Below, piece after piece: positions 1 through 64,000 of a DNA stretch of 64,000 nucleotides (its first letter is position 1; every line of letters begins with the position of its first letter). Under the pieces are notes generated by a model. It was not told the origin of the DNA. It made no database searches and saw only the letters and a list, made by a program, of their open reading frames with translations. Position numbers and translations under genes: made by a program. The stretch lies in NCBI RefSeq assembly GCF_900104815.1, contig NZ_FNTD01000004.1, forward strand, positions 6,819,001 through 6,883,000, written 5' to 3'. Source of the DNA: Streptomyces misionensis (GTDB lineage Bacteria > Actinomycetota > Actinomycetes > Streptomycetales > Streptomycetaceae).

Positions 1-114
1 TATGGGTGCCGGAGGCGGATGGCCCGGGCGAACGGCGCGGTCCACGGGGTGTGGCACCCCGCGCCCGCCAGGTCCACACGTCCTGCGGCGACAGAGATTG
101 GTTCATTCCTCATC

Positions 115-1287
115 GTGAAGAGATTCATCGCCGCCGAACGCGCCCTGCGGACGGCGGCCCCCCACCATTTGCTGGAAGCTCTCCGCCGCGTACTGAAGGA
201 GCAGTACGCGGCGGAGGCCGTCGAGTTCTTGATGGCCGACTACGGCCTGAGCGTGCTCCAGCCGGTGTCCGTGCCGCCGCGGCCGTCCTGGCCGGTGTCG
301 GTGTTCAACACACCGGCGGGCCGTGCCTTCGGCTCGCAGCGCTGCCACGCCGAGCACTGCCGGGACGGCCGGGTGCGGCTTCATCTGCCGGTCACCGTGC
401 GGGGCGACCGGATCGGCGTGCTGTCCGTGACGCTGCCCGGCCCCGACCACGCCCGCCAGGACGAGGCGGAACTGTGCGAGGTCGCCGAGGTGCTGGGGCG
501 TGAGGTCCTGGTGGCCGAGCGCGACACGGACGTGTTCGTGCAGGCGCGGCGCAAGGACCGGCTGACCCTCGCCGCCGAGATGCAGTGGCAGCTGCTGCCC
601 GGCCGTGCGTTCTCGCTGCCCGAGTACGACCTGGCCGCCCAACTGGAGCCCGCCTACGCCATCTTCGGCGACAACTACGACTGGTCGGCCACCGCCGACC
701 GGCTGATGCTGTACGTCACCAACGGCATGGGCGAGGGGATGGAGGCGTCCTTGCTGACCACCCTGGCCATCAACGCCCTGCGCAACGCGCGGCGGGCCGG
801 TGTCTCCCTCGCCGACCAGGCCGCCCTCGCGGACCAGGCCGTCTACGGCCACTACCGCGGACGCTGCCATCTGTCCGTCCTGATGTTCGACTTCGACGTG
901 GCCACCGGGCGGGTGAGCGTGGTGGACGCCGGCTCCCCCCATCTGCTGCGGCTGCGGCGCGGCGTGGTGGAGCGGATCACGTTCGACGCCCAGCTGCCCC
1001 TCGGCATGTTCGAGGAGACCGACTACGTGGCCCAGGAGTTCGAGGTCGAGCCGGGGGACCGGCTGGTCTTCGTCAGCGACGGGGTGCACGCGGTGGCCTC
1101 GCCCCTGGGGGAGCCCTACGGGGACGCCGCCCTGATCCGGGCGATCCAGTCCACCCGGCTGCTGCCCGCGGCGGAGGTGCCGCGCACCGTCCTGCGCGAG
1201 CTGACCGGCCACCGGGACGGGGCCGAGCCGGAGGACGACGCGCTCGTGGTCTGCCTGGACTGGCGGGGCCGGCCGGACACGCACTGA
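115..1287 (+). CDS. SpoIIE-like PP2C-family protein phosphatase
   Basis: A 390-residue protein with a GAF-like N-terminal half (about residues 30-150) and a C-terminal PP2C/SpoIIE domain, the type that dephosphorylates STAS anti-sigma antagonists in partner-switching systems. Metal-site motifs can be traced: GDNYDW near residue 184, TNGMGEG near 201, VSDG near 320 and EDDA near 372. The usual second motif reads DxxGHG, so here Asp and His are replaced by Asn and Glu, and activity may be altered. GTG at 115 is preferred because the conserved fold starts there; an in-frame ATG at 19 has GGAGG only 3 bases upstream. It converges, with a 4-base gap, on a STAS gene that could be its substrate. Family is fairly sure; start and activity are not. 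Confidence 0.8.
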   Translation: MKRFIAAERALRTAAPHHLLEALRRVLKEQYAAEAVEFLMADYGLSVLQPVSVPPRPSWPVSVFNTPAGRAFGSQRCHAEHCRDGRVRLHLPVTVRGDRIGVLSVTLPGPDHARQDEAELCEVAEVLGREVLVAERDTDVFVQARRKDRLTLAAEMQWQLLPGRAFSLPEYDLAAQLEPAYAIFGDNYDWSATADRLMLYVTNGMGEGMEASLLTTLAINALRNARRAGVSLADQAALADQAVYGHYRGRCHLSVLMFDFDVATGRVSVVDAGSPHLLRLRRGVVERITFDAQLPLGMFEETDYVAQEFEVEPGDRLVFVSDGVHAVASPLGEPYGDAALIRAIQSTRLLPAAEVPRTVLRELTGHRDGAEPEDDALVVCLDWRGRPDTH

Positions 1288-1291
1288 CCGC

Positions 1292-1705
1292 TCAGTTCCG
1301 CACTTCCAGCGCGGGCGTGAAGAGCCGCTGGGCGCCGATGAGGGACAGCAGCCGGCCGACCGCGGGACCGGCGGCGCGGAGGACCACCGCCTTGTCCTGG
1401 AGGCCGGCCCGCCGGCGCAGGTCCATCAGGACGGCCAGGCCCGCGCAGTCGCAGAAGCCGAGCCGGTCCAGGTCCAGTTCGAGGCCGCGCTCGGCCGTGG
1501 CGAGCGCCGCGAGCAGGCCGTCGCGGAGCCGGGCGCCGGAGTCGAGGTCCAGCTCGCCCGCTATCTCCACCCGGGTCCAGGGGCCCTCCGTCGTGTACGA
1601 GGCAGTCGCCAGGCCGGGGGGCAGCGAGCCGCGCCCGTCCCCCCGGCCCTCCGGGCGGCGGCCCGGAGAGAGCTGGAGAGAGGCGTGACGGACGGGGTCT
1701 TGCAT
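1292..1705 (-). CDS. STAS-domain anti-sigma-factor antagonist-like protein
   Basis: A 137-residue protein with a STAS domain over about residues 40-135, of the SpoIIAA/BldG/RsbV fold. These proteins bind anti-sigma factor kinases and free the sigma factor when unphosphorylated. The phosphorylation loop, normally Asp-Ser-Ser/Thr-Gly, reads FCDCAGL here, so the phosphorylatable Ser is a Cys. The protein may be a constitutive or redox-sensitive binder. The N-terminal 35 residues are Arg/Gly-rich and not part of the fold. It converges on the PP2C-like gene, suggesting one signalling pair; no anti-sigma kinase gene is adjacent. Confidence 0.8.
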   Translation of the reverse strand: MQDPVRHASLQLSPGRRPEGRGDGRGSLPPGLATASYTTEGPWTRVEIAGELDLDSGARLRDGLLAALATAERGLELDLDRLGFCDCAGLAVLMDLRRRAGLQDKAVVLRAAGPAVGRLLSLIGAQRLFTPALEVRN

Positions 1706-1835
1706 GGCTCACTCCCTCATCTGAGCGCCCGGGGTCGGTTCCAGCGTTCCCCGTGACACCAAAATACGTCAAGCGATGCATGAAATGTAGTACGTGTTTT
1801 TGTGTGCATGAACACCGCCTCGGTAAACTCAGGGC

Positions 1836-2201
1836 ATGGATGGAGTGCCCGAACCCCACACCGGATGGACGTTTCTGACCAATCACGCCCGCGTCCTCGC
1901 GGCCATCGCGGACAATCAGAACGCCCGCATCCGCGACATCGCCGCGCACTGCCGGCTCACGGAACGAGCCGTGCAGAAGATCATCGTCGATCTGGAGGAG
2001 GAGGGTTACCTCTCCCACACCCGGGAAGGGCGGGGGAACACCTACCGGATCGACCCCGGCAAGATCCTGCGCCACCCGGCCGAGGCCGGACTCGGCCTCA
2101 CGGTCGCCTCGCTGCTGTCGCTGCTCGTTCAGGACGAGGCGCACCGCTTCGAGCCGCCCGCACAGCCCGTTCCCCGGCACGCGGGCGCCGCACGGTCGTA
2201 G
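1836..2201 (+). CDS. Winged helix-turn-helix (MarR/ArsR-like) transcriptional regulator
   Basis: A 121-residue DNA-binding protein. A winged HTH covers about residues 10-75: the recognition region RIRDIAAHCRLTERAVQKII is followed by a wing containing LEEEGYLSHTREGRGNTY. No ligand-binding domain or metal-binding Cys cluster is seen. The last 45 residues are predicted helical, then Pro/Ala-rich. It is divergent from the STAS gene, with an AT-richer 130-base region between them that should hold both promoters. ATG at 1836 has only a weak AGGG upstream. Target unknown; the neighbouring STAS gene or itself are the simplest guesses. Confidence 0.8.
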   Translation: MDGVPEPHTGWTFLTNHARVLAAIADNQNARIRDIAAHCRLTERAVQKIIVDLEEEGYLSHTREGRGNTYRIDPGKILRHPAEAGLGLTVASLLSLLVQDEAHRFEPPAQPVPRHAGAARS

Positions 2202-2270
2202 GGCCCGCCCGTCCGCGCCGGCGGACGGGCGGTGCGGGCCCGCGCCACCGCATCCCCAAAGGCGGTGCCC

Positions 2271-2768
2271 ATGCAGACGTTCCTGCCCGACTCCGACTTC
2301 CGGCGCTCGGCGCAGCTCCTCGACCGGCGCCGGCTGGGCAAACAGCGGGTCGAGGCGTTGCAGGTCCTGCGCGGCCTGACCGTGCCCGGCTACGGCTGGC
2401 GCAGGCACCCGGCCGTGCGCATGTGGAGCGGCTACGAGGAGGCCCTGGTCCGCTACGGCCTGGAGGTCTGCCGGGTCTGGCGCGAGCGCGGGCACCAGGA
2501 CGGCTGTGCGGCCTCCCTGGTCGCCGGGTACGAGGCCGCCCGGCCGGGCGGCCGCGTCCGTGGCCAGTCCGCGCTCGCCGCCGCCGGGGAGCTGCCACCG
2601 TGGCTGGGCGACGAGGCCTTCCACCGCAGCCACCAGTCCGCGCTCGTACGCAAGGACCGGGACGCGTACGCGTCCGAGTTCCCCGGCGTGCCCGACGACC
2701 TGCCGTACGTGTGGCCGGCCTCCGACCGGGAGGGCCGCGACGACGGCGGGGTCCGGCGGAGCCCCTGA
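2271..2768 (+). CDS. MSMEG_6728-type conserved protein (pyrimidine-dimer DNA glycosylase-like)
   Basis: A 165-residue protein starting MQTFLPDSDFRRSAQLLDRRRLGKQR, which is characteristic of the MSMEG_6728 family. Part of the family is annotated as pyrimidine-dimer DNA glycosylase by similarity to T4 endonuclease V. The conserved HPAVRMW segment lies near residue 42 and the SHQSALVRKD segment near residue 120. A longer in-frame start at 2232 exists, but homology begins at ATG 2271. The gene is convergent with crtU, leaving 3 bases between stops. A DNA-repair role would suit a neighbour of photoprotective genes, but the biochemical function is inferred only. Confidence 0.75.
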   Translation: MQTFLPDSDFRRSAQLLDRRRLGKQRVEALQVLRGLTVPGYGWRRHPAVRMWSGYEEALVRYGLEVCRVWRERGHQDGCAASLVAGYEAARPGGRVRGQSALAAAGELPPWLGDEAFHRSHQSALVRKDRDAYASEFPGVPDDLPYVWPASDREGRDDGGVRRSP

Positions 2769-2771
2769 GCC

Positions 2772-4352
2772 TCACCCGCCGCCCCCGGCGCGCGCCGCGG
2801 CCCACCGCAGCAACGCCGTGCGGCCCCGGTCCGGGACCGTCCACAGGGCGTGGCCGCGCAGCCCCCAGCGGCGCAGCAGGGTGTTGGCGGCGAGGAAACC
2901 ACTGGTGGCCGCCCGTTCCATGAGCGCCACCGGCAGGCCGGTGCGGACCGTGTCGCCCGCGACGACGAGACCGGGCGTGGGTGTCTCCACGGTGGGCCGG
3001 TCGGCGTGACCGCCCACGGGGAAGAGCGGGCAGTCGGCCCGCCACTCGTGACGGGCGTCGACCACCCCGGCCCGGCGCGTCTCCGGATACAGCCGGTTCA
3101 GCTGGTCCAGCAGCTCCTTGCGCACGGTCGCCGGGTCGGCGTCCTCGGCCAGGGCGTAGGCGTGCAGCTCGACGACCGAGCCGCCGGTCCCGGCGGTCCA
3201 GCGGGCGGCCTCCCCCTCCCAGCCGCTGACCACGCTGACGTTGTCCAGGGGGCCGAAGCCGCTGGTGCCGAGGAAGCCGGGCCGGTCCGGCCGCACCGGC
3301 CGGTCCAGCCACAGACGCGCGACCAGGAACGGCGGTGCGGTGCGCAGCCGGGCCACGCGCTCGCGCCACTCGGCGTCGCCGAGCCCGCCGCAGCGGGCCA
3401 CCAGGGAACGCAGGCCCCCCGGATCGGGGGCGAGCACCACGGCGTCGTACAGCAGCTCCTCACCGCCCGCGGCGGTGACCGTGAAGCCGCCGGCCGGCCG
3501 CGGGGAGACGGCCTCCACGGCGGTACCGGTGCGCAGCAGTGCGCCGAGCCCCCGCAGCCGTGTGGCGAGCGGGTCCCACAGCGCCTGCGGGAAAGGCTCC
3601 CGGGGCACGTCGAACAACAGGCCCTCGGCCGAGCCGAGGAAGTAGATGTGGAACATCAGCGCCATCTCCGCCGCCGACAGCTGCCGGGGGTCGGCGAAGA
3701 AGCTCCGGGAGAACACCTCGAAGGCCAGGTGCCGCGCGGCCGGGGGGAAGCGGATGGCCTCCAGGAAGTCGTACGCGCTGACGTGGTCGAACCGCTCGTA
3801 CACCTCCGGCACCCGCACGTCGAACAGCGGCAGCGCGGCGCGCGGACGCATCCGGGCCAGCTCGCGCACGCCGAACGAGCCGCTCAGGGCCGCGAACCCG
3901 AGCGCGCTCAGCGGCGGGGTGCGCGGCACGTGCCGGAAGCCGTCCTGCCGGCCGCTGCCGTGCCGCAGGGGGTAGTCGGGCAGGCCGGTCAGCCGGTCCA
4001 GCGACGGGTCCGTGCGGCGCAGCAGGGCCCGCAGGTTGTAGTACTGCCGGAAGAAGGCGTGGAAGCCGCGGCTCATCGTCACCGCCGTGCCGTCGGCCAG
4101 CCGGGTGGGCCACCCCGCGAGCCGTCCGCCCAGCTGGTCCTCGCGCTCGTACACGGTGACGCGCACGCCCCGCTCGGCCAGCGCGGTCGCCGCGGTCAGG
4201 CCGGCGACGCCGCCACCGACGACGGCCACGCCCGGCACACCGGACCCCTCGGCGCGCGCGGCGCCGGACGGCGCGGGCAGCGACCGGGCCAGCCGGTCCC
4301 GGCCGGGCCGCGGCGCGCGGGCGGATGCGGAGCGGCGGCCCGGAACGTTCAT
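2772..4352 (-). CDS. crtU: Carotenoid desaturase/methyltransferase CrtU (isorenieratene synthase)
   Basis: A 526-residue FAD-dependent oxidoreductase. The FAD Rossmann motif VVGGGVAGLTAATALAERG lies near residue 45. The C-terminal FAD segment includes GLVVAGDTVRTGLPVALMERA. The HAFFRQYYNLR and DPRQLSAAEMALMFHIYFLG regions are typical of the actinobacterial CrtU family. CrtU converts the beta-ionone ends of beta-carotene to aromatic phi-ends, giving isorenieratene. Its ATG overlaps the crtT stop (ATGA), so it is the third gene of a crtY-crtT-crtU operon. The first 40 residues are a low-complexity Arg/Ala extension before the FAD fold, so a later start is possible. Confidence 0.92.
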   Translation of the reverse strand: MNVPGRRSASARAPRPGRDRLARSLPAPSGAARAEGSGVPGVAVVGGGVAGLTAATALAERGVRVTVYEREDQLGGRLAGWPTRLADGTAVTMSRGFHAFFRQYYNLRALLRRTDPSLDRLTGLPDYPLRHGSGRQDGFRHVPRTPPLSALGFAALSGSFGVRELARMRPRAALPLFDVRVPEVYERFDHVSAYDFLEAIRFPPAARHLAFEVFSRSFFADPRQLSAAEMALMFHIYFLGSAEGLLFDVPREPFPQALWDPLATRLRGLGALLRTGTAVEAVSPRPAGGFTVTAAGGEELLYDAVVLAPDPGGLRSLVARCGGLGDAEWRERVARLRTAPPFLVARLWLDRPVRPDRPGFLGTSGFGPLDNVSVVSGWEGEAARWTAGTGGSVVELHAYALAEDADPATVRKELLDQLNRLYPETRRAGVVDARHEWRADCPLFPVGGHADRPTVETPTPGLVVAGDTVRTGLPVALMERAATSGFLAANTLLRRWGLRGHALWTVPDRGRTALLRWAAARAGGGG

Positions 4353-5083
4353 CGCCCCGCCCCCTCGGTACCGGCGCACGGGCGGCGGCCGACGACGGTG
4401 TGGGTGATGCCCGTCTGCCAGCCCGGCAGCGGCAGCACCCGCACCCGCTCGAACCCGGCCCGCCGCACCCGCCGGCCCAGTTGCCCGGCCGTGTCGAACG
4501 TGGCGACGCTGCGCCACAGATGGCGGTAGAGCGGCCCGTCGCCGAGCAGGGTGGCGACCGGCAGGACGAGCCCGCCGCACACCGCGCTCCACACCGCGCG
4601 GTGCGCCGCGCGCCCGCTCAGCGCGTACTCGTGCACCGCCAGCCGGCCGTGCGGCGCGAGCAGCCGGTGGGCGTGCGCGAGGACGGCGTCCGGATCGGCG
4701 GTGTTGCGCAGCAGGTAGGCGGCGAAGACCGCGTCGAACGGGCCGTGCACCCCGGCCTCGGCGAGGCGTTCCACCGGGGCGTGCACGAAGCGCACCGGGC
4801 GCGGCCAGGACCGGCGGGCGGCGCGCCGCAGCATGCCGGCCGAGGCGTCGACGGCCGTGATGTCCGCGCCCGGCACCGCGGCGGCCAGCGCCGCGGTGGA
4901 ACCCCCCGTGCCGCAGCCGAGGTCCAGAACACGCAGTCCCGTCCCCGGAGTTCGCAGGCCGAGGCGGCGGGCGGAGCGGCGCAGGTGGGTGTAGTGGCCG
5001 GGGTTGGCCGCCAGCAGCAGGTCGTAGTGGTCGGCGGCGCGGTCGAACGCGGCGGCCAGGTCGGCGTCGCGCAGCAGGGGCAT
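4349..5083 (-). CDS. crtT: SAM-dependent methyltransferase CrtT
   Basis: A 244-residue class I methyltransferase. SAM-binding motif I is VLDLGCGTGGSTAAL near residue 50, with the acidic end of beta-2 in ITAVDASAGMLRRA. In Streptomyces crtYTU operons this gene sits between the lycopene cyclase and CrtU, and its exact substrate is not settled in the literature I know. The ATG has a modest GGAG-like sequence upstream (GACACCCCTACGGAGACGCC on the coding strand). It overlaps crtU by 4 bases, implying translational coupling. The symbol rests on sequence type plus gene order. Confidence 0.85.
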   Translation of the reverse strand: MPLLRDADLAAAFDRAADHYDLLLAANPGHYTHLRRSARRLGLRTPGTGLRVLDLGCGTGGSTAALAAAVPGADITAVDASAGMLRRAARRSWPRPVRFVHAPVERLAEAGVHGPFDAVFAAYLLRNTADPDAVLAHAHRLLAPHGRLAVHEYALSGRAAHRAVWSAVCGGLVLPVATLLGDGPLYRHLWRSVATFDTAGQLGRRVRRAGFERVRVLPLPGWQTGITHTVVGRRPCAGTEGAGR

Positions 5084-5136
5084 GGCGTCTCCGTAGGGGT
5101 GTCAGGGGGTGGCCGGGATGGCGTCGCGCGGCGGGG

Positions 5137-6348
5137 TCATACGGTCTCCGGGCGCGGGGCGCGGCCGTCACGGCGCGGGGCGAACGGCAGCGCGAGGGCC
5201 GAGCGCAGCATCGCGGCGGCGGGCACGTGCAGGCCGATGGCCAGGTCCTCCGGCCAGCTGGTGCGGCCGTCCAGGAAGCGCAGCAGCCGGGCGGCGGGCA
5301 CCCGTGCGAACAGCTCGGTGAAGAAGGCCGGGCCGTCGATCCGGCCGCGGTCGAGGGCGTGCAGCAGCACGGCGTCCATGAACCGGGAGCGGGCCGAGTG
5401 CGGACGCGGGGGCAGCGGGCGCCGCCCGGCGTGCAGCGCGGCGGCCACCGCACCGGCTTGGCGCTGCACGGCGCTGAAGGTGTACCCGGTCGCGGGCCGG
5501 GTGGCCCCGGCCGCGGCCCCGATCCAGAACACCCGCGCGGCGCTCTGCCGGGGGAAGTCCGCGTCCGTCATCGGGATCGCCCCCTGCTCCCACCCCGTCA
5601 CCTCGTGCTCGCCGATGCCCAGGGTCCCGGTGACGTACCGCCGCAGCGCGCGGTCGTACGCCGCGGGGCCGAGCGGGCGGCGGGAGAACTCCGTGTACTC
5701 GACCAGCGCCTCGCGCGGGCCGGTCGGCAGGACGTAGCCGAACGACAGCCCGTGCGGCGGCTGCGGGGTGCGGAAGTCCATCAGCTCGACGGCGGCGGCG
5801 TCGAACACGGGCCGCGGGGTGCGCACGAACCAGCCCCGGAAGTGCTGCACCAGCGTCGTGCGGGCCGGCGGCAGCCGCGGCAGCGGCCGCGAGTCGAACA
5901 CCCAGCGGGCGCGCGCGGTCACCCGGCCGCCGTCCGGCCGCCGGCCGTGCACCAGCGCGCCGCCCGCCGCGGACTCGATCCGTTCGACCACCGCCTCCAC
6001 GGTCCGCACCCACGGGCTTCCCGCGAGCCCGCGTCCGGCCAGTTCCTCGAAGGCGGGGGAGGACAGCATCTTGTAGCGCAGCGGCGCGATGGCGCGGTCG
6101 AGGGTGCGCCCGTCGCCGGAGCGCACCCGCAGCCGCTGCCAGCACGCGGTCAGCGCCTCGTCGTACGGCCCGGCACCCGCCTCCCAGTAGCACCAGGTGC
6201 GGCGCGCCGCCCGGTACGGGCCGGGCGGCGCCGCCAGCAGCACCGCCGTCACCGGGCGCGCCCCGGCGGGCGGCCGGGCCAGCCGCAGGGCGAGCGACAG
6301 CCCGGCGGCCCCCGCGCCCACGACGGCGACGTCCGACTCCACGTCCAC
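5137..6348 (-). CDS. crtY: Lycopene beta-cyclase CrtY
   Basis: A 403-residue flavoprotein of the CrtY lycopene cyclase family, which cyclises both ends of lycopene to give beta-carotene. It opens with the dinucleotide-binding motif DVAVVGAGAAGLSLALRLAR. Other family marks are RRTWCYWE, YKMLSSPAFEEL, DFRTPQP, EALVEYTEF and GAAAGATRPATGYTFSAVQ. GTG at 6348 is chosen because GGAGGGA lies 6-12 bases upstream and the Rossmann fold begins at residue 6; an upstream ATG at 6504 would add a nonconserved extension. It leads the crtY-crtT-crtU operon and is divergent from crtI. Confidence 0.92.
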   Translation of the reverse strand: MDVESDVAVVGAGAAGLSLALRLARPPAGARPVTAVLLAAPPGPYRAARRTWCYWEAGAGPYDEALTACWQRLRVRSGDGRTLDRAIAPLRYKMLSSPAFEELAGRGLAGSPWVRTVEAVVERIESAAGGALVHGRRPDGGRVTARARWVFDSRPLPRLPPARTTLVQHFRGWFVRTPRPVFDAAAVELMDFRTPQPPHGLSFGYVLPTGPREALVEYTEFSRRPLGPAAYDRALRRYVTGTLGIGEHEVTGWEQGAIPMTDADFPRQSAARVFWIGAAAGATRPATGYTFSAVQRQAGAVAAALHAGRRPLPPRPHSARSRFMDAVLLHALDRGRIDGPAFFTELFARVPAARLLRFLDGRTSWPEDLAIGLHVPAAAMLRSALALPFAPRRDGRAPRPETV

Positions 6349-6568
6349 GGCGGCTCCCTCCACGGGCCCGTTGATCCGGCCAGTCTTCCCGCCCCGGGGC
6401 TCCGCCGGGCGCCCGCCGGGTCCCCACCGGGCTCGCACATCCACCGAACGGCGCATCCCACGGGGGCCGCCGCACGGAATGTGTGGCGGAGAAGGAAGAA
6501 CCACGACCTACGAACGAACGCGAGCACGGCGCGCCCAGCCGGGCTCGCCACCGGCGAGAGGAACCGCG

Positions 6569-6676
6569 ATGCGACGCACCCAGGCGACCGCCCGGCCCCC
6601 GGCGGACCCGCCGCCCCGCCCGTACGGCGGCACGGGCCCGGTCCGCGCCCGCGGGGGACCGGGGGCGGGCCGGTGA
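6569..6676 (+). pseudogene. 35-codon reading frame in the crtE position, possible remnant or leader
   Basis: ATG at 6569 follows a good ribosome site (GAGAGGA) and opens a 35-residue Pro/Arg/Gly-rich frame. Its TGA overlaps the crtI GTG (GTGA at 6673-6676). In well-known Streptomyces loci crtE (geranylgeranyl diphosphate synthase) is the gene immediately before crtI. This could therefore be the N- and C-terminal scraps of crtE after an internal deletion, or a short translated leader coupled to crtI. No prenyltransferase motif (DDxxD) is present in it or elsewhere in the window. Whether it is a real coding unit is uncertain. Confidence 0.4.
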
Positions 6677-8214
6677 CCAGGACGGTGACGGGACCCACCG
6701 ACCACGTCGTGGTCGTCGGCGCCGGGCTGGCCGGCCTGTCCGCCGCCCTGCATCTGCTCGGCGCCGGCCGCCGGGTCACCGTGGTCGAACGCGACCCCCG
6801 GCCCGGCGGACGGGCCGGCCGCCTGGAACTCGGCGGCTATCTGATCGACACCGGGCCCACCGTGCTGACCATGCCGGAGATCGCCGACGAGGCGTTCGCC
6901 GCGGTCGGGACCGCGCTGCGCGACCGCGTCGACCTGATCCCGCTGCGGCCCGCCTACCGGGCGCGCTTCGCCGACGGCGGCTCCCTCGACGTGCACACCG
7001 ACGCCGAGGCGATGGAGGCCGAGATCGAACGGTTCGCCGGGGGCGCCGACGCCGCCGGTTACCGCCGGCTGCGGCACTGGCTGGGCCTGCTGTACCGGAC
7101 CGAGCGGGGCCGCTTCCTCGACGCCGACTTCGACTCGCCGCTCCAGCTGCTCACCCCCGACCTGCTGCGGCTCGCCGCGCTCGGCGGCTTCGGCCGCTGG
7201 GAGGCGCGCATCGCCCGCCACCTGCGCGACGAACGGCTGCGCCGCGTCTTCTCCTTCCAGGCCCTGTACGCCGGTGTGCCGCCCGAGCGGGCCCTGGCCG
7301 CCTACGCGGTCATCGCCTTCATGGACACCGTCGCCGGGGTGTACTTCCCCCGCGGCGGCATGTACGCGCTGCCCCGCGCCATGGCCGGCACCGCGGCGGA
7401 GGCGGGCGCGGCGTTCCGCTACGGCGAGCGGGTGACCGGCCTCGAACGCCGCGGCGAGCGGATCACCGCCGTCGTGACCGAGCACACGCGCATCCCCTGC
7501 GACGCCGTCGTCCTCACCCCCGACCTGCCGGCCGCCTACCGCCTGCTGGGCCGTGCCCCGCGCCGCCCGGCCCGGCTCACCCACGCCCCGTCGGCCGTCG
7601 TGCTGCACGCCGGCTGCGACCGCACCTGGCCCGAACTGGCCCACCACACCCTGTCGTTCGGGCACGCCTGGCGGCGCACCTTCCACGAACTGACCCGTAC
7701 CGGCGAGCTGATGAGCGACCCGTCCCTGCTGATCACCCGGCCCACCGCGACCGACCCGTCGCTGGCCCCGCCGGGCCGCCACCTGCACTACGTCCTCGCC
7801 CCCTGCCCCAACACCGACATCGGCCCCGGACCCGCCGACTGGGCCGCCCTCGCCCCCCGCTACCGCGACGGCCTGCTGCGCGAACTGGACCGCCGGGGCC
7901 TGACGGGCATCGCGTCAGCGATCGAGACCGAACGCCTCGTCACCCCCGCGGACTGGAGCGTGCTGGGACACGCGGCGGGCACCCCCTTCTCCGCCGCGCA
8001 CACCTTCGCGCAGACCGGCCCGTTCCGGCCGCGCAACCTGGTGCGCGGCACCGCCAACGCCGTCCTCGCGGGCTGCGGCACCACCCCCGGCGTGGGCGTA
8101 CCGCCCGTCCTGCTGTCCGGGAAACTGGCCGCCGCCCGCATCACCGGCCTGCCCCGCCCGCGCCCCGGCGCCCGCAGGCGCGGCACACCGGCGGCCCAGG
8201 GAGCGCGACGATGA
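6673..8214 (+). CDS. crtI: Phytoene desaturase CrtI
   Basis: A 513-residue FAD-dependent phytoene desaturase that converts phytoene to lycopene. The N-terminal FAD motif [20 protein letters not shown] is near residue 12 and is followed by [14 protein letters not shown]. The tail contains the conserved FAD-binding region [23 protein letters not shown]. The substrate-side segments [15 protein letters not shown] and LVTPADW are typical of CrtI. GTG at 6673 overlaps the stop of the preceding short frame, and the stop overlaps the crtB start (ATGA), so crtI and crtB are translationally coupled. Confidence 0.93.
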
Positions 8215-9227
8215 CCGCACGGGAACTGGACGCCGCCGGCATCACCGATCCCCGGCTGCGCGCCGCCTACCACCGCTGCCGGAAACTGAACGCCCGGCAC
8301 GGCCGCACCTACTTCCTCGCCACCCGGCTCCTGCCGCCCGCCCGGCGCCCCGCCGTGCACGCCCTGTACGGTTTCGCCCGCTGGGCCGACGACATCGTCG
8401 ACGTACCCGACGGCACCCCCGCCGGCCACGACGGCACCGGCACGGCGCGCCGGGCCGCCGCCCTGGACCGGCTGGCCGACGACCTCGCCCGGGGACTGGC
8501 CGGCGGGGACGGCGCCGACCCGGTGATCGTCGCCCTCGCGGACACCAGCCGCCGCTACGCCATCGACCACCGTCACTTCGCCGACTTCCTCACCGCCATG
8601 CGCAGCGATCTGACGGTCACCGAATACGCCCACTACGACGAACTGCGCGCCTACATGCACGGCTCGGCCGCCGTGATCGGGCTCCAGATGCTGCCCGTCC
8701 TCGGCACCGTGGTGCCCCGTGCGCAGGCCGCGCCCTACGCCGCCGAACTGGGGGTCGCCTTCCAGCTCACCAACTTCCTGCGGGACGTGGGGGAGGACCT
8801 CGACCGCGGCCGGATCTATCTGCCCCAGGACCTGCTCGCCGCGCACCGGGTCGACCGCGCGCTGCTGCGGTACTGCCGGGACAGCGGCCGCACCGACCCC
8901 CGGGTCACCGCCGCGGTACGGGAGTTCGCGGCCCTCACCCGCGCCGCGTACCGGCGAGCCGCCCCCGGACTGCCGATGCTCGATCCCGTCGCCCGCCCCT
9001 GCATCCGCACCGCGTTCGTGCTGTACGGCGGCATCCTGGACGCCGTCGCCGCCGACGGCTGGGCGGTGCTGCACCGCCGTGCCGCCGTGCCCCGCAGGCG
9101 CCGCGCGCTCGTCGCCGCCGACGGGCTGCTGCGGGTGACCGCCGCCCGGCTCGCCGACCGGCGCGCGGCGGTCCGTGTCCCCGCCGGGCACTTCCCCCCG
9201 TTCCCCCGGCCCGAGGAGGTCCGGTGA
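8211..9227 (+). CDS. crtB: Phytoene synthase CrtB
   Basis: A 338-residue squalene/phytoene synthase that condenses two geranylgeranyl diphosphates head to head. The first Asp-rich motif is RWADDIVD near residue 60 and the second is [15 protein letters not shown] near residue 190. It also has YGFARWADD and [18 protein letters not shown] at 8211 overlaps the crtI stop, and its TGA overlaps the GTG of the DUF5914 gene. It needs geranylgeranyl diphosphate, but no crtE is in the window, so the precursor must come from elsewhere in the genome. Confidence 0.94.
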
Positions 9228-10225
9228 CGCCTCGTTCCCGGCCCCGGCGCGGACGCCTGCCGGTGCGGCTGCGCCGGACGCCCGTCGCCTGGGAGCGGCA
9301 GCGTCCGACCTGGCGCGACGCCCGGCCCGCACTGATCGCCGACGCGCTGAAACGGGCCCAGGCCCGCCCCACCGGCAACTGGTACGTCGTCGGAGCCACC
9401 CGCGAGCTGCGCCCGGACCGGCCGCTGGCCCGCACCGTCGCCGGCCGGGAGGTGGTGCTGTGGCGGGACGCGACGGGCCGCCTCGTCGCCGGGCCAGGGG
9501 TCTGCCCCCATCTGGGCGCGCCGCTGCGGGACAGCCCGGTGCGCTGCGGCACCCTGGTGTGCCACTGGCACGGACTCGCCCTCGACGGGGGGCCGTTCAC
9601 CGGCTGGGAGCCCTGGCCGGCCCACGACGACGGCGTGCTGCTGTGGGTACGGCTCGACGACGCCGGTGGCGAGGAACCCACCGGCAGCCCGCCGGTGCCC
9701 GAGCGCCCCGGCGCGGACCGCGCGCTGACGGCCGTGTACACCGCGGCCGGCCGCTGCGAGCCGGAGGACGTGGTCGCCAACCGCCTCGACCCGTGGCACG
9801 GGGCCTGGTTCCACCCGTACTCCTTCGTGGACCTCACCGTGGTCGGCGTCCCCGGCGCGGACGACGCGTTCACGGTCGACGTGTCCTTCAGGCTCGCCGG
9901 ACGGCTCGTCGTGCCGGTGCGCGCGGTGTTCACGGCGCCCGGCCCGCGCACCGTCGTCATGCGGATCACCGACGGCGAGGGCGAGGGCTCCGTCGTGGAG
10001 ACCCACGCGACGCCGCTGGGCACCGACGCCCTGGGCAGGCCGCGCACCGCGGTCGTGGAGGCGGTCGTGGCCACCTCCGAACGGCGCGGGTTCGCGGCGG
10101 CACGCCGGGCCGCGGCGCTCGTCGCCCCGGCGGTCCGCCGTACCGCGGGCCGGCTGTGGCGCGACGACCTGGCGTACGCCGAGCGGCGCTGGAGCCTGCG
10201 CTCCACGGGACGCTTCCCGGGCTGA
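9224..10225 (+). CDS. DUF5914 Rieske [2Fe-2S] protein in the crt operon
   Basis: A 333-residue protein with an N-terminal Rieske domain: CPHLG near residue 93 and CHWHG near 112 supply the Cys-X-His and Cys-X2-His cluster ligands. The C-terminal part (about residues 165-330) matches DUF5914, known to me beside crtB in Streptomyces. It contains [16 protein letters not shown], whose spaced His residues could form a mononuclear iron site, as in Rieske oxygenases. It is the fourth position of the crt operon, occupied by crtV in some published maps. A carotenoid-modifying oxygenase or electron-transfer role is inference. Its GTG overlaps the crtB stop. Confidence 0.8.
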
Positions 10226-10432
10226 GCGCGACTGCCACCCGGCCGGCCCGGCCGCAGCCGGCTCACGGGCGCTGTGGGGCTGACTGCCGCCGGCCGGCGC
10301 CCTCGTGGCCACCTGGCGCCCCGAACGCCGCACCCGGTCCGCCGCGCGGGGCCGTCCGGCGGGAGGTCTCCGTGTCCCCCCCCCGTGAGGCCCGCCCGCC
10401 GTCGTCCGGCGAGGCCCGTCACGGCCTGCGGG

Positions 10433-11272
10433 TCACAGCCGGCGCCAGCGTGCGCCGCACCACGAGAAGACACCGAACGCGGTGAGGCCGAGCGCGACGA
10501 GGGCGAGCAGCCAGGGGCCGGCCGGCAGGTCGCGGAAGGCGCGCAGCGTGTCGTCCATGCCCTTCGCCTCGCCGGGCCGGTGCCGGACGGCGGCGACGAC
10601 GGCGAACACCCCCGCCACCGCGAAGACGACACCGCGCGCCGCGCCGCCGACCACGCCGAAGAAGTCCGTGAACCGCTCGGCCCCGCGCGACATGGCGTCG
10701 GTCCGCAGGTCCTTGCGGAACTTCTTGCGCACCGCCCGGACCGACATCCACAGACCGGCCACCACCACGGCGGCACCGGCGAGGCCGACGAGCCACTGGC
10801 CGCCCGGCCGGCCCAGGACCATGGCGGTGACGTCCCGGGTGCCCCGGTCGGAGGAGCCGCTGCCGCTGCCCCGGTGACCGACCGCGTAGGACAGCACGGA
10901 GAAGGACACGAAGCCGTAGAAGACACACCGGGCCGCCGCCGCGATCCGCTTCGACGGCTTGGCACCGCGCGGTCCGGGCCCGCCGAACACCTCCTCCGAC
11001 AGCCGCCACAGCCCCATGCCGGCGAGCGCCGCCCCGACGACCCAGAGCATCGCCGCCCCGAACGGCCGCCCGGCCAGCTCCTCCAGCGCCCCGCCCCGGT
11101 CGGCCTGCCGGTGGTCGTCGGCCAGCGCGATCCGCAGCGCGAGGACGCCGACGAGAACGTAGATGAGCCCGCGGGCGACGAAGCCGGACCGAGCCGCCAC
11201 GGCCATCGCCGTACCGTCCGCGGCGCCGCGTGCCCGGCTCCGCCCCCGCAGGGCCCATGACTGTGCATCCAT
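10433..11272 (-). CDS. DUF1206 integral membrane protein
   Basis: A 279-residue membrane protein with six predicted transmembrane helices in three repeats. The repeats share the pattern xRxGxxARGxxYxxVGxxA, for example GFVARGLIYVLVGVLALRIA, the segment around CVFYGFVSFSVLSYAVG, and GAARGVVFAVAGVFAVVA. This threefold arrangement defines DUF1206, a family of unknown function common in actinobacteria. Charged cytoplasmic loops (KKFRKDLRTD) separate the repeats. It is transcribed toward the crt operon and not obviously co-transcribed with the regulator 70 bases upstream. No specific function can be assigned. Confidence 0.85.
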   Translation of the reverse strand: MDAQSWALRGRSRARGAADGTAMAVAARSGFVARGLIYVLVGVLALRIALADDHRQADRGGALEELAGRPFGAAMLWVVGAALAGMGLWRLSEEVFGGPGPRGAKPSKRIAAAARCVFYGFVSFSVLSYAVGHRGSGSGSSDRGTRDVTAMVLGRPGGQWLVGLAGAAVVVAGLWMSVRAVRKKFRKDLRTDAMSRGAERFTDFFGVVGGAARGVVFAVAGVFAVVAAVRHRPGEAKGMDDTLRAFRDLPAGPWLLALVALGLTAFGVFSWCGARWRRL

Positions 11273-11342
11273 ACTCCGCCGATGCCCCGGGGACCCCGTT
11301 CGACACCTCGGCGTGTCCCCGCCCGAGGACGCCGGGCGGCCC

Positions 11343-13649
11343 TCAGCCGGCGGTGGCGGCCTCGTCGAGCGCGGCGAGGGCGGCGGCGGCCTCGGCCTGG
11401 CGGGGGTTCTTCAGCGCGGTCAGGGCGTCGCGGGCGGCCAGCAGCGTCTGCCGGGCCTCCGGGTGCCCCGTCGCGCCCAGCACCCGGCCCAGGTCGAGCC
11501 GGGCCGGTTCGGACCAGGCCGGCATCTGCGCGGCCTCGAACGCCGCGAGGGCCTGACGGAGCGACGGCTCGGCCTCGTGCCAGCGTTCCAGGGCCGCCAG
11601 GTCGTTGCCGATCTGCTGCCGGGCCACCGCGTGGTACAGGGCGATCACCCCGTCCGTCCGGCCCGGGATCCCCGCGGCGCAGATCCGCTCGCTGCGGCGG
11701 TGGATGTCCAGGGCCTCCGCCGCCCGGCCCGCCTCGCGCAGCAGCGTGCCGAGGGAGTTGAGGATCGTCAGCTCGGCCAGCCGGGACTGCGGGGAGTCCT
11801 GCGAGGCCAGGCAGCGGGCCGCCTCGCCCAGCCGCGCCAGGGCCTCCTGCGCCCTGCCCAGCCGGTGGAAGGCGCCCGCGCCGTAGCCGAGCGCCCAGCC
11901 CTCCTGGAGCCGGTCCCCGCAGTCGCGGGCCGCGGCGAGCGCGGCGTCGGCGCTCCGCAGCGCGGCGCGGGGATCGGCGACGCACAGGTTGTAGGCCCAG
12001 GCGAGGTAGTTGAGGTGGGCCGCCTCCTCCCGCCTGCTGCCCAGCGCCCGGGCGGAGCCGGCGGACAGCCGGAACACCTCCACCCACTGCTCCCAGTGCT
12101 GGTTGAGGTCGGAGAACCAGTGCATCGCCTCCGCCGTGTCCAGCACCTGCCGGTGGTGGCCGGTGGCGTGGGCCCGGCGCAGCGCGGCGAGCCACTGGGC
12201 CCGTTCGGCCTCCAGCCAGGCCCGCGCCTCGTCCCGGCCGGTGGGCGCGCTGTCCGGGTCCGGGTCGTCGTGCGGGGCGGCCGGGTCGTGCTCGATGTCG
12301 AAGTACAGCGCGGCGGCGGTGGCCCGGCGCAGCATCCAGCGCGCGGTCCGGTCGAGCGCGGCGGCGCGGACCTCGGGGCCGTCCTCGGCCGCGACCTGCT
12401 CGGCCGCGTAGAGCCTGAGCAGGTCGTGGAAGCGGTACCGCTCGCCGACGGCGTCGCTCTGGAGCAGCCCGGCGTCGGTCAGTTCCTCGGCGCAGCCCAC
12501 CGCCTCGTCGTAGGACAGGCCGGCCAGGAGCGCGCCGGTCTCCGGGCTGAGGTCCGCGCCCGCGGCCAGCGCCGCCCGGCGCAGGAACACCCGGGCGTCC
12601 GGGCCCAGTTGGCGGTACGACAGCGCGAAGGCGGCCCGCACCCGCAGGCTTCCGGCCTGGAGACCGTCCAGCCGCCGGCCCTCGGCGGCGAGGCGGGCGA
12701 CGAGCTTGCCCAGGCGTTCGTGCGGGCGGCTCAGCAGCCGCTGTCCGGCGATCCGCACGGCCAGCGGCAGGTGTCCGCACAGGTCGGCGAGGTCGCGCGC
12801 GGCCTGCGCCTCCGCCTGCACGCGCTCCGGGCCGATGATCCGGGTGAGGAGTTCGACCGCCTCCTCGCGCCGCAGCAGGGCCAGATCGGTGCGGTGGACG
12901 GATTCCAGACCCGCCAGGGAATGCCGGCTGGTGACGATGGTCAGCGACGGGCCGGTGCCCGGCAGCAGCGGGCCGACCTGGGCTTCGTCGACGGCGTTGT
13001 CCAGCACCAGGAGCAGCCGCCGCTCGCCGGCCACGGACCGCCACAGGCCCGCACGGTCCTCGGTGCCGGCCGGTATCGCCGCGTCGGCGACCCCCGCCGC
13101 GCGCAGCAGCCGGGCCAGCGCGTCCCGGGGGGTGGTCGGCTCGGGATCCATGCCGTGCAGGTCCAGGGCGAACCGCCCGTCCGGGAAGTGCGGGGCGAGC
13201 AGGTGCGCGGCGTGCACCGCGAACGCGGTCTTGCCGAGGCCGGGCTGTCCGGCGACCACGGTGACACGCGGCCGGTGCGGACCGGTGTCCCGGGCCAGGT
13301 CCAGCAGCCGGGCGAGGGCCGGGCCGCGGGCGGTGAAGTCCTGGATGTCGCGCGGCAGGGCCAGCGTGGCGGGGGCGGCCGGGGCGCCGGCCGTCCGGGA
13401 TCGCGGGCGGCCCAGCGCGGCGGCCCGCTCCAGCTCCGCCGCCTCCTCCTCGGCCAGCCCCAGTGCCTCGGCCAGGATCCGGACCGTACGGCGCTGGGGC
13501 CCCCGGGTGCGCCCGCGCTCCATGTCGGCCAGCGCCCTGACGCTCACCCCGGACGCGTGCGCGAGCGCCTCCTGGCTCAGCCCGGCGCGGGCCCGCAGCC
13601 GGCGCAGCCGCTGCCCGAAGTCCTCCGCGGAAGGCGTGCCGCCCTGCAC
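11343..13649 (-). CDS. XRE-HTH / NB-ARC / TPR regulator
   Basis: A 768-residue STAND-type regulator. An XRE-type HTH at about residues 5-65 includes LRARAGLSQEALAHASGVSVRALADMERG. The NB-ARC ATPase follows, with P-loop GQPGLGKTAF near residue 137, Walker B LLLVLDNA near 215 and the LPLAVRIAG helix. TPR-like helical repeats fill residues 440-768. Such AfsR-related proteins couple ATP-dependent oligomerisation to transcription control in Streptomyces. GTG at 13649 is chosen for GGGGGA 8 bases upstream. An imperfect palindrome lies 42-80 bases upstream and could be its operator. The target genes are unknown; the divergent lipoprotein gene is nearest. Confidence 0.85.
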   Translation of the reverse strand: MQGGTPSAEDFGQRLRRLRARAGLSQEALAHASGVSVRALADMERGRTRGPQRRTVRILAEALGLAEEEAAELERAAALGRPRSRTAGAPAAPATLALPRDIQDFTARGPALARLLDLARDTGPHRPRVTVVAGQPGLGKTAFAVHAAHLLAPHFPDGRFALDLHGMDPEPTTPRDALARLLRAAGVADAAIPAGTEDRAGLWRSVAGERRLLLVLDNAVDEAQVGPLLPGTGPSLTIVTSRHSLAGLESVHRTDLALLRREEAVELLTRIIGPERVQAEAQAARDLADLCGHLPLAVRIAGQRLLSRPHERLGKLVARLAAEGRRLDGLQAGSLRVRAAFALSYRQLGPDARVFLRRAALAAGADLSPETGALLAGLSYDEAVGCAEELTDAGLLQSDAVGERYRFHDLLRLYAAEQVAAEDGPEVRAAALDRTARWMLRRATAAALYFDIEHDPAAPHDDPDPDSAPTGRDEARAWLEAERAQWLAALRRAHATGHHRQVLDTAEAMHWFSDLNQHWEQWVEVFRLSAGSARALGSRREEAAHLNYLAWAYNLCVADPRAALRSADAALAAARDCGDRLQEGWALGYGAGAFHRLGRAQEALARLGEAARCLASQDSPQSRLAELTILNSLGTLLREAGRAAEALDIHRRSERICAAGIPGRTDGVIALYHAVARQQIGNDLAALERWHEAEPSLRQALAAFEAAQMPAWSEPARLDLGRVLGATGHPEARQTLLAARDALTALKNPRQAEAAAALAALDEAATAG

Positions 13650-13954
13650 CGTCGACGTCCCCCGATCACCCGGCCCGTGCGGATGCGAGCCCCCGGCAGA
13701 AGTATGGCGGACCGTACTTCCGCCGGGGGAACCGCCTGGGCCGCGGGGAGCGGAAGTGATCGACTGGAGGCGAGGCGCGGGACGCCCGGACACCGCGAAC
13801 CCGAGGCGACAAGGCCCCGGCGGACGGACACGGGCGGACCACGTGCGGGCCCGGCAGCGGTACAGACCACCCGCCACCGGGCCACCGGAACCGCGCAGCA
13901 CCACCAGAACGGCACCGGCCGGCGGCACCGAGCCACGGCCTGGGGGAACCCTCC
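13650..13954. other. Divergent intergenic region between the NB-ARC regulator and DUF4232 lipoprotein
   Basis: This 305-base gap should carry the promoters of the regulator (leftward) and the lipoprotein (rightward). The clearest element is the inverted repeat at 13691-13728, listed separately. I saw no convincing gene, RNA or paired -35/-10 boxes in the remainder, which is very GC-rich. The lipoprotein start has TGGGGGAACCC just upstream as a ribosome site. Confidence 0.5.
13691..13728. promoter_or_regulatory. 14-bp imperfect inverted repeat (candidate operator)
   Basis: Arms CCCCGGCAGAAGTA (13691-13704) and TACTTCCGCCGGGG (13715-13728) are complementary with one mismatch around a 10-base spacer. 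It lies just upstream of the XRE/NB-ARC regulator gene. It could be a dimeric operator for that regulator, or a hairpin in its leader RNA. No T-tract follows, so a simple terminator is less likely. Confidence 0.5.
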
Positions 13955-14683
13955 ATGAACATGTCCCGTCACCGCTCCGTCCTGCTCGCCGTCGCGGGCG
14001 CGGCCCTCGTCCTGCCCCTCACCGCCTGCCAGGGCGACGGGGACGCCGCGTCGGCGCCCGCGGCCTCCGCCTCGGCGACCGCGCAGGGCTCGGACGGCAA
14101 CGTCACCGGCACGCCCGGCCCGGCGGGTACGACCGACCCGGCGGGCTCGGCCGGATCGAACGGCTCCGCGGGCTCGAACGCCTCGAACGCCTCGAACGCC
14201 TCGAAGGGCTCCACCGGTTCCCCGGGCACGGGCGGTTCGACCGGCCGGCAGTCCTCCGCCGGCAGCCCGGTCTGCGGCGCGCGGGACGTCAAGGTCACCG
14301 CCGCCCTCCAGGGTGGGGCGCCCTACACCCACATCGTCCTCACGGCGAGGAACACCTCCGGCCACTCCTGCCGGCTGGCGGGTTTCCCGCACGTCCAGTT
14401 CCTGGAGAGCCACAAGCAGGACGCTCCGGCGGTGGCCAAAAGCAAGCCGGCCGCGCCGGTCGTGCTCGCCGCCGGGGAACCGGCCTACGCCCTGGTCAAG
14501 CTGTCGGACGGCGGGCGCGAGGAGGACGTCGAGCCGGTGTCGGCGTTCTCGGTGACGCTGGAGGGCGACCCGACGGTCATCGCCGTCGACGCGCCCGGCG
14601 GCGAGGGCATCGCCGTCGACGGCGCGAAGGCCCTCACCGGCTACTGGACCAGCGAACTCCGCAACGGCGCGGACGACTTCTGA
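13955..14683 (+). CDS. DUF4232 lipoprotein with low-complexity linker
   Basis: A 242-residue secreted lipoprotein. The signal peptide ends in the lipobox LTAC (Cys near residue 25), so the mature protein should be anchored on the outer face of the membrane. A Ser/Gly/Ala/Asn linker (residues 35-100) precedes the DUF4232 domain (about 105-240) with paired Cys residues at VCGARDV and HSCRLAGFP. DUF4232 has no established function. ATG at 13961 is an equally possible start. Codons for Ala-Ser-Asn are encoded by a 9-base tandem repeat in the linker. A strong hairpin terminator follows. Confidence 0.85.
   Translation: MNMSRHRSVLLAVAGAALVLPLTACQGDGDAASAPAASASATAQGSDGNVTGTPGPAGTTDPAGSAGSNGSAGSNASNASNASKGSTGSPGTGGSTGRQSSAGSPVCGARDVKVTAALQGGAPYTHIVLTARNTSGHSCRLAGFPHVQFLESHKQDAPAVAKSKPAAPVVLAAGEPAYALVKLSDGGREEDVEPVSAFSVTLEGDPTVIAVDAPGGEGIAVDGAKALTGYWTSELRNGADDF
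14173..14208 (+). repeat. 9-bp tandem repeat inside the lipoprotein linker
   Basis: Three perfect copies of CTCGAACGC (14173-14199) are followed by a degenerate fourth (14200-14208). They encode the repeating Ser-Asn-Ala part of the linker. Being a multiple of three, copy-number slippage would lengthen or shorten the linker without a frameshift. Confidence 0.8.
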
Positions 14684-14706
14684 GACCGGCCGCACGGCGG
14701 ACACCC

Positions 14707-14752
14707 GCGGTCGCACCGGCATCGCGGTCCGGGTGAGTGCCGGTGCGACCGC
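14707..14752. terminator. Bidirectional hairpin terminator
   Basis: Perfect 15-bp arms GCGGTCGCACCGGCA (14707-14721) and TGCCGGTGCGACCGC (14738-14752) surround a 16-base loop. It sits between two convergent lipoprotein genes and probably terminates both. There is no U-tract, which is usual for actinobacterial terminators. Confidence 0.8.
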
Positions 14753-14850
14753 GCCGGCCGGGGCGGGCGGGCCGGGGCCGCGTGCGGACCTCGCGGCTGA
14801 CGGCACGGCGCCCGGCCGAGCACCGCTCGCCCACCGGCCGGGTGCCCCGC

Positions 14851-15528
14851 TCACGCGTGGGCGCTGATCACACCGCCGGCGCTGAGCACGATGTACACGC
14901 CGTTGGCGTCGAGCCCGACGTCGTGCTGGTTCGTCTGGAGCGTGGCGTCCACCGCGCCGTCGTTGCCGAGGATCTGCGCGCGCCAGCGCAGTTCGCCCGT
15001 CTTCGTGACCTTGGCCCTCCAGCCGCCCGCGAGTGCGAAGGTGCCCGGTCCCTGGTGGCCGCCGCCCATCCACGCGTGCAACTGGCCGCCCAGCGTGAGC
15101 ACGATGAACATGTCGTTGGCGTCCAGCCCGGCGTCCGAGCCGTTCGTCTCCAGCGTGGCCAGCACCGAACCGCCGTGCACGATCCTGGCGACGTAGTGCT
15201 GGTCGCCGAGCCGGCGGATCTCGGCCGTGCTGCCGTCGGGCAGCGTCTGGGTGCGGGCCCGGGACGCGGTCTTGGCCGCAGCGGCCGGTGCGCCGCCGCG
15301 GTGCGCGGCGTCCGCTCCGGTCCGTACGCCGGCCGTGGCCCTGCCCGCGGCGATGGTCGCGGAGCCGATGGGCGTGGAGCCGCCGCCGGTGGTGACCGAG
15401 GCGGCGGCCTGCGGCTGCGGGCCGGACGCGGCGTCCTTGCCCCCGCTCTGGCAGGCGGCCAGCGAGAGGGCTGCCGCGGCGGCGACGGCCACCAGGCCGG
15501 CGGAGCGGAAGGTACGGCGAGTGATCAT
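14851..15528 (-). CDS. Lipoprotein with duplicated C-terminal segment, function unknown
   Basis: A 225-residue protein. The signal peptide MITRRTFRSAG... ends with lipobox LAAC (Cys near 26), predicting a lipid-anchored surface protein. A disordered Ala/Gly-rich stretch (30-90) leads to a domain of about 135 residues containing a clear internal duplication. LATLETNGSDAGLDANDMFI is echoed about 65 residues later by DATLQTNQHDVGLDANGVYI, each followed by a VL...GG turn. The spaced Asp/Asn residues could bind a metal such as calcium, but that is a guess. GGGGGA 8 bases upstream supports ATG 15528. I do not recognise a named family. Confidence 0.75.
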   Translation of the reverse strand: MITRRTFRSAGLVAVAAAAALSLAACQSGGKDAASGPQPQAAASVTTGGGSTPIGSATIAAGRATAGVRTGADAAHRGGAPAAAAKTASRARTQTLPDGSTAEIRRLGDQHYVARIVHGGSVLATLETNGSDAGLDANDMFIVLTLGGQLHAWMGGGHQGPGTFALAGGWRAKVTKTGELRWRAQILGNDGAVDATLQTNQHDVGLDANGVYIVLSAGGVISAHA

Positions 15529-15621
15529 GATCCAAATCCCCCACGGAGTGTCGAGAGGCGTGGTCCCCGGCCGCCCGCTCGTGCGGGCCGCCGGCCGCCC
15601 CTGCTGTGTTCTTGCACCCCG

Positions 15622-16611
15622 TCAGATGACGCCGGACCCCGGGTTGTTCATCGACTTCTGTCCGCGTTCGGTAACAGCCGCGCCGCCGCCGTCCGGGAAG
15701 TGGGCGCGCAGGCGGTCCACCGCGTCCAGGTGCGACTCGCGCACGACGTAACGGGTGATCCCCCAGCGGCGCCGGTGCCGCTCCAGCGCGGCGGTGATCT
15801 CCCGGGCCGTGCCGACCCACGCGTAGGGCGAGCCGAGCACGTCGGCCGGGGAGCAGTTCAGCTGCCCGGCGATGCGGTGGGCCGCGGCCTCGGCGTCGTC
15901 GGTGACCTCCACCATCTGGACCAGGGCCTCGCGCGCCGGGGCGGTGGACCGGCCGGCGGCGCCCTGCTCGATCAGGTCGATCTGGCGGTCGATGTCCTCG
16001 GCCTTCCAGCGCGCCTCGTGCGTGTGGCCGTCGGGCAGGGTGCGGCCCAGCCCGCTCAGGCCCACGACGTCCGCGTGCGCCCCCGCCCAGCGCAGCAGCG
16101 CGGTGTTGCCGCCCCCGAAGGTGAACGGCACCTCGCTCTGGACCGGGCGCGGCCGGGTGAGCCGGGCCTCGCGGGCCCGCGCGCCGGGGCCGTCGAGCGT
16201 GACCGTCTCGCCCGCGAGGAGCGCGCGGCAGGCCTCGGCCACGGCCTGGAAGCGCCGGACGCGCCCCGCCACGTCGGGCCGCTGCCCGCCCAGCATCTCC
16301 CACTCGGCCGGGGTGTGGCCCGCGCCCAGGGCCAGGCGCGCGCGTCCGCCGGAGACGAGGTCCAGGGTCGCGACGTCCGACGCCAGGAGCAGCGGCTCGC
16401 GGACCCCCGCGTGGGAGACGTAGGAGCCCAGGCCGAGCCGCTCGGTGACCGCCGCCGCGGCGGCCAGCGCCACGAACGGGGAGGCGGCGGTGCCCGGGTG
16501 GTCGCCCGCGAGCAGCGCGTCGTACCCCCCTGCCTCCGCGCGCCGGGCCAGCGCGGTCCAGGAGGCGGCGTCTCGCGGCTGGGCCTGTACGGAAACGATC
16601 GGTGACTGCAT
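15622..16611 (-). CDS. LLM-class flavin-dependent oxidoreductase (TIGR03621-like)
   Basis: A 329-residue luciferase-like TIM-barrel protein, probably F420- or FMN-dependent. Family marks are LLAGDHPG near residue 33, ERLGLGSYVSHAGVREPLLLASDVATLDLVSGGR (discontinuous conserved positions 56-89) and the GAGHTPAEWEMLG active-site region. The substrate is unknown. The coding strand lacks a Shine-Dalgarno sequence; instead TAGCCT lies about 7 bases before the ATG, which would suit a leaderless transcript. It lies next to the biosynthetic cluster, 82 bases from the MFS gene stop, but has its own start region, so membership in the cluster is uncertain. Confidence 0.8.
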   Translation of the reverse strand: MQSPIVSVQAQPRDAASWTALARRAEAGGYDALLAGDHPGTAASPFVALAAAAAVTERLGLGSYVSHAGVREPLLLASDVATLDLVSGGRARLALGAGHTPAEWEMLGGQRPDVAGRVRRFQAVAEACRALLAGETVTLDGPGARAREARLTRPRPVQSEVPFTFGGGNTALLRWAGAHADVVGLSGLGRTLPDGHTHEARWKAEDIDRQIDLIEQGAAGRSTAPAREALVQMVEVTDDAEAAAHRIAGQLNCSPADVLGSPYAWVGTAREITAALERHRRRWGITRYVVRESHLDAVDRLRAHFPDGGGAAVTERGQKSMNNPGSGVI

Positions 16612-16693
16612 GCAGGGAGGCTAGGGCCGGGCCGGGCCGGGTGGTGGTCGTTGCGCGTGTGGCGAAACCGCTTCGCCCGGCTCGGGCCCGGCG

Positions 16694-17998
16694 TCAGCCC
16701 GCCGTCGCCGCGTCCTCGGCGACCGGTGTCCGCGCCGGGTCGGGCGCGGCGAGGCCGCGCAGCGGGCGGTTCCTGACCACGTAGCAGATGAGCAGCACGT
16801 ACAGACCGCCGAACAGTCCCAAGGTGGGACGCAGGCCGATGTTCTGGGCGAGCCAGCCCGTGGCGAAGATGCCGACCGGCGCGGCGGCGAAGGCCATGGC
16901 CATCACCGCGCCCCAGACCCGGCCCAGCGCCTCCGGCGGGGTGGAGCGCTCCACCACGCCGGTGACCAGGGGATTGACCGGTCCGCTGGCCAGTCCGATG
17001 GCGAAGGTGATCACCAGCATGATCCACAGCCCGGGCTCGGCGACCATGGCCAGCCGGGCGGCGCAGATCAGCGCGAAGCAGCCCACGAAGGTGGCCCACC
17101 GGTTGGCCAGCAGCCTGCGGCTCGCCGGGGCGTAGGCGAACGAGCCGACGACCGCGCCGATGCCGTTGGCCGCGAGCAGCAGCCCCACCGCCCGCTCGCC
17201 GCCCAGCAGTTCACGGCTGTAGACCGGCAGCACCACCGGGGTCAGCGCGTCGTCCAGGAAGTTGGTGCACACCACCACGCTGATGATGGCCGCGAGGACC
17301 GGGGTGCGAAGGATGTAGCGCGCGCCCTCGGTGACCTCCCGCAGCAGGCCAGGACGGGCCCCGGCGGGCTCCGCCGCGTCGCCCGGCCCCGCCTTTCGGG
17401 CCCGCGGGGCGGGCTTTCCGCCCGGCACCGCCATGATCAGCAGGGCCGACGCGAGGAACGTGCCCGCGTCCACGTAGAGCACGGCGGTCGGGCCGGTCAG
17501 GCCCGCCATCAGCGCGGCGAGCGGCGGGCCGATCACGAACGCCACCCGCTGGGCCGAGGCGAACAGCGAGTTGGCGGTCTCCGAGCGCACCTGCCCGCGG
17601 GCGGTCACCCGGGGCAGCAGCGCCAGCCGGGCCGCGGCGCCGGGCGCGTCGGCGAGGGTGCGCAGGAACAGCAGCGCCATCAGGGCCGGCAGGGCCAGAC
17701 CGATGGTGCCGTGCAGCAGCGGCACCGCGGCCATGCACGCCCCGGCGGCCAGGTCGGCGACCACACTGGTGCGCTTCGGGCCGACCCGGTCGGCGATCAC
17801 GCCCCCGGCGAGCCCGGCCACGATCATGGGCAGCGCGTTGGCGAACCCCGCCGCGCCCGCCTCGGTGGCGCTGGACGAGATCTGCAGCACGTAGAGCGGC
17901 ACCGCGACCAAGGTCATGGTGTTGCCGATCCAGGACAGGTAGTTCGCCGTCACCAGCGCGGTGAGGGGGCGCCTGTCACGGGTGGTCGTCGATGTCAT
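16694..17998 (-). CDS. MFS transporter, probable cluster exporter
   Basis: A 434-residue major facilitator with about 12 predicted membrane helices. The loop motif ADRVGPKRT, close to the MFS motif A, lies between helices 2 and 3, and there is a long charged central loop (about residues 195-225). It resembles the MFS_3/enterobactin-exporter type. Its ATG overlaps the stop of the A-less NRPS gene (ATGA), making it the last gene of the minus-strand biosynthetic operon. Export of, or self-protection against, the cluster product is the natural role, inferred from position. Confidence 0.85.
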   Translation of the reverse strand: MTSTTTRDRRPLTALVTANYLSWIGNTMTLVAVPLYVLQISSSATEAGAAGFANALPMIVAGLAGGVIADRVGPKRTSVVADLAAGACMAAVPLLHGTIGLALPALMALLFLRTLADAPGAAARLALLPRVTARGQVRSETANSLFASAQRVAFVIGPPLAALMAGLTGPTAVLYVDAGTFLASALLIMAVPGGKPAPRARKAGPGDAAEPAGARPGLLREVTEGARYILRTPVLAAIISVVVCTNFLDDALTPVVLPVYSRELLGGERAVGLLLAANGIGAVVGSFAYAPASRRLLANRWATFVGCFALICAARLAMVAEPGLWIMLVITFAIGLASGPVNPLVTGVVERSTPPEALGRVWGAVMAMAFAAAPVGIFATGWLAQNIGLRPTLGLFGGLYVLLICYVVRNRPLRGLAAPDPARTPVAEDAATAG

Positions 17999-20900
17999 GC
18001 GGAGGGGCTCTTCTTCTCTCGGGTCAGTTCGGCGAGCATGCGGTTCACTTCGTGCAGGGACATGCCCGCCGTCGAGGGCGGTTGGGCGCCGCGCCGTCGG
18101 GTCAGCCGGGTGAACTCCTCGGCGGCGCCGGCCGCCGCGGCCCGCACGGCCGCCCCGTCGACGGCGTCCGGGTCGAACTTCCAGGTGAACACCGCTTCCT
18201 CGCCGTCGGTTTCGAAGAGGACGGCGACGGCGTGGTAGCGCGTGGCGTCGTCGTTCCCCGATGGCCCGATCTGCTCGCCGACGGTGAACAACCGCCCGTT
18301 CTCCGCGCCCGCGAGCAGCGTACCCAGGTAGTTGAAGGACAGCTCGGCCCGTCCCCAGTCGGCGGCCTCGCGGCGCACCTCGGGATCGGCGGACCAGCGC
18401 AGCGCCTGGTAGCCCTTGCCGCCGTCCGGTACGGCGTCCAGGGCGCGGCCGACCTGCCGCAGGTGGCGGGCGGGGTCGTCGGCGAAGGGCAGGCGGAGCG
18501 GGTGGCTGGTGGCGTGGAAGCCCACGGCACGGGCCGGGTCCCAGCCGTCCGCGAGCGGCAACTCCCGCCCGGGGGCGATGAGATCGAGGACGACGTCCCG
18601 GCCGCCGAACCAGGGCCGGGTGGCTCGGGCGACCGCCGTCAGGGCCACGGCCGGCCGGTCCGTGGTGTCGGCGCCCGGCGGCAGCGCCGCACGCACGCGG
18701 TACGCCGTCTCGCCGCCGATCCGGTCCGGGCCGCCGGTGCGGCAGCCCAGCGGGGCGGCGCCCGCCAACTGGTCCCGCCAGTACTCGCGTTGCCCGCGCA
18801 CATCGTGGTCGCGCCAGGCGGCCGCGTACACCGACGGGTGCCGCGCCTCGGGGGCCGGCCGGGCGCCGTGGTAGGCCCGTTCGAGGTCGTCCACCAGGAT
18901 CTGCCAGGACAGGCCGTCCACGACCAGGTGGTGCGCGGTCAGTACGATCCGGTCGGGCTCGCCGGGGATCAGGGAGGCCGCGAACAGCGGTCCCTCGCGC
19001 AGGTCGAAGGCGGCGCGGTGGGCGTCCGCCACCCGGGCCGGATCGGCGCCCGGCGCCTCGACGCGCCACAGCCGGCGGTCCGTGGCGTCCACGTGCCAGC
19101 CGGTGTCCGTGCGCCGGAACGCCGAGCACAGCCCGGGATGGGCGGCCGCCACCCGTTTGACGACCACGGCCAGCCACTCGGGGTCCAGCGGCCGGGCGGC
19201 GGTGAGCACCAGGCTGTGCGCCCACAGCTCCGGGTGCGGCAGGCCGCCCTCCAGCAGGTCCTCCTGCTCGGGGCCGACCGTGCCCTCCGCCGCCGCGGTA
19301 CTGCCCTGGAAGGTGTCCGACTCCGGCCGGACCAGGGCCAGTTGGCCGCGCATGGTGGGGGCGCGGAACAGCTGCCGGGCGGTGAGGGCGAACCCGGCCC
19401 GGCGCAGCGCGTGGGCCAGCCGGATCGCGGTCAGGGACGTACCGCCGCACTCGAAGAAGTTGTCGTCCGGGCCGGGCTCGGTGCCCAGCACCTCCCGCCA
19501 GACCGCGGCGATCCGGCGCAGCTCGCCGGGGTCCACCGGGGCGGGCGCCGCGGGCGCCGCCGCGGCCGTCCGCGCCGGGGCGGGAGCGGGGGCCGCGGCG
19601 CGGGCGCGCAGCGGTTCGTCCGGCCGCTCCACGAAGACCCGCACCAGTTCCAGGAGACGCCCCACGAGCCGGTCGACGGTGGCGTCGGTGAACAGCTCGG
19701 TGCGGTACTCGAACCGCCCGTACATCCGGTCACCCGCCCGCCACCAGCCGACCGTGATGTCCATCGGCGACACGCCGTCCTCGACCTCGACGCCGTGCAC
19801 CTCGGCGTCGGGCACCCGGACCACGGTGTCGTCGAAGTCCAGCACGAGGTGCATGGTCTGGAGCAGGGGGTACCGGTCGAGGCTCCGCTCGGGCGACACC
19901 GCGTCGACGATCTCGCTGAAGGGCACCTCGCGGTGGTCGGCGACGGCGGCCGAGGCCTGCCGCACCGCGTGCAGGATCTGCTGCGGCGTCGGGTCGGCGG
20001 GCAGCCTGGCGCGCAGCGGGACGTTGGTCAGCAGGAACCCGATCAGGTCGTGGGTCTCGGGCCGGCCGCGGGTCGCGCTCGGCAGGCCGACGACGATGTC
20101 CCGCGACCCGGTCTCCTCGTGCAGCAGGCCCACGTAGACGGCCAGCAGCGCGTCGGACAGGGTCAGCCGCCGGGCGCGGCACATCGCGAGGAAGGCGGCG
20201 CTGAGCCCGTCGTCGAGCCGGAAGTAGTGGTGCTTGCCCTCGTGCCCGCGGCCCTCGGGGGGCGCGTCGTAGGGCAGCGGCAGATGCGCCGGCACGCCCG
20301 CCAGGTGGGCGCGCCAGAAGTCGCGGTGCGCCCGGCGGCGTTCACCGGTGAAGAACCGCCGCTGCCAGACGGCGAAGTCGCCGTACTGCACGGGGAGTTC
20401 GGGAACCCGCGCGGGACGGTTCTCGCGGGCCGCGCGGTAGTGCTCCAGGAGTTCGCGGTTGAGGCGGACGAACGACCACTGGTCGGTCACCGAGTGGTGC
20501 ATCGTCTCGATCACCTGGTACTCGTCGTCCGCGCCGCGCACCACGACCACCCGCAGCAGCCCCCCGGCGGCGAGGTCGAACGGCCGTCGCACCAGCGCCC
20601 GCACGGTCTCCTCGACGGCGTCCGGTTCGGCCCGCAGGTCGAAGAACTCGACCGGCGTCGCGAACTCCTCGCTCACCCGCAGCACCGGCAGGCCGTCGCG
20701 GACCTCCACCCGGGAGCGCAGCAGTTCGTGGCGGCGCACCAGCGCGGTGACGGCCGCCCGGAACGCCTCCTCGTCGAAGGCGCCCTTGAACCGCAGCCCG
20801 GTGCTGATGTTGTACGTGTGCCGGCCGGGATCGAGCTGGTCGAGGATCCAGATGCGCTCCTGGTCCAGACCCAGCGGGGAGACGGAGCGGTCGCCGGAGC

Positions 20901-21030
20901 GCCGGGTGAGTTCCGGCTCGGCGGCCGGGCCCTCCTCCCCGTGCCGCAGTCGGCGCTGGAGGGCCGCCCGCTGCTCGGGCGTCAGCCGGGCCAGCCGGTC
21001 GGCGACGGTGCGCGGTCGAGTCACGGTCAC
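17995..21030 (-). CDS. A-less NRPS: condensation - PCP - epimerization-like
   Basis: A 1011-residue peptide synthetase lacking an adenylation domain. Residues 1-35 form a docking-like helix (ARLTPEQRAALQRRLR). A condensation domain (about 50-490) has the active site HHSVTDQ. A PCP (about 500-575) has DDNFFECGGTSLTA with the phosphopantetheine Ser near 530. The last domain (about 590-990) has HHLVVDGLSWQ near 700 and the epimerase-type FNYLG motif. The normal EGHGRE motif instead reads IAPGRE, losing the Glu needed for epimerisation, so it may act differently. The PCP must be loaded in trans; the stand-alone A protein across the divergent promoter is the candidate. Start GTG overlaps the upstream LLM stop. 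Confidence 0.88.
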   Translation of the reverse strand: MTVTRPRTVADRLARLTPEQRAALQRRLRHGEEGPAAEPELTRRSGDRSVSPLGLDQERIWILDQLDPGRHTYNISTGLRFKGAFDEEAFRAAVTALVRRHELLRSRVEVRDGLPVLRVSEEFATPVEFFDLRAEPDAVEETVRALVRRPFDLAAGGLLRVVVVRGADDEYQVIETMHHSVTDQWSFVRLNRELLEHYRAARENRPARVPELPVQYGDFAVWQRRFFTGERRRAHRDFWRAHLAGVPAHLPLPYDAPPEGRGHEGKHHYFRLDDGLSAAFLAMCRARRLTLSDALLAVYVGLLHEETGSRDIVVGLPSATRGRPETHDLIGFLLTNVPLRARLPADPTPQQILHAVRQASAAVADHREVPFSEIVDAVSPERSLDRYPLLQTMHLVLDFDDTVVRVPDAEVHGVEVEDGVSPMDITVGWWRAGDRMYGRFEYRTELFTDATVDRLVGRLLELVRVFVERPDEPLRARAAAPAPAPARTAAAAPAAPAPVDPGELRRIAAVWREVLGTEPGPDDNFFECGGTSLTAIRLAHALRRAGFALTARQLFRAPTMRGQLALVRPESDTFQGSTAAAEGTVGPEQEDLLEGGLPHPELWAHSLVLTAARPLDPEWLAVVVKRVAAAHPGLCSAFRRTDTGWHVDATDRRLWRVEAPGADPARVADAHRAAFDLREGPLFAASLIPGEPDRIVLTAHHLVVDGLSWQILVDDLERAYHGARPAPEARHPSVYAAAWRDHDVRGQREYWRDQLAGAAPLGCRTGGPDRIGGETAYRVRAALPPGADTTDRPAVALTAVARATRPWFGGRDVVLDLIAPGRELPLADGWDPARAVGFHATSHPLRLPFADDPARHLRQVGRALDAVPDGGKGYQALRWSADPEVRREAADWGRAELSFNYLGTLLAGAENGRLFTVGEQIGPSGNDDATRYHAVAVLFETDGEEAVFTWKFDPDAVDGAAVRAAAAGAAEEFTRLTRRRGAQPPSTAGMSLHEVNRMLAELTREKKSPSA

Positions 21031-22175
21031 TGGCTCCTGTCGGCGTCGGCAGTGGTGGTGGACGGGCCGGCCGGCAGCAGCTCGGCCAGCCGGGGCAGGC
21101 CGGCCAGCACGTCCCCGGCCGGCAGCCCGAAGTCGACGAGGCAGCCCACCTCGTCGGCGCCCGCCTCGGCGAGCCGGGCCAGCACCCGGGCGGCCTTGGC
21201 CGGCGTGCCCAAGAGCGAGGGCCCCGCCAGGTAGTCCTGGAAGGCGGCCTCCAGCAGGACGGGTTCGTCGCCGCCGCCGGTCTGCGCCCGGTAGGAGGAC
21301 AGGTAGTCGTGCAGCGCGGGCCGCAGCCTGTCCTCCACGTCGGGCTCCTCGCTGACGTGCGCGTGGGTCATCACCACGACGTCACCGCGGCCGGCGTGCC
21401 CGGCGTCCCGCCAGGCGGCCCGGTACCGGGCCACGTTCTCCCGCAGCCGGGGCAGGGTCTGGCCGAGCAGCGCGGTCATCACGCCGTACCCGGCGGTGCC
21501 CGCGGCCCGGAAGGTCTCCGGGTGCCCGGCCGCGGTGATCCACACCGGCAGCTCGGGCTGCACCGGGCGCGGCTGGGTGAGCACCCGCGCCGTGCCGCCC
21601 GCGGTGCCGGGGAAGGACAGTTCCTCGCCCGCCCACAGCCGCCGCACCTGTTCGACGGTGCGCATCAGCGTCTTCTTGCGCTCGTCGTACGGCTCCCGGG
21701 CCAGCACGAAGTCGTCCGGGTGCCAGCCGCTCGCGAAGGAGACGCCCACCCGGCCGCCGGAGATGTTGTCCACCACCGCCCACTCCTCGGCGACGCGGAC
21801 CGGGTGGTGCAGCGGCGCGGCGACGCTGCCGGCCCGCAGCCGCAGCCGCCGGGTCACGGCCGCCACCGCGGCGGCGAGGACGGAGGGGTTGGGGTGCGAG
21901 CCGCCGAAGTCCACGAAGTGCCGCTCGGGGAACCACGCGGCGTGGAACCCCCGCTCGTCGGCGAACTCGCAGGCCCGCAGCATCATCGCGTAGTAGTCGG
22001 GGGCCGCGAGCGCGCGGGCCTGCGGGAAGAAGTACAGGCTGAGCCGGACCGGCGGGACCGCGTCCGGCGGCCCGTCGGCGGCCGGGGCCCGCCGGGCGCG
22101 TTCGCGCAGCCGCAGCCGCAGGGCCGTGCGCTGCTCGGGGGTCAGCTGTCCGAGCCGTTCGCCGATGTCGCTCAC
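21027..22175 (-). CDS. MupA/Atu3640-type luciferase-like monooxygenase
   Basis: A 382-residue FMN-dependent monooxygenase of the natural-product LLM type, usually found fused in or next to NRPS-PKS lines. Diagnostic segments are HAAWFPERHF near 75, NPSVLAAAVAAVT, VAAPLHHPVRVAEEWAVVDN and SFASGWHPDDFVLA. Members are thought to oxidise carrier-bound intermediates. The N-terminal 30 residues (GQLTPEQRTALRLRLRERAR) closely resemble the start of the next NRPS and probably serve as a docking helix. The gene lies between the PKS and the A-less NRPS with 4-base overlaps on both sides, placing its action around the polyketide extension step. Confidence 0.87.
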   Translation of the reverse strand: MSDIGERLGQLTPEQRTALRLRLRERARRAPAADGPPDAVPPVRLSLYFFPQARALAAPDYYAMMLRACEFADERGFHAAWFPERHFVDFGGSHPNPSVLAAAVAAVTRRLRLRAGSVAAPLHHPVRVAEEWAVVDNISGGRVGVSFASGWHPDDFVLAREPYDERKKTLMRTVEQVRRLWAGEELSFPGTAGGTARVLTQPRPVQPELPVWITAAGHPETFRAAGTAGYGVMTALLGQTLPRLRENVARYRAAWRDAGHAGRGDVVVMTHAHVSEEPDVEDRLRPALHDYLSSYRAQTGGGDEPVLLEAAFQDYLAGPSLLGTPAKAARVLARLAEAGADEVGCLVDFGLPAGDVLAGLPRLAELLPAGPSTTTADADRSQ

Positions 22176-25159
22176 GCCTGTCCCTCCCCTTCGCCCTGAC
22201 CCTCGATCTCGGCCAGCAGCTCCAGCAGTTCCGCGTCGTCGCGCTCGTCGAGGAGCTCTTCCACCCGCGCCGCGAAGTCGCCGAACGTGGAGTGCTCGTA
22301 CAGGTCCTGGAGGCGGACCTCGACCAGCAGCTGGTCGTTGACGACGGAGATCAGCTGCGCCGCCTGGAGCGAGGTGCCGCCCAGTTCGAAGAAGTTGTCC
22401 CGCGCGCGGATCGCCGGGCCGCCGAACGACTCCTGCCACAGGTCGGCCAGCAGGGACCGCGTCTGCGCGCCCTCGGACGCGTCCCCGGCGCCCGGCTCGT
22501 CCTGCCCGGAGCGGGCCGCGACGACCTCGGGGACACCGGGCGAGGCCGTACCCGGCGCGGCCACGTCCCGCGCGGGCGTGCCGTCCGGGCCGGCGGCGGG
22601 CCAGTGGCGGGTGTCGGCGAACGCGTAGCCCGGGACCCGGGCCGGGGCGGCCGGCGGGGCGACCAGGTCGTCGGTCGCGCAGCCCGCCGTCCAGGCGGCG
22701 CCGAGCGCGGCCAGGTGCACCGTCGCCTCGTCGCGCCGCCCGTCGCCGAGGAGTTCGGCGATGACGGGAGGGTGCTCCGCGCCCCGGATGGCGCGCCGCA
22801 GCTGCGAGGCGAACGTCCGCCCCGGACCGGCCTCCAGCACCACGTGCGGCGCCGCGTCGAGCAGCACCTCCACCCCCTCGGCGAAGCGGACGGTGGCGCG
22901 CAGCTGACGGCCCCAGTAGGCCGGGTCGGTGGCCTGCGCCGCGTCCAGCGGCGCCCCGGTGACGTTGGACAGCACCACCTCGCGCGGCGCGTGCAGGGCG
23001 AGGGTCCCCACCACGTCGGTGAACGCCTCGGCGGCCTCGGCCATGAACCGGGAGTGGAAGGCGTGCGCGGTGGCCAGCCGGCGCACCCGCACCCCCGCGG
23101 CGGCGCAGCGGCGTTCCACCTCGGCCAGGTGCTCCGCCGCCCCGCCGAGGACCACGGTGTCGGGCGCGTTCACCGCGCAGACGTCCACCGGCAGCCCCGC
23201 CGCCAGCTCCCGCGCCGTGTTCTCCCCGGTCAGCACGGCGGCCATCACACCGGCCGGCGCCCGGCTCATCAGCCGGCCGCGTTCGACCACCGCCCGCGCC
23301 CCGTCCGCCTCGGAGAACACGCCCGCCCAGGTGGCGGCGACCAGTTCCCCGACGCTGTGGCCGAGCAGGACCGACGGGGTGACACCGTGCCGCCGCAGCC
23401 CGTGCAGCAGCGCGAGCTCCACGCTGAACAGCAGCGGCTGGACGACATCGGTGCGCAGCCAGCGCGGATCGTCGTCCGGCCAGGTCCAGCAGCCCTCCAG
23501 GTCCGGCCCGCCGCACGCGCGGACGAGAGCCCGGGTGCCCGCCCACTCCCGGGCGAAGTCCGCGTCGGCCGCGAGCAGTCCGCGCCCGGTACCGGCCAGC
23601 GCCACCCCCTGGCCGGGCAGGAGCACGGCCACCGTCGGCTCCGGCACCGCCTTCGTCCGGGCCGACGCCGACTCCAGCGCGTCCGCGAGCGCGGCGCGCG
23701 CCGACGCCTCGTCCGCCGCCTCGACCGGGCAGGCCCAGCGGTACGGCAGCCGCCGCCGGCCGTGCCAGAGCGTGCCGAGGACGTCGCCGACGGGCCGGGT
23801 GCCCCCGCGCACCGCGGCGGCGAGGCCGGCCGCGGTGCGCTCCAGCGCCTGCGGGCTCGCGGCGGAGAGCACCGCGAGTCCGCGCCCGGGCGGGCTCGCG
23901 GGCGGCTTCGGCGGCCCGGCGGCGACCGCCGGTTCGGCGAGGATCACATGGGCGTTGGTGCCGCCCAGCCCGAAGGAGCTGACCGCCGCGTACCGGGTGC
24001 GCCCGGCGGGCCAGGGCATCGCCTCGCGCGGCAGGTGGAAGCGGTCCGCGCCCAGCGGCGCGTCCGGGCCGTCCCCGGGCTGTGCGGGGACCGGCGGGAT
24101 CACCCCGTGCTGGACGGCGAGCACCGCCTTGATCAGACCGACCACGCCCGCCGCGGTGTCCGTGTGCCCGATGCCGGCCTTCACCGCGCCCAGCGCGCAC
24201 GGCTCCGCCGCGTCGCCGTACGCCTGGGCCAGCGCCGCCAGTTCGACCTGGTCGCCGAGTTCCGTCGCGGTGCCGTGCGTCTCGATGAAGCCGATGTCCG
24301 CCGGTTTGCGCCCGGCCACCGCCAGCGCCTCCTCCAGCACCGCCGCCTGGCCGCGGGGACTGGGCGCGACGAGGCTCATCCGGTCGGCGCCGTCGTTGTT
24401 GACCGCGCTGCCCAGCAGCACCGCCCGGGCACCGCGCCCGGCCTCCTCGGCCCGGCGCAGCACCACCACCCCGGCACCGCTGGCGGGCACGGTGCCCCGG
24501 CTGCCCCGGGTGAAGGGCCGGCAGCGGCCGTCGGGGGAGAGCACGTCGCCCTCCTGGTAGGTGTAGCCCGCGCCCGGCGGCAACTGGACGGTGACCCCGC
24601 CCGCGATCGCGAGGTCGCACTCGTAGGTGAGCAGGCTGCGCAGGGCCACGTGGACGGCGACCAGCGAGGTGGAGCAGGCGGTCTGCACGGTGAGGGCCGG
24701 CCCGGTGAGGCCCAGCCGGAAGGCGAGCGAGGTCGCCAGGTAGTCCTTGTCGTTGCCGAGGGAGATCTGCTGGCGGCCCGCGGCCCGCACCAGCGTGGGG
24801 TCGGCGTCCACATAGCGGTGCCGGTAGCCGCTGTCGCCGCAGCCCAGGAAGACCCCCACCCGGCCCGGGTCGCGCTCGGTGTCGACGCCCGCGTCCTCCA
24901 GCGCCTGCCAGGCGACCTCGGTGACGACCCGCTGCTGGGGGTCGGTCACCGCGGCCTGGGTCGGGCTCATGCCGAACAGCTCCGCGTCGAACCGGTCGAC
25001 GCGGTCGATCCCGCCGACGCCGAGGGTGCCGTCGGCCAGGACACCCGGCAGTGCCACGTGCCCGCGGACCACGTCGGCCCAGAAGGTGTCCGGGTCGGCG
25101 GCTCCGGGCACTCGGAGGGCCATTCCGATCACCGCCACCGCGTTGTCGGGTGCGTGCAT
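22172..25159 (-). CDS. Type I PKS: ketosynthase - acyltransferase - ACP
   Basis: A 995-residue single-module polyketide synthase. The KS (about 5-430) has the catalytic triad: TACSTSL Cys near 160, HGTATELGD His and GHTDTAAG His. The AT (about 520-830) has GHSVGE near 600 and HAFHS, the motif associated with malonyl-CoA. The ACP (about 895-975) has DNFFELGGTSLQA, followed by an acidic tail. There is no KR, DH or ER, so the beta-keto group should remain after two-carbon extension. It sits 25 bases after the Gly-predicted NRPS, matching a route from Gly-PCP to a 4-amino-3-oxobutanoyl unit. ATG 25159 has GAGGCGG upstream. Confidence 0.92.
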   Translation of the reverse strand: MHAPDNAVAVIGMALRVPGAADPDTFWADVVRGHVALPGVLADGTLGVGGIDRVDRFDAELFGMSPTQAAVTDPQQRVVTEVAWQALEDAGVDTERDPGRVGVFLGCGDSGYRHRYVDADPTLVRAAGRQQISLGNDKDYLATSLAFRLGLTGPALTVQTACSTSLVAVHVALRSLLTYECDLAIAGGVTVQLPPGAGYTYQEGDVLSPDGRCRPFTRGSRGTVPASGAGVVVLRRAEEAGRGARAVLLGSAVNNDGADRMSLVAPSPRGQAAVLEEALAVAGRKPADIGFIETHGTATELGDQVELAALAQAYGDAAEPCALGAVKAGIGHTDTAAGVVGLIKAVLAVQHGVIPPVPAQPGDGPDAPLGADRFHLPREAMPWPAGRTRYAAVSSFGLGGTNAHVILAEPAVAAGPPKPPASPPGRGLAVLSAASPQALERTAAGLAAAVRGGTRPVGDVLGTLWHGRRRLPYRWACPVEAADEASARAALADALESASARTKAVPEPTVAVLLPGQGVALAGTGRGLLAADADFAREWAGTRALVRACGGPDLEGCWTWPDDDPRWLRTDVVQPLLFSVELALLHGLRRHGVTPSVLLGHSVGELVAATWAGVFSEADGARAVVERGRLMSRAPAGVMAAVLTGENTARELAAGLPVDVCAVNAPDTVVLGGAAEHLAEVERRCAAAGVRVRRLATAHAFHSRFMAEAAEAFTDVVGTLALHAPREVVLSNVTGAPLDAAQATDPAYWGRQLRATVRFAEGVEVLLDAAPHVVLEAGPGRTFASQLRRAIRGAEHPPVIAELLGDGRRDEATVHLAALGAAWTAGCATDDLVAPPAAPARVPGYAFADTRHWPAAGPDGTPARDVAAPGTASPGVPEVVAARSGQDEPGAGDASEGAQTRSLLADLWQESFGGPAIRARDNFFELGGTSLQAAQLISVVNDQLLVEVRLQDLYEHSTFGDFAARVEELLDERDDAELLELLAEIEGQGEGEGQA

Positions 25160-25184
25160 CTGCGTCCGCCTCGATTCCTGGTAC

Positions 25185-28100
25185 CTAGAGGGTCGATGAG
25201 GGCCGCCGGCCGACGCGCCAGCCGCTGAGGGCGCGGGAACGGTCGCGGCCCCGGGCCGCGCCCCGCGCCGCGGGTCCGTCGGCCGCGGCGGCACCGTCGA
25301 GGTGTGCCGCGAGGGCGCGCACGGTGGTGTGGCGGAACAACTCGGCCGCCGTGAGCCGGGGATGGGCGGTGCGCAGCGCCGCCAGCACCCGCAGCACCCC
25401 GTGCGAGGTCCCGCCGAGCTCGAAGAAGGTCGCGTCGTGGTTCTGGACGGGGCGGCCGAGGACCGTCTCCCACACCCGGCACAGGCGCGCCGCCGTGGAC
25501 CCGCCCGCCGTGGACCCGCCCGCCGGGGGCGGCCCGGCGGGGGCGGCCGGCCGCGGCTCGGCCGCCCAGCGGGCCAGGGTGTCGCGGTCGAGTTTGCCGT
25601 TGGGCAGCTGCGGCAGCGCGGGGACGCGCAGCCATGCGCCGGGGACCGCGGCCGGGGGGAGCCAGGCCTCGGCGTGGGCGCGCAGCTCCCGCAGCGGGCC
25701 GGGGGCCGCCGGGCCGGGCGCTCCGTCCGCCGCGACGCCGTCCGGCAGGAACGCCACCAGGTGGGTGGAGTCGGCGTTCGGGGCCACGGCGACCTCCGGC
25801 GCGCCGCCCGCGCGCAGGGTGGCCTCCACCTCTTCCACCTCGATCCGCTGGCCGAGGATCTTGCACTGTCCGTCCCGGCGGCCGAGGAACCGCAGCCCCT
25901 CCGGGCCGTCGAGGACGACCAGGTCCCCGGTGTCGTAGCCGCGCCCGCGGCCCCCGCCGAGCGTCACGAACCGCTCGGCGGTCAGCTCCGGGCGGTGCCA
26001 GTACCCCTCGGCGACCCCCAGGCCGCCGATGACCAGCCGGCCTGGGCAGCCCGGGGGCAGCCGCCGGCCCAGCCCGTCCAGCACGTGGCAGGACTCGCCC
26101 GGCAGCGGCAGCCCGATCCGGACGGCGGCGCCCCGGACGACCCGCCAGGTGGTGGACCACACGGTGGTCTCCGTGGGGCCGTAGCAGTTGACGACCGGCC
26201 CCGGGACGGTCGCCGCCAACTCGTCCGCCAGGTCGGGGGCGAGGGGCTCGCCGCCCACCAGCAGGGCGCCCAGCCGGCCCAGCAGGGCGCGGCCCGCCGG
26301 GTCGGCGAGCAGCAGCCGGGCGATGGTGGGCGTGCACTGGTACAGCGCCCCGGCAGGCACGTCCTGCTCGGCCGCCTGCCGGTGCCCGGTCACCAGGACG
26401 GTGCGCCCCCGGGTGAGCGGCCACAGCAGTTCCAGGACGCTGATGTCGAAGGACAGGCTGGTGCCCGCGACCGTCAACGGCGCCCCGGGCAGGGTCTGTT
26501 CGCACGCGTCGAAGAGCGCGGTCAGCCGGGCGTGTCCCACCACGACGCCCTTGGGCCGGCCGGTCGAGCCGGAGGTGTGCAGGATGTACGCGCGTCCGGC
26601 CGGGTCCGCGCCGTCCTCCTCGCCGTCCGCCGGTACGGCGGCGCCGGCGTCGGCCATGTCCAGCGGCAGGACGCCGGGCGTGTCCCGCAGCGCCCCCGGC
26701 AGCTCCCGGTCGCCCAGGACGACGGCCGGGGCGGTGTCCGCCACGATGAACCGCAGCCGATCCGCCGGGTACTCGGGGTCCAGCGGCACGTACACCGCGC
26801 CCGCCCGCCAGACGGCGAGCACGGCCACCACCAGGTCGGTGCCCCGCGGCAGGCAGATGCCCACCCGGTCCCCGGGCCGCACCCCCCGGCCGGTGAGCGC
26901 GCGGGCCACCGCGCGCGACCGCCGCTCCAGGGCGGCGTAGGAGAGCGCCCGCTGTCCGTCGGTGACGGCGGTGGCCTCGGGCGTCGTACGGGCGTGTCGC
27001 AGGACGAGTTCGTGCACCGGCCGCGGGTCGGGGTCCAGCAAGGCGCCTTCGAGGACGGCCAGTTCGGCCTCCTCCGTCTCGCCGAGGAGGTCGATCGCGG
27101 CGAGCGGGCGCACCGGGTCCTCGGTGAGCCGCTCCAGGAGACGGGCCACGTGGTCCACCGTGTTGCGGGCCCGCTCCGGCGGCAACGCGCCCTCGCGGTA
27201 CACGAGTTCGAGCCGTATCCCGCCGTCGGGCAGATGGCGCAGGGCCAGGCAGCAGTCGTACTCGGCCTCCCCGGTGTCCGTCTCGCCGACCGTCCAGCGC
27301 AGCCCGCCCGCCTCGACCGGCGGCACCGGGACCGTCTCGGTGCACAGGATCTGGGCGAGCGGCTTGCGGCCGGGCTCCCGTACGGCGCGCACGCAGGACA
27401 GGATCTCCTCGAAGGGCAGTGCGGCGTGGTCCAGCGCGTCGAACAGGGCGTCCACGGTCCGGTCCACCACCGTCGAGGTGTCCGCCCCGGCCAGGCCGAC
27501 GCGGACCGGGACGGTGTTCTGGAGACAGTCGATGCGCCGGTCGCCGCCGTCCCCCCGGCCGCTCACCGGGACCGCGAGGACGACGTCGTCCCGGTCCAGG
27601 TACCAGGCCGTCACCGCGCCGACCGCGGCGAGGAACTGGGCGAACGGGCTGGCGCCGGTGGTCCGGGCGCGCTGCCGCAGCCGGTCGCAGAGCGCGGCCG
27701 GCAGGTCCCTCACGACGGTCCGCTTGCGCCGGCCGGCCGCGGGCCGCGTCCAGGGCAGTTCGGTCCGCCGGGGGCAGCCCTCCAGGTAGCGCCGCCAGAA
27801 GGCGCGCAGCCGTTCCCCGTCCGCGCGCGGCGCCGGATCGTCCACCGGGGCGTCCGCGGCCGGTGCGGCCGAAGCGGGTTCGGCGTAGGCGCCGGTGAGC
27901 GCGGACAGCAGCAGGGCGGTGGAGTCGTCGTCGAAGACCGCGTGGTGCACGGCGATCAGACAGTGGGTGCGGCGCGGGCCGACCAGCGCCCTGATCCGGC
28001 ACAACGGGCCGCCGCCGTGTTCGAACGGCACCGCCAGCGCGGCGGACTCCGCCGCCACCAGCGCGTCCGGGTCCGCGGTCGTCCGCATCACCAGGTCCAC

Positions 28101-28337
28101 CGCGTCGGGGTCGTGCACCCGCCGGCGCAGCCCCTCGGGGTCGAGGTGCAGCGAGGTGCGCAGCGCCGGGTGGGCCGTGACCACCGCGCGCAGCGCCTCC
28201 CGCAGCCGCTCGGGATCGGCCGCCCCTTCCGCGGTGATCCGCTTGACGAGGGTGCGGGCGGCGCCGCCGTCCTGCTGGTCCAGCAGGAAGAACCGCAGCT
28301 GTCCGGGGGTGGCCGGGCGGGTGTCGGGCCGGCTCAT
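25185..28337 (-). CDS. NRPS module C-A-PCP, predicted glycine
   Basis: A 1050-residue NRPS module. C domain: VHHAVFDDDS near residue 128. A domain: HTSGSTGRPKG near 585, NCYGPTE, GYDTGD, GQRIEVEE and PNGKLDR. PCP: FFELGGTSHG near 970. Reading the specificity positions by eye gives D-I-L-Q-L-G-C-V-W-K, very near the published glycine code DILQLGLIWK. The ATG overlaps the previous module's stop. The C domain keeps the catalytic second His but ends DD rather than DG. The module should add Gly to the Thr-containing chain and hand it to the PKS. Confidence 0.92.
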   Translation of the reverse strand: MSRPDTRPATPGQLRFFLLDQQDGGAARTLVKRITAEGAADPERLREALRAVVTAHPALRTSLHLDPEGLRRRVHDPDAVDLVMRTTADPDALVAAESAALAVPFEHGGGPLCRIRALVGPRRTHCLIAVHHAVFDDDSTALLLSALTGAYAEPASAAPAADAPVDDPAPRADGERLRAFWRRYLEGCPRRTELPWTRPAAGRRKRTVVRDLPAALCDRLRQRARTTGASPFAQFLAAVGAVTAWYLDRDDVVLAVPVSGRGDGGDRRIDCLQNTVPVRVGLAGADTSTVVDRTVDALFDALDHAALPFEEILSCVRAVREPGRKPLAQILCTETVPVPPVEAGGLRWTVGETDTGEAEYDCCLALRHLPDGGIRLELVYREGALPPERARNTVDHVARLLERLTEDPVRPLAAIDLLGETEEAELAVLEGALLDPDPRPVHELVLRHARTTPEATAVTDGQRALSYAALERRSRAVARALTGRGVRPGDRVGICLPRGTDLVVAVLAVWRAGAVYVPLDPEYPADRLRFIVADTAPAVVLGDRELPGALRDTPGVLPLDMADAGAAVPADGEEDGADPAGRAYILHTSGSTGRPKGVVVGHARLTALFDACEQTLPGAPLTVAGTSLSFDISVLELLWPLTRGRTVLVTGHRQAAEQDVPAGALYQCTPTIARLLLADPAGRALLGRLGALLVGGEPLAPDLADELAATVPGPVVNCYGPTETTVWSTTWRVVRGAAVRIGLPLPGESCHVLDGLGRRLPPGCPGRLVIGGLGVAEGYWHRPELTAERFVTLGGGRGRGYDTGDLVVLDGPEGLRFLGRRDGQCKILGQRIEVEEVEATLRAGGAPEVAVAPNADSTHLVAFLPDGVAADGAPGPAAPGPLRELRAHAEAWLPPAAVPGAWLRVPALPQLPNGKLDRDTLARWAAEPRPAAPAGPPPAGGSTAGGSTAARLCRVWETVLGRPVQNHDATFFELGGTSHGVLRVLAALRTAHPRLTAAELFRHTTVRALAAHLDGAAAADGPAARGAARGRDRSRALSGWRVGRRPSSTL

Positions 28338-31300
28338 CCGGCGGCCTCCCCAGGTGCGCCGGCCCTGTCGCGCAGCAGTGCCGTCATGGCCGCCGGGGTG
28401 GCATGGCGGATGACCTCCTTGAGGGCCAGTTCCGGCAGTCCGGCGCCGCGCAGCGCCGTCTTGAGCCGCAGTGCGAGCAGGGAGGTGCCGCCGAGGTCGA
28501 AGAAGTTGTCGTCCGGGGCGACGGGCACGTCCAGCACGTCGCGCCAGACCCCGACGACCCGGTCGAGGACGTCACCGGCCGCGTCCGGGGAGCCGGCGGG
28601 GCCGGCCGGGGCGTCCGCGTCCGGTTCCGGGGCGGGCAGCCGCGCCTTGTCGAGCTTGCCGTTGGCGGTGACCGGAAGGGCCGTGAGCGCGGTGACGGTC
28701 TGCGGCACCATGTACTCGGGCAGCCGGGCCGCCGCCCGGCGCAGCAGCCCGTCGGTGGACCCGCCGTCCGCGAGCACCACATAGGCGTCCAGACGGGCCT
28801 CGGCGGTGCCCGCGCCGTGCACGACGACCGCCGCGGACGTGACCGACGGGTCCCGCAGCAGGGCGTCGCGGACCTCGCCGAGTTCGATGCGGAAGCCGCG
28901 CACCTTCACCTGGTCGTCCAGTCGTCCCAGGTGTTCCAGCACCCCGCCGGGCAGCAGCCGGCCCTGGTCGCCGCTGCGGTAGAGCCGTCCGCCCGGCACC
29001 CGCGGGTGGCGGTCGGTGGTGAAGCGTTCGGCCGTCAGCTCGGGGCGGTCGAGATAGCCGAGCGCCACCCCCGCGCCGCCCACGTGCAGTTCTCCGGCGA
29101 CGCCGGGCGCCACCGGGCGGCCGTGCGCGTCCAGGACGTATATCTCCCAGCCGGGCAGCGGACGGCCGACCACCCGGCTGCCGGTGCGGGTGTCCTCGCG
29201 GGTGACCGTGTGGGTGGTGCTGTGCACGGTGGTCTCGGTGATGCCGTACATGTTCTCCACGCGCGCCCCGGGATACCGCTCGAACCAGGGCGCCAGGGTG
29301 CGCGTGTCCAGCGGTTCGCCGCCGAACACCACCAGGCGCACCGACAGACCGCCCCGCGCCAGCCGGTCGGTGGCGAGCAGCAGCCCGAACGCGGTCGGCG
29401 TCTGGCTGAGGACGGTCACCTCCTCGTCCTCCAGCAGCTGGTGGAACTCCTCCGGGTTGCGCGAGACCGCCCGGGGCACGACCACCAGCCGGCCGCCGGT
29501 GAGCAGACAGACCCAGATCTCCCAGGCGGAGAAGTCGAAGGCGAACGAGTGGAACAGCGACCACACGTCGTCCGGGCCGAGGCCGAAGTCCTCGCGCGTC
29601 GCGTTCAGCAGCGAGGTGACGTTGCGGTGCGTCACCAGCACGCCCTTGGGCCGGCCGGTGGAGCCGGAGGTGTGGATGGCGTAGCAGGGCAGATCCGGGT
29701 CGACGGCGGGCAGCGGCCGGGCCGGGTCCCGGGGGCGGGTGTGCACCGGCAGCCAGTCGATGTGCTCGGGCAGGTCCGCCGGGCGGGAGTCCGCGTCGCC
29801 GACCACCACCCGCACGTCCGCGTCGCCGATCACGAGGGCCAGCCGCGCCTCGGGGTAGGAGGGGTCGAGCGGCACGTACGCCGCTCCGGTCTTCAGCACG
29901 CCCAGCAGGGCGACGATCAGATCGCAGGAGCGTTCCATGCGCACGCCCACCCGGTCCCCGGCCCGCACCCCGGCCTCCGCCAGCGCGCGGGCCACGGTGT
30001 CGGAACGCTCGTCGACCTCGGCGTAACGCAGCGCGGTGCGCCCGTCGTTGACGGCGATGCGGTCGGGCGACAGCCCGGCGCGCCGGGTGAACAGCGCGGG
30101 CACGGACAGCTCCTCGGGCGCGAGGGGGGCGCCGAGCCCGGCGTCCAGGACCCGCTGCCGGTCCGCTTCGTCGAGGACACTCACCGAGACCAGGCGCGCG
30201 TCCGGCCGCTCGGCGAACTCGCGCAGCACGGCGACGAGCTGTCGGGTGAACAGGGCTGCCTGCTCGGCCGAGAACCACCGGTGACGGAACTGGAGCAGCC
30301 CCCGCGCGGCGCCCTCGGCCGCCATGTCGACGTACACCAGCAGCGGGAACTTCGCGGCGCCCGCGAAGGGGTGGGGGAGCGGCCGCGCGGTGAGTCCCGG
30401 CAGCCGCAGGGGCGGCGGGGTCCACAGCGGGGCGACGGCGGCGGTCAGCGGACCGGCGCCGGACTGGTGGCCGGCGGGCAGCACGTCGAAGAGCGGCAGG
30501 TCCGCGTCCCGGTAGGCGGCGAGGCACTGGCGGTGGCAGGTGCGCAGGAAACCGGCGACGGTGCCGTCCTCCGCGAGACGGACCGGGACGGGGACGGTGT
30601 TGCTGAAGTAGCCGATGGTGTGCCGCTGCGCGGCCGGCCGGCGGGTGACGAAGCTGCCGACCAGCGAGGCGTCCGTGCCGCCGTTGCGCGCGAGCACCAG
30701 CCCCACCGCGGCGGTCAGCGCCGAGTAGCGGGAGATGCCCAGGGTGCGGGCGGTGCCGGCCAGTTTCCGCCATACGTCGTCCGGGACGGTGAACGGCAGC
30801 TGGCCGCCGTCGGCGTCGCCCGCCGCCGCGTCGCCGCACCCCCAGGCCGGTTCGGTACCGAGCGGGAGGGCGGCCAGTTCGGCGCGGCGGGCGGCCGCCC
30901 GGCCGGCCCCGCGCAGGGCGGCCCCGGCCGCGGCCGTCGCCCAGCCCGGATAGTCGCCCGGGGACCGTGTGGTGTCGCCCGTCAGCACCTCGGCGACGGC
31001 CGTCTCCATCGCCTGGTCGTCGACGACGAGGTGACTGGCGGTCAGCACCAGATCGGCGTCGCCGTCCTCTCGGCGCAGCAGCGCCCCGCGCATCAGCGGC
31101 CCGTGCCGGGTGTCGATCGGGCGCAGGCACTCCGCCAGGCGCCGGTCCGCGCCGTCGTCGTCCGCCGCGGACGGCGGGAGGGTCTCGTCGCGCCATTCCG
31201 GGGCGGTGTCCGACCGGGCCATGCCGAGGGCCGGGCCGTCGTCCACGAGGCGCGAGGACAGGGCCGGATGCCTGCGCACGAGGGCCCGGAAGCGCTCCGC

Positions 31301-31519
31301 GAGCAGTTCGCCGTCGAAGGTGCCGGTGAGGCGGTAGGCGGCGACCACCGTGTGCATCCCCGGCCGTTCGGCCAGGGCGTCGGCGAGGTGGACGCCGACC
31401 TGGTTGGGCGCGAGCGGCCAGCCGGCCCCGGCCGGCCGGGCGGCGCCCGCCGGGTCACCGCCGTCGATGGCGCTGGCGTCCGGGCCCGGCCCCACGAGCC
31501 CGCCACTGCGGTCGATCAC
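28334..31519 (-). CDS. NRPS module C-A-PCP, predicted threonine
   Basis: A 1061-residue NRPS module. The C domain motif is ASHLVVDDQ near residue 162, where the first His is Ser but the catalytic second His is kept. A domain: HTSGSTGRPKG near 618, NMYGITE, YRSGDQG, RGFRIELGEV and ANGKLDK. PCP: DNFFDLGGTSLLA near 1010. The specificity positions read D-F-W-S-V-G-M-V-H-K, a threonine-type code. GTG 31519 has GGAGGC 5 bases upstream. Having an N-terminal C domain, it should accept an acyl or aminoacyl starter from a separate carrier, plausibly the stand-alone PCP encoded divergently. Confidence 0.92.
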   Translation of the reverse strand: MIDRSGGLVGPGPDASAIDGGDPAGAARPAGAGWPLAPNQVGVHLADALAERPGMHTVVAAYRLTGTFDGELLAERFRALVRRHPALSSRLVDDGPALGMARSDTAPEWRDETLPPSAADDDGADRRLAECLRPIDTRHGPLMRGALLRREDGDADLVLTASHLVVDDQAMETAVAEVLTGDTTRSPGDYPGWATAAAGAALRGAGRAAARRAELAALPLGTEPAWGCGDAAAGDADGGQLPFTVPDDVWRKLAGTARTLGISRYSALTAAVGLVLARNGGTDASLVGSFVTRRPAAQRHTIGYFSNTVPVPVRLAEDGTVAGFLRTCHRQCLAAYRDADLPLFDVLPAGHQSGAGPLTAAVAPLWTPPPLRLPGLTARPLPHPFAGAAKFPLLVYVDMAAEGAARGLLQFRHRWFSAEQAALFTRQLVAVLREFAERPDARLVSVSVLDEADRQRVLDAGLGAPLAPEELSVPALFTRRAGLSPDRIAVNDGRTALRYAEVDERSDTVARALAEAGVRAGDRVGVRMERSCDLIVALLGVLKTGAAYVPLDPSYPEARLALVIGDADVRVVVGDADSRPADLPEHIDWLPVHTRPRDPARPLPAVDPDLPCYAIHTSGSTGRPKGVLVTHRNVTSLLNATREDFGLGPDDVWSLFHSFAFDFSAWEIWVCLLTGGRLVVVPRAVSRNPEEFHQLLEDEEVTVLSQTPTAFGLLLATDRLARGGLSVRLVVFGGEPLDTRTLAPWFERYPGARVENMYGITETTVHSTTHTVTREDTRTGSRVVGRPLPGWEIYVLDAHGRPVAPGVAGELHVGGAGVALGYLDRPELTAERFTTDRHPRVPGGRLYRSGDQGRLLPGGVLEHLGRLDDQVKVRGFRIELGEVRDALLRDPSVTSAAVVVHGAGTAEARLDAYVVLADGGSTDGLLRRAAARLPEYMVPQTVTALTALPVTANGKLDKARLPAPEPDADAPAGPAGSPDAAGDVLDRVVGVWRDVLDVPVAPDDNFFDLGGTSLLALRLKTALRGAGLPELALKEVIRHATPAAMTALLRDRAGAPGEAAG

Positions 31520-31645
31520 GGCTTGCCTCCAGTCGGTGCGTGTCCTGGTGGTGACGGGCTGGACCGCGGCGCGGGCGGCGCCGCGGAACACCGGCCGGCC
31601 CGGGTGTCTTCACCGGCGCGCCGGTGCGGCCCCGTGCGGACCGGC

Positions 31646-32890
31646 TCACTCATAGTCGATCCAGTCGACGGCCTCGATCGCGGCCACCGTCTCGGCGAGC
31701 GCCGCCGGGTCGGGAGCGGCCCCGCTGAGCGCGGCCACGTTGCCGGCCGCGCCGATCCGCCAGTCGACGGGCGCGCCCGGTTCGACCAGTGGCACCACCC
31801 GCTCCACGAACGGCAGCCGGCGCAGCTCCGTCAGGTCGCGCACCGCCTTGACCCGGGTGGCCCCCACGGGCGGCACGATCAGATAGTGGAAGACGGCGGG
31901 ACCGCGCCCCACCGGGTCGGGGGTGGTGTACGGGCGGCCCAGCGCCGCCTTGACGGCGATGTCGGCCGGCACGCTGCTGCCCGCGCGCACGCCGAGGTCG
32001 TCCACCCAGGCGCCCAGGCGGCCGTTGACCTCGATGACCCGCGGGCCGTCGGGGGTCAGCTTGATCTCGACGTCGGCCACCCCGTGCACACCGAGGGCGC
32101 CGACCGCCCGGCACGCCAGGTCGGCCACCTCCCGGACCAGGTCGTCCGGTACCACCGACTGCCCGCCGTAGGCGCCGCGTTCCCGGAAGGGCTCGGCGAG
32201 CGCGAACTTGCTGCTGACGAAGACCGGGCGCACATCGTCGCCGCGGGCGACGCAGTCCACCGCCATGTAGTCGCCCCACGGAGCCTCGACCGGCATGCCG
32301 ACCAGCAACTCCTCCACGACCACCGCCGTTTCGGCCGGCCCGCCGATCCCGCCGAGCGCCGCCGCGACCACCGCGCGGCACTCGTCCGCCGTGGCGACGG
32401 CGGTGGTGTTGCGGCTCGACGCGCCGACGACCGGTTTGACGATCGCGGGCAGTCCCACCCGCGCGATGGCCGCGTCCACCTGGTCGGCGGCGGTCACCGT
32501 GCAGAACCGCACGGTGTCCAGGCCCACTTCGGCGAACCGCTCGCGCTGGCGGTCCTTGTTGGTCACCGCCTCCCGCAGGGCGGGCGAGTGGTACGGCAGG
32601 CCGAGCGCCGCGGCCAGCCGGACGGTGTCGGCGATGCGGAATTCGCTGAACGTGATGATTCCGGCGGGGTTCAGCCCGCGCAATTCATCGACGACCGACG
32701 CCTCGGTGCGTCCCGCGGAGTTCACCACCCGGCCCAGTCTGCCGAGGACCGGGAGCATCTGCTGTGCGTGTTCCGAGTCCGCGGCGACGAATGCCATTTC
32801 GCAGCCATTGGCGCGGGCGACCTGGGAAAGACGGAGCGGTGCGAGGCTTCCGACGTCGTAGACGGCGAGGAGTACCGGTGAATCGCTCAA
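31646..32890 (-). CDS. ATP-grasp ligase, first gene of the minus-strand biosynthetic operon
   Basis: A 414-residue ATP-grasp enzyme. LPAIVKPVVGASSRNTT carries the ATP-contacting Lys. VVEELLVGMPVEA and ADVEIKLTPDGPRVIEVNGR provide the Glu and Asn of the magnesium site. Such proteins join a carboxylate to an amine through an acyl-phosphate, often forming a peptide bond outside the NRPS. TTG at 32890 is preferred, with GGAAGGA about 8 bases upstream; an in-frame TTG at 32908 is the alternative. A 126-base gap separates it from the Thr module. Substrate unknown; it could cap or couple the product, or prepare a building block. Confidence 0.85.
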   Translation of the reverse strand: MSDSPVLLAVYDVGSLAPLRLSQVARANGCEMAFVAADSEHAQQMLPVLGRLGRVVNSAGRTEASVVDELRGLNPAGIITFSEFRIADTVRLAAALGLPYHSPALREAVTNKDRQRERFAEVGLDTVRFCTVTAADQVDAAIARVGLPAIVKPVVGASSRNTTAVATADECRAVVAAALGGIGGPAETAVVVEELLVGMPVEAPWGDYMAVDCVARGDDVRPVFVSSKFALAEPFRERGAYGGQSVVPDDLVREVADLACRAVGALGVHGVADVEIKLTPDGPRVIEVNGRLGAWVDDLGVRAGSSVPADIAVKAALGRPYTTPDPVGRGPAVFHYLIVPPVGATRVKAVRDLTELRRLPFVERVVPLVEPGAPVDWRIGAAGNVAALSGAAPDPAALAETVAAIEAVDWIDYE

Positions 32891-33205
32891 GTGGGTGGTC
32901 CTTCCCAAGTGTTCGACGGTTCTCTCGCCGGGCCACAGCGGGGTTCACGCGGCGAGAAAGGCATCCGTGTACATGAGAGGCGGAAGAAGCATAGCCAGCG
33001 ACCAGGGCCCGGCAAACATCGGTTTTCGGCCACCGCCTCCCGGATGGTTTCGCCGGAGGTTGCCGGGTGACCTGCGTCACATTCACCGACGAAAGGTTTC
33101 GCCATCTGCGGCGCCGACCAATTTCATAGCGTTGGCAGCCCAATCCCGTCCGTTGGTCCGCGTCGGTCTCGGAATCGTCGTGCCTTTGATGAGATGAGGA
33201 GCCAG
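32891..33205. promoter_or_regulatory. Divergent promoter region of the NRPS-PKS cluster
   Basis: This 315-base region separates the ATP-grasp gene (leftward) from the stand-alone PCP gene (rightward) and is noticeably less GC-rich than the flanks. GACCAA (33116-33121) and TTGGTC (33154-33159) form an inverted pair 32 bases apart. GGTTTCGCC occurs twice (near 33046 and 33096). No reliable -35/-10 pair stands out. No pathway-specific regulator gene lies inside the cluster, so control probably acts here from outside. Confidence 0.55.
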
Positions 33206-33454
33206 ATGAGCCAGACTCCCGGTACGGAAAACGGTGCGGACCGCATTCCGGTGTTGTGGGCAGAAGTCCTCGGAACCGGTTCCGACCCGAATCTCGGTTT
33301 TCTGGAGAACGGTGGGGATTCCTTCCGGGCCCTCACTCTCTCCACCATGATCCACGAGGAGACGGGCGTCGAGGTGGATTTCCTCGACATCCTGGAGAGC
33401 GAGAACGCCCACGCATTGCGCGAACGCGTGCGCTCCGCGGCCGACTCGTCCTGA
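33206..33454 (+). CDS. Stand-alone peptidyl/acyl carrier protein
   Basis: An 82-residue carrier protein. The phosphopantetheine site is FLENGGDSFRALTLS with the Ser near residue 40, and the acidic helix MIHEETGVEVDFLDILE follows. ATG 33206 is chosen for GAGGAGCC upstream rather than the ATG at 33194. It heads the plus-strand operon, followed by a type II thioesterase and a stand-alone A domain that most simply loads it. It may carry a starter or a building block while the downstream oxidoreductase acts. Confidence 0.88.
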   Translation: MSQTPGTENGADRIPVLWAEVLGTGSDPNLGFLENGGDSFRALTLSTMIHEETGVEVDFLDILESENAHALRERVRSAADSS

Positions 33455-33506
33455 CGTATTCGGCCGACGGGCCCCGGAAATGAGAATCCGCGATCGGAGG
33501 AAACAC

Positions 33507-34244
33507 GTGTCCGCTCCGCGCGTCGCGGAAGAGACGCCCTGCCCAGAACCGGCCGCTCCCCGGCCCCTCCGGATGATGTGCGTCCCCTACGCGGGGGCGG
33601 GCGCCGGTGTGTACCGGGGATGGCGGCAGCGACCCGGCGCGGTCCTCGACGTGGTGCCCATCCAACTCCCCGGACGCGAGGAGGAGTTCGCGGCGCCGTT
33701 CCACCGCACGGTCCGGGCGGCCGCCGAGGACGTCGCCGGCCGGGTCGCCGGGCACGCCGACGGGGCCCCCTACGTCCTCTTCGGCCACAGCCTCGGCGCC
33801 CTCCTCGCCTACGAGGCGACCCGCCACCTGCTGGAGACCGGCGGCCCCCCGCCCCGGCACCTGGTGGTCAGCGGCTCGGTGAGCCCCCGGCGCCGCCGCC
33901 CCGAGAAACTGTCCGACGATCCGGTGCGGGCCGTCGCCCAGTTGCGCGAACTGACCGGGCAGCCGGAAGCCTTCGCCGACCCCGAGATCCGCGACCTCCT
34001 GCTGCCCGCCCTGCGCGCCGACATCGCGATGTCCGAGGGCTACCGCCCGCAGCCGCACCGCCCGCTGCCGGTCCCGCTCACGGCACTTCGCGGCACCGCC
34101 GACGCCTCCGTCCCGGCCGCCGACTGGCGGGACTGGGCGGCCTACACCTCGGCGGGCTTCCAGGCCGTCGAGTTCCCCGGCGGCCACATGTACCTCACCG
34201 AGTCCTGGCCCGCCGTGCTGCGCGCCCTCGCGGAGCTGGTGTGA
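33507..34244 (+). CDS. Type II thioesterase
   Basis: A 245-residue alpha/beta hydrolase of the GrsT/RifR editing-thioesterase type. The nucleophile motif is FGHSLGALLAYE near residue 95. The Asp lies in the GTADASV region and the His in FPGGHMYL near residue 230. PYAGAGAGVYRGW near the N-terminus is typical of the family. These enzymes clear stalled or misloaded carriers. Because no synthetase in the cluster carries a terminal thioesterase, it could also take part in release. GTG 33507 has GGAGG 6 bases upstream and is preferred to ATG 33480. Confidence 0.88.
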   Translation: MSAPRVAEETPCPEPAAPRPLRMMCVPYAGAGAGVYRGWRQRPGAVLDVVPIQLPGREEEFAAPFHRTVRAAAEDVAGRVAGHADGAPYVLFGHSLGALLAYEATRHLLETGGPPPRHLVVSGSVSPRRRRPEKLSDDPVRAVAQLRELTGQPEAFADPEIRDLLLPALRADIAMSEGYRPQPHRPLPVPLTALRGTADASVPAADWRDWAAYTSAGFQAVEFPGGHMYLTESWPAVLRALAELV

Positions 34245-34276
34245 CGACCCCCGGTACGCAACGAAAGGAGCCGCCC

Positions 34277-35887
34277 GTGGCAGCGGCCGCCCCCGCGACC
34301 CTCCATGAGCTGTTCGCCCGCTCCGCCGCCCGCCATCCGGACCGCACCGCGCTGGAGGTGGACGGCCGGACCTTCGGCTACGCGGAGCTGGACCGCCTGT
34401 CGGACCGGCTGGCCGGACGGATCCTGCGCCGGACCGGCCACCGCCCCGCACGGGTGGGGCTGCTGGCCGCCCGCAGCCTCACGGCCTACGCGGGCTACCT
34501 GGCCGCGCTGCGGCTGGGCGCCGCGGCGGTGCCCATCAACCCCGCGCACCCGCCCGCCCGGCAGCTGGCCGTCGTCAAGGACGGCAACCTCGACCTCGTC
34601 GTCGGCACGCCCCCGCGCGCCCGGGGCGGTACCCAGGCGCCGCCCGACCTCGGCGTGCCCCTGCTGCTCGTCGACGAGGCGTCGCTGACGGAACCGGCCG
34701 ACGGCACCGGCGCGGCGCGGGGCGACGACGGCACGGACCCGGGCGGACCGGCCGCCGCGCCGCCGCGGCCGGACGACATCGCCTACATCCTGTACACCTC
34801 GGGCTCCACCGGAGCGCCGCGCGGTGTGCCCGTGCGGCACGCGAACATCGTGCCGTTCATCGACTGGGCCGTCGACGCCTGCGGTATCGGCCCGCAGGAC
34901 CGCACCTCCCAGAACGTCGAGTTCTCCTTCGACGTGGCCGTCTACGAGATGTTCGTGACCTGGGCGGCCGGCGGCGCGCTGGTCGTGCCCCGCGCCAACG
35001 ACGTGCTGCGGCCCTCCCGGTTCGTCAACGAGCACCGGATCACGCACTGGTTCTGCGTGCCGTCCCTCGGCAGCCTCGCCGAGCGCACCGGCGCGCTCGC
35101 CCCCGACTCGATGCCCACCCTGACCAAGGTCATGCTGGGCGGCGAACGGCTCACCGCCGAACAGGCGCGGCAGTGGGCCGAGGCCGCGCCCAACGCCGTA
35201 CTGCACAACATGTACGGGCCGACCGAGATGAGCGTCGTCTGCGTGCACAAGGACCTCGGGGGCGCCGGCCGGCTCGTGCCCGCCGGCTCCAACGGGACGA
35301 TGCCCATCGGCGAGGTGCTGCCGCACCTGGAGAGCGTCGTGCTCGGGGAGGACGGCCTGCCCGCCGAGACCGGCGAGTTGTGCCTGCGCGGGCCCCAGCG
35401 GTTCGCCGGCTACCTCGACCCGGCCCACAACGAGGGGCGGTTCCTGCGCCGCCGGCCCGGGGAGCCCGCGGTCGCCTTGCCGGCGGGGGAGGAGCCCCGC
35501 GACACGGACTGGTACCGCACCGGCGACCTGGTCCGCCCGGAGGGCGAGGGACTGGTCTTCCTGGGCAGGCTGGACGACCAGGTGAAGGTGCGCGGCCACC
35601 GCATCGAAGTGGGCGAGGTGGAGGCGCAGTTGACGCGCCACCCCGCGGTCCGGGAGGCCGTCGTGGTCGCCCACGGGTCCGGGCCGGAGGCGACGCTGGT
35701 CGCCCACTACACGGGCACCGCCACCCCGCCCGCCGCACTCACCGGCTTCCTGCGCGGGCGGCTCCCGCACTACATGCTGCCGAGCCGCTTCCTGCACCGG
35801 GAGTCGTTCCCGCTGAACACCAACGGCAAGATCGACCGCCGCTCGCTGCCCGCCCCCGATCCCGGCCCCGGACACACACCGCACTGA
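34277..35887 (+). CDS. Stand-alone adenylation domain protein
   Basis: A 536-residue amino-acid adenylating enzyme without condensation or carrier domains. Core motifs are LYTSGSTGAPRG near residue 175, NMYGPTE, WYRTGD, RGHRIEVGEVE and NTNGKIDRR. Specificity positions read by eye give D-V-Y-F-M-G-M-V-V-K, which I cannot match to a known code. The retained Asp suggests an alpha-amino acid. GTG 34277 has AAAGGAG 6 bases upstream. It could load the stand-alone PCP, the A-less NRPS, or both. An Ala/Gly/Pro-rich insert (about 115-165) precedes motif A3. Confidence 0.88.
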   Translation: MAAAAPATLHELFARSAARHPDRTALEVDGRTFGYAELDRLSDRLAGRILRRTGHRPARVGLLAARSLTAYAGYLAALRLGAAAVPINPAHPPARQLAVVKDGNLDLVVGTPPRARGGTQAPPDLGVPLLLVDEASLTEPADGTGAARGDDGTDPGGPAAAPPRPDDIAYILYTSGSTGAPRGVPVRHANIVPFIDWAVDACGIGPQDRTSQNVEFSFDVAVYEMFVTWAAGGALVVPRANDVLRPSRFVNEHRITHWFCVPSLGSLAERTGALAPDSMPTLTKVMLGGERLTAEQARQWAEAAPNAVLHNMYGPTEMSVVCVHKDLGGAGRLVPAGSNGTMPIGEVLPHLESVVLGEDGLPAETGELCLRGPQRFAGYLDPAHNEGRFLRRRPGEPAVALPAGEEPRDTDWYRTGDLVRPEGEGLVFLGRLDDQVKVRGHRIEVGEVEAQLTRHPAVREAVVVAHGSGPEATLVAHYTGTATPPAALTGFLRGRLPHYMLPSRFLHRESFPLNTNGKIDRRSLPAPDPGPGHTPH

Positions 35888-35947
35888 GCCGCGCGCCCGG
35901 CCGGGGTGCGCGCGCCCACCACCACTTCGACCCGCTGCGGAGGAGAC

Positions 35948-37096
35948 ATGTCAGGCACCACGACCGGTGAGGTACCGAAGATCCTCCTCATCGGTTCCGG
36001 TGACCTCACCATACGGTTGGGTCATCTGCTGGCGAGCGCGGAACCGGAGACGCGGCTCGTCCTCGCGAGCCGCTCGGCGGAGCGCGCCACCCGCTTCGCG
36101 AACCTGACCAAGCTGGCGGCCGCCAACCTCGGCCGGATACGCGAGGTCGAGGCGGTGGCCATGGACATGGCCGACGTGGACCGCACCGCGGAGCAGCTGA
36201 GGCGCATCCGGCCGACGATCATCTTCATGGGCGCCTCCATCCAGGCCGCCCGCGCCATCATGGACCTGCCCGAGGAACTGTTCCGACGGCTCGACGAGGC
36301 CCAGCTCGGCCCCTGGCTGCCGATGCACCTCACGCTCGTGCACGAGCTGATGCAGGCGGTGCGCCTCGCGGAGTCGCGGGCCGTCGTCGTCAACGGCGCC
36401 TACCCCGACGCGGTCGGCCCCGCCCTCGCGGCCCTCGACCTGGCGCCCGACGTCGGGATCGGCAACATCGGCAACATCGTGCCCGGCATCACCTGGGCGG
36501 CCGCCGAGGAACTGGGCGCCTCCCCGGCCGAGGTCGAGGTGAAGGCCGTGGGGCACCACTACTTCAGCCACCACGTGCACCGGTTCGGCGAGGCCCGCGG
36601 CATCCCGCACCTGCTCGACGTCCGCGTCGCGGGCACCCCGGCCACGGTCGACGCCGACGCGGCGTACGCCCGGCTGGCCGGCGGCCTGCGGCGCCAGGGC
36701 GGCAAGGAGGGCCAGCAGCTGACGGCCACCTCCGCCGCGCGCCTCCTGCTCGCGCTGCTGTCCCGCACGGAGCAGTCCCTGCACGCGCCCGCCCCCGGCG
36801 GCATGACCGGCGGCTACCCGGTCCGGGTCTCGCGCGAGGGCGTGCGGCTCGACCTGCCGCCCGGCACCGCCCCAGCGGCGGCCGAGGCCGTCAACCGGCG
36901 CTGCCAGCTCCTGGACGGGATCGAGCGCGTGGCCGCCAACGGCACGGTCCAGTTCACCGAGGAACGCATGGCGGTGATGCGGGAGATGCTGGGCTACCAC
37001 TGCACCGAGCTGAAGGTCGCCGACGCCCGCTCCGCGGCGACCGAACTCGCCGGGCGCTACGACGCCTTCCTGCGCCGGCACGGACTGGGCGCATGA
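35948..37096 (+). CDS. Rossmann-fold (saccharopine-dehydrogenase-like) oxidoreductase
   Basis: A 382-residue protein with an N-terminal NAD(P)-binding fold: ILLIGSGDLTIRLGHLLAS near residue 12 and LVLASRS at the end of beta-2, where Arg suggests NADP. A conserved-looking catalytic region contains VNGAYPDAVGPAL, GNIGNIVPG and GHHYFSHHVHRFGE, rich in His. The C-terminal part is helical. The fold recalls saccharopine/opine dehydrogenase-type enzymes, but I do not recognise the exact family. Position after the A domain suggests it tailors the activated amino acid or the finished product. GGAGGAG precedes ATG 35948, and its stop overlaps the HAD gene start. Confidence 0.7.
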   Translation: MSGTTTGEVPKILLIGSGDLTIRLGHLLASAEPETRLVLASRSAERATRFANLTKLAAANLGRIREVEAVAMDMADVDRTAEQLRRIRPTIIFMGASIQAARAIMDLPEELFRRLDEAQLGPWLPMHLTLVHELMQAVRLAESRAVVVNGAYPDAVGPALAALDLAPDVGIGNIGNIVPGITWAAAEELGASPAEVEVKAVGHHYFSHHVHRFGEARGIPHLLDVRVAGTPATVDADAAYARLAGGLRRQGGKEGQQLTATSAARLLLALLSRTEQSLHAPAPGGMTGGYPVRVSREGVRLDLPPGTAPAAAEAVNRRCQLLDGIERVAANGTVQFTEERMAVMREMLGYHCTELKVADARSAATELAGRYDAFLRRHGLGA

Positions 37097-37737
37097 CCGC
37101 GCACACCGTGCTCTTCGACCTCGACGGCGTGCTCGTGGACAGCCAGGACGCCGAGGTGCTGGCCCTGCTGGAGTTCGCCCGGACCGTGCACGCCCGGGTC
37201 CCGGCCGAGGGCTTCGCCGAGCGGGTCGCGGGCCGCCGGATGAGCGAGTCGGTCGCCATCATCGGGCAGTACACGGACACCCCGCTGCCGGACGACGCGG
37301 TGGAGCGGGTCCGGGAGATCGCCGAGCGGTATCTGGCGACCCGGTTGCGCGCCACCCCGGGGATGGCGGCGGCCCTGCGGGAGATCACGGCACCCGTGTA
37401 CGTGGTGTCGAACTCGCCCCTCGGCATGATCGAGGACCGCCTGCGCCGCACCGGCCTCGCCGGCTTCTTCACCGGCCCGCACTTCTCGGCGTACGAACTG
37501 GGCACGTGGAAGCCGGACCCCGGCCTCTACCGGCAGGCGGTACGGACGCTGGGGGCGGACCCGGAGACCGTCGTCGCCATCGAGGACAGCGAGGTCGGCG
37601 TGCGCTCCGCCCACGACGCGGGCCTGCGCGTCCACTGGTACCGGCCGGACCGGCCGCGGGAGAGCCGGTGCTCGGGGCGCGTCCGGGTGTTCGGGGACAT
37701 GAGCGCACTGCCCGCGCTGCTCGCCGCCCGGGTGTGA
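37093..37737 (+). CDS. HAD-superfamily phosphatase (beta-PGM-like)
   Basis: A 214-residue HAD hydrolase. The nucleophile motif is FDLDGVLVDS near residue 8, motif II is VVSNSP near residue 98, and motif III/IV are WKPDP and AIEDSEVGVRSA. The cap is the helical C1 type of beta-phosphoglucomutase-like enzymes. It overlaps the oxidoreductase by 4 bases and is the last gene of the plus-strand operon. It may remove a phosphate from a phosphorylated precursor or protected product. The phosphate donor is not obvious; the ATP-grasp enzyme forms only a transient acyl-phosphate. Confidence 0.82.
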   Translation: MTAHTVLFDLDGVLVDSQDAEVLALLEFARTVHARVPAEGFAERVAGRRMSESVAIIGQYTDTPLPDDAVERVREIAERYLATRLRATPGMAAALREITAPVYVVSNSPLGMIEDRLRRTGLAGFFTGPHFSAYELGTWKPDPGLYRQAVRTLGADPETVVAIEDSEVGVRSAHDAGLRVHWYRPDRPRESRCSGRVRVFGDMSALPALLAARV

Positions 37738-37830
37738 CCGGGCCGCCCGCGCCGCAACCGTCCGCGCGTGATCCGCGTCCCCTGTTTCCGTGGTTCGAAC
37801 GGCACGGGGGCGGACGGAAGAGGCGGCAAG

Positions 37831-38241
37831 GTGGAGAACGGGTTCATCGGCGTCATCGTGTGCGGAGCGGTCGCGGTGCTGCTCCTGGCGGTCGGAGCGC
37901 GCGACGGCGCGCTGGTCTGGCGGCTGCGGCGGCACGGCATACGCACCTGGGGCGTCGTGGTGGACAACGTACGGGTGGAACGGCGTGACACGGGCCCCTC
38001 GTGGGCCCCGGTCATCGCTTTCGCCGACCTGCGCGGCCACCGGGTGGAGTTCACCACCCGGATGCGCGGCGGCGGCATGGGACTGGCGACCGGCCGCCGG
38101 GTGCCGGTGGTGTACCTGGCGCACGACCCGCAGGGCGCGCGGGTGTCCATGTGGCGGCACACGGTGGGCCCGGTCGTGTTCGCCCTGCTGGCGGGCCTGG
38201 TCTTCGCGGGCGCCGCGGTGCTCGTCGCCGTGACGGCGTGA
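37831..38241 (+). CDS. DUF3592 membrane protein
   Basis: A 136-residue protein with one membrane helix at each end (about residues 4-25 and 110-134) and a small soluble domain between, of the DUF3592 pattern (TWGVVVDNVR...FADLRGHRVEFTT...VVYLAHDPQGAR). The function of DUF3592 is unknown. GTG 37831 is chosen because the first membrane helix begins at once; the upstream in-frame GTG at 37768 would add 21 nonconserved residues. It is convergent with the ABC exporter genes. Confidence 0.7.
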   Translation: MENGFIGVIVCGAVAVLLLAVGARDGALVWRLRRHGIRTWGVVVDNVRVERRDTGPSWAPVIAFADLRGHRVEFTTRMRGGGMGLATGRRVPVVYLAHDPQGARVSMWRHTVGPVVFALLAGLVFAGAAVLVAVTA

Positions 38242-38263
38242 GCGGGCCGCGGCCCGTCACGGC

Positions 38264-38944
38264 TCAGGCGGCCGCCGGGACGGTGAGCCGTCCGTCGTGG
38301 ACCTCGGCGATCCGGTCGGCCGCGCCGAGGTGGGTGCGGTCGTGGGTGACCAGGACGGTGGCGGTGGGCTGATGACGGGTGAGCCGGGCGAGCAGGGCGA
38401 CGACGCCGGCGCCGCGCTCGTGGTCCAGGGCGCTCGTGGGCTCGTCGACCAGCAGGACGGTGGGCTCGTTCATCAGGGCGCGGGCGATGTTGACGCGCTG
38501 GCGCTGGCCGCCGGAGAGCTGGTGCGGACGGCGGCCCGCCCGGTCGGCCAGGCCGACCGCGTCGAGGAGTTCCATGGCCCGGCCGCGGGCCCCGGCGGGG
38601 GAGCGGCCGTCGAGGTGCGCCATCACCTGGAGCTGCTCGACGGCGGTGAGGGAGGGCAGCAGATGGGGCTGCTGGAAGACGATGCCGATGGTGCGGCGGC
38701 GCAGCTCGGTCAGTTCGCGCCGGCTCAGCCCGGTGGTGCGGGTGCCGTCGACGGTGACGGTGCCCGCGTCCGGCGTGACCAGGGTGGCGGCGACGGCCAG
38801 GAGGCTGGACTTCCCGGAGCCGGAGGGGCCGACCACGGCGGTCAGGCTGCCCCGGGGCACCTCCAGGCTGACCCGGTCGAGGGCGGTGAGGCGGGTGTCG
38901 CCGTCCGGGTAGGTGAGGGTGACATCGGTCAGGTGCAGGCTCAT
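38264..38944 (-). CDS. ABC exporter ATP-binding protein (MacB/LolD type)
   Basis: A 226-residue ABC ATPase. Walker A is GPSGSGKSS near residue 40, the Q-loop is IVFQQPHLL, the signature is LSGGQRQRVNIARAL near residue 143, Walker B is VLLVDEPTSALD, and the switch His is in VLVTHDR. It pairs with the FtsX-like permease encoded just upstream, whose stop overlaps its ATG (ATGA). Such pairs export lipids, peptides or antibiotics and often act as resistance pumps. Confidence 0.92.
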   Translation of the reverse strand: MSLHLTDVTLTYPDGDTRLTALDRVSLEVPRGSLTAVVGPSGSGKSSLLAVAATLVTPDAGTVTVDGTRTTGLSRRELTELRRRTIGIVFQQPHLLPSLTAVEQLQVMAHLDGRSPAGARGRAMELLDAVGLADRAGRRPHQLSGGQRQRVNIARALMNEPTVLLVDEPTSALDHERGAGVVALLARLTRHQPTATVLVTHDRTHLGAADRIAEVHDGRLTVPAAA

Positions 38945-40026
38945 CGGGCGCTCCCCAGGGCGGTCAGCGGGTCGACGGAGGTGATGCGGCGGACGGACAG
39001 GACGGCTCCGAGGGCACCGAGGACGATCGTCACCGCGGCCGGCGTCAGGACGGTGCCGGGGGTGAGGACGAACGGCACGGTCCCGGCGACGAGGGCGCCC
39101 ACGCAGGCGGCGGCGCCGGTGCCGATCAGGGTGCCGCCGGCCAGCAGGACGACGGCCTGCCCGAGGGCGTCGCGCAGCAGCCCGGCGGTGGAGGCGCCCA
39201 GCGCCTTCAGAACGGCGACGTCACCGCCGCGCTGAATGGTCCACACGGTGAAGAAGGCCCCGACGACCAGCGCGGAGATGGCGAACAGAAAGCCGCGCAT
39301 CAGCTGAAGGGAGCCGTTCTCCGAGGTGTAGGAGCCGATCGCGGACAGCGAGTCGCCGAGGGCGACGGTCCTGGTGCCGGCCTCCCGGTCGGTGGCCGCG
39401 AGCGCGGCCTTCGAGGTGGTGGTCAGGGCGATGACGGTGGCGGCCGGGCGTTGCCCGCCGCCGGTGGGCGGCGCCACCTTCCGCCAGACGTCCAGGCCGG
39501 TCCAGATCACCGGGGTGTGGCTGAAGAAGGCGTCGCCCCGCACCGCGGCCACCGTCAGCTGCTGCCCGGCCAGGGTCACGGAGCCGCCGGCCGCCACCCC
39601 CAGGTCGTCGGCGGCCGCGGTGGACAGCACCACCGTACGGTCGCCGATCGCGCCGCCGTCCGGGGCGAGGCGGGAGCCCGTGCGGACGCCGAAGGCGGAG
39701 ACCGCGGCGCTCCGGTCCCCGGCGGTGGCCCGGGTGGTGGTGATCCCCAGCGGCTCGGCGCTCTCGACACCGGGGGCCGCCGACCACCGCCGCCACTGCG
39801 CCCCGGTGACGGCGGAGTCGGTGAACGACAGGTCCCGGCCGGCGGCGGGGGCCTGGAAGACGATCTCGGTGGCGGGCAGTCCCGTGACCGCCGAGACGTT
39901 CTGCCGGCCCAGTCCGGCGGTCAGCCCGGACAGCAGCCCGACCAGCAGGGTGATCAGCACGATGACGGTTCCCATCAGGGCGAACCGCCCCTTGGCGAAC
40001 TTCAGGTCTCTCCAGGCGACGAACAC
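38941..40026 (-). CDS. FtsX-like ABC permease
   Basis: A 361-residue permease with the MacB/FtsX layout: one N-terminal membrane helix (about residues 18-40), a large extracytoplasmic domain (45-230) and three C-terminal helices (about 235-355). GTG 40026 begins the typical [14 protein letters not shown] segment. It is the first gene of the exporter operon and is divergent from a two-component system, which suggests that the latter senses the exported compound or cell-envelope stress and controls the pump. Confidence 0.87.
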
Positions 40027-40141
40027 GGCCCTGCCTGTCCTGTGTGGTGGTGGACATCGGTACGTCTCCACCGTCGCCGCCGGACCCCCACGGGCGCGTC
40101 CCCCGCCGGACGGCACTTCCCGGGCCGAAGGCCGCCACCCG

Positions 40142-40163
40142 GCTTCCATCTTTCGATGGAGGC
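40142..40163. promoter_or_regulatory. Short inverted repeat between exporter and two-component genes
   Basis: GCTTCCATC (40142-40150) and GATGGAGGC (40155-40163) pair over 9 bases with one mismatch around TTTC. The element lies 35 bases before the histidine kinase GTG within the 171-base divergent region. It may be an operator for the adjacent response regulator. Confidence 0.4.
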
Positions 40164-40197
40164 CCCCGACCGGGAGCTTCCGTAGCCTGGAGGCACT

Positions 40198-41418
40198 GTG
40201 AACGCCGCCGCCCCCGCCCCGACCCCGACCACCCGCGCCCTGTCCTGGTGCCTGCACCTGCTCGTCGTCGGCCTGCTCGCCCTGGCCGCCGCACGCGCCG
40301 TGACCGACGGCCGGCCGCACACCGGGGCGGTCGTCGCCGCCTCGGCCGTGTGCGCCGCGGTGTACGCGGCCGGGCCGCTCCTGCCGGGCGTGCGCCGGTC
40401 CCGGCGGGCCGCCTCCCTGTGGCTCGCCGCGGTGGGCGCCGGATGGCTGGCGCTGCTGGTCCTGTCCGCGGACGCGGTATGGGTGGCGTTCCCGCTGTAC
40501 TTCCTCCAGCTCCACCTGCTGCCGCGCCGCGCCGGACTCGCCGCCGTGGCGGCCACCGCGGCGGCCGCCGTCGCCGGCTTCGCGGCCCACCAGGGCTCCT
40601 TCGGCGCGGCCATGGTGATCGGACCCGCGCTGGGCGCCGCCGTCGCGGTCGCCGTGGTGTGGGGGTACCAGGCCCTCTACCGCGAGAGCGAACGGCGCAG
40701 GCGCCTGATCGAGGAGCTGACCGCCACCCGCGCCGACCTGGCCCGGGCCGAGCACACCGCGGGGGTGCTCGCCGAGCGCGAGCGCCTGGCCCGCGAGATC
40801 CACGACACCCTCGCGCAGGGGCTGTCCAGCATCCAGTTGCTGCTGCGCGCCGCCGAACGCGCCCTGCCCGCCCGGCCCGCGGTCGCCGCCGGGCACGTGA
40901 CGGCGGCCCGGCAGGCCGCGGTGGACAACCTCGCCGAGGCCCGCCGCTTCGTCGCCGCCCTCACCCCGCCCGCCCTGGACGGCACCACCCTGGCCGACGC
41001 GCTGGCACGCCTGTGCGCCACCACCAGCGCCCACCACCGGATCACCGCCCGCTTCCGGCTCGACGGCCACCCCGTTCCGGTGGCCACCGCGCACGAGGTC
41101 GCCCTGCTGCGGGTCGCCCAGTCCGCCCTCGCCAACACCGTCCGCCACGCCGACGCCACCAGCGCCGAGGTCACCCTCGGCTACGGCACGGACCACATCG
41201 CCCTCGGCGTCGCCGACGACGGCACCGGCTTCGACCCCGGCCGCCCGCCCGCGCCCGACCCCGGCAGCGGCGGCTTCGGGCTGGCGGCCATGCGGGCCCG
41301 CATGCACGCCCTCGGCGGCACCCTGGCCGTCGAATCGGCCCTTGGCCAGGGCACCTCGCTGACCGCCCGACTCCCGCTCGACCCGCCCGCCGACACCACC
41401 CCGAAGGCCCGCCCGTGA
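40198..41418 (+). CDS. Sensor histidine kinase (HisKA_3, NarL-type partner)
   Basis: A 406-residue kinase with four to five N-terminal membrane helices (about residues 15-155), a short coiled-coil (165-195), the phosphoacceptor box [15 protein letters not shown] with His near residue 201, and an HATPase domain whose G-box is DDGTGFDPG. There is no obvious extracellular sensor domain, so it may sense within the membrane. GTG 40198 has GGAGG upstream. Its stop overlaps the response-regulator start (GTGA). Confidence 0.9.
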
Positions 41419-42053
41419 CCGACGACACGCCCATCCGCCTCCTGCTGGCCGACGACCACCCCGTGGTCCGGGCCGGACTGCGCGCCGTGCTGGAGACCGA
41501 GCCCGGCCTCGTCGTCGTGGCCGAGGCCGCCACCGCGGAGGACGCCGTCGCCCGTGCCGCCGTGGGCGACGTCGACGTGGTGCTCATGGACCTCCAGTTC
41601 GGCGGGGGCATGGGGGGCGCGCAGGCCACCGCCCTGATCACCGCCCGGCCCGGCGCGCCCCGCGTCGTGGTCGTCACCACGTACGACTCCGACGCCGACA
41701 CCCTGCCCGCCATCGAGGCCGGCGCCACCGGCTACCTCCTCAAGGACGCGGATCCCGAGGACCTGGCCGCCGCCGTGCGCACCGCCGCCGCGGGCCGCAC
41801 CACCCTCGCCCCCACCGTCGCCGAGCGGCTCATGAACCGGCTGCGCGCCCCCGGCACCGCCCTGACCCGGCGCGAGACCGAGGTCCTCGCCCTGGTCGCC
41901 GACGGCCTGTCCAACCAGGCCGTCGCCCGGCGCCTCCACCTCACCGAGGGCACCGTCAAGTCCCACCTCGCCCGCGTCTACGCCAAACTCGGCGTCGAAT
42001 CGCGCACCGCCGCGGTCGCCACCGCCACCGACCTGGGACTCATCCGCCGCTGA
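41415..42053 (+). CDS. NarL/LuxR-family response regulator
   Basis: A 212-residue regulator. The receiver domain (1-120) has the acidic pair LLADDHP near residue 12, the phospho-Asp in VVLMDLQF near 58 and Lys in YLLKDADP. The C-terminal LuxR HTH (about 145-205) contains [19 protein letters not shown] and [19 protein letters not shown]. It is translationally coupled to the kinase, and the divergent ABC exporter is its likely target. Confidence 0.93.
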
Positions 42054-42205
42054 CCGGCCGCGGCACACAGCACCTCGACCGCGCCGCACCGGCCCTTCGG
42101 GGGGCGAGCGCCGCCGAGGGGGTGGCGCGAGCCGGTCCGGTCATATGGGAATCTTTGATGTTCCTGGGGGCGGGTGCGGGATCGTGAACGAGGGGGGCGG
42201 GGCGC

Positions 42206-44377
42206 GTGGGGCACGGCGAGCGGCAGACGCTTGCGCGCGGAGCGCGGCTGTACGAGGCGGCGCAGGCGGTCGCCGGTGACCACGCCGGGGCGGTCGAGGC
42301 GGTGCGGGCGGCGCTGAAGCCGCTGCACGACGCGGCCGTCCAGCGGGAGCTGGACGCCATCCCCGTCGCCCGGCTCCAGGACGTCACCGAGGGCCGCCTG
42401 CGGCTGGGCAACGTCGACAAGAGCGGCCTGGGCACGGTCGGCCAGGTCCTCGAAGCGGGCCCCTACCGGCTGCGGCAGATACCCGGCGTCGGACAGCGCA
42501 CCGTCGACCAGATGCTCGCCGCCGCCCGGCGGCTGTCCGAGGCCGTGCACGAGACGGTGGCCGTCCGGATCGACGTGGACCGGCCGGACCCGGCCACCAC
42601 CGCGCTCGTCGAGGCCCTGCACGTCCTGGTGGCGGCGGGCCCCGAGGCCCGGCGCGCGGTGGACGAGGCCGCGGCGCTGTCCCGGCGGCTCGGCCCGCTG
42701 CTGACCGAGGCCCGGCCCGCCGCCGGACGGCTCAGGATGCTGCTGGCCGGGCGGGAGAAGAGGGCGCGCGCCCTGACGGCACTCGCCGGCCTCCGCGCCC
42801 TGGTGGACGAGGCGGACCGGTCCGGCCTGCCAGAGTCGCTGGCCCAGACCTCGGTGGACCTGCTGCGCGGCACGCCGTCCGACGTCGCGGCCTGGGCGGA
42901 CTTCGAGCTGCGCTCCGCCGACTACTACGGCCTGCTCGCCGAGATCTCCGGGCGGCTGCCGGACGCGGCCGCCGCCGAGGGCTTCCTGCCGGAGGAGATC
43001 GCCGAGCGGGTGCGCACCCAACGGCTCGACGACACCCACCGCCGGGTCTCCCTGCGCGGTTACCAGTCCTTCGGCGCGCGCTTCGTCCTCGCACAGCGCA
43101 AGGTGCTGCTCGGCGACGAGATGGGCCTCGGCAAGACCATCCAGGCGATCGCCGTGCTGGCGCACCTGGCGGCCGAGGGACAGACCCACTTCATGGTCGT
43201 CTGCCCGGCGAGCGTCCTCGTCAACTGGACCCGCGAGATCGAGGCCCGCAGCGCACTGCGGGTCACCGTGCTCCACGGCCCCGACCGGCACGACGCGTTC
43301 GCCGACTGGCGGGAGCGCGGCGGGGCCGGGGTGACCACCTTCGACGCGCTGCGCGGCTTCCCGGTGCCGGACGGCGGGGAGGTCGGGCTGCTCGTCGTGG
43401 ACGAGGCGCACAGCGTGAAGAACCCGGGCGCCAAGCGGTCCCAGGCCGTGGCCCGGTGGACGGAGCTGTGCGAGCGCGCGCTGTTCATGAGCGGGACCCC
43501 GATGGAGAACCGGGTCGTCGAGTTCCGCAACCTGGTCGGCATGCTGCACCGCGGCATAGCGGACTCCCTGGGCGAGGGCGACGCGCCGGCCGGGTCGGTG
43601 GCCTTCCGCAAGGCCGTCGCCCCGGTGTACCTGCGGCGCAACCAGGTGGACGTCCTGACCGAACTGCCGAGCCTCCAGCAGAGCGACGAATGGGAGGAGC
43701 TGAGCGCGTCCGACGAGGAGGAGTACCGCGAGGCCGTCCGCGCCGGCAACTTCATGGCGATGCGCCGGGCCGCCTATATGCGGCCCGAGGGCTCGGCCAA
43801 GCTGGAGCGGCTGCGCGAGATCGTCCGCGAGGCCGGCGAGAACGGGCAGAAGACCGTCGTCTTCTCCAACTTCAAGGACGTGCTGGGCGTGGTCCGGGAT
43901 CAACTCGCCCCCGGCACCCAGGTGTTCGGTCCGCTCACCGGAAGCGTCCCGGCCGGGCGGCGGCAGCAGCTGGTCGACGGCTTCTCGGCCGCCACGGGCC
44001 CCGCGGTGCTGCTGGCGCAGATCCAGGCGGCCGGCGTCGGCCTCAACATGCAGGCCGCCTCCGTCGTCGTCATCTGCGAACCGCAGATCAAGCCGACCAT
44101 CGAGCACCAGGCGGTGGCCCGCGCCCACCGGATGGGCCAGGTCCGGCCGGTCCGGGTGTACCGCCTGCTCGCCACCGGGGGCGTGGACGAACGCCTGGTG
44201 AGGCTGCTGGAGGCCAAGACCCGCCTGTTCGACGCCTACGCGCGCCGCAGCGCCGTCGCCGAGGCCACGGCCGACGCGGTCGACGTCTCGGACACCGAGC
44301 TGGCCCGCCGCATCGTCGAGGAGGAACAGGCCCGCCTCGGCGTGGCGGACGACCGCCCGCTGCAACCGAGCGAGTGA
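42206..44377 (+). CDS. SNF2-family helicase/translocase with HhH motif
   Basis: A 723-residue protein. The N-terminal third has a helix-hairpin-helix DNA-binding motif (IPGVGQRTVDQML, near residue 92). The SNF2 ATPase follows: motif I GDEMGLGKT near 303, motif II VVDEAHSVKN near 398, motif III FMSGTPMEN, and helicase-C motifs ending QAVARAHRMGQVRPV near 645. There is no SWIM zinc finger. SNF2 proteins with an HhH remodel protein-DNA complexes; the role here is unspecified, and a repair or defence function is possible. GTG 42206 follows a G-rich ribosome site. Confidence 0.88.
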   Translation: MGHGERQTLARGARLYEAAQAVAGDHAGAVEAVRAALKPLHDAAVQRELDAIPVARLQDVTEGRLRLGNVDKSGLGTVGQVLEAGPYRLRQIPGVGQRTVDQMLAAARRLSEAVHETVAVRIDVDRPDPATTALVEALHVLVAAGPEARRAVDEAAALSRRLGPLLTEARPAAGRLRMLLAGREKRARALTALAGLRALVDEADRSGLPESLAQTSVDLLRGTPSDVAAWADFELRSADYYGLLAEISGRLPDAAAAEGFLPEEIAERVRTQRLDDTHRRVSLRGYQSFGARFVLAQRKVLLGDEMGLGKTIQAIAVLAHLAAEGQTHFMVVCPASVLVNWTREIEARSALRVTVLHGPDRHDAFADWRERGGAGVTTFDALRGFPVPDGGEVGLLVVDEAHSVKNPGAKRSQAVARWTELCERALFMSGTPMENRVVEFRNLVGMLHRGIADSLGEGDAPAGSVAFRKAVAPVYLRRNQVDVLTELPSLQQSDEWEELSASDEEEYREAVRAGNFMAMRRAAYMRPEGSAKLERLREIVREAGENGQKTVVFSNFKDVLGVVRDQLAPGTQVFGPLTGSVPAGRRQQLVDGFSAATGPAVLLAQIQAAGVGLNMQAASVVVICEPQIKPTIEHQAVARAHRMGQVRPVRVYRLLATGGVDERLVRLLEAKTRLFDAYARRSAVAEATADAVDVSDTELARRIVEEEQARLGVADDRPLQPSE

Positions 44378-44594
44378 CGCGGCCCGGCGCGCACGGCCGC
44401 CCCGGACCGCCGCGCACCGAGCGGGTTGGGGCGGCACCGCGACGACGGCCGGGGCCCGCCGCCGGGCCGGACGCGGACGTCACCCGATCGCCACGCCGCG
44501 CCCGGCCCGGATCCGGCGGCACGGCCAGCACGCTGGAGACACCCGGGAGCGCGCACGGACGCACCGGGACCCGAGCGCGGACGGGGGCCGGCCC

Positions 44595-46151
44595 ATGGCG
44601 GACGAGACGACCGGGACGACTGCCCGGAGCACGGACGACGCCGGGGCACCGGCCTGTCTGGTCACCGGCGCCGGCGGCTACCTCGGCGGGCGGCTCGTGC
44701 CGGAACTGCTGGACGCCGGGTACCGGGTGCGCTGCCTGGTCCGCACTCCGGGCAAGCTGCGCGACCACCCGTGGGCCGGCCGGGTGGAGATCGTCCGCGG
44801 CGACGTCACGGACGCCGGGTCGGTGGCGCGCGCGATGGCGGGCATGGACGTGGCCTACTACCTGGTGCACGCGCTCGGCACGGGCCGCGACTTCGAGCGG
44901 ACCGACCGCCGGGCGGCCCGGACCTTCGGCGAGCAGGCCCGGCTGGCCGGGGTCAAGCGCCTGGTCTACCTCGGCGGACTGACCCCCGCCGGGGTCCCCG
45001 AGCGGGAGCTGTCCCCGCACCTGCGCTCCCGTGCCGAGGTCGGCCGCATCCTGCTCGACTCGGGCGTGCCGACCGCCGTGCTGCGCGCCGCCGTCGTCAT
45101 CGGATCGGGCTCCGCGAGCTTCGAGATGCTGCGCTACCTCACCGAGCGGCTGCCGGTGATGGTCACCCCGCGCTGGGTGCACACCCGCATCCAGCCCATC
45201 GCCGTCCGCGATGTGCTGCGCCTCCTGGCCGGCTGCGCCCGGCTGCCCGCCGACGTCACCCGCACCTTCGACATCGGCGGCCCGGAGGTGCTCACCTACC
45301 TGGAGATGATGCAGCGGTACGCCGCCGTCGCCGGCCTGCCCCGCCGGGTGATCCTGCGCGTGCCGGTGCTCACCCCCGGACTGTCCAGCTACTGGGTCGG
45401 GCTGGTGACCCCGGTGCCGGCCGCCATCGCGCGGCCGCTGACGGAGTCGCTGCGGTACGAGGTCGTCTGCCACGAGAACGACATCGAACGGTACGTGCCC
45501 TCCCCGCCCGGCCACCCCCTCGGCTTCGACCGGGCCGTCGCCCTGGCGCTCCAGCGGGTCCGCGAGGCCCGGGTGGACACCCGCTGGTCGTCCGCCTCCG
45601 TGCCGGGCGCCCCGAGCGATCCGCTGCCGACCGACCCGGACTGGGCGGGCGGCAGCCTGTACACGGACGTACGGGCACGCGCCGCCGACGTGCCGCCGGA
45701 GGCGCTGTGGCGGGTGATCGAGGGCATCGGCGGGGAGCACGGCTGGTACTCCTTCCCGCTGGCCTGGGCGGTACGCGGGCGGCTCGACCGGCTCGTCGGG
45801 GGAGTGGGCCTGCGCCGCGGCCGGCGGGACGCACGCCGGCTGCGGGTGGGCGACTCGCTCGACTTCTGGCGGGTGGAGGAGATCGAGCGCGGCCGGCTGC
45901 TGCGGCTGCGCGCCGAGATGAGGCTGCCGGGCCTGGCTTGGCTGGAGATGCGGGTGGAGGACGACGGCCACGGAGGCTGCCGCTACCGGCAGCGGGCGCT
46001 GTTCCATCCCCGGGGGCTGCTCGGCCACCTGTACTGGTGGAGCGTCTCGCCCTTCCACGCCGTCGTCTTCGGTGGCATGGCCCGCAACATCGTCCGCGCC
46101 GCCGCGGCATCGCGGGACGGTGCCGTGCGCCGGTCCCCGGAAGGAGGCTGA
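44595..46151 (+). CDS. SDR-family NAD(P)-binding protein with DUF2867 domain
   Basis: A 518-residue two-domain protein. The N-terminal atypical SDR domain has CLVTGAGGYLGGRLVPELL near residue 22 and VKRLVYLGGL. The C-terminal DUF2867 domain (about 360-505) contains FWRVEEIERGRLLRLRAEM and the WWSVSPFHAVVFGGMARNI ending. Such proteins are widespread and of unproven function, often near photolyase or sterol/hopanoid-related genes. It precedes the photolyase gene by 4 bases, so the two are probably co-transcribed and possibly light- or stress-responsive. Confidence 0.85.
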   Translation: MADETTGTTARSTDDAGAPACLVTGAGGYLGGRLVPELLDAGYRVRCLVRTPGKLRDHPWAGRVEIVRGDVTDAGSVARAMAGMDVAYYLVHALGTGRDFERTDRRAARTFGEQARLAGVKRLVYLGGLTPAGVPERELSPHLRSRAEVGRILLDSGVPTAVLRAAVVIGSGSASFEMLRYLTERLPVMVTPRWVHTRIQPIAVRDVLRLLAGCARLPADVTRTFDIGGPEVLTYLEMMQRYAAVAGLPRRVILRVPVLTPGLSSYWVGLVTPVPAAIARPLTESLRYEVVCHENDIERYVPSPPGHPLGFDRAVALALQRVREARVDTRWSSASVPGAPSDPLPTDPDWAGGSLYTDVRARAADVPPEALWRVIEGIGGEHGWYSFPLAWAVRGRLDRLVGGVGLRRGRRDARRLRVGDSLDFWRVEEIERGRLLRLRAEMRLPGLAWLEMRVEDDGHGGCRYRQRALFHPRGLLGHLYWWSVSPFHAVVFGGMARNIVRAAAASRDGAVRRSPEGG

Positions 46152-46155
46152 CCAC

Positions 46156-47526
46156 GTGGCCGCTTCGGTCGTCCTGTTCACGTCGGACCTGCGTCTGTAC
46201 GACCATCCGCCGCTGCGTGCGGCGCTGGCCGCCGGGGACGAGGTGGTCCCGCTGTTCGTCCGTGACCGCGCGGTCGAGGCGGCCGGTTTCGCCACCCCGA
46301 ACCGGGCCGCCTTCCTCGCCGACTGCCTGGCCGACCTGGACGCCGCCCTGCGCGAGCGCGGCGGGCGGCTCGTGGTGCGCTCCGGGGACCTGGTGACGCA
46401 GGTGTGCCGGGTGGCGGCACAGGCGGACGCCGGGGAGGTGCACATGGCGGCCGCGCACAGCGCCTTCGCCACCCGCCGGGAGGACCGGCTCAGGCGGGCG
46501 CTGGAGGCCGCGGGGCGCCGGCTGGTCGTGCACGACGCGGTGACCGTGGCCGTGCCGCCCGGCGCGGTGACCCCGGCCGCCTCCGATCACTTCGCGGTCT
46601 TCACGCCGTACTACCGGCACTGGGCGCGGGTCCGTCCGCGCGCGGTCCTGTCCGCCCCGCGCCGGGTGTGCGTGCCGGACCGGGTGACGGGCGAACGGCT
46701 GCCGGTGCGCGGGGCCGTCACCGGCGTCTCGCCCGCCCTGCCGCAGGGCGGCGAGCGCGCGGGCCGCGAGCGGCTGACCGCCTACTGGCGCACGGGCCTC
46801 GCCGACTACGCCGACACCCAGGACGACCTGGCGGCCGACGCCACCTCCCGGCTCTCCGCGCATCTGCACTTCGGCACCCTCTCCCCGGTGGAACTGGTCC
46901 ACCGGGCCCGCCGCCACGGCGGCCCGGGCGCCGAGGCGCTGGTACGGCAGCTCGCCTGGCGCGACTTCCACCGCCAGGTCCTCGCCGCCCGCCCCGACGC
47001 GGCGCACGCCGACTACCGCACCAAGGGCGACCACTGGCGCACGGAGCGCACCGCGCGGGACGACATCGAGGCGTGGCGGCAGGGCCGTACCGGCTATCCG
47101 GTGATCGACGCGGCGATGCGGCAGCTGCGCCACGAGGGCTGGATGCACAACCGGGCCCGGCTGCTGACCGCCGGCTTTCTGACCAAGACGCTCTACGTCG
47201 ACTGGCGGATCGGCGCCGCCCACTTCCTGTACTGGCTGGTCGACGGCGACATCGCCAACAACCAGCTCAACTGGCAGTGGATGGCCGGCACCGGCACGGA
47301 CACCCGCCCCAACCGGGTCCTCAACCCCGTCCTCCAGGCCAGGCGGTACGACCCCGACGGCGCCTATGTGCGCCGCTGGGTGCCCGAACTCGGCGGTGTC
47401 GCCGCCCCGGCCGTCCACGAGCCGTGGAAGCTGCCCGGCGAGGTCCGGGCCGCGCTGGACTACCCCGACCCGGTGGTCGGCCTGGCCGAGGGACTGGACC
47501 GCTTCCGCCGGGCCCGCGGCCGGTAG
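46156..47526 (+). CDS. phr: Deoxyribodipyrimidine photolyase
   Basis: A 456-residue photolyase/cryptochrome-family flavoprotein that repairs UV-induced pyrimidine dimers with light. The N-terminal antenna-chromophore domain begins VVLFTSDLRLYDHPPL. The FAD domain contains SAHLHFGTLSP, LVRQLAWRDFHRQVL, GWMHNRARLL, DWRIGAAHFLYWLVDGDIA (with the conserved NNQLNWQW), and NRVLNP. The length is normal for a class I CPD photolyase. GTG 46156 has AAGGAGG 8 bases upstream. Together with the carotenoid locus it indicates good protection against light damage. Confidence 0.92.
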   Translation: MAASVVLFTSDLRLYDHPPLRAALAAGDEVVPLFVRDRAVEAAGFATPNRAAFLADCLADLDAALRERGGRLVVRSGDLVTQVCRVAAQADAGEVHMAAAHSAFATRREDRLRRALEAAGRRLVVHDAVTVAVPPGAVTPAASDHFAVFTPYYRHWARVRPRAVLSAPRRVCVPDRVTGERLPVRGAVTGVSPALPQGGERAGRERLTAYWRTGLADYADTQDDLAADATSRLSAHLHFGTLSPVELVHRARRHGGPGAEALVRQLAWRDFHRQVLAARPDAAHADYRTKGDHWRTERTARDDIEAWRQGRTGYPVIDAAMRQLRHEGWMHNRARLLTAGFLTKTLYVDWRIGAAHFLYWLVDGDIANNQLNWQWMAGTGTDTRPNRVLNPVLQARRYDPDGAYVRRWVPELGGVAAPAVHEPWKLPGEVRAALDYPDPVVGLAEGLDRFRRARGR

Positions 47527-47648
47527 GCAGGCCCCGCCCCGCCGGCCGGAGCCGAGGACGGCGTTCCGCCCGACCGGTGTCTTCAGCCCGCGCACGGCCA
47601 TGACCGGTCGGCCCGGTCCCGCCGGGGCGTGACCGGCGCCGGGGTGCG

Positions 47649-49061
47649 CTACTCGGCGACCGGCTCCGTGCGGCGGCCGCGGCGCGCCGCCATCACCGCG
47701 TAGACGAGCACGCCGACGAAGAGGAACAGCGCGCCCTGGTACACCGCCGCATAGCCGGCGCCCGCCATCAGCCAGACCGAGAAGACGGCCGCGACCGCGG
47801 TGATCACCGAGTCCCGCACCAGCCGCCCGCGGTCCACCGACGCGGCCCGGCCGGAGACGAGGTGGAACAGCTGCGCGGCGGTGGCCAGCAGGTACGGCAC
47901 CGTCGCCGTGAAGGTGGTGACGAGGACCAGCACCTCGAAGACCTTGCCGGAGCCGGACAGGTAGTTGTACGCGGTGAGCAGGGAGGCGAGCACCACGGTG
48001 ACGCCGACGCCGACCGTCGGCACGCCCCGGCGGCGCCGGGTGAACGCGGCCGGGAAGAGCCCGTCGCGCGCGGCGGCGTACGGGGTCTGGGCGCTGAGCA
48101 GGGTCCAGCCGTTCAGGCAGCCGATCATCGACACCAGCGCGGCGAGCGCCACGGCCCAGCCGCTCCAGCTGCCGCCGAACATCGCGTTCACGGCGTCCGA
48201 GAACGGCGCGGTGGAGTGCACCAGGCGGTCGTGGGCGACCGTCCCGAACACGGACAGCGTGCCCAGCAGGTAGACCAGCGCGGCGCCCGCGGTGCCGATG
48301 ACGGTGGCGCGGCCCACGTTGCGGCGGGCGTTCTCGACCTCACCGGCGCTGACCGCCGCGGACTCCACCCCGAGGTAGGAGAAGAGCAGCAGCGCGGCGG
48401 AGGCGGACACCGCGCCGATCGCGCCGTGGCCGCTGGAGTTGAACGGCCCGAGCCGAGAGGGATCGAAGAAGAACAGCCCGCCGATCGCGACGAGCAGCAG
48501 CGGCACGAACTTCAGCACCGTCGAGACCACCTGCACGGCGCCCACGTAGCGGGTGCCCGCGAAGTTGGCCAGCGCCGGCAGCCACTGGATCACCAGCGCG
48601 GCCAGGCACGCGGTCCAGCGGTGGCCGCCGACCGGGATCAGCACGTCCAGGTAGCCGACGGCGGCGACGGCGAGCGCGGCGTTCGACACCCAGGTGGTGA
48701 TCCAGTACGACCAGGCCGCGAGGAAGCCCGCGAAGTCGCCGAACGCCCCGCGCGCGTAGACGTAGGGGCCGCCGGTGCGGGGGTCGCGCGCGGCGAGCCG
48801 GCCGAAGACCAGGGCGAGGGCGATGGCGCCCACGGTGAGCACGCCGAAGGCCACCAGGCTGACCGTGCCGTAGGGGGCGATGGAGGCGGGGAGCAGGAAG
48901 ATGCCACCGCCGATGATGTTGCCCATGACCAGCGCGGTGGCCACCGGGAGCCCGAACCGGCGGGCGTGCCGACTGGAACCGCCGCAGGAGTCCTCGACGG
49001 CGACCGCGGGGTTCTCCGAGGGGGCCGGAGCCGACGGGGATGCGGTTCCGGTGACGTGCAT
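47649..49061 (-). CDS. APC-superfamily amino-acid permease/antiporter
   Basis: A 470-residue transporter with about 12 membrane helices. The N-terminal helix motif VMGNIIGGGIFLLPASI is characteristic of APC-family amino acid/polyamine carriers, and GPYVYARGAFGDFAGFLAAW follows. It most resembles basic-amino-acid antiporters. The first 40 residues are a hydrophilic, Pro/Ser-rich tail. ATG 49061 has GAGAGG about 10 bases upstream; ATG 49079 is an alternative. It is divergent from the gene at 49262. Confidence 0.85.
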   Translation of the reverse strand: MHVTGTASPSAPAPSENPAVAVEDSCGGSSRHARRFGLPVATALVMGNIIGGGIFLLPASIAPYGTVSLVAFGVLTVGAIALALVFGRLAARDPRTGGPYVYARGAFGDFAGFLAAWSYWITTWVSNAALAVAAVGYLDVLIPVGGHRWTACLAALVIQWLPALANFAGTRYVGAVQVVSTVLKFVPLLLVAIGGLFFFDPSRLGPFNSSGHGAIGAVSASAALLLFSYLGVESAAVSAGEVENARRNVGRATVIGTAGAALVYLLGTLSVFGTVAHDRLVHSTAPFSDAVNAMFGGSWSGWAVALAALVSMIGCLNGWTLLSAQTPYAAARDGLFPAAFTRRRRGVPTVGVGVTVVLASLLTAYNYLSGSGKVFEVLVLVTTFTATVPYLLATAAQLFHLVSGRAASVDRGRLVRDSVITAVAAVFSVWLMAGAGYAAVYQGALFLFVGVLVYAVMAARRGRRTEPVAE

Positions 49062-49261
49062 GGGTGGTGCGCCTCTCATCAAGCCGATGCCCCGGGATCG
49101 CCGGGACCCGGCCATGGTCCGTGATGCCCCCACCTGCCGCAAAATCGCCGTTTCTTGTACCGTCCGGGATGCCCGCGAACGGAAAAAACTGAGGTCGGGA
49201 CCCTCGTGCGCCGTGAAATCTCCGGTGCTCCCGAACGGTCGAACTGCGATGATCCGCTGGT

Positions 49262-50419
49262 ATGAGAACCGAGGGGTCCGTTCGGCCGGAGGAGCGCGTG
49301 CTCCTCGTGGAGTCCCGCGCCGCCGACGCCGCGCTCGCCGCGTTCGGCGCCTGCCTGCCGCCGCGCGCCGCCGGCGAGGAGGTCGTCTTCCTGGCGCACG
49401 GCTACGCGGACGTGCCCCTGGGGCGACGGTACGACTGCTGCTTCCCGGCGGACGACGAGGGCGCCGTCACCTGGGTCACGGTCACCGTCGTCGCGGTGAC
49501 CCAGCAGTTCGGCCGCCCCTTCGACGGCATCCCGCACGGCTGGCGGACGCTGGCCCTGCTGCGGTTCGAACCCGAGGTGCCCGCCGTGGTCCGCGCCCTG
49601 CCCCGGGCGTCCGTCTGGTGCGAGCACCCGGTCACCCTGCTCGTCGGGGACCGGGACGCCTGGGCGGCGCGCCGACGGGAGTACGGCGGGTTCGGCCACG
49701 TGCTGCGCCGGTGGACGGAGCACCGGCGCACGGACGCCGGCCGCCTGGCGCGGCAGGCCGGGGTGCCCGAGGCGTGGGTGCGGGGGGTGCTGTGCGGCGG
49801 GCCGCCCATGGACGTCCTGCTCCGGCGGCTGGCCCCGGTGCTCGGGCTGCGCACGCCGGACGTCTTCGCGCTCGCCGGCCGGTCGTCCCCGTACGATCCG
49901 CCGCCCTCCGGGGCCCGCGCCGGGGCGTGGGTGCCGGAACTGGTGCGGCACGCCGTGGCGCTGCCGCCGGAGGGGCTGGGCGAGCTCCGCCGGTTCGCCG
50001 CAGGCCTGCACCCGGTGCACCCCGAGGCCGCCGACGCCCCCGGCGAACCGGACCACGACGCGGCCGACGGCCCCGGCCCCCTCCTGATGCGCCTCGCCCG
50101 CACGCGCAACCTCGGCCCCGCGGCCACGGCCAAGACGCTGGCGGTGCTGACCGGGCGCCACTGGTCGGCCGCCACGTACCACGCGCTCGCCCGGGGCGGC
50201 AGGGAGGTCACCGACGACCTCCTGGCCGACTTCGCCGCCGTGTTCGGGGTCCCGGCCGCGGATCTGGCCGTGCTCGTCGGTGCCGGGCCGTGCGCCGCGC
50301 CACCCCCCGCCCCGGCGGTCGATGGGGCCGCCGAGCTGATCCACGACGTCCGCGCGCTGACCGCCGACCAGCTGCGCCGGGCGGTCTCCTTCGCCCGGTC
50401 GCTGCGGGAACGGTCCTGA
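49262..50419 (+). CDS. Unknown protein with two XRE-like HTH segments
   Basis: A 385-residue protein I do not recognise as a whole. The N-terminal half (1-140) is a mixed alpha/beta region with WVTVTVVAVTQQFGRPFDG. Two segments resemble XRE-type helix-turn-helix folds: RLARQAGVPEAWVRGVL near residue 165 and KTLAVLTGRHWSAATYHALA near residue 295, each followed by a Leu-rich helix ending VFGV/VLGL and a LAG/LVG turn. A DNA-binding role is plausible. Ribosome site before ATG 49262 is weak. A strong hairpin terminator follows. Confidence 0.6.
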   Translation: MRTEGSVRPEERVLLVESRAADAALAAFGACLPPRAAGEEVVFLAHGYADVPLGRRYDCCFPADDEGAVTWVTVTVVAVTQQFGRPFDGIPHGWRTLALLRFEPEVPAVVRALPRASVWCEHPVTLLVGDRDAWAARRREYGGFGHVLRRWTEHRRTDAGRLARQAGVPEAWVRGVLCGGPPMDVLLRRLAPVLGLRTPDVFALAGRSSPYDPPPSGARAGAWVPELVRHAVALPPEGLGELRRFAAGLHPVHPEAADAPGEPDHDAADGPGPLLMRLARTRNLGPAATAKTLAVLTGRHWSAATYHALARGGREVTDDLLADFAAVFGVPAADLAVLVGAGPCAAPPPAPAVDGAAELIHDVRALTADQLRRAVSFARSLRERS

Positions 50420-50469
50420 CGCGGGGAACGGTCGCGGCAGGGGAACGGCCGCCGCGCGGGACACGCGTG

Positions 50470-50501
50470 CCCGCGCCGCCCAAGGCGCTTGGCGGCGCGG
50501 G
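50470..50501 (+). terminator. Hairpin terminator
   Basis: CCCGCGCCGCCCAAG (50470-50484) pairs with CTTGGCGGCGCGGG (50488-50501), giving a 14-bp stem with one bulged C and a 3-base loop. It separates the HTH-like gene from the promoter of the first sulfur leader peptide. Confidence 0.75.
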
Positions 50502-50569
50502 CGGTTGGGCGGCCCGGCGCCGGCGGCCCCGCGCCGCGACCGCCTCGGGTCTCTCCGGTGGAAACCCCC

Positions 50570-50599
50570 TTGACGGCCGTGCCCACCGGGATCGACACT
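50570..50599 (+). promoter_or_regulatory. Candidate promoter of the leader-peptide/GST-like unit
   Basis: TTGACG (50570-50575) is followed after 18 bases by GACACT (50594-50599), an acceptable Streptomyces -35/-10 pair. The leader ATG lies 36 bases further on. The -10 match is weak, so this is tentative. Confidence 0.4.
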
Positions 50600-50634
50600 C
50601 CTGGGAGGGAATCCTAGTGAACAGGTAGGGAATC

Positions 50635-50757
50635 ATGGCGCGCCTCGAAGCGGTCGCCGGCCGAGCGGGCCGCACGCCGCCGCGCACCCCGCTGCTCACC
50701 TCCCGCCGGCACATCGACCTGCTGCGTGTCTGCAGCGCCATCGGCGTCCGGCGCTGA
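50635..50757 (+). CDS. Short leader peptide (cysteine/sulfur attenuation type)
   Basis: A 40-residue peptide ending SRRHIDLLRVCSAIGVRR. The H-I-D-L-L-R-V core is shared with two other short frames in this window and is known from Streptomyces peptides annotated as putative leader peptides upstream of sulfur genes. It contains one Cys codon near the end. A GC-rich hairpin starts 8 bases after its stop, fitting attenuation of the downstream gene at 50881. It has TAGGG just before the ATG. Confidence 0.7.
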   Translation: MARLEAVAGRAGRTPPRTPLLTSRRHIDLLRVCSAIGVRR

Positions 50758-50764
50758 ACCCGGG

Positions 50765-50782
50765 CCGGGTCCACGGACCCGG
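50765..50782 (+). promoter_or_regulatory. Hairpin after leader peptide 1 (candidate attenuator)
   Basis: CCGGGTCC (50765-50772) and GGACCCGG (50775-50782) form a perfect 8-bp stem directly after the leader stop. It could terminate or continue transcription depending on ribosome position on the Cys-containing end of the leader. Chance hairpins are common at this GC content. Confidence 0.4.
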
Positions 50783-50880
50783 GGCCCGCGCCGCACCAAG
50801 CCTCCCGGCGGCTTGCGCCGCCATCCCTCCGACGGCCACCGCCGACGCGCCCCTCGCACGCCCACGACCCGGGGAGACGC

Positions 50881-51771
50881 ATGACCATCACTCCGCTCGC
50901 CGCCGTCCCGCCCACCCACCGCGCCGCCGCGCCCCTGTTCCGGGGCAGGCTCGGCCGGGACGCGCGCAGCGGCCACTACGCCGTGGCCCACCGCTACCGG
51001 CTCCACCTGTCCACCGCCTGTCCCGCCGGACTCCGCCTCGCCGTCGGCCACACCCTGCTCGGCCTGGACGACAGCTGTCCGGTCACCTTCCTGCCCGCGC
51101 TCCCGGACGGCGACGGCGGCGGCCACACCGCGCTGCGCCCGCTGTACGAGGCCGGCGCCCACCACTACACCGGCCCGGCGCTCGCCCCCGTGCTGAGCGA
51201 CGACTGGTCCGGACGGATCGTCAGCAATCACGCCCCCGACATCCTGCGCGACCTGGACCGCTTCCCGCGCACCGGCCACGGCCCGCTGTTCCCGGCCGGC
51301 CTGGAGTCCGTGATCGAGGCCGTCGAGCGGATGTGCGGCGAGGGCATCGAGGACGCCGCCCAGCGCGCCGGTTCGGCCGGCACCGATCCGGCCGGGCGGG
51401 CAGCCGCGCTGGACGTGCTGCTGGACACCCTCGGCCGCCTGGAACGGCGGCTGGCGGGGGAGGAGTACCTCGCCGACGGCCGGCTCACCGCCGCCGACAT
51501 CGAGCTGTGGGTGTCGCTGGTACGGCTCGACACGGTGCACCGCTGCCACCTCGACGCCCACGCCGTGCAGCGCGTCGCCGAGCACCGGGCCCTGTGGGCC
51601 TACGCCCGCCGGCTCACCGCCCACCCCGCCTTCGGACACCACCTCGACCTCGACGGCATCGCCCGCCGCCACCAGGACGGCTGCCGGGGCCTGGAGGCCG
51701 CCGGAGCCGCCGTCCAGATCCTGGACTGGGCGGCCCACGCCACCGGCTCCCCGAACACTCCCCGCAGGTGA
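50881..51771 (+). CDS. Glutathionyl-hydroquinone-reductase-like (Xi-class GST) protein
   Basis: A 296-residue protein resembling the Xi-class glutathione transferase fold. YRLHLSTACPAGLRLAVGHTLLGLDDS aligns in position with the family's catalytic CPWAHR segment. The Cys and Pro are kept, but Trp-Ala-His-Arg is replaced, so substrate or thiol cofactor may differ. The C-terminal helical domain contains GEEYLADGRLTAADIELW, typical of GST C-domains. Actinobacteria use mycothiol, so a mycothiolyl or other reductase function is possible. It follows leader peptide 1, indicating sulfur-responsive expression. Confidence 0.75.
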   Translation: MTITPLAAVPPTHRAAAPLFRGRLGRDARSGHYAVAHRYRLHLSTACPAGLRLAVGHTLLGLDDSCPVTFLPALPDGDGGGHTALRPLYEAGAHHYTGPALAPVLSDDWSGRIVSNHAPDILRDLDRFPRTGHGPLFPAGLESVIEAVERMCGEGIEDAAQRAGSAGTDPAGRAAALDVLLDTLGRLERRLAGEEYLADGRLTAADIELWVSLVRLDTVHRCHLDAHAVQRVAEHRALWAYARRLTAHPAFGHHLDLDGIARRHQDGCRGLEAAGAAVQILDWAAHATGSPNTPRR

Positions 51772-51806
51772 GAGGGGCCCGGCTCCATCCAACAGGCGGA
51801 CAGGCG

Positions 51807-51836
51807 TTGACATTCGCGGCGCCGACTGCCTTACTT
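51807..51836 (+). promoter_or_regulatory. Promoter upstream of the SAM riboswitch
   Basis: TTGACA (51807-51812) and TTACTT (51831-51836) are separated by 18 bases, a good housekeeping-type promoter. Transcription would start near 51843, just before the riboswitch. Confidence 0.6.
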
Positions 51837-51844
51837 GCGGCTCA

Positions 51845-51972
51845 AGTACGGTCATGAGCGTCAGCGCCAAGCCCTGGCTCGCTGACCGGCAACCCTCGCG
51901 ACGCGGTGGGGTGCCCCAGGTGACGACCGGACCGGACGACGACTTCGGTAAGCGCGGAGGCCCCACGGGGCC
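51845..51972 (+). ncRNA. SAM-IV-type riboswitch
   Basis: The segment GGTCATGAGCGTCAGCG, CAAGCCCTGGCTCGCTGACC, GGCAACCCTC, GCGGTGGGGTGCCCCAGGTG and GACGACC reproduces, from memory, the conserved core of the actinobacterial SAM-IV riboswitch. The outer P1 stem pairs GGTC near 51850 with GACC near 51925, and the 3' extension GGTAAGCGCGG follows. A short stem GGCCCC/GGGGCC (51959-51972) may be part of the expression platform. SAM binding should lower expression of the downstream leader and ABC transporter when methionine/SAM is plentiful. Confidence 0.88.
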
Positions 51973-51993
51973 GCGACAGTGACAGGTGACGCC

Positions 51994-52143
51994 ATGTACG
52001 CAGCCGGCAGGACGGCCCCGAGCCGCCCCCTGGGCTGCGTACCGCCGTGCGCCGCGCTGGTCGCCGACCGCGCCGTCGACCTGCTCCGCGTCAGCAGCGC
52101 GCTGTGTACCGCGCCGGGCGCCGCCACCGGCCGCCGGGGCTGA
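51994..52143 (+). CDS. Short leader peptide downstream of the riboswitch
   Basis: A 49-residue peptide containing DRAVDLLRVSSALCTAPG, matching the DLLRV core of the other two leaders in the window. It has three Cys codons (near residues 15, 19 and 38), more than expected by chance. ATG 51994 has AGGTG upstream. It lies between the SAM-IV riboswitch and the ABC permease gene, so this transcript appears to be checked for SAM and then, probably, for Cys-tRNA or ribosome progress. Confidence 0.65.
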   Translation: MYAAGRTAPSRPLGCVPPCAALVADRAVDLLRVSSALCTAPGAATGRRG

Positions 52144-52313
52144 CCCACACCTTCCGCCCCGGCGGCCGCGGGCACCGCTCGCCGCCTGCTTCCGGATCAA
52201 CTCCGTTTCCTCTCCCGTGCGTTGCGACGCCTTCGCCGCGGGCCCGCGCACCCGCGGCGGGCCGCGTCCGGCCCGTCGCACCCGGGACGTCCCGTCCTTC
52301 GCCGGAGCCCGCC
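52144..52313 (+). promoter_or_regulatory. Leader region with hairpin before the ABC permease
   Basis: This 170-base segment separates leader peptide 2 from the permease start. CGCCGCGGG (52234-52242) and CCCGCGGCG (52251-52259) form a 9-bp stem with an 8-base loop. It could serve as an attenuator for the transporter operon. No other gene is seen here. Confidence 0.4.
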
Positions 52314-53294
52314 ATGAGTCGACCCCCTGGCGCCGCCGTCTCCCTCGCCGAGGCGCCGCCCGCCCAGTCCCCGCCAACGCCCCCGGCCGCACAGCGCGTT
52401 CAGCCGCTGCGCCGGCCCGGCAGGTGGATCGCCACCGCCGTGGTCCTGGTGCTCGTCGCCCAGATCGCGCACGGCCTGGCCACCAACCCCTTCTACCAGT
52501 GGGACCGTTTCCGCTACTGGTTCCTGCGGCCCACCGTCCTCGACGGACTCCTCGTCACCCTCGAGGTCGCCGCCCTCAGCGCCGTGTCGGGGCTGCTCGG
52601 CGGCGTGCTGCTGGCCCTCGCGCGGCAGTCCGGCAGCCCGGTGCTGCGCGCGGTGGGCTGGACCTACACCTGGCTGTTCCGCTCGGTGCCGCTGATCGTC
52701 GTACTGATCTTCCTCTACAACTTCTCCGCCCTGTACAAGACGCTGAGCCTCGGCATCCCCTTCGGGCCCGCCTTCGTCACCTTCGACGAGTCCAGGCTCG
52801 CCACCGACATGACGGTCGCCGTCATCGGGCTCAGCCTCAACGAGGCGGCGTACGCGGCCGAGGTGGTGCGCGGCGGGCTGCTCTCCGTCGACCAGGGCCA
52901 GCACGAGGCGGCCGCCGCGCTCGGCCTGCCCAAGGGCTACCAGTTCACCCGGATCGTCCTGCCGCAGGCCCTGCGCTCCATCGTGCCCAACTACGTCAAC
53001 CAGCTGATCGGCCTGGTCAAGAGCACGTCCCTGGTGTTCTACGTGTCCCTGCTCGACCTGTTCGGCTCGGTGCAGACCATGGGCAGCACCTACCCCGGCG
53101 ACATCGTGCCGCTGCTCCTCGTCGCCACCGTCTGGTACCTGGTCCTGACCAGCGCCGTGTCTGTCGTCCAGTACTACGTGGAGCGGTACTTCGCCCGGGG
53201 CGCCACCCGCGCCCTGCCGCCGACTCCGTTGCAGAAGGCACGTGCCGCCCTCACCGGATTCCGGGCCCGGCTGCGCAAGGAGGCCGCCGTATGA
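52314..53294 (+). CDS. Amino-acid-type ABC transporter permease
   Basis: A 326-residue permease of the polar-amino-acid uptake (His/Gln/cystine) family. There are about five to six membrane helices after a 40-residue hydrophilic N-terminus. The EAA loop appears as GQHEAAAALGLPKGYQF followed by RIVLPQALRSIVPNYVNQ. Only one permease gene is present, so it probably forms a homodimer, as in TcyB-type cystine importers. Its stop overlaps the ATPase start (ATGA). Riboswitch and leader context point to a sulfur-containing substrate such as cystine or methionine. Confidence 0.87.
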   Translation: MSRPPGAAVSLAEAPPAQSPPTPPAAQRVQPLRRPGRWIATAVVLVLVAQIAHGLATNPFYQWDRFRYWFLRPTVLDGLLVTLEVAALSAVSGLLGGVLLALARQSGSPVLRAVGWTYTWLFRSVPLIVVLIFLYNFSALYKTLSLGIPFGPAFVTFDESRLATDMTVAVIGLSLNEAAYAAEVVRGGLLSVDQGQHEAAAALGLPKGYQFTRIVLPQALRSIVPNYVNQLIGLVKSTSLVFYVSLLDLFGSVQTMGSTYPGDIVPLLLVATVWYLVLTSAVSVVQYYVERYFARGATRALPPTPLQKARAALTGFRARLRKEAAV

Positions 53295-54079
53295 CCGCCA
53301 CCGCCACCCCGCCCACGGTCCCGGCCGCGCTGGAGGTGCACGACGTCCACAAGTGGTACGGCACCCACCGCGTCCTCGGCGGCATCGACCTGACCGTGCG
53401 CCCCGGCGAGGTCACCGTCGTCATCGGGCCCTCGGGATCGGGCAAGTCCACGCTGCTCAGGGTGATCAACCACCTGGAGAAGCCCGACATCGGCCAGGTC
53501 AGCGTCGGCGGCGAACTCATCGGCGTCCGGCGCGTGGGCGGGCGGCTCAGGGAACTCGGCGAGCGCGCCGTCCTCGCCCAGCGCGGCCGGATCGGATTCG
53601 TCTTCCAGAACTTCAACCTCTTCCCGCATCTGACCGTCCTCGACAACGTGGCCGCCGCCCCGGTCGCCACCGGCCGCCTCGGCAGGCCCGAAGCCCGGGA
53701 ACTCGCCCGGGAGCTGCTCACCCGGGTCGGCCTCGGCGACCGCACCGGCGCCTACCCGCGCACGCTGTCCGGCGGCCAGCAGCAGCGGGTCGCCATCGCA
53801 CGCGCCCTGGCCCTGCGCCCCGGCATCATCCTCTTCGACGAGCCCACCTCCGCGCTCGACCCGGAACTCGTCGGCGAGGTCCTCTCCGTCATCAAGGACC
53901 TCGCCACCAGCGGCACCACCCTGGTGATCGTCACCCACGAGATCGGCTTCGCCCGCGAGATCGCCGACCGGATCGTCTTCATCGACGCCGGCCGGATCGT
54001 CGAACAGGGCCCGCCCGCCCAGGTGTTGGACAACCCCCGGCACGAACGCACCCGCGACTTCCTCGCCCGGGTCCTGTGA
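53291..54079 (+). CDS. Amino-acid-type ABC transporter ATP-binding protein
   Basis: A 262-residue ATPase of the GlnQ/HisP class. Walker A is GPSGSGKST near residue 46, Q-loop FVFQNFNLFPHLTV, signature LSGGQQQRVAIARAL near 160, Walker B IILFDEPTSALD and switch His in VIVTHEIGFAREIAD. A short insert (VRRVGGRLRELGERA) before the Q-loop is seen in some members. It works with the overlapping permease and the following binding protein. Confidence 0.92.
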   Translation: MTATATPPTVPAALEVHDVHKWYGTHRVLGGIDLTVRPGEVTVVIGPSGSGKSTLLRVINHLEKPDIGQVSVGGELIGVRRVGGRLRELGERAVLAQRGRIGFVFQNFNLFPHLTVLDNVAAAPVATGRLGRPEARELARELLTRVGLGDRTGAYPRTLSGGQQQRVAIARALALRPGIILFDEPTSALDPELVGEVLSVIKDLATSGTTLVIVTHEIGFAREIADRIVFIDAGRIVEQGPPAQVLDNPRHERTRDFLARVL

Positions 54080-54122
54080 CCCCCGCCCACGACCGACGCA
54101 CCAGCGAACGACAAGGACCGCC

Positions 54123-55142
54123 ATGCCCAGCCACCCCTTTCGACGCCGTCTGATCCGCGCCCTGTCCGCGGCCACCGCGGTCGCCTCCCTCGCCGGCACC
54201 CTCGCCGCCTGCGGCGGCGACAGCGAGGCGGCCACCACGACCGACGCGGCCGGCACGGTCACCGTGGGCCGGGTCTCCAACGGGGCCGCCAAGCCGACCG
54301 AGTTGAAGGTCTCCGAGGTCAAGGCCCTCAACGCCGAACTGCCCGCGGCCGTCCGCAGGAGCGGCACCCTGAAGATCGCCGTGGGCGCGCTGCCCGACGG
54401 CTTCCCGCCGCTCGCCTACATCGGCGGCGACCAGAAGACCCTCACCGGAGCCGAGCCCGACTTCGGCCGACTGGTCGCCGCGGTCCTCGGACTCAAGCCC
54501 CAGTTCTCCAACGCCACCTGGGAGAACATGTTCGTCGGCATCGACAGCGGCAAGGCCGACGTCGGCTTCGCCAACATCACCGACACCGAGGAGCGCAAGA
54601 AGAAGTACGACTTCGCCTCCTACCGCAAGGACAACGTGGGCTTCGAGGTGCTGAAGAAGAGCACCTGGAACTTCGACGGCGACTACGAGAACCTCGCCGG
54701 GAAGACCGTGGCCGTCGACAGCGGCACCAACCAGGAGAGGCTCCTCCTGGAGTGGCAGAGCAAGCTGAAGGCCGAGGGCAAGACGCTCACGGTCAAGCGC
54801 TACGCCGGCAAGAACGCCACCTATCTGGCGCTGACCGGCGGCAGGATCGACGCCTACTTCGCCGCCAACCCCGGCGTCGCCTACCACGTCACCCGCACCG
54901 CCGCTTCACCCGACCCCACCCGCAGCGCGGGCACCTACTCCGGTGCGGGCGCGAGCCTCCAGGGGCTGATCGCCGCCACCACCAAGAAGGACAGCGGCCT
55001 GGCCAAGCCCATCGCGGACGCCGTCAACCACCTGATCAGGAGCGGGCAGTACGCCAAGTGGCTGGCCGCCTACAACCTCTCCGACGAGGCCGTGGCCAAG
55101 TCCGAGGTCAACCCGCCCGGCCTGCCGCTCAGCGACTCCTGA
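54123..55142 (+). CDS. ABC transporter substrate-binding lipoprotein
   Basis: A 339-residue periplasmic-binding-type lipoprotein. The signal peptide ends in lipobox LAAC near residue 30. The solute-binding fold (about 75-325) shows TLKIAVGALPDGFPPLAYIG, GAEPDFGRLVAAVLGL and DVGFANITDTEERKKKYDF, all typical of the amino-acid family (SBP_bac_3). It is coded by a 43-base spaced third gene of the operon. The ligand is not deducible from sequence; regulation argues for a sulfur amino acid or related thiol. Confidence 0.9.
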   Translation: MPSHPFRRRLIRALSAATAVASLAGTLAACGGDSEAATTTDAAGTVTVGRVSNGAAKPTELKVSEVKALNAELPAAVRRSGTLKIAVGALPDGFPPLAYIGGDQKTLTGAEPDFGRLVAAVLGLKPQFSNATWENMFVGIDSGKADVGFANITDTEERKKKYDFASYRKDNVGFEVLKKSTWNFDGDYENLAGKTVAVDSGTNQERLLLEWQSKLKAEGKTLTVKRYAGKNATYLALTGGRIDAYFAANPGVAYHVTRTAASPDPTRSAGTYSGAGASLQGLIAATTKKDSGLAKPIADAVNHLIRSGQYAKWLAAYNLSDEAVAKSEVNPPGLPLSDS

Positions 55143-55280
55143 CGGCGGACGGAGAAATACCCGGCCCGCGACCGCGGACACGGGAACACCCGGCGGGAGG
55201 GGGACGTTGTGACTCATGACGAGATGTGCGAAGGCGCCGCGCAGGCGGCCCGCCGAGCCCGGTGGACGGAGGTGGCGGAC

Positions 55281-55403
55281 ATGAGCGAGGACCCGAGGCG
55301 CGTCCCGTGCGCCCGCGTCCTGCGCACCGCCCGCTCCGCCGTGCTGCACTCCCGGCCCCACATAGACCTCCTGCGCGTGGCCGGCGCGCTCTGTCGCCCC
55401 TGA
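55281..55403 (+). CDS. Short leader peptide before the monooxygenase operon
   Basis: A 40-residue peptide ending SRPHIDLLRVAGALCRP, the third copy of the DLLRV leader type. It has Cys codons at residues 10 and 38. ATG 55281 has GGAGGTGG upstream. An in-frame GTG at 55209 would extend it, but the ribosome site and length agree with the other leaders. It lies 142 bases before two LLM monooxygenase genes, a context fitting sulfonate or organosulfur use. Confidence 0.7.
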   Translation: MSEDPRRVPCARVLRTARSAVLHSRPHIDLLRVAGALCRP

Positions 55404-55445
55404 CACCCCTTTCCCCGGTCACTCCCCGGTTTTCTCCGGTCCCGC

Positions 55446-55472
55446 CGGCGGTGCGGATCGCCCGCACCGCCG
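55446..55472 (+). promoter_or_regulatory. Hairpin after leader peptide 3 (candidate attenuator)
   Basis: CGGCGGTGCGG (55446-55456) pairs perfectly with CCGCACCGCCG (55462-55472) around a 5-base loop. It is the strongest element between leader 3 and the monooxygenase gene and is positioned for attenuation. Confidence 0.5.
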
Positions 55473-55545
55473 CGCCCCTCGCCGTACCCCGACACCGGTG
55501 CGTCCGGCACACCCTCGTACGGACACCCAGGAAGGCCACCGACCC

Positions 55546-56775
55546 GTGTCCTCTGCACCCGACTCGCACAACCCCGACCACCTCCATCTCGCCGTCGCCC
55601 TGGAAGGCACCGGCTGGCATCCCGCCTCCTGGCGCGAGCCGGTCGCCCGTCCCGGGGAACTGTTCACCGCCGGATACTGGGCCGAGCAGGTCGCCGAGGC
55701 CGAGCGCGCGCTGCTCGACTTCGTGACCTTCGAGGACGGCCTAGGCCCGCAGTCCTCGCGCCCGCTGGAGCCCGACGACCGCACCGACCAGGTCCGCGGC
55801 CGGCTCGACGCGGTCCTCGTCGCCTCCCGCGTCGCCCCGCTCACCCGGCACATCGGCCTGGTCCCGACCGTGGTGGCCACGCACACCGAGCCGTTCCACA
55901 TCTCCAAGGCGATCGCCACCCTCGACTACGTCAGCACCGGCCGCGCCGGACTGCGGGTGCGGATCAGCGCACGGCCCGACGAGGCCGACCACTTCGGCCG
56001 CCGCACCATCGCCCGTGTCGAGGCCCCCGACAGCCCGGACGCCCAGGAACTGCTCGGCGACCTGCTGGACGAGGCGGCCGACCATGTGGAGGTCGTGCGC
56101 CGGCTCTGGGACAGCTGGGAGGACGACGCCGAGATCCGCGACCGGGCGACGGGCCGCTTCATCGACCGGGACAAGCTGCACTACATCGACTTCGAGGGCC
56201 GCTTCTTCAGCGTCAAGGGCCCCTCCATCACGCCCCGCCCGCCCCAGGGGCAGCCGCTGGTCACCGCCCTCGGCCACCGCACCCTGCCGTACCGGCTGAT
56301 CGCCCGCCAGGCCGACCTCGGATACGTCACCCCGCACGACGCGGCGCACGCCCGGGCGATCGTCGCCGAGATCCGCGCCGAGCAGCGGGCGGCCGGCCGG
56401 GCGGGTCAGACCCTGCACCTGTTCGGGGACCTCCTCGTCTTCCTGGACGACAGCCGCGCCGCGGCCGAGGCCCGGCGGGAGCGGCTGGACGCGCTCGCGG
56501 GGGAGCCGTACACCGGCGACGCCCGGATCTTCACCGGTACGGCCGCCGAACTCGCGGATCTGCTGGAGGAGTTCGCGGCCGCCGGGCTGACCGGGTTCCG
56601 GCTGCGGCCCGCCGTCGCCGGGCACGACCTGCCGCGCGTCGGCCGCGACCTGGTGCCCGAACTCCAGCGCCGGGGCCGCTTCCGCACCGCCTACGAGGCA
56701 GACACCCTGCGCGGCCTGCTCGGCCTCGCCCGCCCCGCCAACCGCTACGCCGCAGCAGCGGCCACCGCCGTCTGA
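55546..56775 (+). CDS. LLM-class flavin-dependent monooxygenase
   Basis: A 409-residue luciferase-like protein. Family signs are LHLAVALEGTGWHPASWR at the start, TRHIGLVPTVVATHTEPFHISKAIATLDYVS in the barrel (discontinuous conserved positions), and GRAGLRVRISARPDEADHFGRR. It resembles enzymes that act on alkanesulfonates, dimethyl sulfide or related organosulfur compounds with reduced flavin. GTG 55546 has AGGAAGG upstream. It is 19 bases from the next LLM gene, so both are probably one operon under leader peptide 3. Confidence 0.82.
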   Translation: MSSAPDSHNPDHLHLAVALEGTGWHPASWREPVARPGELFTAGYWAEQVAEAERALLDFVTFEDGLGPQSSRPLEPDDRTDQVRGRLDAVLVASRVAPLTRHIGLVPTVVATHTEPFHISKAIATLDYVSTGRAGLRVRISARPDEADHFGRRTIARVEAPDSPDAQELLGDLLDEAADHVEVVRRLWDSWEDDAEIRDRATGRFIDRDKLHYIDFEGRFFSVKGPSITPRPPQGQPLVTALGHRTLPYRLIARQADLGYVTPHDAAHARAIVAEIRAEQRAAGRAGQTLHLFGDLLVFLDDSRAAAEARRERLDALAGEPYTGDARIFTGTAAELADLLEEFAAAGLTGFRLRPAVAGHDLPRVGRDLVPELQRRGRFRTAYEADTLRGLLGLARPANRYAAAAATAV

Positions 56776-56794
56776 GCCGGAGGACCGTACGACC

Positions 56795-58174
56795 ATGAGC
56801 AAGCCGCTGAAGCAGATCCACCTGGCCGCCCACTTCCCCGGCGTCAACAACACCACCGTGTGGAGCGACCCGGCAGCCGGCAGCCACATCGAGTTCGACT
56901 CCTTCGCGCACTTCGCGCGCACCGCCGAACGCGCCAAGTTCGACTTCCTGTTCCTCGCCGAGGGGCTGCGCCTGCGCGAACAGGGCGGGAAGATATACGA
57001 CCTCGACGTGGTCGGCCGCCCGGACACCTTCACGGTGCTGGCCGCCCTCGCCGCCGTCACCGACCGGCTCGGGCTGACCGGCACGATCAACTCCACGTTC
57101 AACGAACCGTACGAGGTGGCCCGCCAGTTCGCGAGCCTGGACCACCTCTCCGGCGGCCGCTCCGCCTGGAACGTCGTCACCTCCTGGGACGCCTTCACCG
57201 GCGAGAACTTCCGCCGCGGCGGCTTCCTGCCGCAGGAGGAACGCTATTCGCGCGCCAAGGAGTTCCTGGCCACCGCGAACGAGCTGTTCGACTCCTTCGG
57301 CGCCGGCGAGGTCCTCGCCGACCAGGCCACCGGCACCTTCCTGCGGGACGCCAAGGCAGGCGCCTTCGTGCACCGGGGGCAGCACTTCGACATCCACGGC
57401 CGGTTCAACGTGCCGCGCTCCCCGCAGGGCCGCCCGGTGATCTTCCAGGCGGGCGACTCCGACGAGGGCCGCGAGTTCGCCGCCTCCGGCGCGGACGCCA
57501 TCTTCAGCAGGTACGCCGGGCTCGCGGAGGGCCGGGCGTTCTACGCCGACGTCAAGGGCCGGCTCGCCAAGTACGGCCGCCGCCCCGAGGAGTTGCTCAT
57601 CCTGCCCGCCGCGACCTTCGTGCTCGGCGACACCGACGCCGAGGCCGCCGAACTCGCCCGCGAGGTGCGCAGGCAGCAGGTCAGCGGGGCCACCGCCCTC
57701 AAGCACCTGGAGTTCGTCTGGAACCGCGACCTGTCGGCGTACGACCCGGAGGGACCGCTGCCCGACGTCGACCCGGTGGTGAGCGAGGAGCACATCTCCC
57801 GGGGCCGTGCGCAGGTACGGATGTACCGGGACCCGGTCGCCATCGCCCGCGAGTGGCGGCAGCTCGCGGAGGCCAACAAGTGGTCCATACGCGACCTGGT
57901 CATCAACACCGGCAACCGGCAGACCTTCGTCGGCGCCCCGCGGACCGTCGCCCGCTCCATCAACGAGTTCGTGCAGGCGGACGCCTCCGACGGGTTCATC
58001 CTCGTGCCGCACATCACCCCCGGCGGCCTCGACCCGTTCGCCGACAAGGTGGTGCCCCTCCTCCAGGAGCAGGGCGTCTTCCGCGCCGACTACGAGGGCA
58101 CCACCCTGCGCGACCACCTGGGCCTGGCCCACCCCGACTCCGCCGCCCCGGCCGCCGAGCGGGCCGCCTCCTAG
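56795..58174 (+). CDS. NtaA/DmoA/DszA-family FMN-dependent monooxygenase
   Basis: A 459-residue monooxygenase of the nitrilotriacetate/dimethylsulfide/dibenzothiophene-sulfone type. Conserved segments include FDFLFLAEGLRLRE, GTINSTFNEPYEVARQFASLDHLSGGR, SAWNVVTSWD and RPVIFQAGDSDEGREFAA. The ATG follows GGAGGACC. The partner flavin reductase is not in the window. Together with the adjacent LLM gene and upstream sulfur-responsive leader, release of sulfur from organosulfur compounds is the likely job; the specific substrate is unknown. Confidence 0.87.
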   Translation: MSKPLKQIHLAAHFPGVNNTTVWSDPAAGSHIEFDSFAHFARTAERAKFDFLFLAEGLRLREQGGKIYDLDVVGRPDTFTVLAALAAVTDRLGLTGTINSTFNEPYEVARQFASLDHLSGGRSAWNVVTSWDAFTGENFRRGGFLPQEERYSRAKEFLATANELFDSFGAGEVLADQATGTFLRDAKAGAFVHRGQHFDIHGRFNVPRSPQGRPVIFQAGDSDEGREFAASGADAIFSRYAGLAEGRAFYADVKGRLAKYGRRPEELLILPAATFVLGDTDAEAAELAREVRRQQVSGATALKHLEFVWNRDLSAYDPEGPLPDVDPVVSEEHISRGRAQVRMYRDPVAIAREWRQLAEANKWSIRDLVINTGNRQTFVGAPRTVARSINEFVQADASDGFILVPHITPGGLDPFADKVVPLLQEQGVFRADYEGTTLRDHLGLAHPDSAAPAAERAAS

Positions 58175-58190
58175 GGCCCCGGACAACGGC

Positions 58191-58235
58191 GTGGCCGCGG
58201 ACGTCACCTCCCCCGTGGGTGACGTCCGCGGCCAC
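58191..58235. terminator. Strong bidirectional hairpin terminator
   Basis: A perfect 18-bp stem: GTGGCCGCGGACGTCACC (58191-58208) and GGTGACGTCCGCGGCCAC (58218-58235), with a 9-base loop. It lies between the convergent monooxygenase and metalloprotease genes and should stop both transcripts. Confidence 0.88.
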
Positions 58236-58276
58236 TCCCCCCGTGCCGGACTATGGCCTGTCCCCTCCGCGCGCCC

Positions 58277-59362
58277 TCACCAGCACATCACCGCCGTCCG
58301 CCCCGACCCCCACGTGGAGTACAGACGGACCCGGACGACGTAGCGGCGCCCCCGGACCAGCCGGACCCGCACGGCCGCGTTGTCCGGGGTGCCGCCGTCG
58401 TCGTGGCCCGCGAGGAAACGCGGTTCCCCCTCCCGCTCCTCGAAGACCACCAGCACGGCGTCGGCGTCGCCGAAGGTGCCCACGGTGTAGTCGCGGGTCT
58501 CCGGCGGCTCGACCAGGAAGTCCGCCTGCTCGCCCGGGCCGAGGGCCAGTGGTGCCGAACAGAACGGCTCCAGCGGCCGCGGCCCGCCCCCGCCGGCCGG
58601 CGGATACCAGCGCAGCACGAACTCCCGGTCCAGCTCCGAGGGTGTGCCGGCCGGACGCAGCCCCCCGCGGTACCGCTCCGGCTCCAGCACCAGCCCCGGA
58701 CCGAACGGCAGGGCCATCACGGAGCACGGGTCCCACACCGCGCCCCTGGACTCCCCGGCGTCGAGCGCACGCAGGACGTTGGTGTACGTCGTCTCCCGGC
58801 TCCAGTGGTTCGGCGGGCCCGCCAGCTCCGCGTAGACGGCCTCGTCGTCCCAGTGCAGCCCGGCGGACGGGTTCTGGTGCTCGTGCACCAGGCCGAGCGC
58901 GTGCCCGATCTCGTGCAGGACCGTGCCGCGCTCCCCCTGCGCGGTCACGTCCCACCCGAGATTCATGGTGCGCTCGGCCCGGCCCACCGCCAGCGCCTCC
59001 CGGCCCACCGCGGACCAGGACCCCCCGCCGGCCTGGAACCCGATCCGCAGCTCGGCCTCCCCCCGGTCGCCGACCTCGGCGAAGGCGACGCCCACCCCCA
59101 GTGCCTCCCACTGCGCGAAGCACTCGCGGACCACGTCCTGCTGCTCCTTGCCGCCGGCCCACGGCACCCGGCGCAGCTCCCCGGTGCCGGGCACCGGGAT
59201 CACCGAGGCGTCGTGGCCGGCATCGAGGAAGCAGTAGTGCAGCACCGTGCCGTTGACCCACATGCGCCGCCCGGCGAGCAGCGCGCCCAGCCGCTCGGCG
59301 GTCAGCCCCGGTCCGAAGGACGGGGCCGGCTGCCGCGGTAGCGAGCACAGGCGTCGGGTCAT
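58277..59362 (-). CDS. Astacin-like (M12A-type) zinc metalloprotease
   Basis: A 361-residue protein with the extended zinc motif HEIGHALGLVHEHQNP near residue 150, giving three zinc His and the Glu general base in the astacin pattern HExxHxxGxxHE. SVMALPFG about 60 residues later stands at the Met-turn. The N-terminal half is the upper protease domain. The C-terminal 110 residues form a beta-rich domain with paired Cys (EPFCSAP and VMCW). No signal peptide is seen from ATG 59362, so it may stay in the cell or use another route; an upstream TTG at 59431 is the alternative start. It is divergent from the LAL regulator. Confidence 0.82.
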   Translation of the reverse strand: MTRRLCSLPRQPAPSFGPGLTAERLGALLAGRRMWVNGTVLHYCFLDAGHDASVIPVPGTGELRRVPWAGGKEQQDVVRECFAQWEALGVGVAFAEVGDRGEAELRIGFQAGGGSWSAVGREALAVGRAERTMNLGWDVTAQGERGTVLHEIGHALGLVHEHQNPSAGLHWDDEAVYAELAGPPNHWSRETTYTNVLRALDAGESRGAVWDPCSVMALPFGPGLVLEPERYRGGLRPAGTPSELDREFVLRWYPPAGGGGPRPLEPFCSAPLALGPGEQADFLVEPPETRDYTVGTFGDADAVLVVFEEREGEPRFLAGHDDGGTPDNAAVRVRLVRGRRYVVRVRLYSTWGSGRTAVMCW

Positions 59363-59395
59363 GCGGAAACAGTGCCCGCCCGCCCGGTGCGGGCG

Positions 59396-59439
59396 CCTGA
59401 GTCGGGGGCTACTCAAGTCGCCCTGTATCAAACCTGAGT
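59396..59439. promoter_or_regulatory. CCTGAGT/ACTCA repeats between protease and LAL regulator
   Basis: CCTGAGT occurs at 59396-59402 and 59433-59439, with ACTCAAG (59411-59417) as an inverted half-site between them. The set occupies the centre of the short divergent region and may be an operator for the LuxR protein. The sites are short, so this is tentative. Confidence 0.35.
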
Positions 59440-59457
59440 ACGCCTGCTCTGTCAGGT

Positions 59458-61218
59458 GTGAGGACTTACGAACAGGACGCGAAGACCCTCGAACTGCCCT
59501 GGCCGTTCACCGGCCGGGCGGACGAACTGGAGTTGGTGCGGGGGGCGTCGGCCACCGGCCGGCGCGGCATCGTGGTGACCGGGCCCGCGGGACGCGGCAA
59601 GACCCGGCTGATCACCGAGGCGGTCCGGGGCACCGAGCACGCCCGGGTGACCGGCACGCCCGAGGCCCGCCACCTGCCGTTCGCGGCGTTCGCGCACCTG
59701 CTGGACGGCACCGGCTCGCTGCACGGAGCGGTGCGGGCGCTGTCCGGGGTCCGGCTCCTCGTCGTGGACGACGCCCACCTGCTGGACGAGGCCTCCGCGG
59801 CGCTGGTCCACCAGCTCGCCGTGCACGGCCGCACCCGGCTGGTCGTGGCCGCGACCGACGGCGTCCCGGCGCCCGGCGCGGTGTCCCGGCTGTGGACCGG
59901 GGAGGTGCTGCCCCGGCTGGCCCTTGCCCCGCTGCCCGCCGAGGACACCGCCGAACTCCTCGCCGGAGCCGCCCTGGAACCGCTCACCGTGCGCCGGCTG
60001 CACCATCTGTGCCGGGGGGACCTGCGGCTGCTGCGCGACCTGGTGACCGCGCTCGTGGCCGGCGGCCGGCTCGTGCCCGTGCCCGGCACCGGCGAGCGGG
60101 CCTGGCGCGGGCCGCTGCCGGTCACCCCGGCGGTGCGCGAACGCCTCGCGCCGGTACGGGAGCGGACCGGCCCCGGCGAACGCGAGATCCTCGAACGCCT
60201 CGCCTTCGCCGAACCGGCGACGCTCCCCCTGTCCGGCTTCGACCCGGCGGCCCTCGGCCTGTCCGGCTCCCACCCGTCCGGCTCCGAACTGGATGTCCTG
60301 GAGCGCCTGGAGACGGACGGGCTGATCGTGGTGGGTGAGGACGGCGCGGTGGCACTCGCCGACCCGCTGCACGGCCCGGCCCTGCGCGCCGCCACCGGCC
60401 GGCTGCGGGCCCGCCGGCTGACCGGCGGCCCCTACCGCCTCGGGGCCGCGCTCGACGCCGAACAGCACGATCTGCGACGGCGGATGGCCGAGCTGGACGT
60501 GCGGCCCGCGCCCACGCCGGTGGGGGACTGGCTGCTGGCGGAGGGCGGCCCGGTGCCGGCCGGGTACGCCGCCGTACGGGCCCGGTACGCCCGGCTGCGG
60601 GGCGAGGTGCGGGACGCGGCGGCGTGGGCGCGCGAAGGGCTGCGGCGGGAACCGGGGCACGCCGGGTGCGGCGCCGAACTCGCGCTCGCCGCAGCCGAGT
60701 CCGACGAGCCGGGGCGCCTCGGGCCCGACGGTGACGACGGCCACGCGCACCGCACCGCCGTACGGCTCGGCCTGCCCGCCGGTCCGCTCCCGGCGGGCAG
60801 CGTGTTCGCCCGGCACGCCGAGGCGCTGGCGCGGCGGGACGGGGCCGCGCTGGACCGGGCCGCGATGGCCCTGGAGGAGCGCGGTTTCCTGCTGTTCGCC
60901 GCGGAGGCGCACGCCCAGGCGGTACGGGCGCACCGGGACCCGCGGGCCGCGCGGCGCTCCCGCACCCGGGCGCTGGCGCTCGCCCGCCGCTGCCAGGGCG
61001 CGCGCACCCCGGTCCTGGCCGGGCTGGTGCTCGGCGAACTCACCGCGCGCCAGCGGCAGATCGTCGCCCTCGCGGCCTCGGGACTGAGCAACCGGGAGAT
61101 CGCCGAGCGGCTGACGCTGTCGGTGCGCACGGTGGGGAACCATCTGTACAGCGCGTACACGCGGCTCGGCACCGGGGACCGGGGGGCGCTGCCCTGCCTG
61201 GTGGCGGAGACGGCGTAG
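59458..61218 (+). CDS. LAL-type LuxR transcriptional regulator with ATPase domain
   Basis: A 586-residue regulator. The N-terminal AAA/NTPase domain has P-loop GPAGRGKTR near residue 42 and Walker B LLVVDDAHLLD near 100. A long helical middle follows, and a C-terminal LuxR HTH (about 525-580) with LTARQRQIVALAASGLSNRE and LSVRTVGNHLYSAYTRL. It is shorter than most LAL regulators (around 900 residues). It is divergent from the metalloprotease gene over 95 bases that contain CCTGAGT twice and ACTCAAG once, possible binding sites. Likely autoregulator and activator of the protease gene, by position. Confidence 0.87.
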   Translation: MRTYEQDAKTLELPWPFTGRADELELVRGASATGRRGIVVTGPAGRGKTRLITEAVRGTEHARVTGTPEARHLPFAAFAHLLDGTGSLHGAVRALSGVRLLVVDDAHLLDEASAALVHQLAVHGRTRLVVAATDGVPAPGAVSRLWTGEVLPRLALAPLPAEDTAELLAGAALEPLTVRRLHHLCRGDLRLLRDLVTALVAGGRLVPVPGTGERAWRGPLPVTPAVRERLAPVRERTGPGEREILERLAFAEPATLPLSGFDPAALGLSGSHPSGSELDVLERLETDGLIVVGEDGAVALADPLHGPALRAATGRLRARRLTGGPYRLGAALDAEQHDLRRRMAELDVRPAPTPVGDWLLAEGGPVPAGYAAVRARYARLRGEVRDAAAWAREGLRREPGHAGCGAELALAAAESDEPGRLGPDGDDGHAHRTAVRLGLPAGPLPAGSVFARHAEALARRDGAALDRAAMALEERGFLLFAAEAHAQAVRAHRDPRAARRSRTRALALARRCQGARTPVLAGLVLGELTARQRQIVALAASGLSNREIAERLTLSVRTVGNHLYSAYTRLGTGDRGALPCLVAETA

Positions 61219-61261
61219 CCGTACCGCCCGCGGCCCCCGCCGGACCGTTCCGCACGCCCGG

Positions 61262-63874
61262 CTACGCCGCTCCGAAGGCCGCGAACGCCCAGCCCGTGGC
61301 CTGGTGCACCGTGTCGGAGGGCAGGGTGGTGCGGGCGTCGCGCAGAGCCTCGGCCAGCGACAGGCCCGCGGTGAGGCCCTTGTGCAGGGCGAGCATCAGC
61401 GGAATCACGGCGGCGTCGTTGACCGGGGCGCTGCTGGCGACCACCCCGGCCGTGCCCAGCGGCAGCAACGCGGTGACCAGACCGAGGAGTTCATCGGCGC
61501 CGACCGAGGCGAGACGGGCGGTGTCGCAGCTGGAGAGGATGATGCGGTACGGGCTGCGGTCCAGGCGCTCGAAGTCGTGCACGATCAGCGGGCCGTCGGC
61601 CATCCGCAGCGCGGAGAACAGCGGGCTGTCGGCCCGGAAGGTGCCGTGCGCGGCCAGATGCGCCAGCCCCGCGCCGTCCAACTCCGCCAGCACCCGCGGT
61701 ACTTGCGCGCCCTCACCCTCCAGGACCGTCGCCGTGCCGTAGCGGTCGGCCAGCTCCGGCACCTCCGCGCCGCCCGTGGCGAGACCCGGGCCGCGCACCA
61801 GCACGGTGCGGCCGTCCCGGGGCGGCTCCGTCTCCCGGGCGCGCAGCCAGCTGCCCGCCGACGGCGACACACTGAGCACCCGGTCGCGCAGCGCGGGCAG
61901 CAGCGCCCAGGGCACCCGGTGCAGCGCCCCCGGCGGCACGATCACCACCGGCCCCGTCCCCAGCTGCGGCACGGCACCACCCAGCAGCAGCTCCTGGAGC
62001 CGTTCGCCCGCCGCCTCCACCAGCGGCAGCCGCGCCTCCGCCCCCGGGTGCGCGAGCCGCCGCAGCCCCGCCTGCACGTACTCGGCCTCGGCCACCGCCT
62101 CCGCGAGCGGCCCGGCCGCGAACCGCCGCACCCTGCCCTGCCCGCACAGCAGCACATGCACCCGCCCCCCGACCACGGCGAGTTCCACCAGCCGGCCGTC
62201 GCCGAGCCGGTCCAGCAGCCGGGACACGTCGAAGCGGCTGCCCTCGTGCGGGGCGGAGCCGCGGATATGGCGGGTGCGCGAGCGGATCTCCCGCTCCAGG
62301 CGCCGCTGTTCCCGCTCCAGCGCCGGGACCGGACGGCCCTCCATCCGGGCCTCCTCCGCGCGGGCCGCGATCTCCCGGTAGGCGGTCAGGCCGCTGAGCA
62401 GCGCCGGGTCGGCGGGCGGCCGGGTCGGCGGCGCGGACAGCACGGTCGCCCGCCACCGCTCGCTCCACTCCAGCAGCCGCCGGGGACCGCCGTGGGTGAG
62501 GCTCACCTCCTGGGCCAGCGCCGCCAGTTCGGCGCCCTGCGCGGTCACGTGGGCGCGCAGCTCCGAGGCGCCCAGCGTCATCCGGTGGTCGTCCAGCACG
62601 TCCAGACCGCGCCGGCAGGCCTCCAGGACGCCCCGCCGGGAACCGGCCGCGCGGGCCCGCAGCGCCTGCGCCGCCCAGCCGGTCATCCGGGCCGGCGCCG
62701 GACCCGCGTGCCGGCCGCGGGCCGCCACCGCCAGATGCCGCTCCGCGTCCGCCGTCCAGCCGAGCGCCAGCGCGATCCGGCCGGCCAGCAGCGAGGCCTC
62801 GGGCGCTGCGGGGGAACCGAAGGAGGCCAGCCGTTCGGCCACCGCCGCCGCGTCCCCGACCAGCCGCCCCGAGCGGCGCCCGTCCGCCACCCGCGCCTCG
62901 ATCAGCACCAGCCGGGCGTGCGTCTCCCACCACAGCCGCCGCTGCGCCGCGAACAGCCGTACCGCGACGGCCGCGCGGGCGATCGCGGTGGGCGCGTCCC
63001 CGGCCGAGCGGGCCGCCCGCGCGGCGGCCAGCAGCAGTTCGGCCTTGCGGGTGGACTGCCCGCCGATCCGGTCGAGCAGGGCGATCGCCGCGTCCGCCTC
63101 GGCCAGCGCCTCCGGGGCGAGGCCGGCGGCCATCAGCACCTCACAGCGCCGGATGGACAGCATGTAGGTGGGCGTGCCGAGCTTCGCGTACCGTTCCTCC
63201 GCCTCGTCCAGCAGCCGCAGCGCCGCCGGGACGTCCCCGGAGCGGAAGGCGGCCAGCCCCCGGCTCTCCACCGCGTCCGCCTTGTCGTGCTCCTGGCCCG
63301 TGGTGCCCCACAGCCGCTCCGCCGCCGTGAAGTCCGCGTCGGCCCGCTCGACCGCGCCGAGCGCCAGGTGCACGGTGGCCCGCAGGGTCAGCGCCCGCGC
63401 GGTCCAGATGTCGTCGCCCAGCTGCCGCAGCACCGGCAGGGCCCGCCGTACGTCCTCCAGCGCCTCCCGGTGGTGCCCCAGCACCCACCAGACGTAGGCC
63501 CGCCGGTAGAGCACCCGGGCCCGGGTGTGGCCGGTGCCGCGCGCGACCCCCCGCTCGAAGGAGGCGAGCCCCTGCCGCGTGCGCCCCGCGTGCACCAGTG
63601 CGACCCCCAGCGTCGCCAGCACATCCGCCTCGCGGTCCGCCGAATCGGCGCGCGCGGCCAGGTCCCGAGCCCGCCGCAGATGCCGCAGCGCGACGCGCAG
63701 ATCGCCGAAGTCCCGCTGCCAGATGCCGAGCACCTGGTGGGCGATGCTGGCGGCCAGCGGCGCCGGGGCGGCTTCGAGCACCAGCTCGGCGCGCGCCCTG
63801 GCCTCGCCGGGGTCGGCGAACACCATGGGCAGCAGTTCGAGGACCGGCTCGCTTCCCGCTGTCACGCCTCGCAT
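61262..63874 (-). CDS. TPR-CHAT caspase-like protein
   Basis: An 870-residue protein. Residues 20-480 form TPR-like helical repeats (for example ALRHLRRARDLAARADSADR and ALEDVRRALPVLRQLGDD). The C-terminal CHAT domain (about 590-868) keeps the caspase-type dyad: His in LAHLAAHGTFRADSPLF near residue 741 and Cys in IILSSCDTARL near 785. CHAT proteins are peptidase-like and are often activated by partners, sometimes in bacterial immunity or cell-death modules. Downstream it converges on the LAL regulator, and it is divergent from a gene cut by the window edge. The ATG lacks a clear ribosome site. Confidence 0.87.
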   Translation of the reverse strand: MRGVTAGSEPVLELLPMVFADPGEARARAELVLEAAPAPLAASIAHQVLGIWQRDFGDLRVALRHLRRARDLAARADSADREADVLATLGVALVHAGRTRQGLASFERGVARGTGHTRARVLYRRAYVWWVLGHHREALEDVRRALPVLRQLGDDIWTARALTLRATVHLALGAVERADADFTAAERLWGTTGQEHDKADAVESRGLAAFRSGDVPAALRLLDEAEERYAKLGTPTYMLSIRRCEVLMAAGLAPEALAEADAAIALLDRIGGQSTRKAELLLAAARAARSAGDAPTAIARAAVAVRLFAAQRRLWWETHARLVLIEARVADGRRSGRLVGDAAAVAERLASFGSPAAPEASLLAGRIALALGWTADAERHLAVAARGRHAGPAPARMTGWAAQALRARAAGSRRGVLEACRRGLDVLDDHRMTLGASELRAHVTAQGAELAALAQEVSLTHGGPRRLLEWSERWRATVLSAPPTRPPADPALLSGLTAYREIAARAEEARMEGRPVPALEREQRRLEREIRSRTRHIRGSAPHEGSRFDVSRLLDRLGDGRLVELAVVGGRVHVLLCGQGRVRRFAAGPLAEAVAEAEYVQAGLRRLAHPGAEARLPLVEAAGERLQELLLGGAVPQLGTGPVVIVPPGALHRVPWALLPALRDRVLSVSPSAGSWLRARETEPPRDGRTVLVRGPGLATGGAEVPELADRYGTATVLEGEGAQVPRVLAELDGAGLAHLAAHGTFRADSPLFSALRMADGPLIVHDFERLDRSPYRIILSSCDTARLASVGADELLGLVTALLPLGTAGVVASSAPVNDAAVIPLMLALHKGLTAGLSLAEALRDARTTLPSDTVHQATGWAFAAFGAA

Positions 63875-63947
63875 CGTAGTGGCCTGTATCAGATGGCGGA
63901 CCGGCGGCTCTCACTCTCGTAGACCGTCTTCAGGGGGATGACACGGC

Positions 63948-64000
63948 ATGGCACCTCAGCGATTTCGTGAGCAGTTCGACCACATCCAGCGCTCGATGCC
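63948..64000 (+). CDS. Start of an unidentified gene, truncated by the window edge
   Basis: ATG 63948 follows CAGGGGGATG, a good ribosome site, and opens a frame beginning MAPQRFREQFDHIQRSM that continues past the end of the window. Seventeen residues are too few for a family call. It is divergent from the CHAT gene with only 73 bases between them, so it could be a functional partner of that protein. Confidence 0.55.
   Translation, partial: MAPQRFREQFDHIQRSM

Follow-up and report, generated by a model that had tools for sequence, protein, structure and literature searches.

A hybrid NRPS-PKS gene cluster of Streptomyces misionensis with a MupA-type flavin monooxygenase and a condensation protein lacking its own adenylation domain

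Among described systems, the mupirocin bimodule resembles the locus treated here in having a trans-acting FMN luciferase-like monooxygenase (LLM) placed after a KS-ACP unit whose product is a beta-keto thioester. According to the available sections of the mupirocin study, MupA alpha-hydroxylates the beta-keto thioester bound to its ACP, while neither acetoacetyl-ACP nor the MupA substrate on a second ACP is turned over (PMC10952193), and because of these two refusals the reaction is not freely transferable to our locus. Besides, mupirocin is a trans-AT polyketide made with a KS0 module and without amino acids, whereas at our locus the KS receives its substrate from an NRPS, and a condensation (C) domain comes next. 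In tetramic acid clusters of the nocamycin type, Gly reportedly comes last and cyclises, and the DILQLG code of nocamycin is said to be that of a Gly domain; in our locus, by contrast, Gly is followed by a PKS and a C domain. Such a DILQLG code is printed in the available part of the nocamycin paper (PMC5466765). An azaserine-type cluster, which in the portion of its description at hand has two saccharopine dehydrogenases and an ATP-grasp protein, none of them counted as essential (PMC10445470), was set aside, its likeness being by description alone. S. sclerotialus has counterparts of two of our proteins (C-PCP-E 68%, ATP-grasp 71%), and its scleric acid (scl) cluster looks like another cluster, having just one C-A-PCP (Pro), with neither a PKS nor an LLM seen in the available sections (PMC6335953). 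A literature search, with MIBiG and antiSMASH outside the comparison, found no described cluster with this gene set and no product of one.

The window is a stretch of 64,000 nucleotides of Streptomyces misionensis (NZ_FNTD01000004.1). Domain matches in Pfam and NCBIfam scans bore out the gene list of the first-pass annotation, which had let the cluster begin at 16694; the reading frame there is an MFS exporter, and an F420-type LLM, the probable last gene of the operon, lies further out, which puts the left edge about 1 kb before that start and the span at 15622-37737. The genes are as follows.

15622-16611, minus strand: F420-type luciferase-like oxidoreductase (PF00296; TIGR03621 192.1 bits, below the 213.15 cut-off)
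16694-17998, minus strand: MFS exporter (PF07690, 126 bits)
17995-21030 (start may be 21024), minus strand: A-less condensation protein C-PCP-E (HHSVTDQ, GGTSL, HHLVVDGLSW, SFNYLG)
21027-22175, minus strand: MupA/Atu3671-type FMN LLM (TIGR04020 382.8 bits; N-terminal docking-like helix)
22172-25159, minus strand: KS-AT-ACP (AT motif HAFH; carrier LGGTSL; KS residues TACSTS, ETHGT, GIGHTD)
25185-28337, minus strand: Gly module C-A-PCP (code DILQLGCVW)
28334-31591 (start probably near 31564), minus strand: Thr module C-A-PCP (code DFWSVGMVH; C motif SHLVVDD)
31646-32890, minus strand: ATP-grasp carboxylate-amine ligase-like protein (domain match; 67% to the G085 and G114 proteins)
33194-33454, plus strand: free-standing PCP (PF00550; motif FLENGGDSF)
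33480-34244, plus strand: type II thioesterase (PF00975)
34241-35887, plus strand: stand-alone adenylation (A) domain (PF00501; TIGR01733 330 bits; read code DVYFMGMVV)
35948-37096, plus strand: saccharopine-dehydrogenase-like NAD(P) oxidoreductase (SDH-like; 69 homologues)
37093-37737, plus strand: HAD phosphatase of HAD-IA type, 214 aa (PF00702, PF13419)

C, A and PCP domains together with KS, AT and ACP domains, with active-site motifs, lie in adjoining genes, as in a hybrid NRPS-PKS. Thr and Gly, named as substrates at first pass, agree with the codes in print: one source, in its available part, lists DFWSVGMVHK under threonine, ties it also to gamma-Cl-Thr, and gives DILQLG- as the Gly code class (PMC12283262). 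The match of the C domain of the Thr module is weak (79 bits; cut-off 30.6). In the PKS, the same scans matched no KR, DH, ER or TE. Its AT motif HAFH is a malonate-type signature, and it accords with the malonate extender proposed before. Across the whole assembly line KR, TE and reductase domains were likewise unmatched, and the terminal thioesterase or reductase noted as absent is indeed not seen.

The locus is, judged from its sequence, a real and intact biosynthetic gene set for a small hybrid peptide-polyketide. In the relatives G020 and G450, the 13 cluster genes align nearly full-length and in identical order at 89-97% protein identity, so that the gene set cannot be due to chance. The MFS and F420-type LLM genes hold their places there at 92-96% (the latter at 95% in G020 and 93% in G450), and the next gene outward (14851-15528) is unmatched in both; in the more distant G926 stretch the best match of the F420-type LLM is partial, at 34%. 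The right part of the cluster, compared from within the Gly gene, is 90-95% identical in an S. misionensis record and 73-90% in NRRL S-31. A megablast of 21 kb against plasmids covered no more than 5% of it, and this at a single place.

It is no longer the lone unusual cluster it had seemed. At least 40 proteins are homologous to C-PCP-E at E<=1e-150, and nine distant clusters, whose proteins were called by tblastn with the window proteins and by eye, share a core of PCP, Thr, Gly, KS-AT-ACP, LLM, A-less C-PCP and MFS. By this comparison, ours is one of a family of clusters that extends over Streptomyces and its allies. The nine are G926, the cluster on plasmid p1 of Streptomyces sp. BHT-5-2 and seven that we call type II. 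G926 (46.6 kb) is Kitasatospora-like, its C-PCP-E being nearly identical to K. aureofaciens P0211, and carries PCP-Thr-Gly-PKS-LLM-C-PCP-E-MFS in one run on one strand; unlike in the window, an SDR, an FkbH-like HAD and an A-PCP-C protein (by eye) replace the ATP-grasp, HAD and SDH-like genes and the stand-alone A. The BHT-5-2 cluster (NZ_CP081497.1, about 2.575-2.604 Mb), for which we know of no product, has PCP, Thr, Gly, KS-AT-ACP, LLM, A-less C-PCP-E, MFS, type II thioesterase and A at 46-64% identity; it differs in its divergent Gly gene and in additional SDR, free C, SHMT-like, KAS III-like and A-PCP genes (by eye) and a leuA copy. None of the ATP-grasp, HAD and SDH-like genes was matched in its 44 kb, and an unrelated ATP-grasp-like gene, found by eye, lies about 4 kb outward. 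The MFS gene comes after the A-less C-PCP(-E) gene in G020, G450, G926, BHT-5-2 and all seven type II relatives. G085 and G114, the latter compared by matching only, share a Thr-like module, KS-AT, LLM, a related A (44%), ATP-grasp (67%), HAD and SDH with the window; in G085 (by eye), on the other hand, the PKS continues with a KR-like stretch and a C-A-PCP-TE protein follows the LLM. G065, with matches to the PCP (41%), LLM (46%) and A (47%), was dropped as a member, with no PKS match in 40 kb.

How does the chain pass from the PKS onwards? The LLM is a MupA/Atu3671-type enzyme by its TIGR04020 score, above the curated cut-off of 244.45, and its closest solved structure is PuwE (6ket). The C-terminus of the PKS is an acidic helix (ERDDAELLELLAEIEG), and the N-termini of the LLM and of C-PCP-E carry the same LTPEQR helix, as if both proteins docked on the PKS ACP. 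The earlier view that they act after the PKS is upheld. By analogy with MupA, this flavin oxygenase probably acts first, hydroxylating the growing chain, with the A-less condensation protein taking over afterwards, and an alpha-hydroxy-beta-keto unit would be likelier than the tetramic-acid or statine-like precursor first suggested. Neither of the latter fits well: a statine needs a KR, and none was matched in the PKS module, while a tetramic acid needs release at the ACP, but a C domain follows there and a terminal R* or TE was unmatched.

C-PCP-E differs from a canonical C-A-PCP-E protein in that no AMP-binding match was found by Pfam in it or in 40 homologues. Its E region is a second condensation-family stretch, recognised by its two motifs HHLVVDGLSW and SFNYLG and scoring 37.5 bits with TIGR01720 (cut-off 74.2). 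The carrier serine is kept in all 40 E-sized, full-length homologues, of which two have a broken E motif, while in the A-less protein of the seven relatives without E the serine is always replaced by Pro; the C motif is mostly HHSxTDQ or PHSFxDQ. A carrier changed in this way would not be primable, and in these E-lacking relatives the C domain would then have to work on a free nucleophile or on an acceptor located elsewhere; since C-PCP-E has no A domain, some A must act in trans.

This last requirement opens another reading of the loading genes, in which the chain starts at Thr and the free PCP, stand-alone A and type II thioesterase load C-PCP-E or shuttle the last residue there. That the close group of the window, BHT-5-2 and all seven type II clusters retain the stand-alone A suits it. 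We hold this reading to be rather unlikely, as the free PCP lies directly upstream of Thr in nine of nine distant relatives, as the type II clusters keep A and PCP although their C-PCP has no loadable serine, and as G926 has C-PCP-E and a free PCP yet no match to this A above about 35%. The free PCP itself has the motif F(L/M)ENGGDSF in 13 of 13 relatives where it is matched; none was matched in G085 and G114. As for the proposed order of free PCP, Thr, Gly and malonate, the G926 operon backs it, while the place of Gly becomes uncertain because eight of the nine distant relatives have its gene on the opposite strand and the PKS straight after Thr. Gly might then be added late, after a line PCP-Thr-malonate-LLM-C-PCP-E: in BHT-5-2 and the seven type II clusters PCP, Thr, PKS, LLM and C-PCP(-E) share a strand with Gly divergent, and the type II Gly gene adjoins a long, probably dimodular NRPS gene. 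The order Thr-Gly-PKS in the window, G020, G450 and also the G926 operon, 53-72% identical, speaks against this, and late addition seems doubtful to us.

Could the LLM cleave rather than hydroxylate, by Baeyer-Villiger type chain shortening or by MOX-like alpha-hydroxylation of glycine and cleavage? Chain shortening is reported for the CalD and MndB LLMs in the available part of one source (PMC8739492), and in that of another four Gly A domains with MOX have the code DILQLGMIWK in common (PMC12283262), close to the Gly code of the window; the missing TE would also be accounted for. However, the LLM is a separate protein after the PKS, not after the Gly gene, in the window and in the 13 relatives compared for both, and in each a condensing protein comes after it, so cleavage is an improbable alternative. 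Far less probable still is that the cluster is decayed or incomplete. The absent TE and the Thr-module motif SHLVVDD, with Ser in place of the first His, might hint at it, but the second His, presumed catalytic, is retained, the reading frames in the window are open, and both G020 and G450, 89-97% identical, show this motif and the same gene order.

The ATP-grasp, HAD and SDH-like genes are, on gene content, a separable cassette: they occur together in G081 without this assembly line and in G085 and G114 alongside a different one. The ATP-grasp protein scores 34.8 bits with the BacD-type equivalog (cut-off 850), and its best solved relative is the L-amino acid ligase BL00235 (3vot, E 5.1e-10). 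The SDH-like protein has no Pfam or NCBIfam match, PF03435 being matched in 4 of its 69 homologues (P0040, P0044, P0045, P0080), and a solved relative was not found (best E 0.16). The HAD protein gives 105 bits with PRK10563 (cut-off 211) and is not of the FkbH type (HAD-IIIC), for which reason a glyceryl starter was rejected. Near HAD/SDH genes in G044, G119 and G031 there are sulfate-activation, transaldolase-like and methyltransferase genes; no substrate clue came from these, the rhizobial or the Planktothrix neighbourhoods. In G279, SDH (49%) and ATP-grasp (55%) counterparts stand in a different biosynthetic setting; ATP-grasp neighbourhoods in G037 and G381 (40-41%) and SDH counterparts in L070-L072 (28-33%) were compared by matching only.

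The route we prefer, to which we give slightly less than an even chance, is that of an intact cluster for a short peptide-polyketide of the type X-Thr-Gly-C2, with hydroxylation by the LLM and then C-PCP-E. The stand-alone A would load an alpha-amino acid onto the free PCP, the Thr and then the Gly module, whose codes were read and whose order one relative backs, would extend it, and KS-AT-ACP, with its domains in place, would add one unreduced malonate unit. The LLM, if it acts as MupA does, would alpha-hydroxylate the ACP-held beta-keto thioester, C-PCP-E would condense the chain with a residue loaded in trans by another A, and the E domain would set the D form of this last residue. Release might be hydrolysis, with the type II thioesterase as the nearest candidate, or transfer to a nucleophile, and the transferable cassette may make or attach a further building block. 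The predicted product, X-Thr-Gly with a 4-amino-2-hydroxy-3-oxobutanoyl unit and a D residue at its end, would be exported by the MFS protein. Against this route speak the two refusals of MupA, the divergent Gly gene of eight distant relatives, the broken E motif of two C-PCP-E homologues, the code DVYFMGMVV of the stand-alone A, which was not found in the literature search, and G926, with C-PCP-E and a free PCP but no nearer counterpart of this A than about 35% in its 46.6 kb. More tentatively, the family may represent an undescribed actinobacterial NRPS-PKS class of alpha-hydroxy-beta-keto amide peptides (vicinal tricarbonyl ones, if oxidised on), in which the chain, once hydroxylated, is taken from the ACP by an A-less condensation protein dedicated to this task; such peptides are possibly covalent hydrolase inhibitors. 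If this is true, one expression experiment would give dozens of unassigned clusters from Streptomyces, Kitasatospora, Saccharothrix and Micromonospora a product. It would also probe the flavin alpha-hydroxylation of an aminoacyl-derived beta-keto thioester, a step rarely seen, and would reveal the working of a condensation protein that has no A domain and, in some relatives, no carrier that can be used.

The biosynthetic cluster in the window is real, and all gene and domain elements named in the first-pass annotation were borne out by domain scans. Its right border at 37737 stands, while the left one, placed there at 16694, is to be moved to 15622. The frame at 16694 is an MFS exporter by domain scans, and a second luciferase-like protein lies past it; both hold their places in genomes G020 and G450, in which 14851-15528 has no counterpart (6 kb beyond were examined). 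On the right side, the genes through that of the HAD phosphatase are common to all four close relatives, a small ORF next to it is variable among them, and the ABC transporter after this ORF is matched in S. misionensis only. The comparison with S. misionensis and NRRL S-31 covers the part from within the Gly gene rightward. From these limits of gene conservation, the cluster is taken as 15622-37737. None of the papers among the matches listed in the literature search, most of them judged by listing alone, describes such a cluster.

Window locus and the gene added at the left border
G000:C4:6819001-6883000, forward strand: the window in its own genome
15622-16611, minus strand: second luciferase-like protein, F420 type, past the MFS exporter

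Near the cluster, a lycopene cyclase gene adjoins a methyltransferase gene in a carotenoid-type locus (4349-6507), and 11343-13928 encodes a regulator-like protein with HTH, NB-ARC and TPR parts. A tRNA-Ala (tgc) of 93 bases called by ARAGORN at 60048-60140 lies within a long open frame (59401-61218) and is probably false.

Relatives of the cluster fall into two architectures, type I and type II.

Gene order in the two architectures
Type I; window, G020, G450; Thr-Gly-PKS-LLM-C-PCP-E-MFS
Type I; G926; PCP-Thr-Gly-PKS-LLM-C-PCP-E-MFS, one strand, 53-72% identity
Type II; G272, G215, G1006, G325, G411, G1065, G074; PCP-Thr-PKS-LLM-C-PCP-MFS-C-TEII-A, one strand

In type II, the Gly gene stands on the opposite strand together with a long NRPS gene, called at 2338-2499 aa and, from its matches, probably dimodular. 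By eye, a P450-like gene follows the long gene in six type II genomes and lies near it in G074, where SHMT-like and A-PCP genes are inserted between TEII and A. G389, taken as BHT-5-2 (NZ_CP081497.1) since the coordinates of the PCP coincide, shows the gene order of type II, yet with C-PCP-E. The free PCP has matches in 10 of 392 genus genomes (E<=1e-8) and in 6 of 394 family genomes (E<=1e-10), where, as in all genome counts here, the window's own genome is included and the samples overlap. Comparison of all ten genus neighbourhoods found the core in nine; it is absent in G065. Since the free PCP is immediately upstream of Thr in 9/9 distant relatives, which share the motif F(L/M)ENGGDSF in it with a single Leu/Met swap in G926, this protein is supposed to be the starter carrier; its position and motif are the best evidence we have.

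Codes of the Thr module, DFWSVGMVH(K), and the Gly module, DILQLGCVW(K), were positioned by motif alignment, with the bracketed final K assumed. Both agree with the substrates proposed earlier: in PMC12283262, DFWSVGMVHK stands in the threonine section, being tied to gamma-Cl-Thr too, and DILQLG-class codes are assigned to glycine. Domain scans found no halogenase among the cluster genes scanned. The stand-alone A domain has the code DVYFMGMVV, whose DVYFMG is printed in no paper of the literature searched; its Asp at position 235 presumably points to an alpha-amino acid. The PKS has KS, AT and carrier domains only, and its AT motif HAFH is what we take to be a malonate signature.

Thus built, the PKS module would yield only a beta-keto thioester, judged by its domains, and the LLM comes after it. 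MupA, the namesake of the NCBIfam family of this LLM, is described in PMC10952193 as oxygenating beta-keto thioesters at the alpha carbon when they are bound to its own ACP, and as inactive on free pantetheine, acetoacetyl-ACP and a second ACP. An LTPEQR N-terminal helix is common to the LLM and the C-PCP-E protein. With this shared helix and the preceding beta-keto-only module, the simplest reading is that the LLM would hydroxylate the beta-keto thioester on the PKS ACP. It is also possible that the LLM cleaves the chain instead, as the LLMs CalD and MndB are reported to be chain-shortening in PMC8739492.

The A-less protein has the C motif HHSVTDQ (Gln in place of Gly of HHxxxDG) and a PCP that retains its serine. 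Its E-type domain is recognized by motif and scores 37.5 bits for TIGR01720, below the cut-off of 74.2. At least 40 homologues were obtained at E<=1e-150 from 7996 candidates scored, with identity of 39-95% over at least 94% of length; those named are from Streptomyces, Kitasatospora, Saccharothrix and Micromonospora. The carrier serine is kept in 40/40 E-sized full-length homologues (39 GGTS/GGSS, one AGAS), whereas in all seven type II proteins (L087-L096, L102-L105) it is changed to Pro (GGTPLL) and no E domain follows the C-PCP; as the 40 came from a strict full-length search and the seven were gathered otherwise, this is a contrast, not a census. It suggests a link between the presence of E and a carrier that is primed, with the C domain retained where both are lost. 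In two of the 40, P0215 and P0216, the E motif is broken (SDLVVDRHSW), which makes it less likely that E is active in every case. As to release, the earlier remark that a terminal TE or reductase is lacking holds: no such domain was matched in the window assembly line. None was noticed in G926, BHT-5-2 and the type II lines, by window-protein comparison and partly by eye rather than by domain scans. Given this coverage and a TE-like end in G085, release without a TE can only be suggested for the family as a whole.

The ATP-grasp, HAD and SDH genes form a cassette also found in G085, G114 and G081 (identity of 60-67% for ATP-grasp, 37-38% for HAD and 41-44% for SDH). It adjoins a different NRPS-PKS in the former two; in G081 its neighbour, judged by eye, is a gene for a Rieske-type oxygenase, and no NRPS/PKS matches occur within 53.7 kb. 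Nine distant core relatives have no cassette matches in the stretches examined (26.6-46.6 kb each), and an ATP-grasp-like gene near the BHT-5-2 cluster is unrelated (by eye). Since the cassette occurs elsewhere without this core and the core without the cassette, the three genes are, as read from gene content, a separable set. The closest solved structures to the ATP-grasp protein, matched in 17 of 392 genus genomes (E<=1e-60), are L-amino acid ligases. SDH has 69 homologues, and matches in 14 of 199 genomes.

In loci L027 (15887-20000) and L036, ATP-grasp, HAD, SDH and Rieske-type oxygenase genes form one run without an NRPS match, and DegT-like aminotransferase and cupin genes are several kilobases off. 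Other SDH homologues (L017, L018, L019, L022) are, by eye, near methyltransferase, sulfotransferase-like, transaldolase-like and HAD genes, and near sulfate-activation genes (APS kinase; cysD/cysN types in some). On the rhizobial plasmids L074 and L075, the SDH homologue adjoins an alanine racemase gene, and a HAD-type hydrolase and a C45 peptidase are encoded close by; genes for an amino-acid ABC transporter and an FAD oxidoreductase are ~6-12 kb from it in R. tumorigenes.

A diverged second leuA (2-isopropylmalonate synthase) adjoins the cluster in five of six relatives checked.

Cluster-side leuA genes
G272:C1:179474-181189
G215:C1:3814916-3816607
G325:C1:7730273-7731913
G411:C6:111182-112858
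G389:C2:2602531-2604225

G074 and the window genome have a single full-length leuA each; the five relatives have a better-scoring leuA elsewhere as well, with a third elsewhere in G272 and G411. It might be possible that the extra leuA serves for precursor supply or self-resistance.
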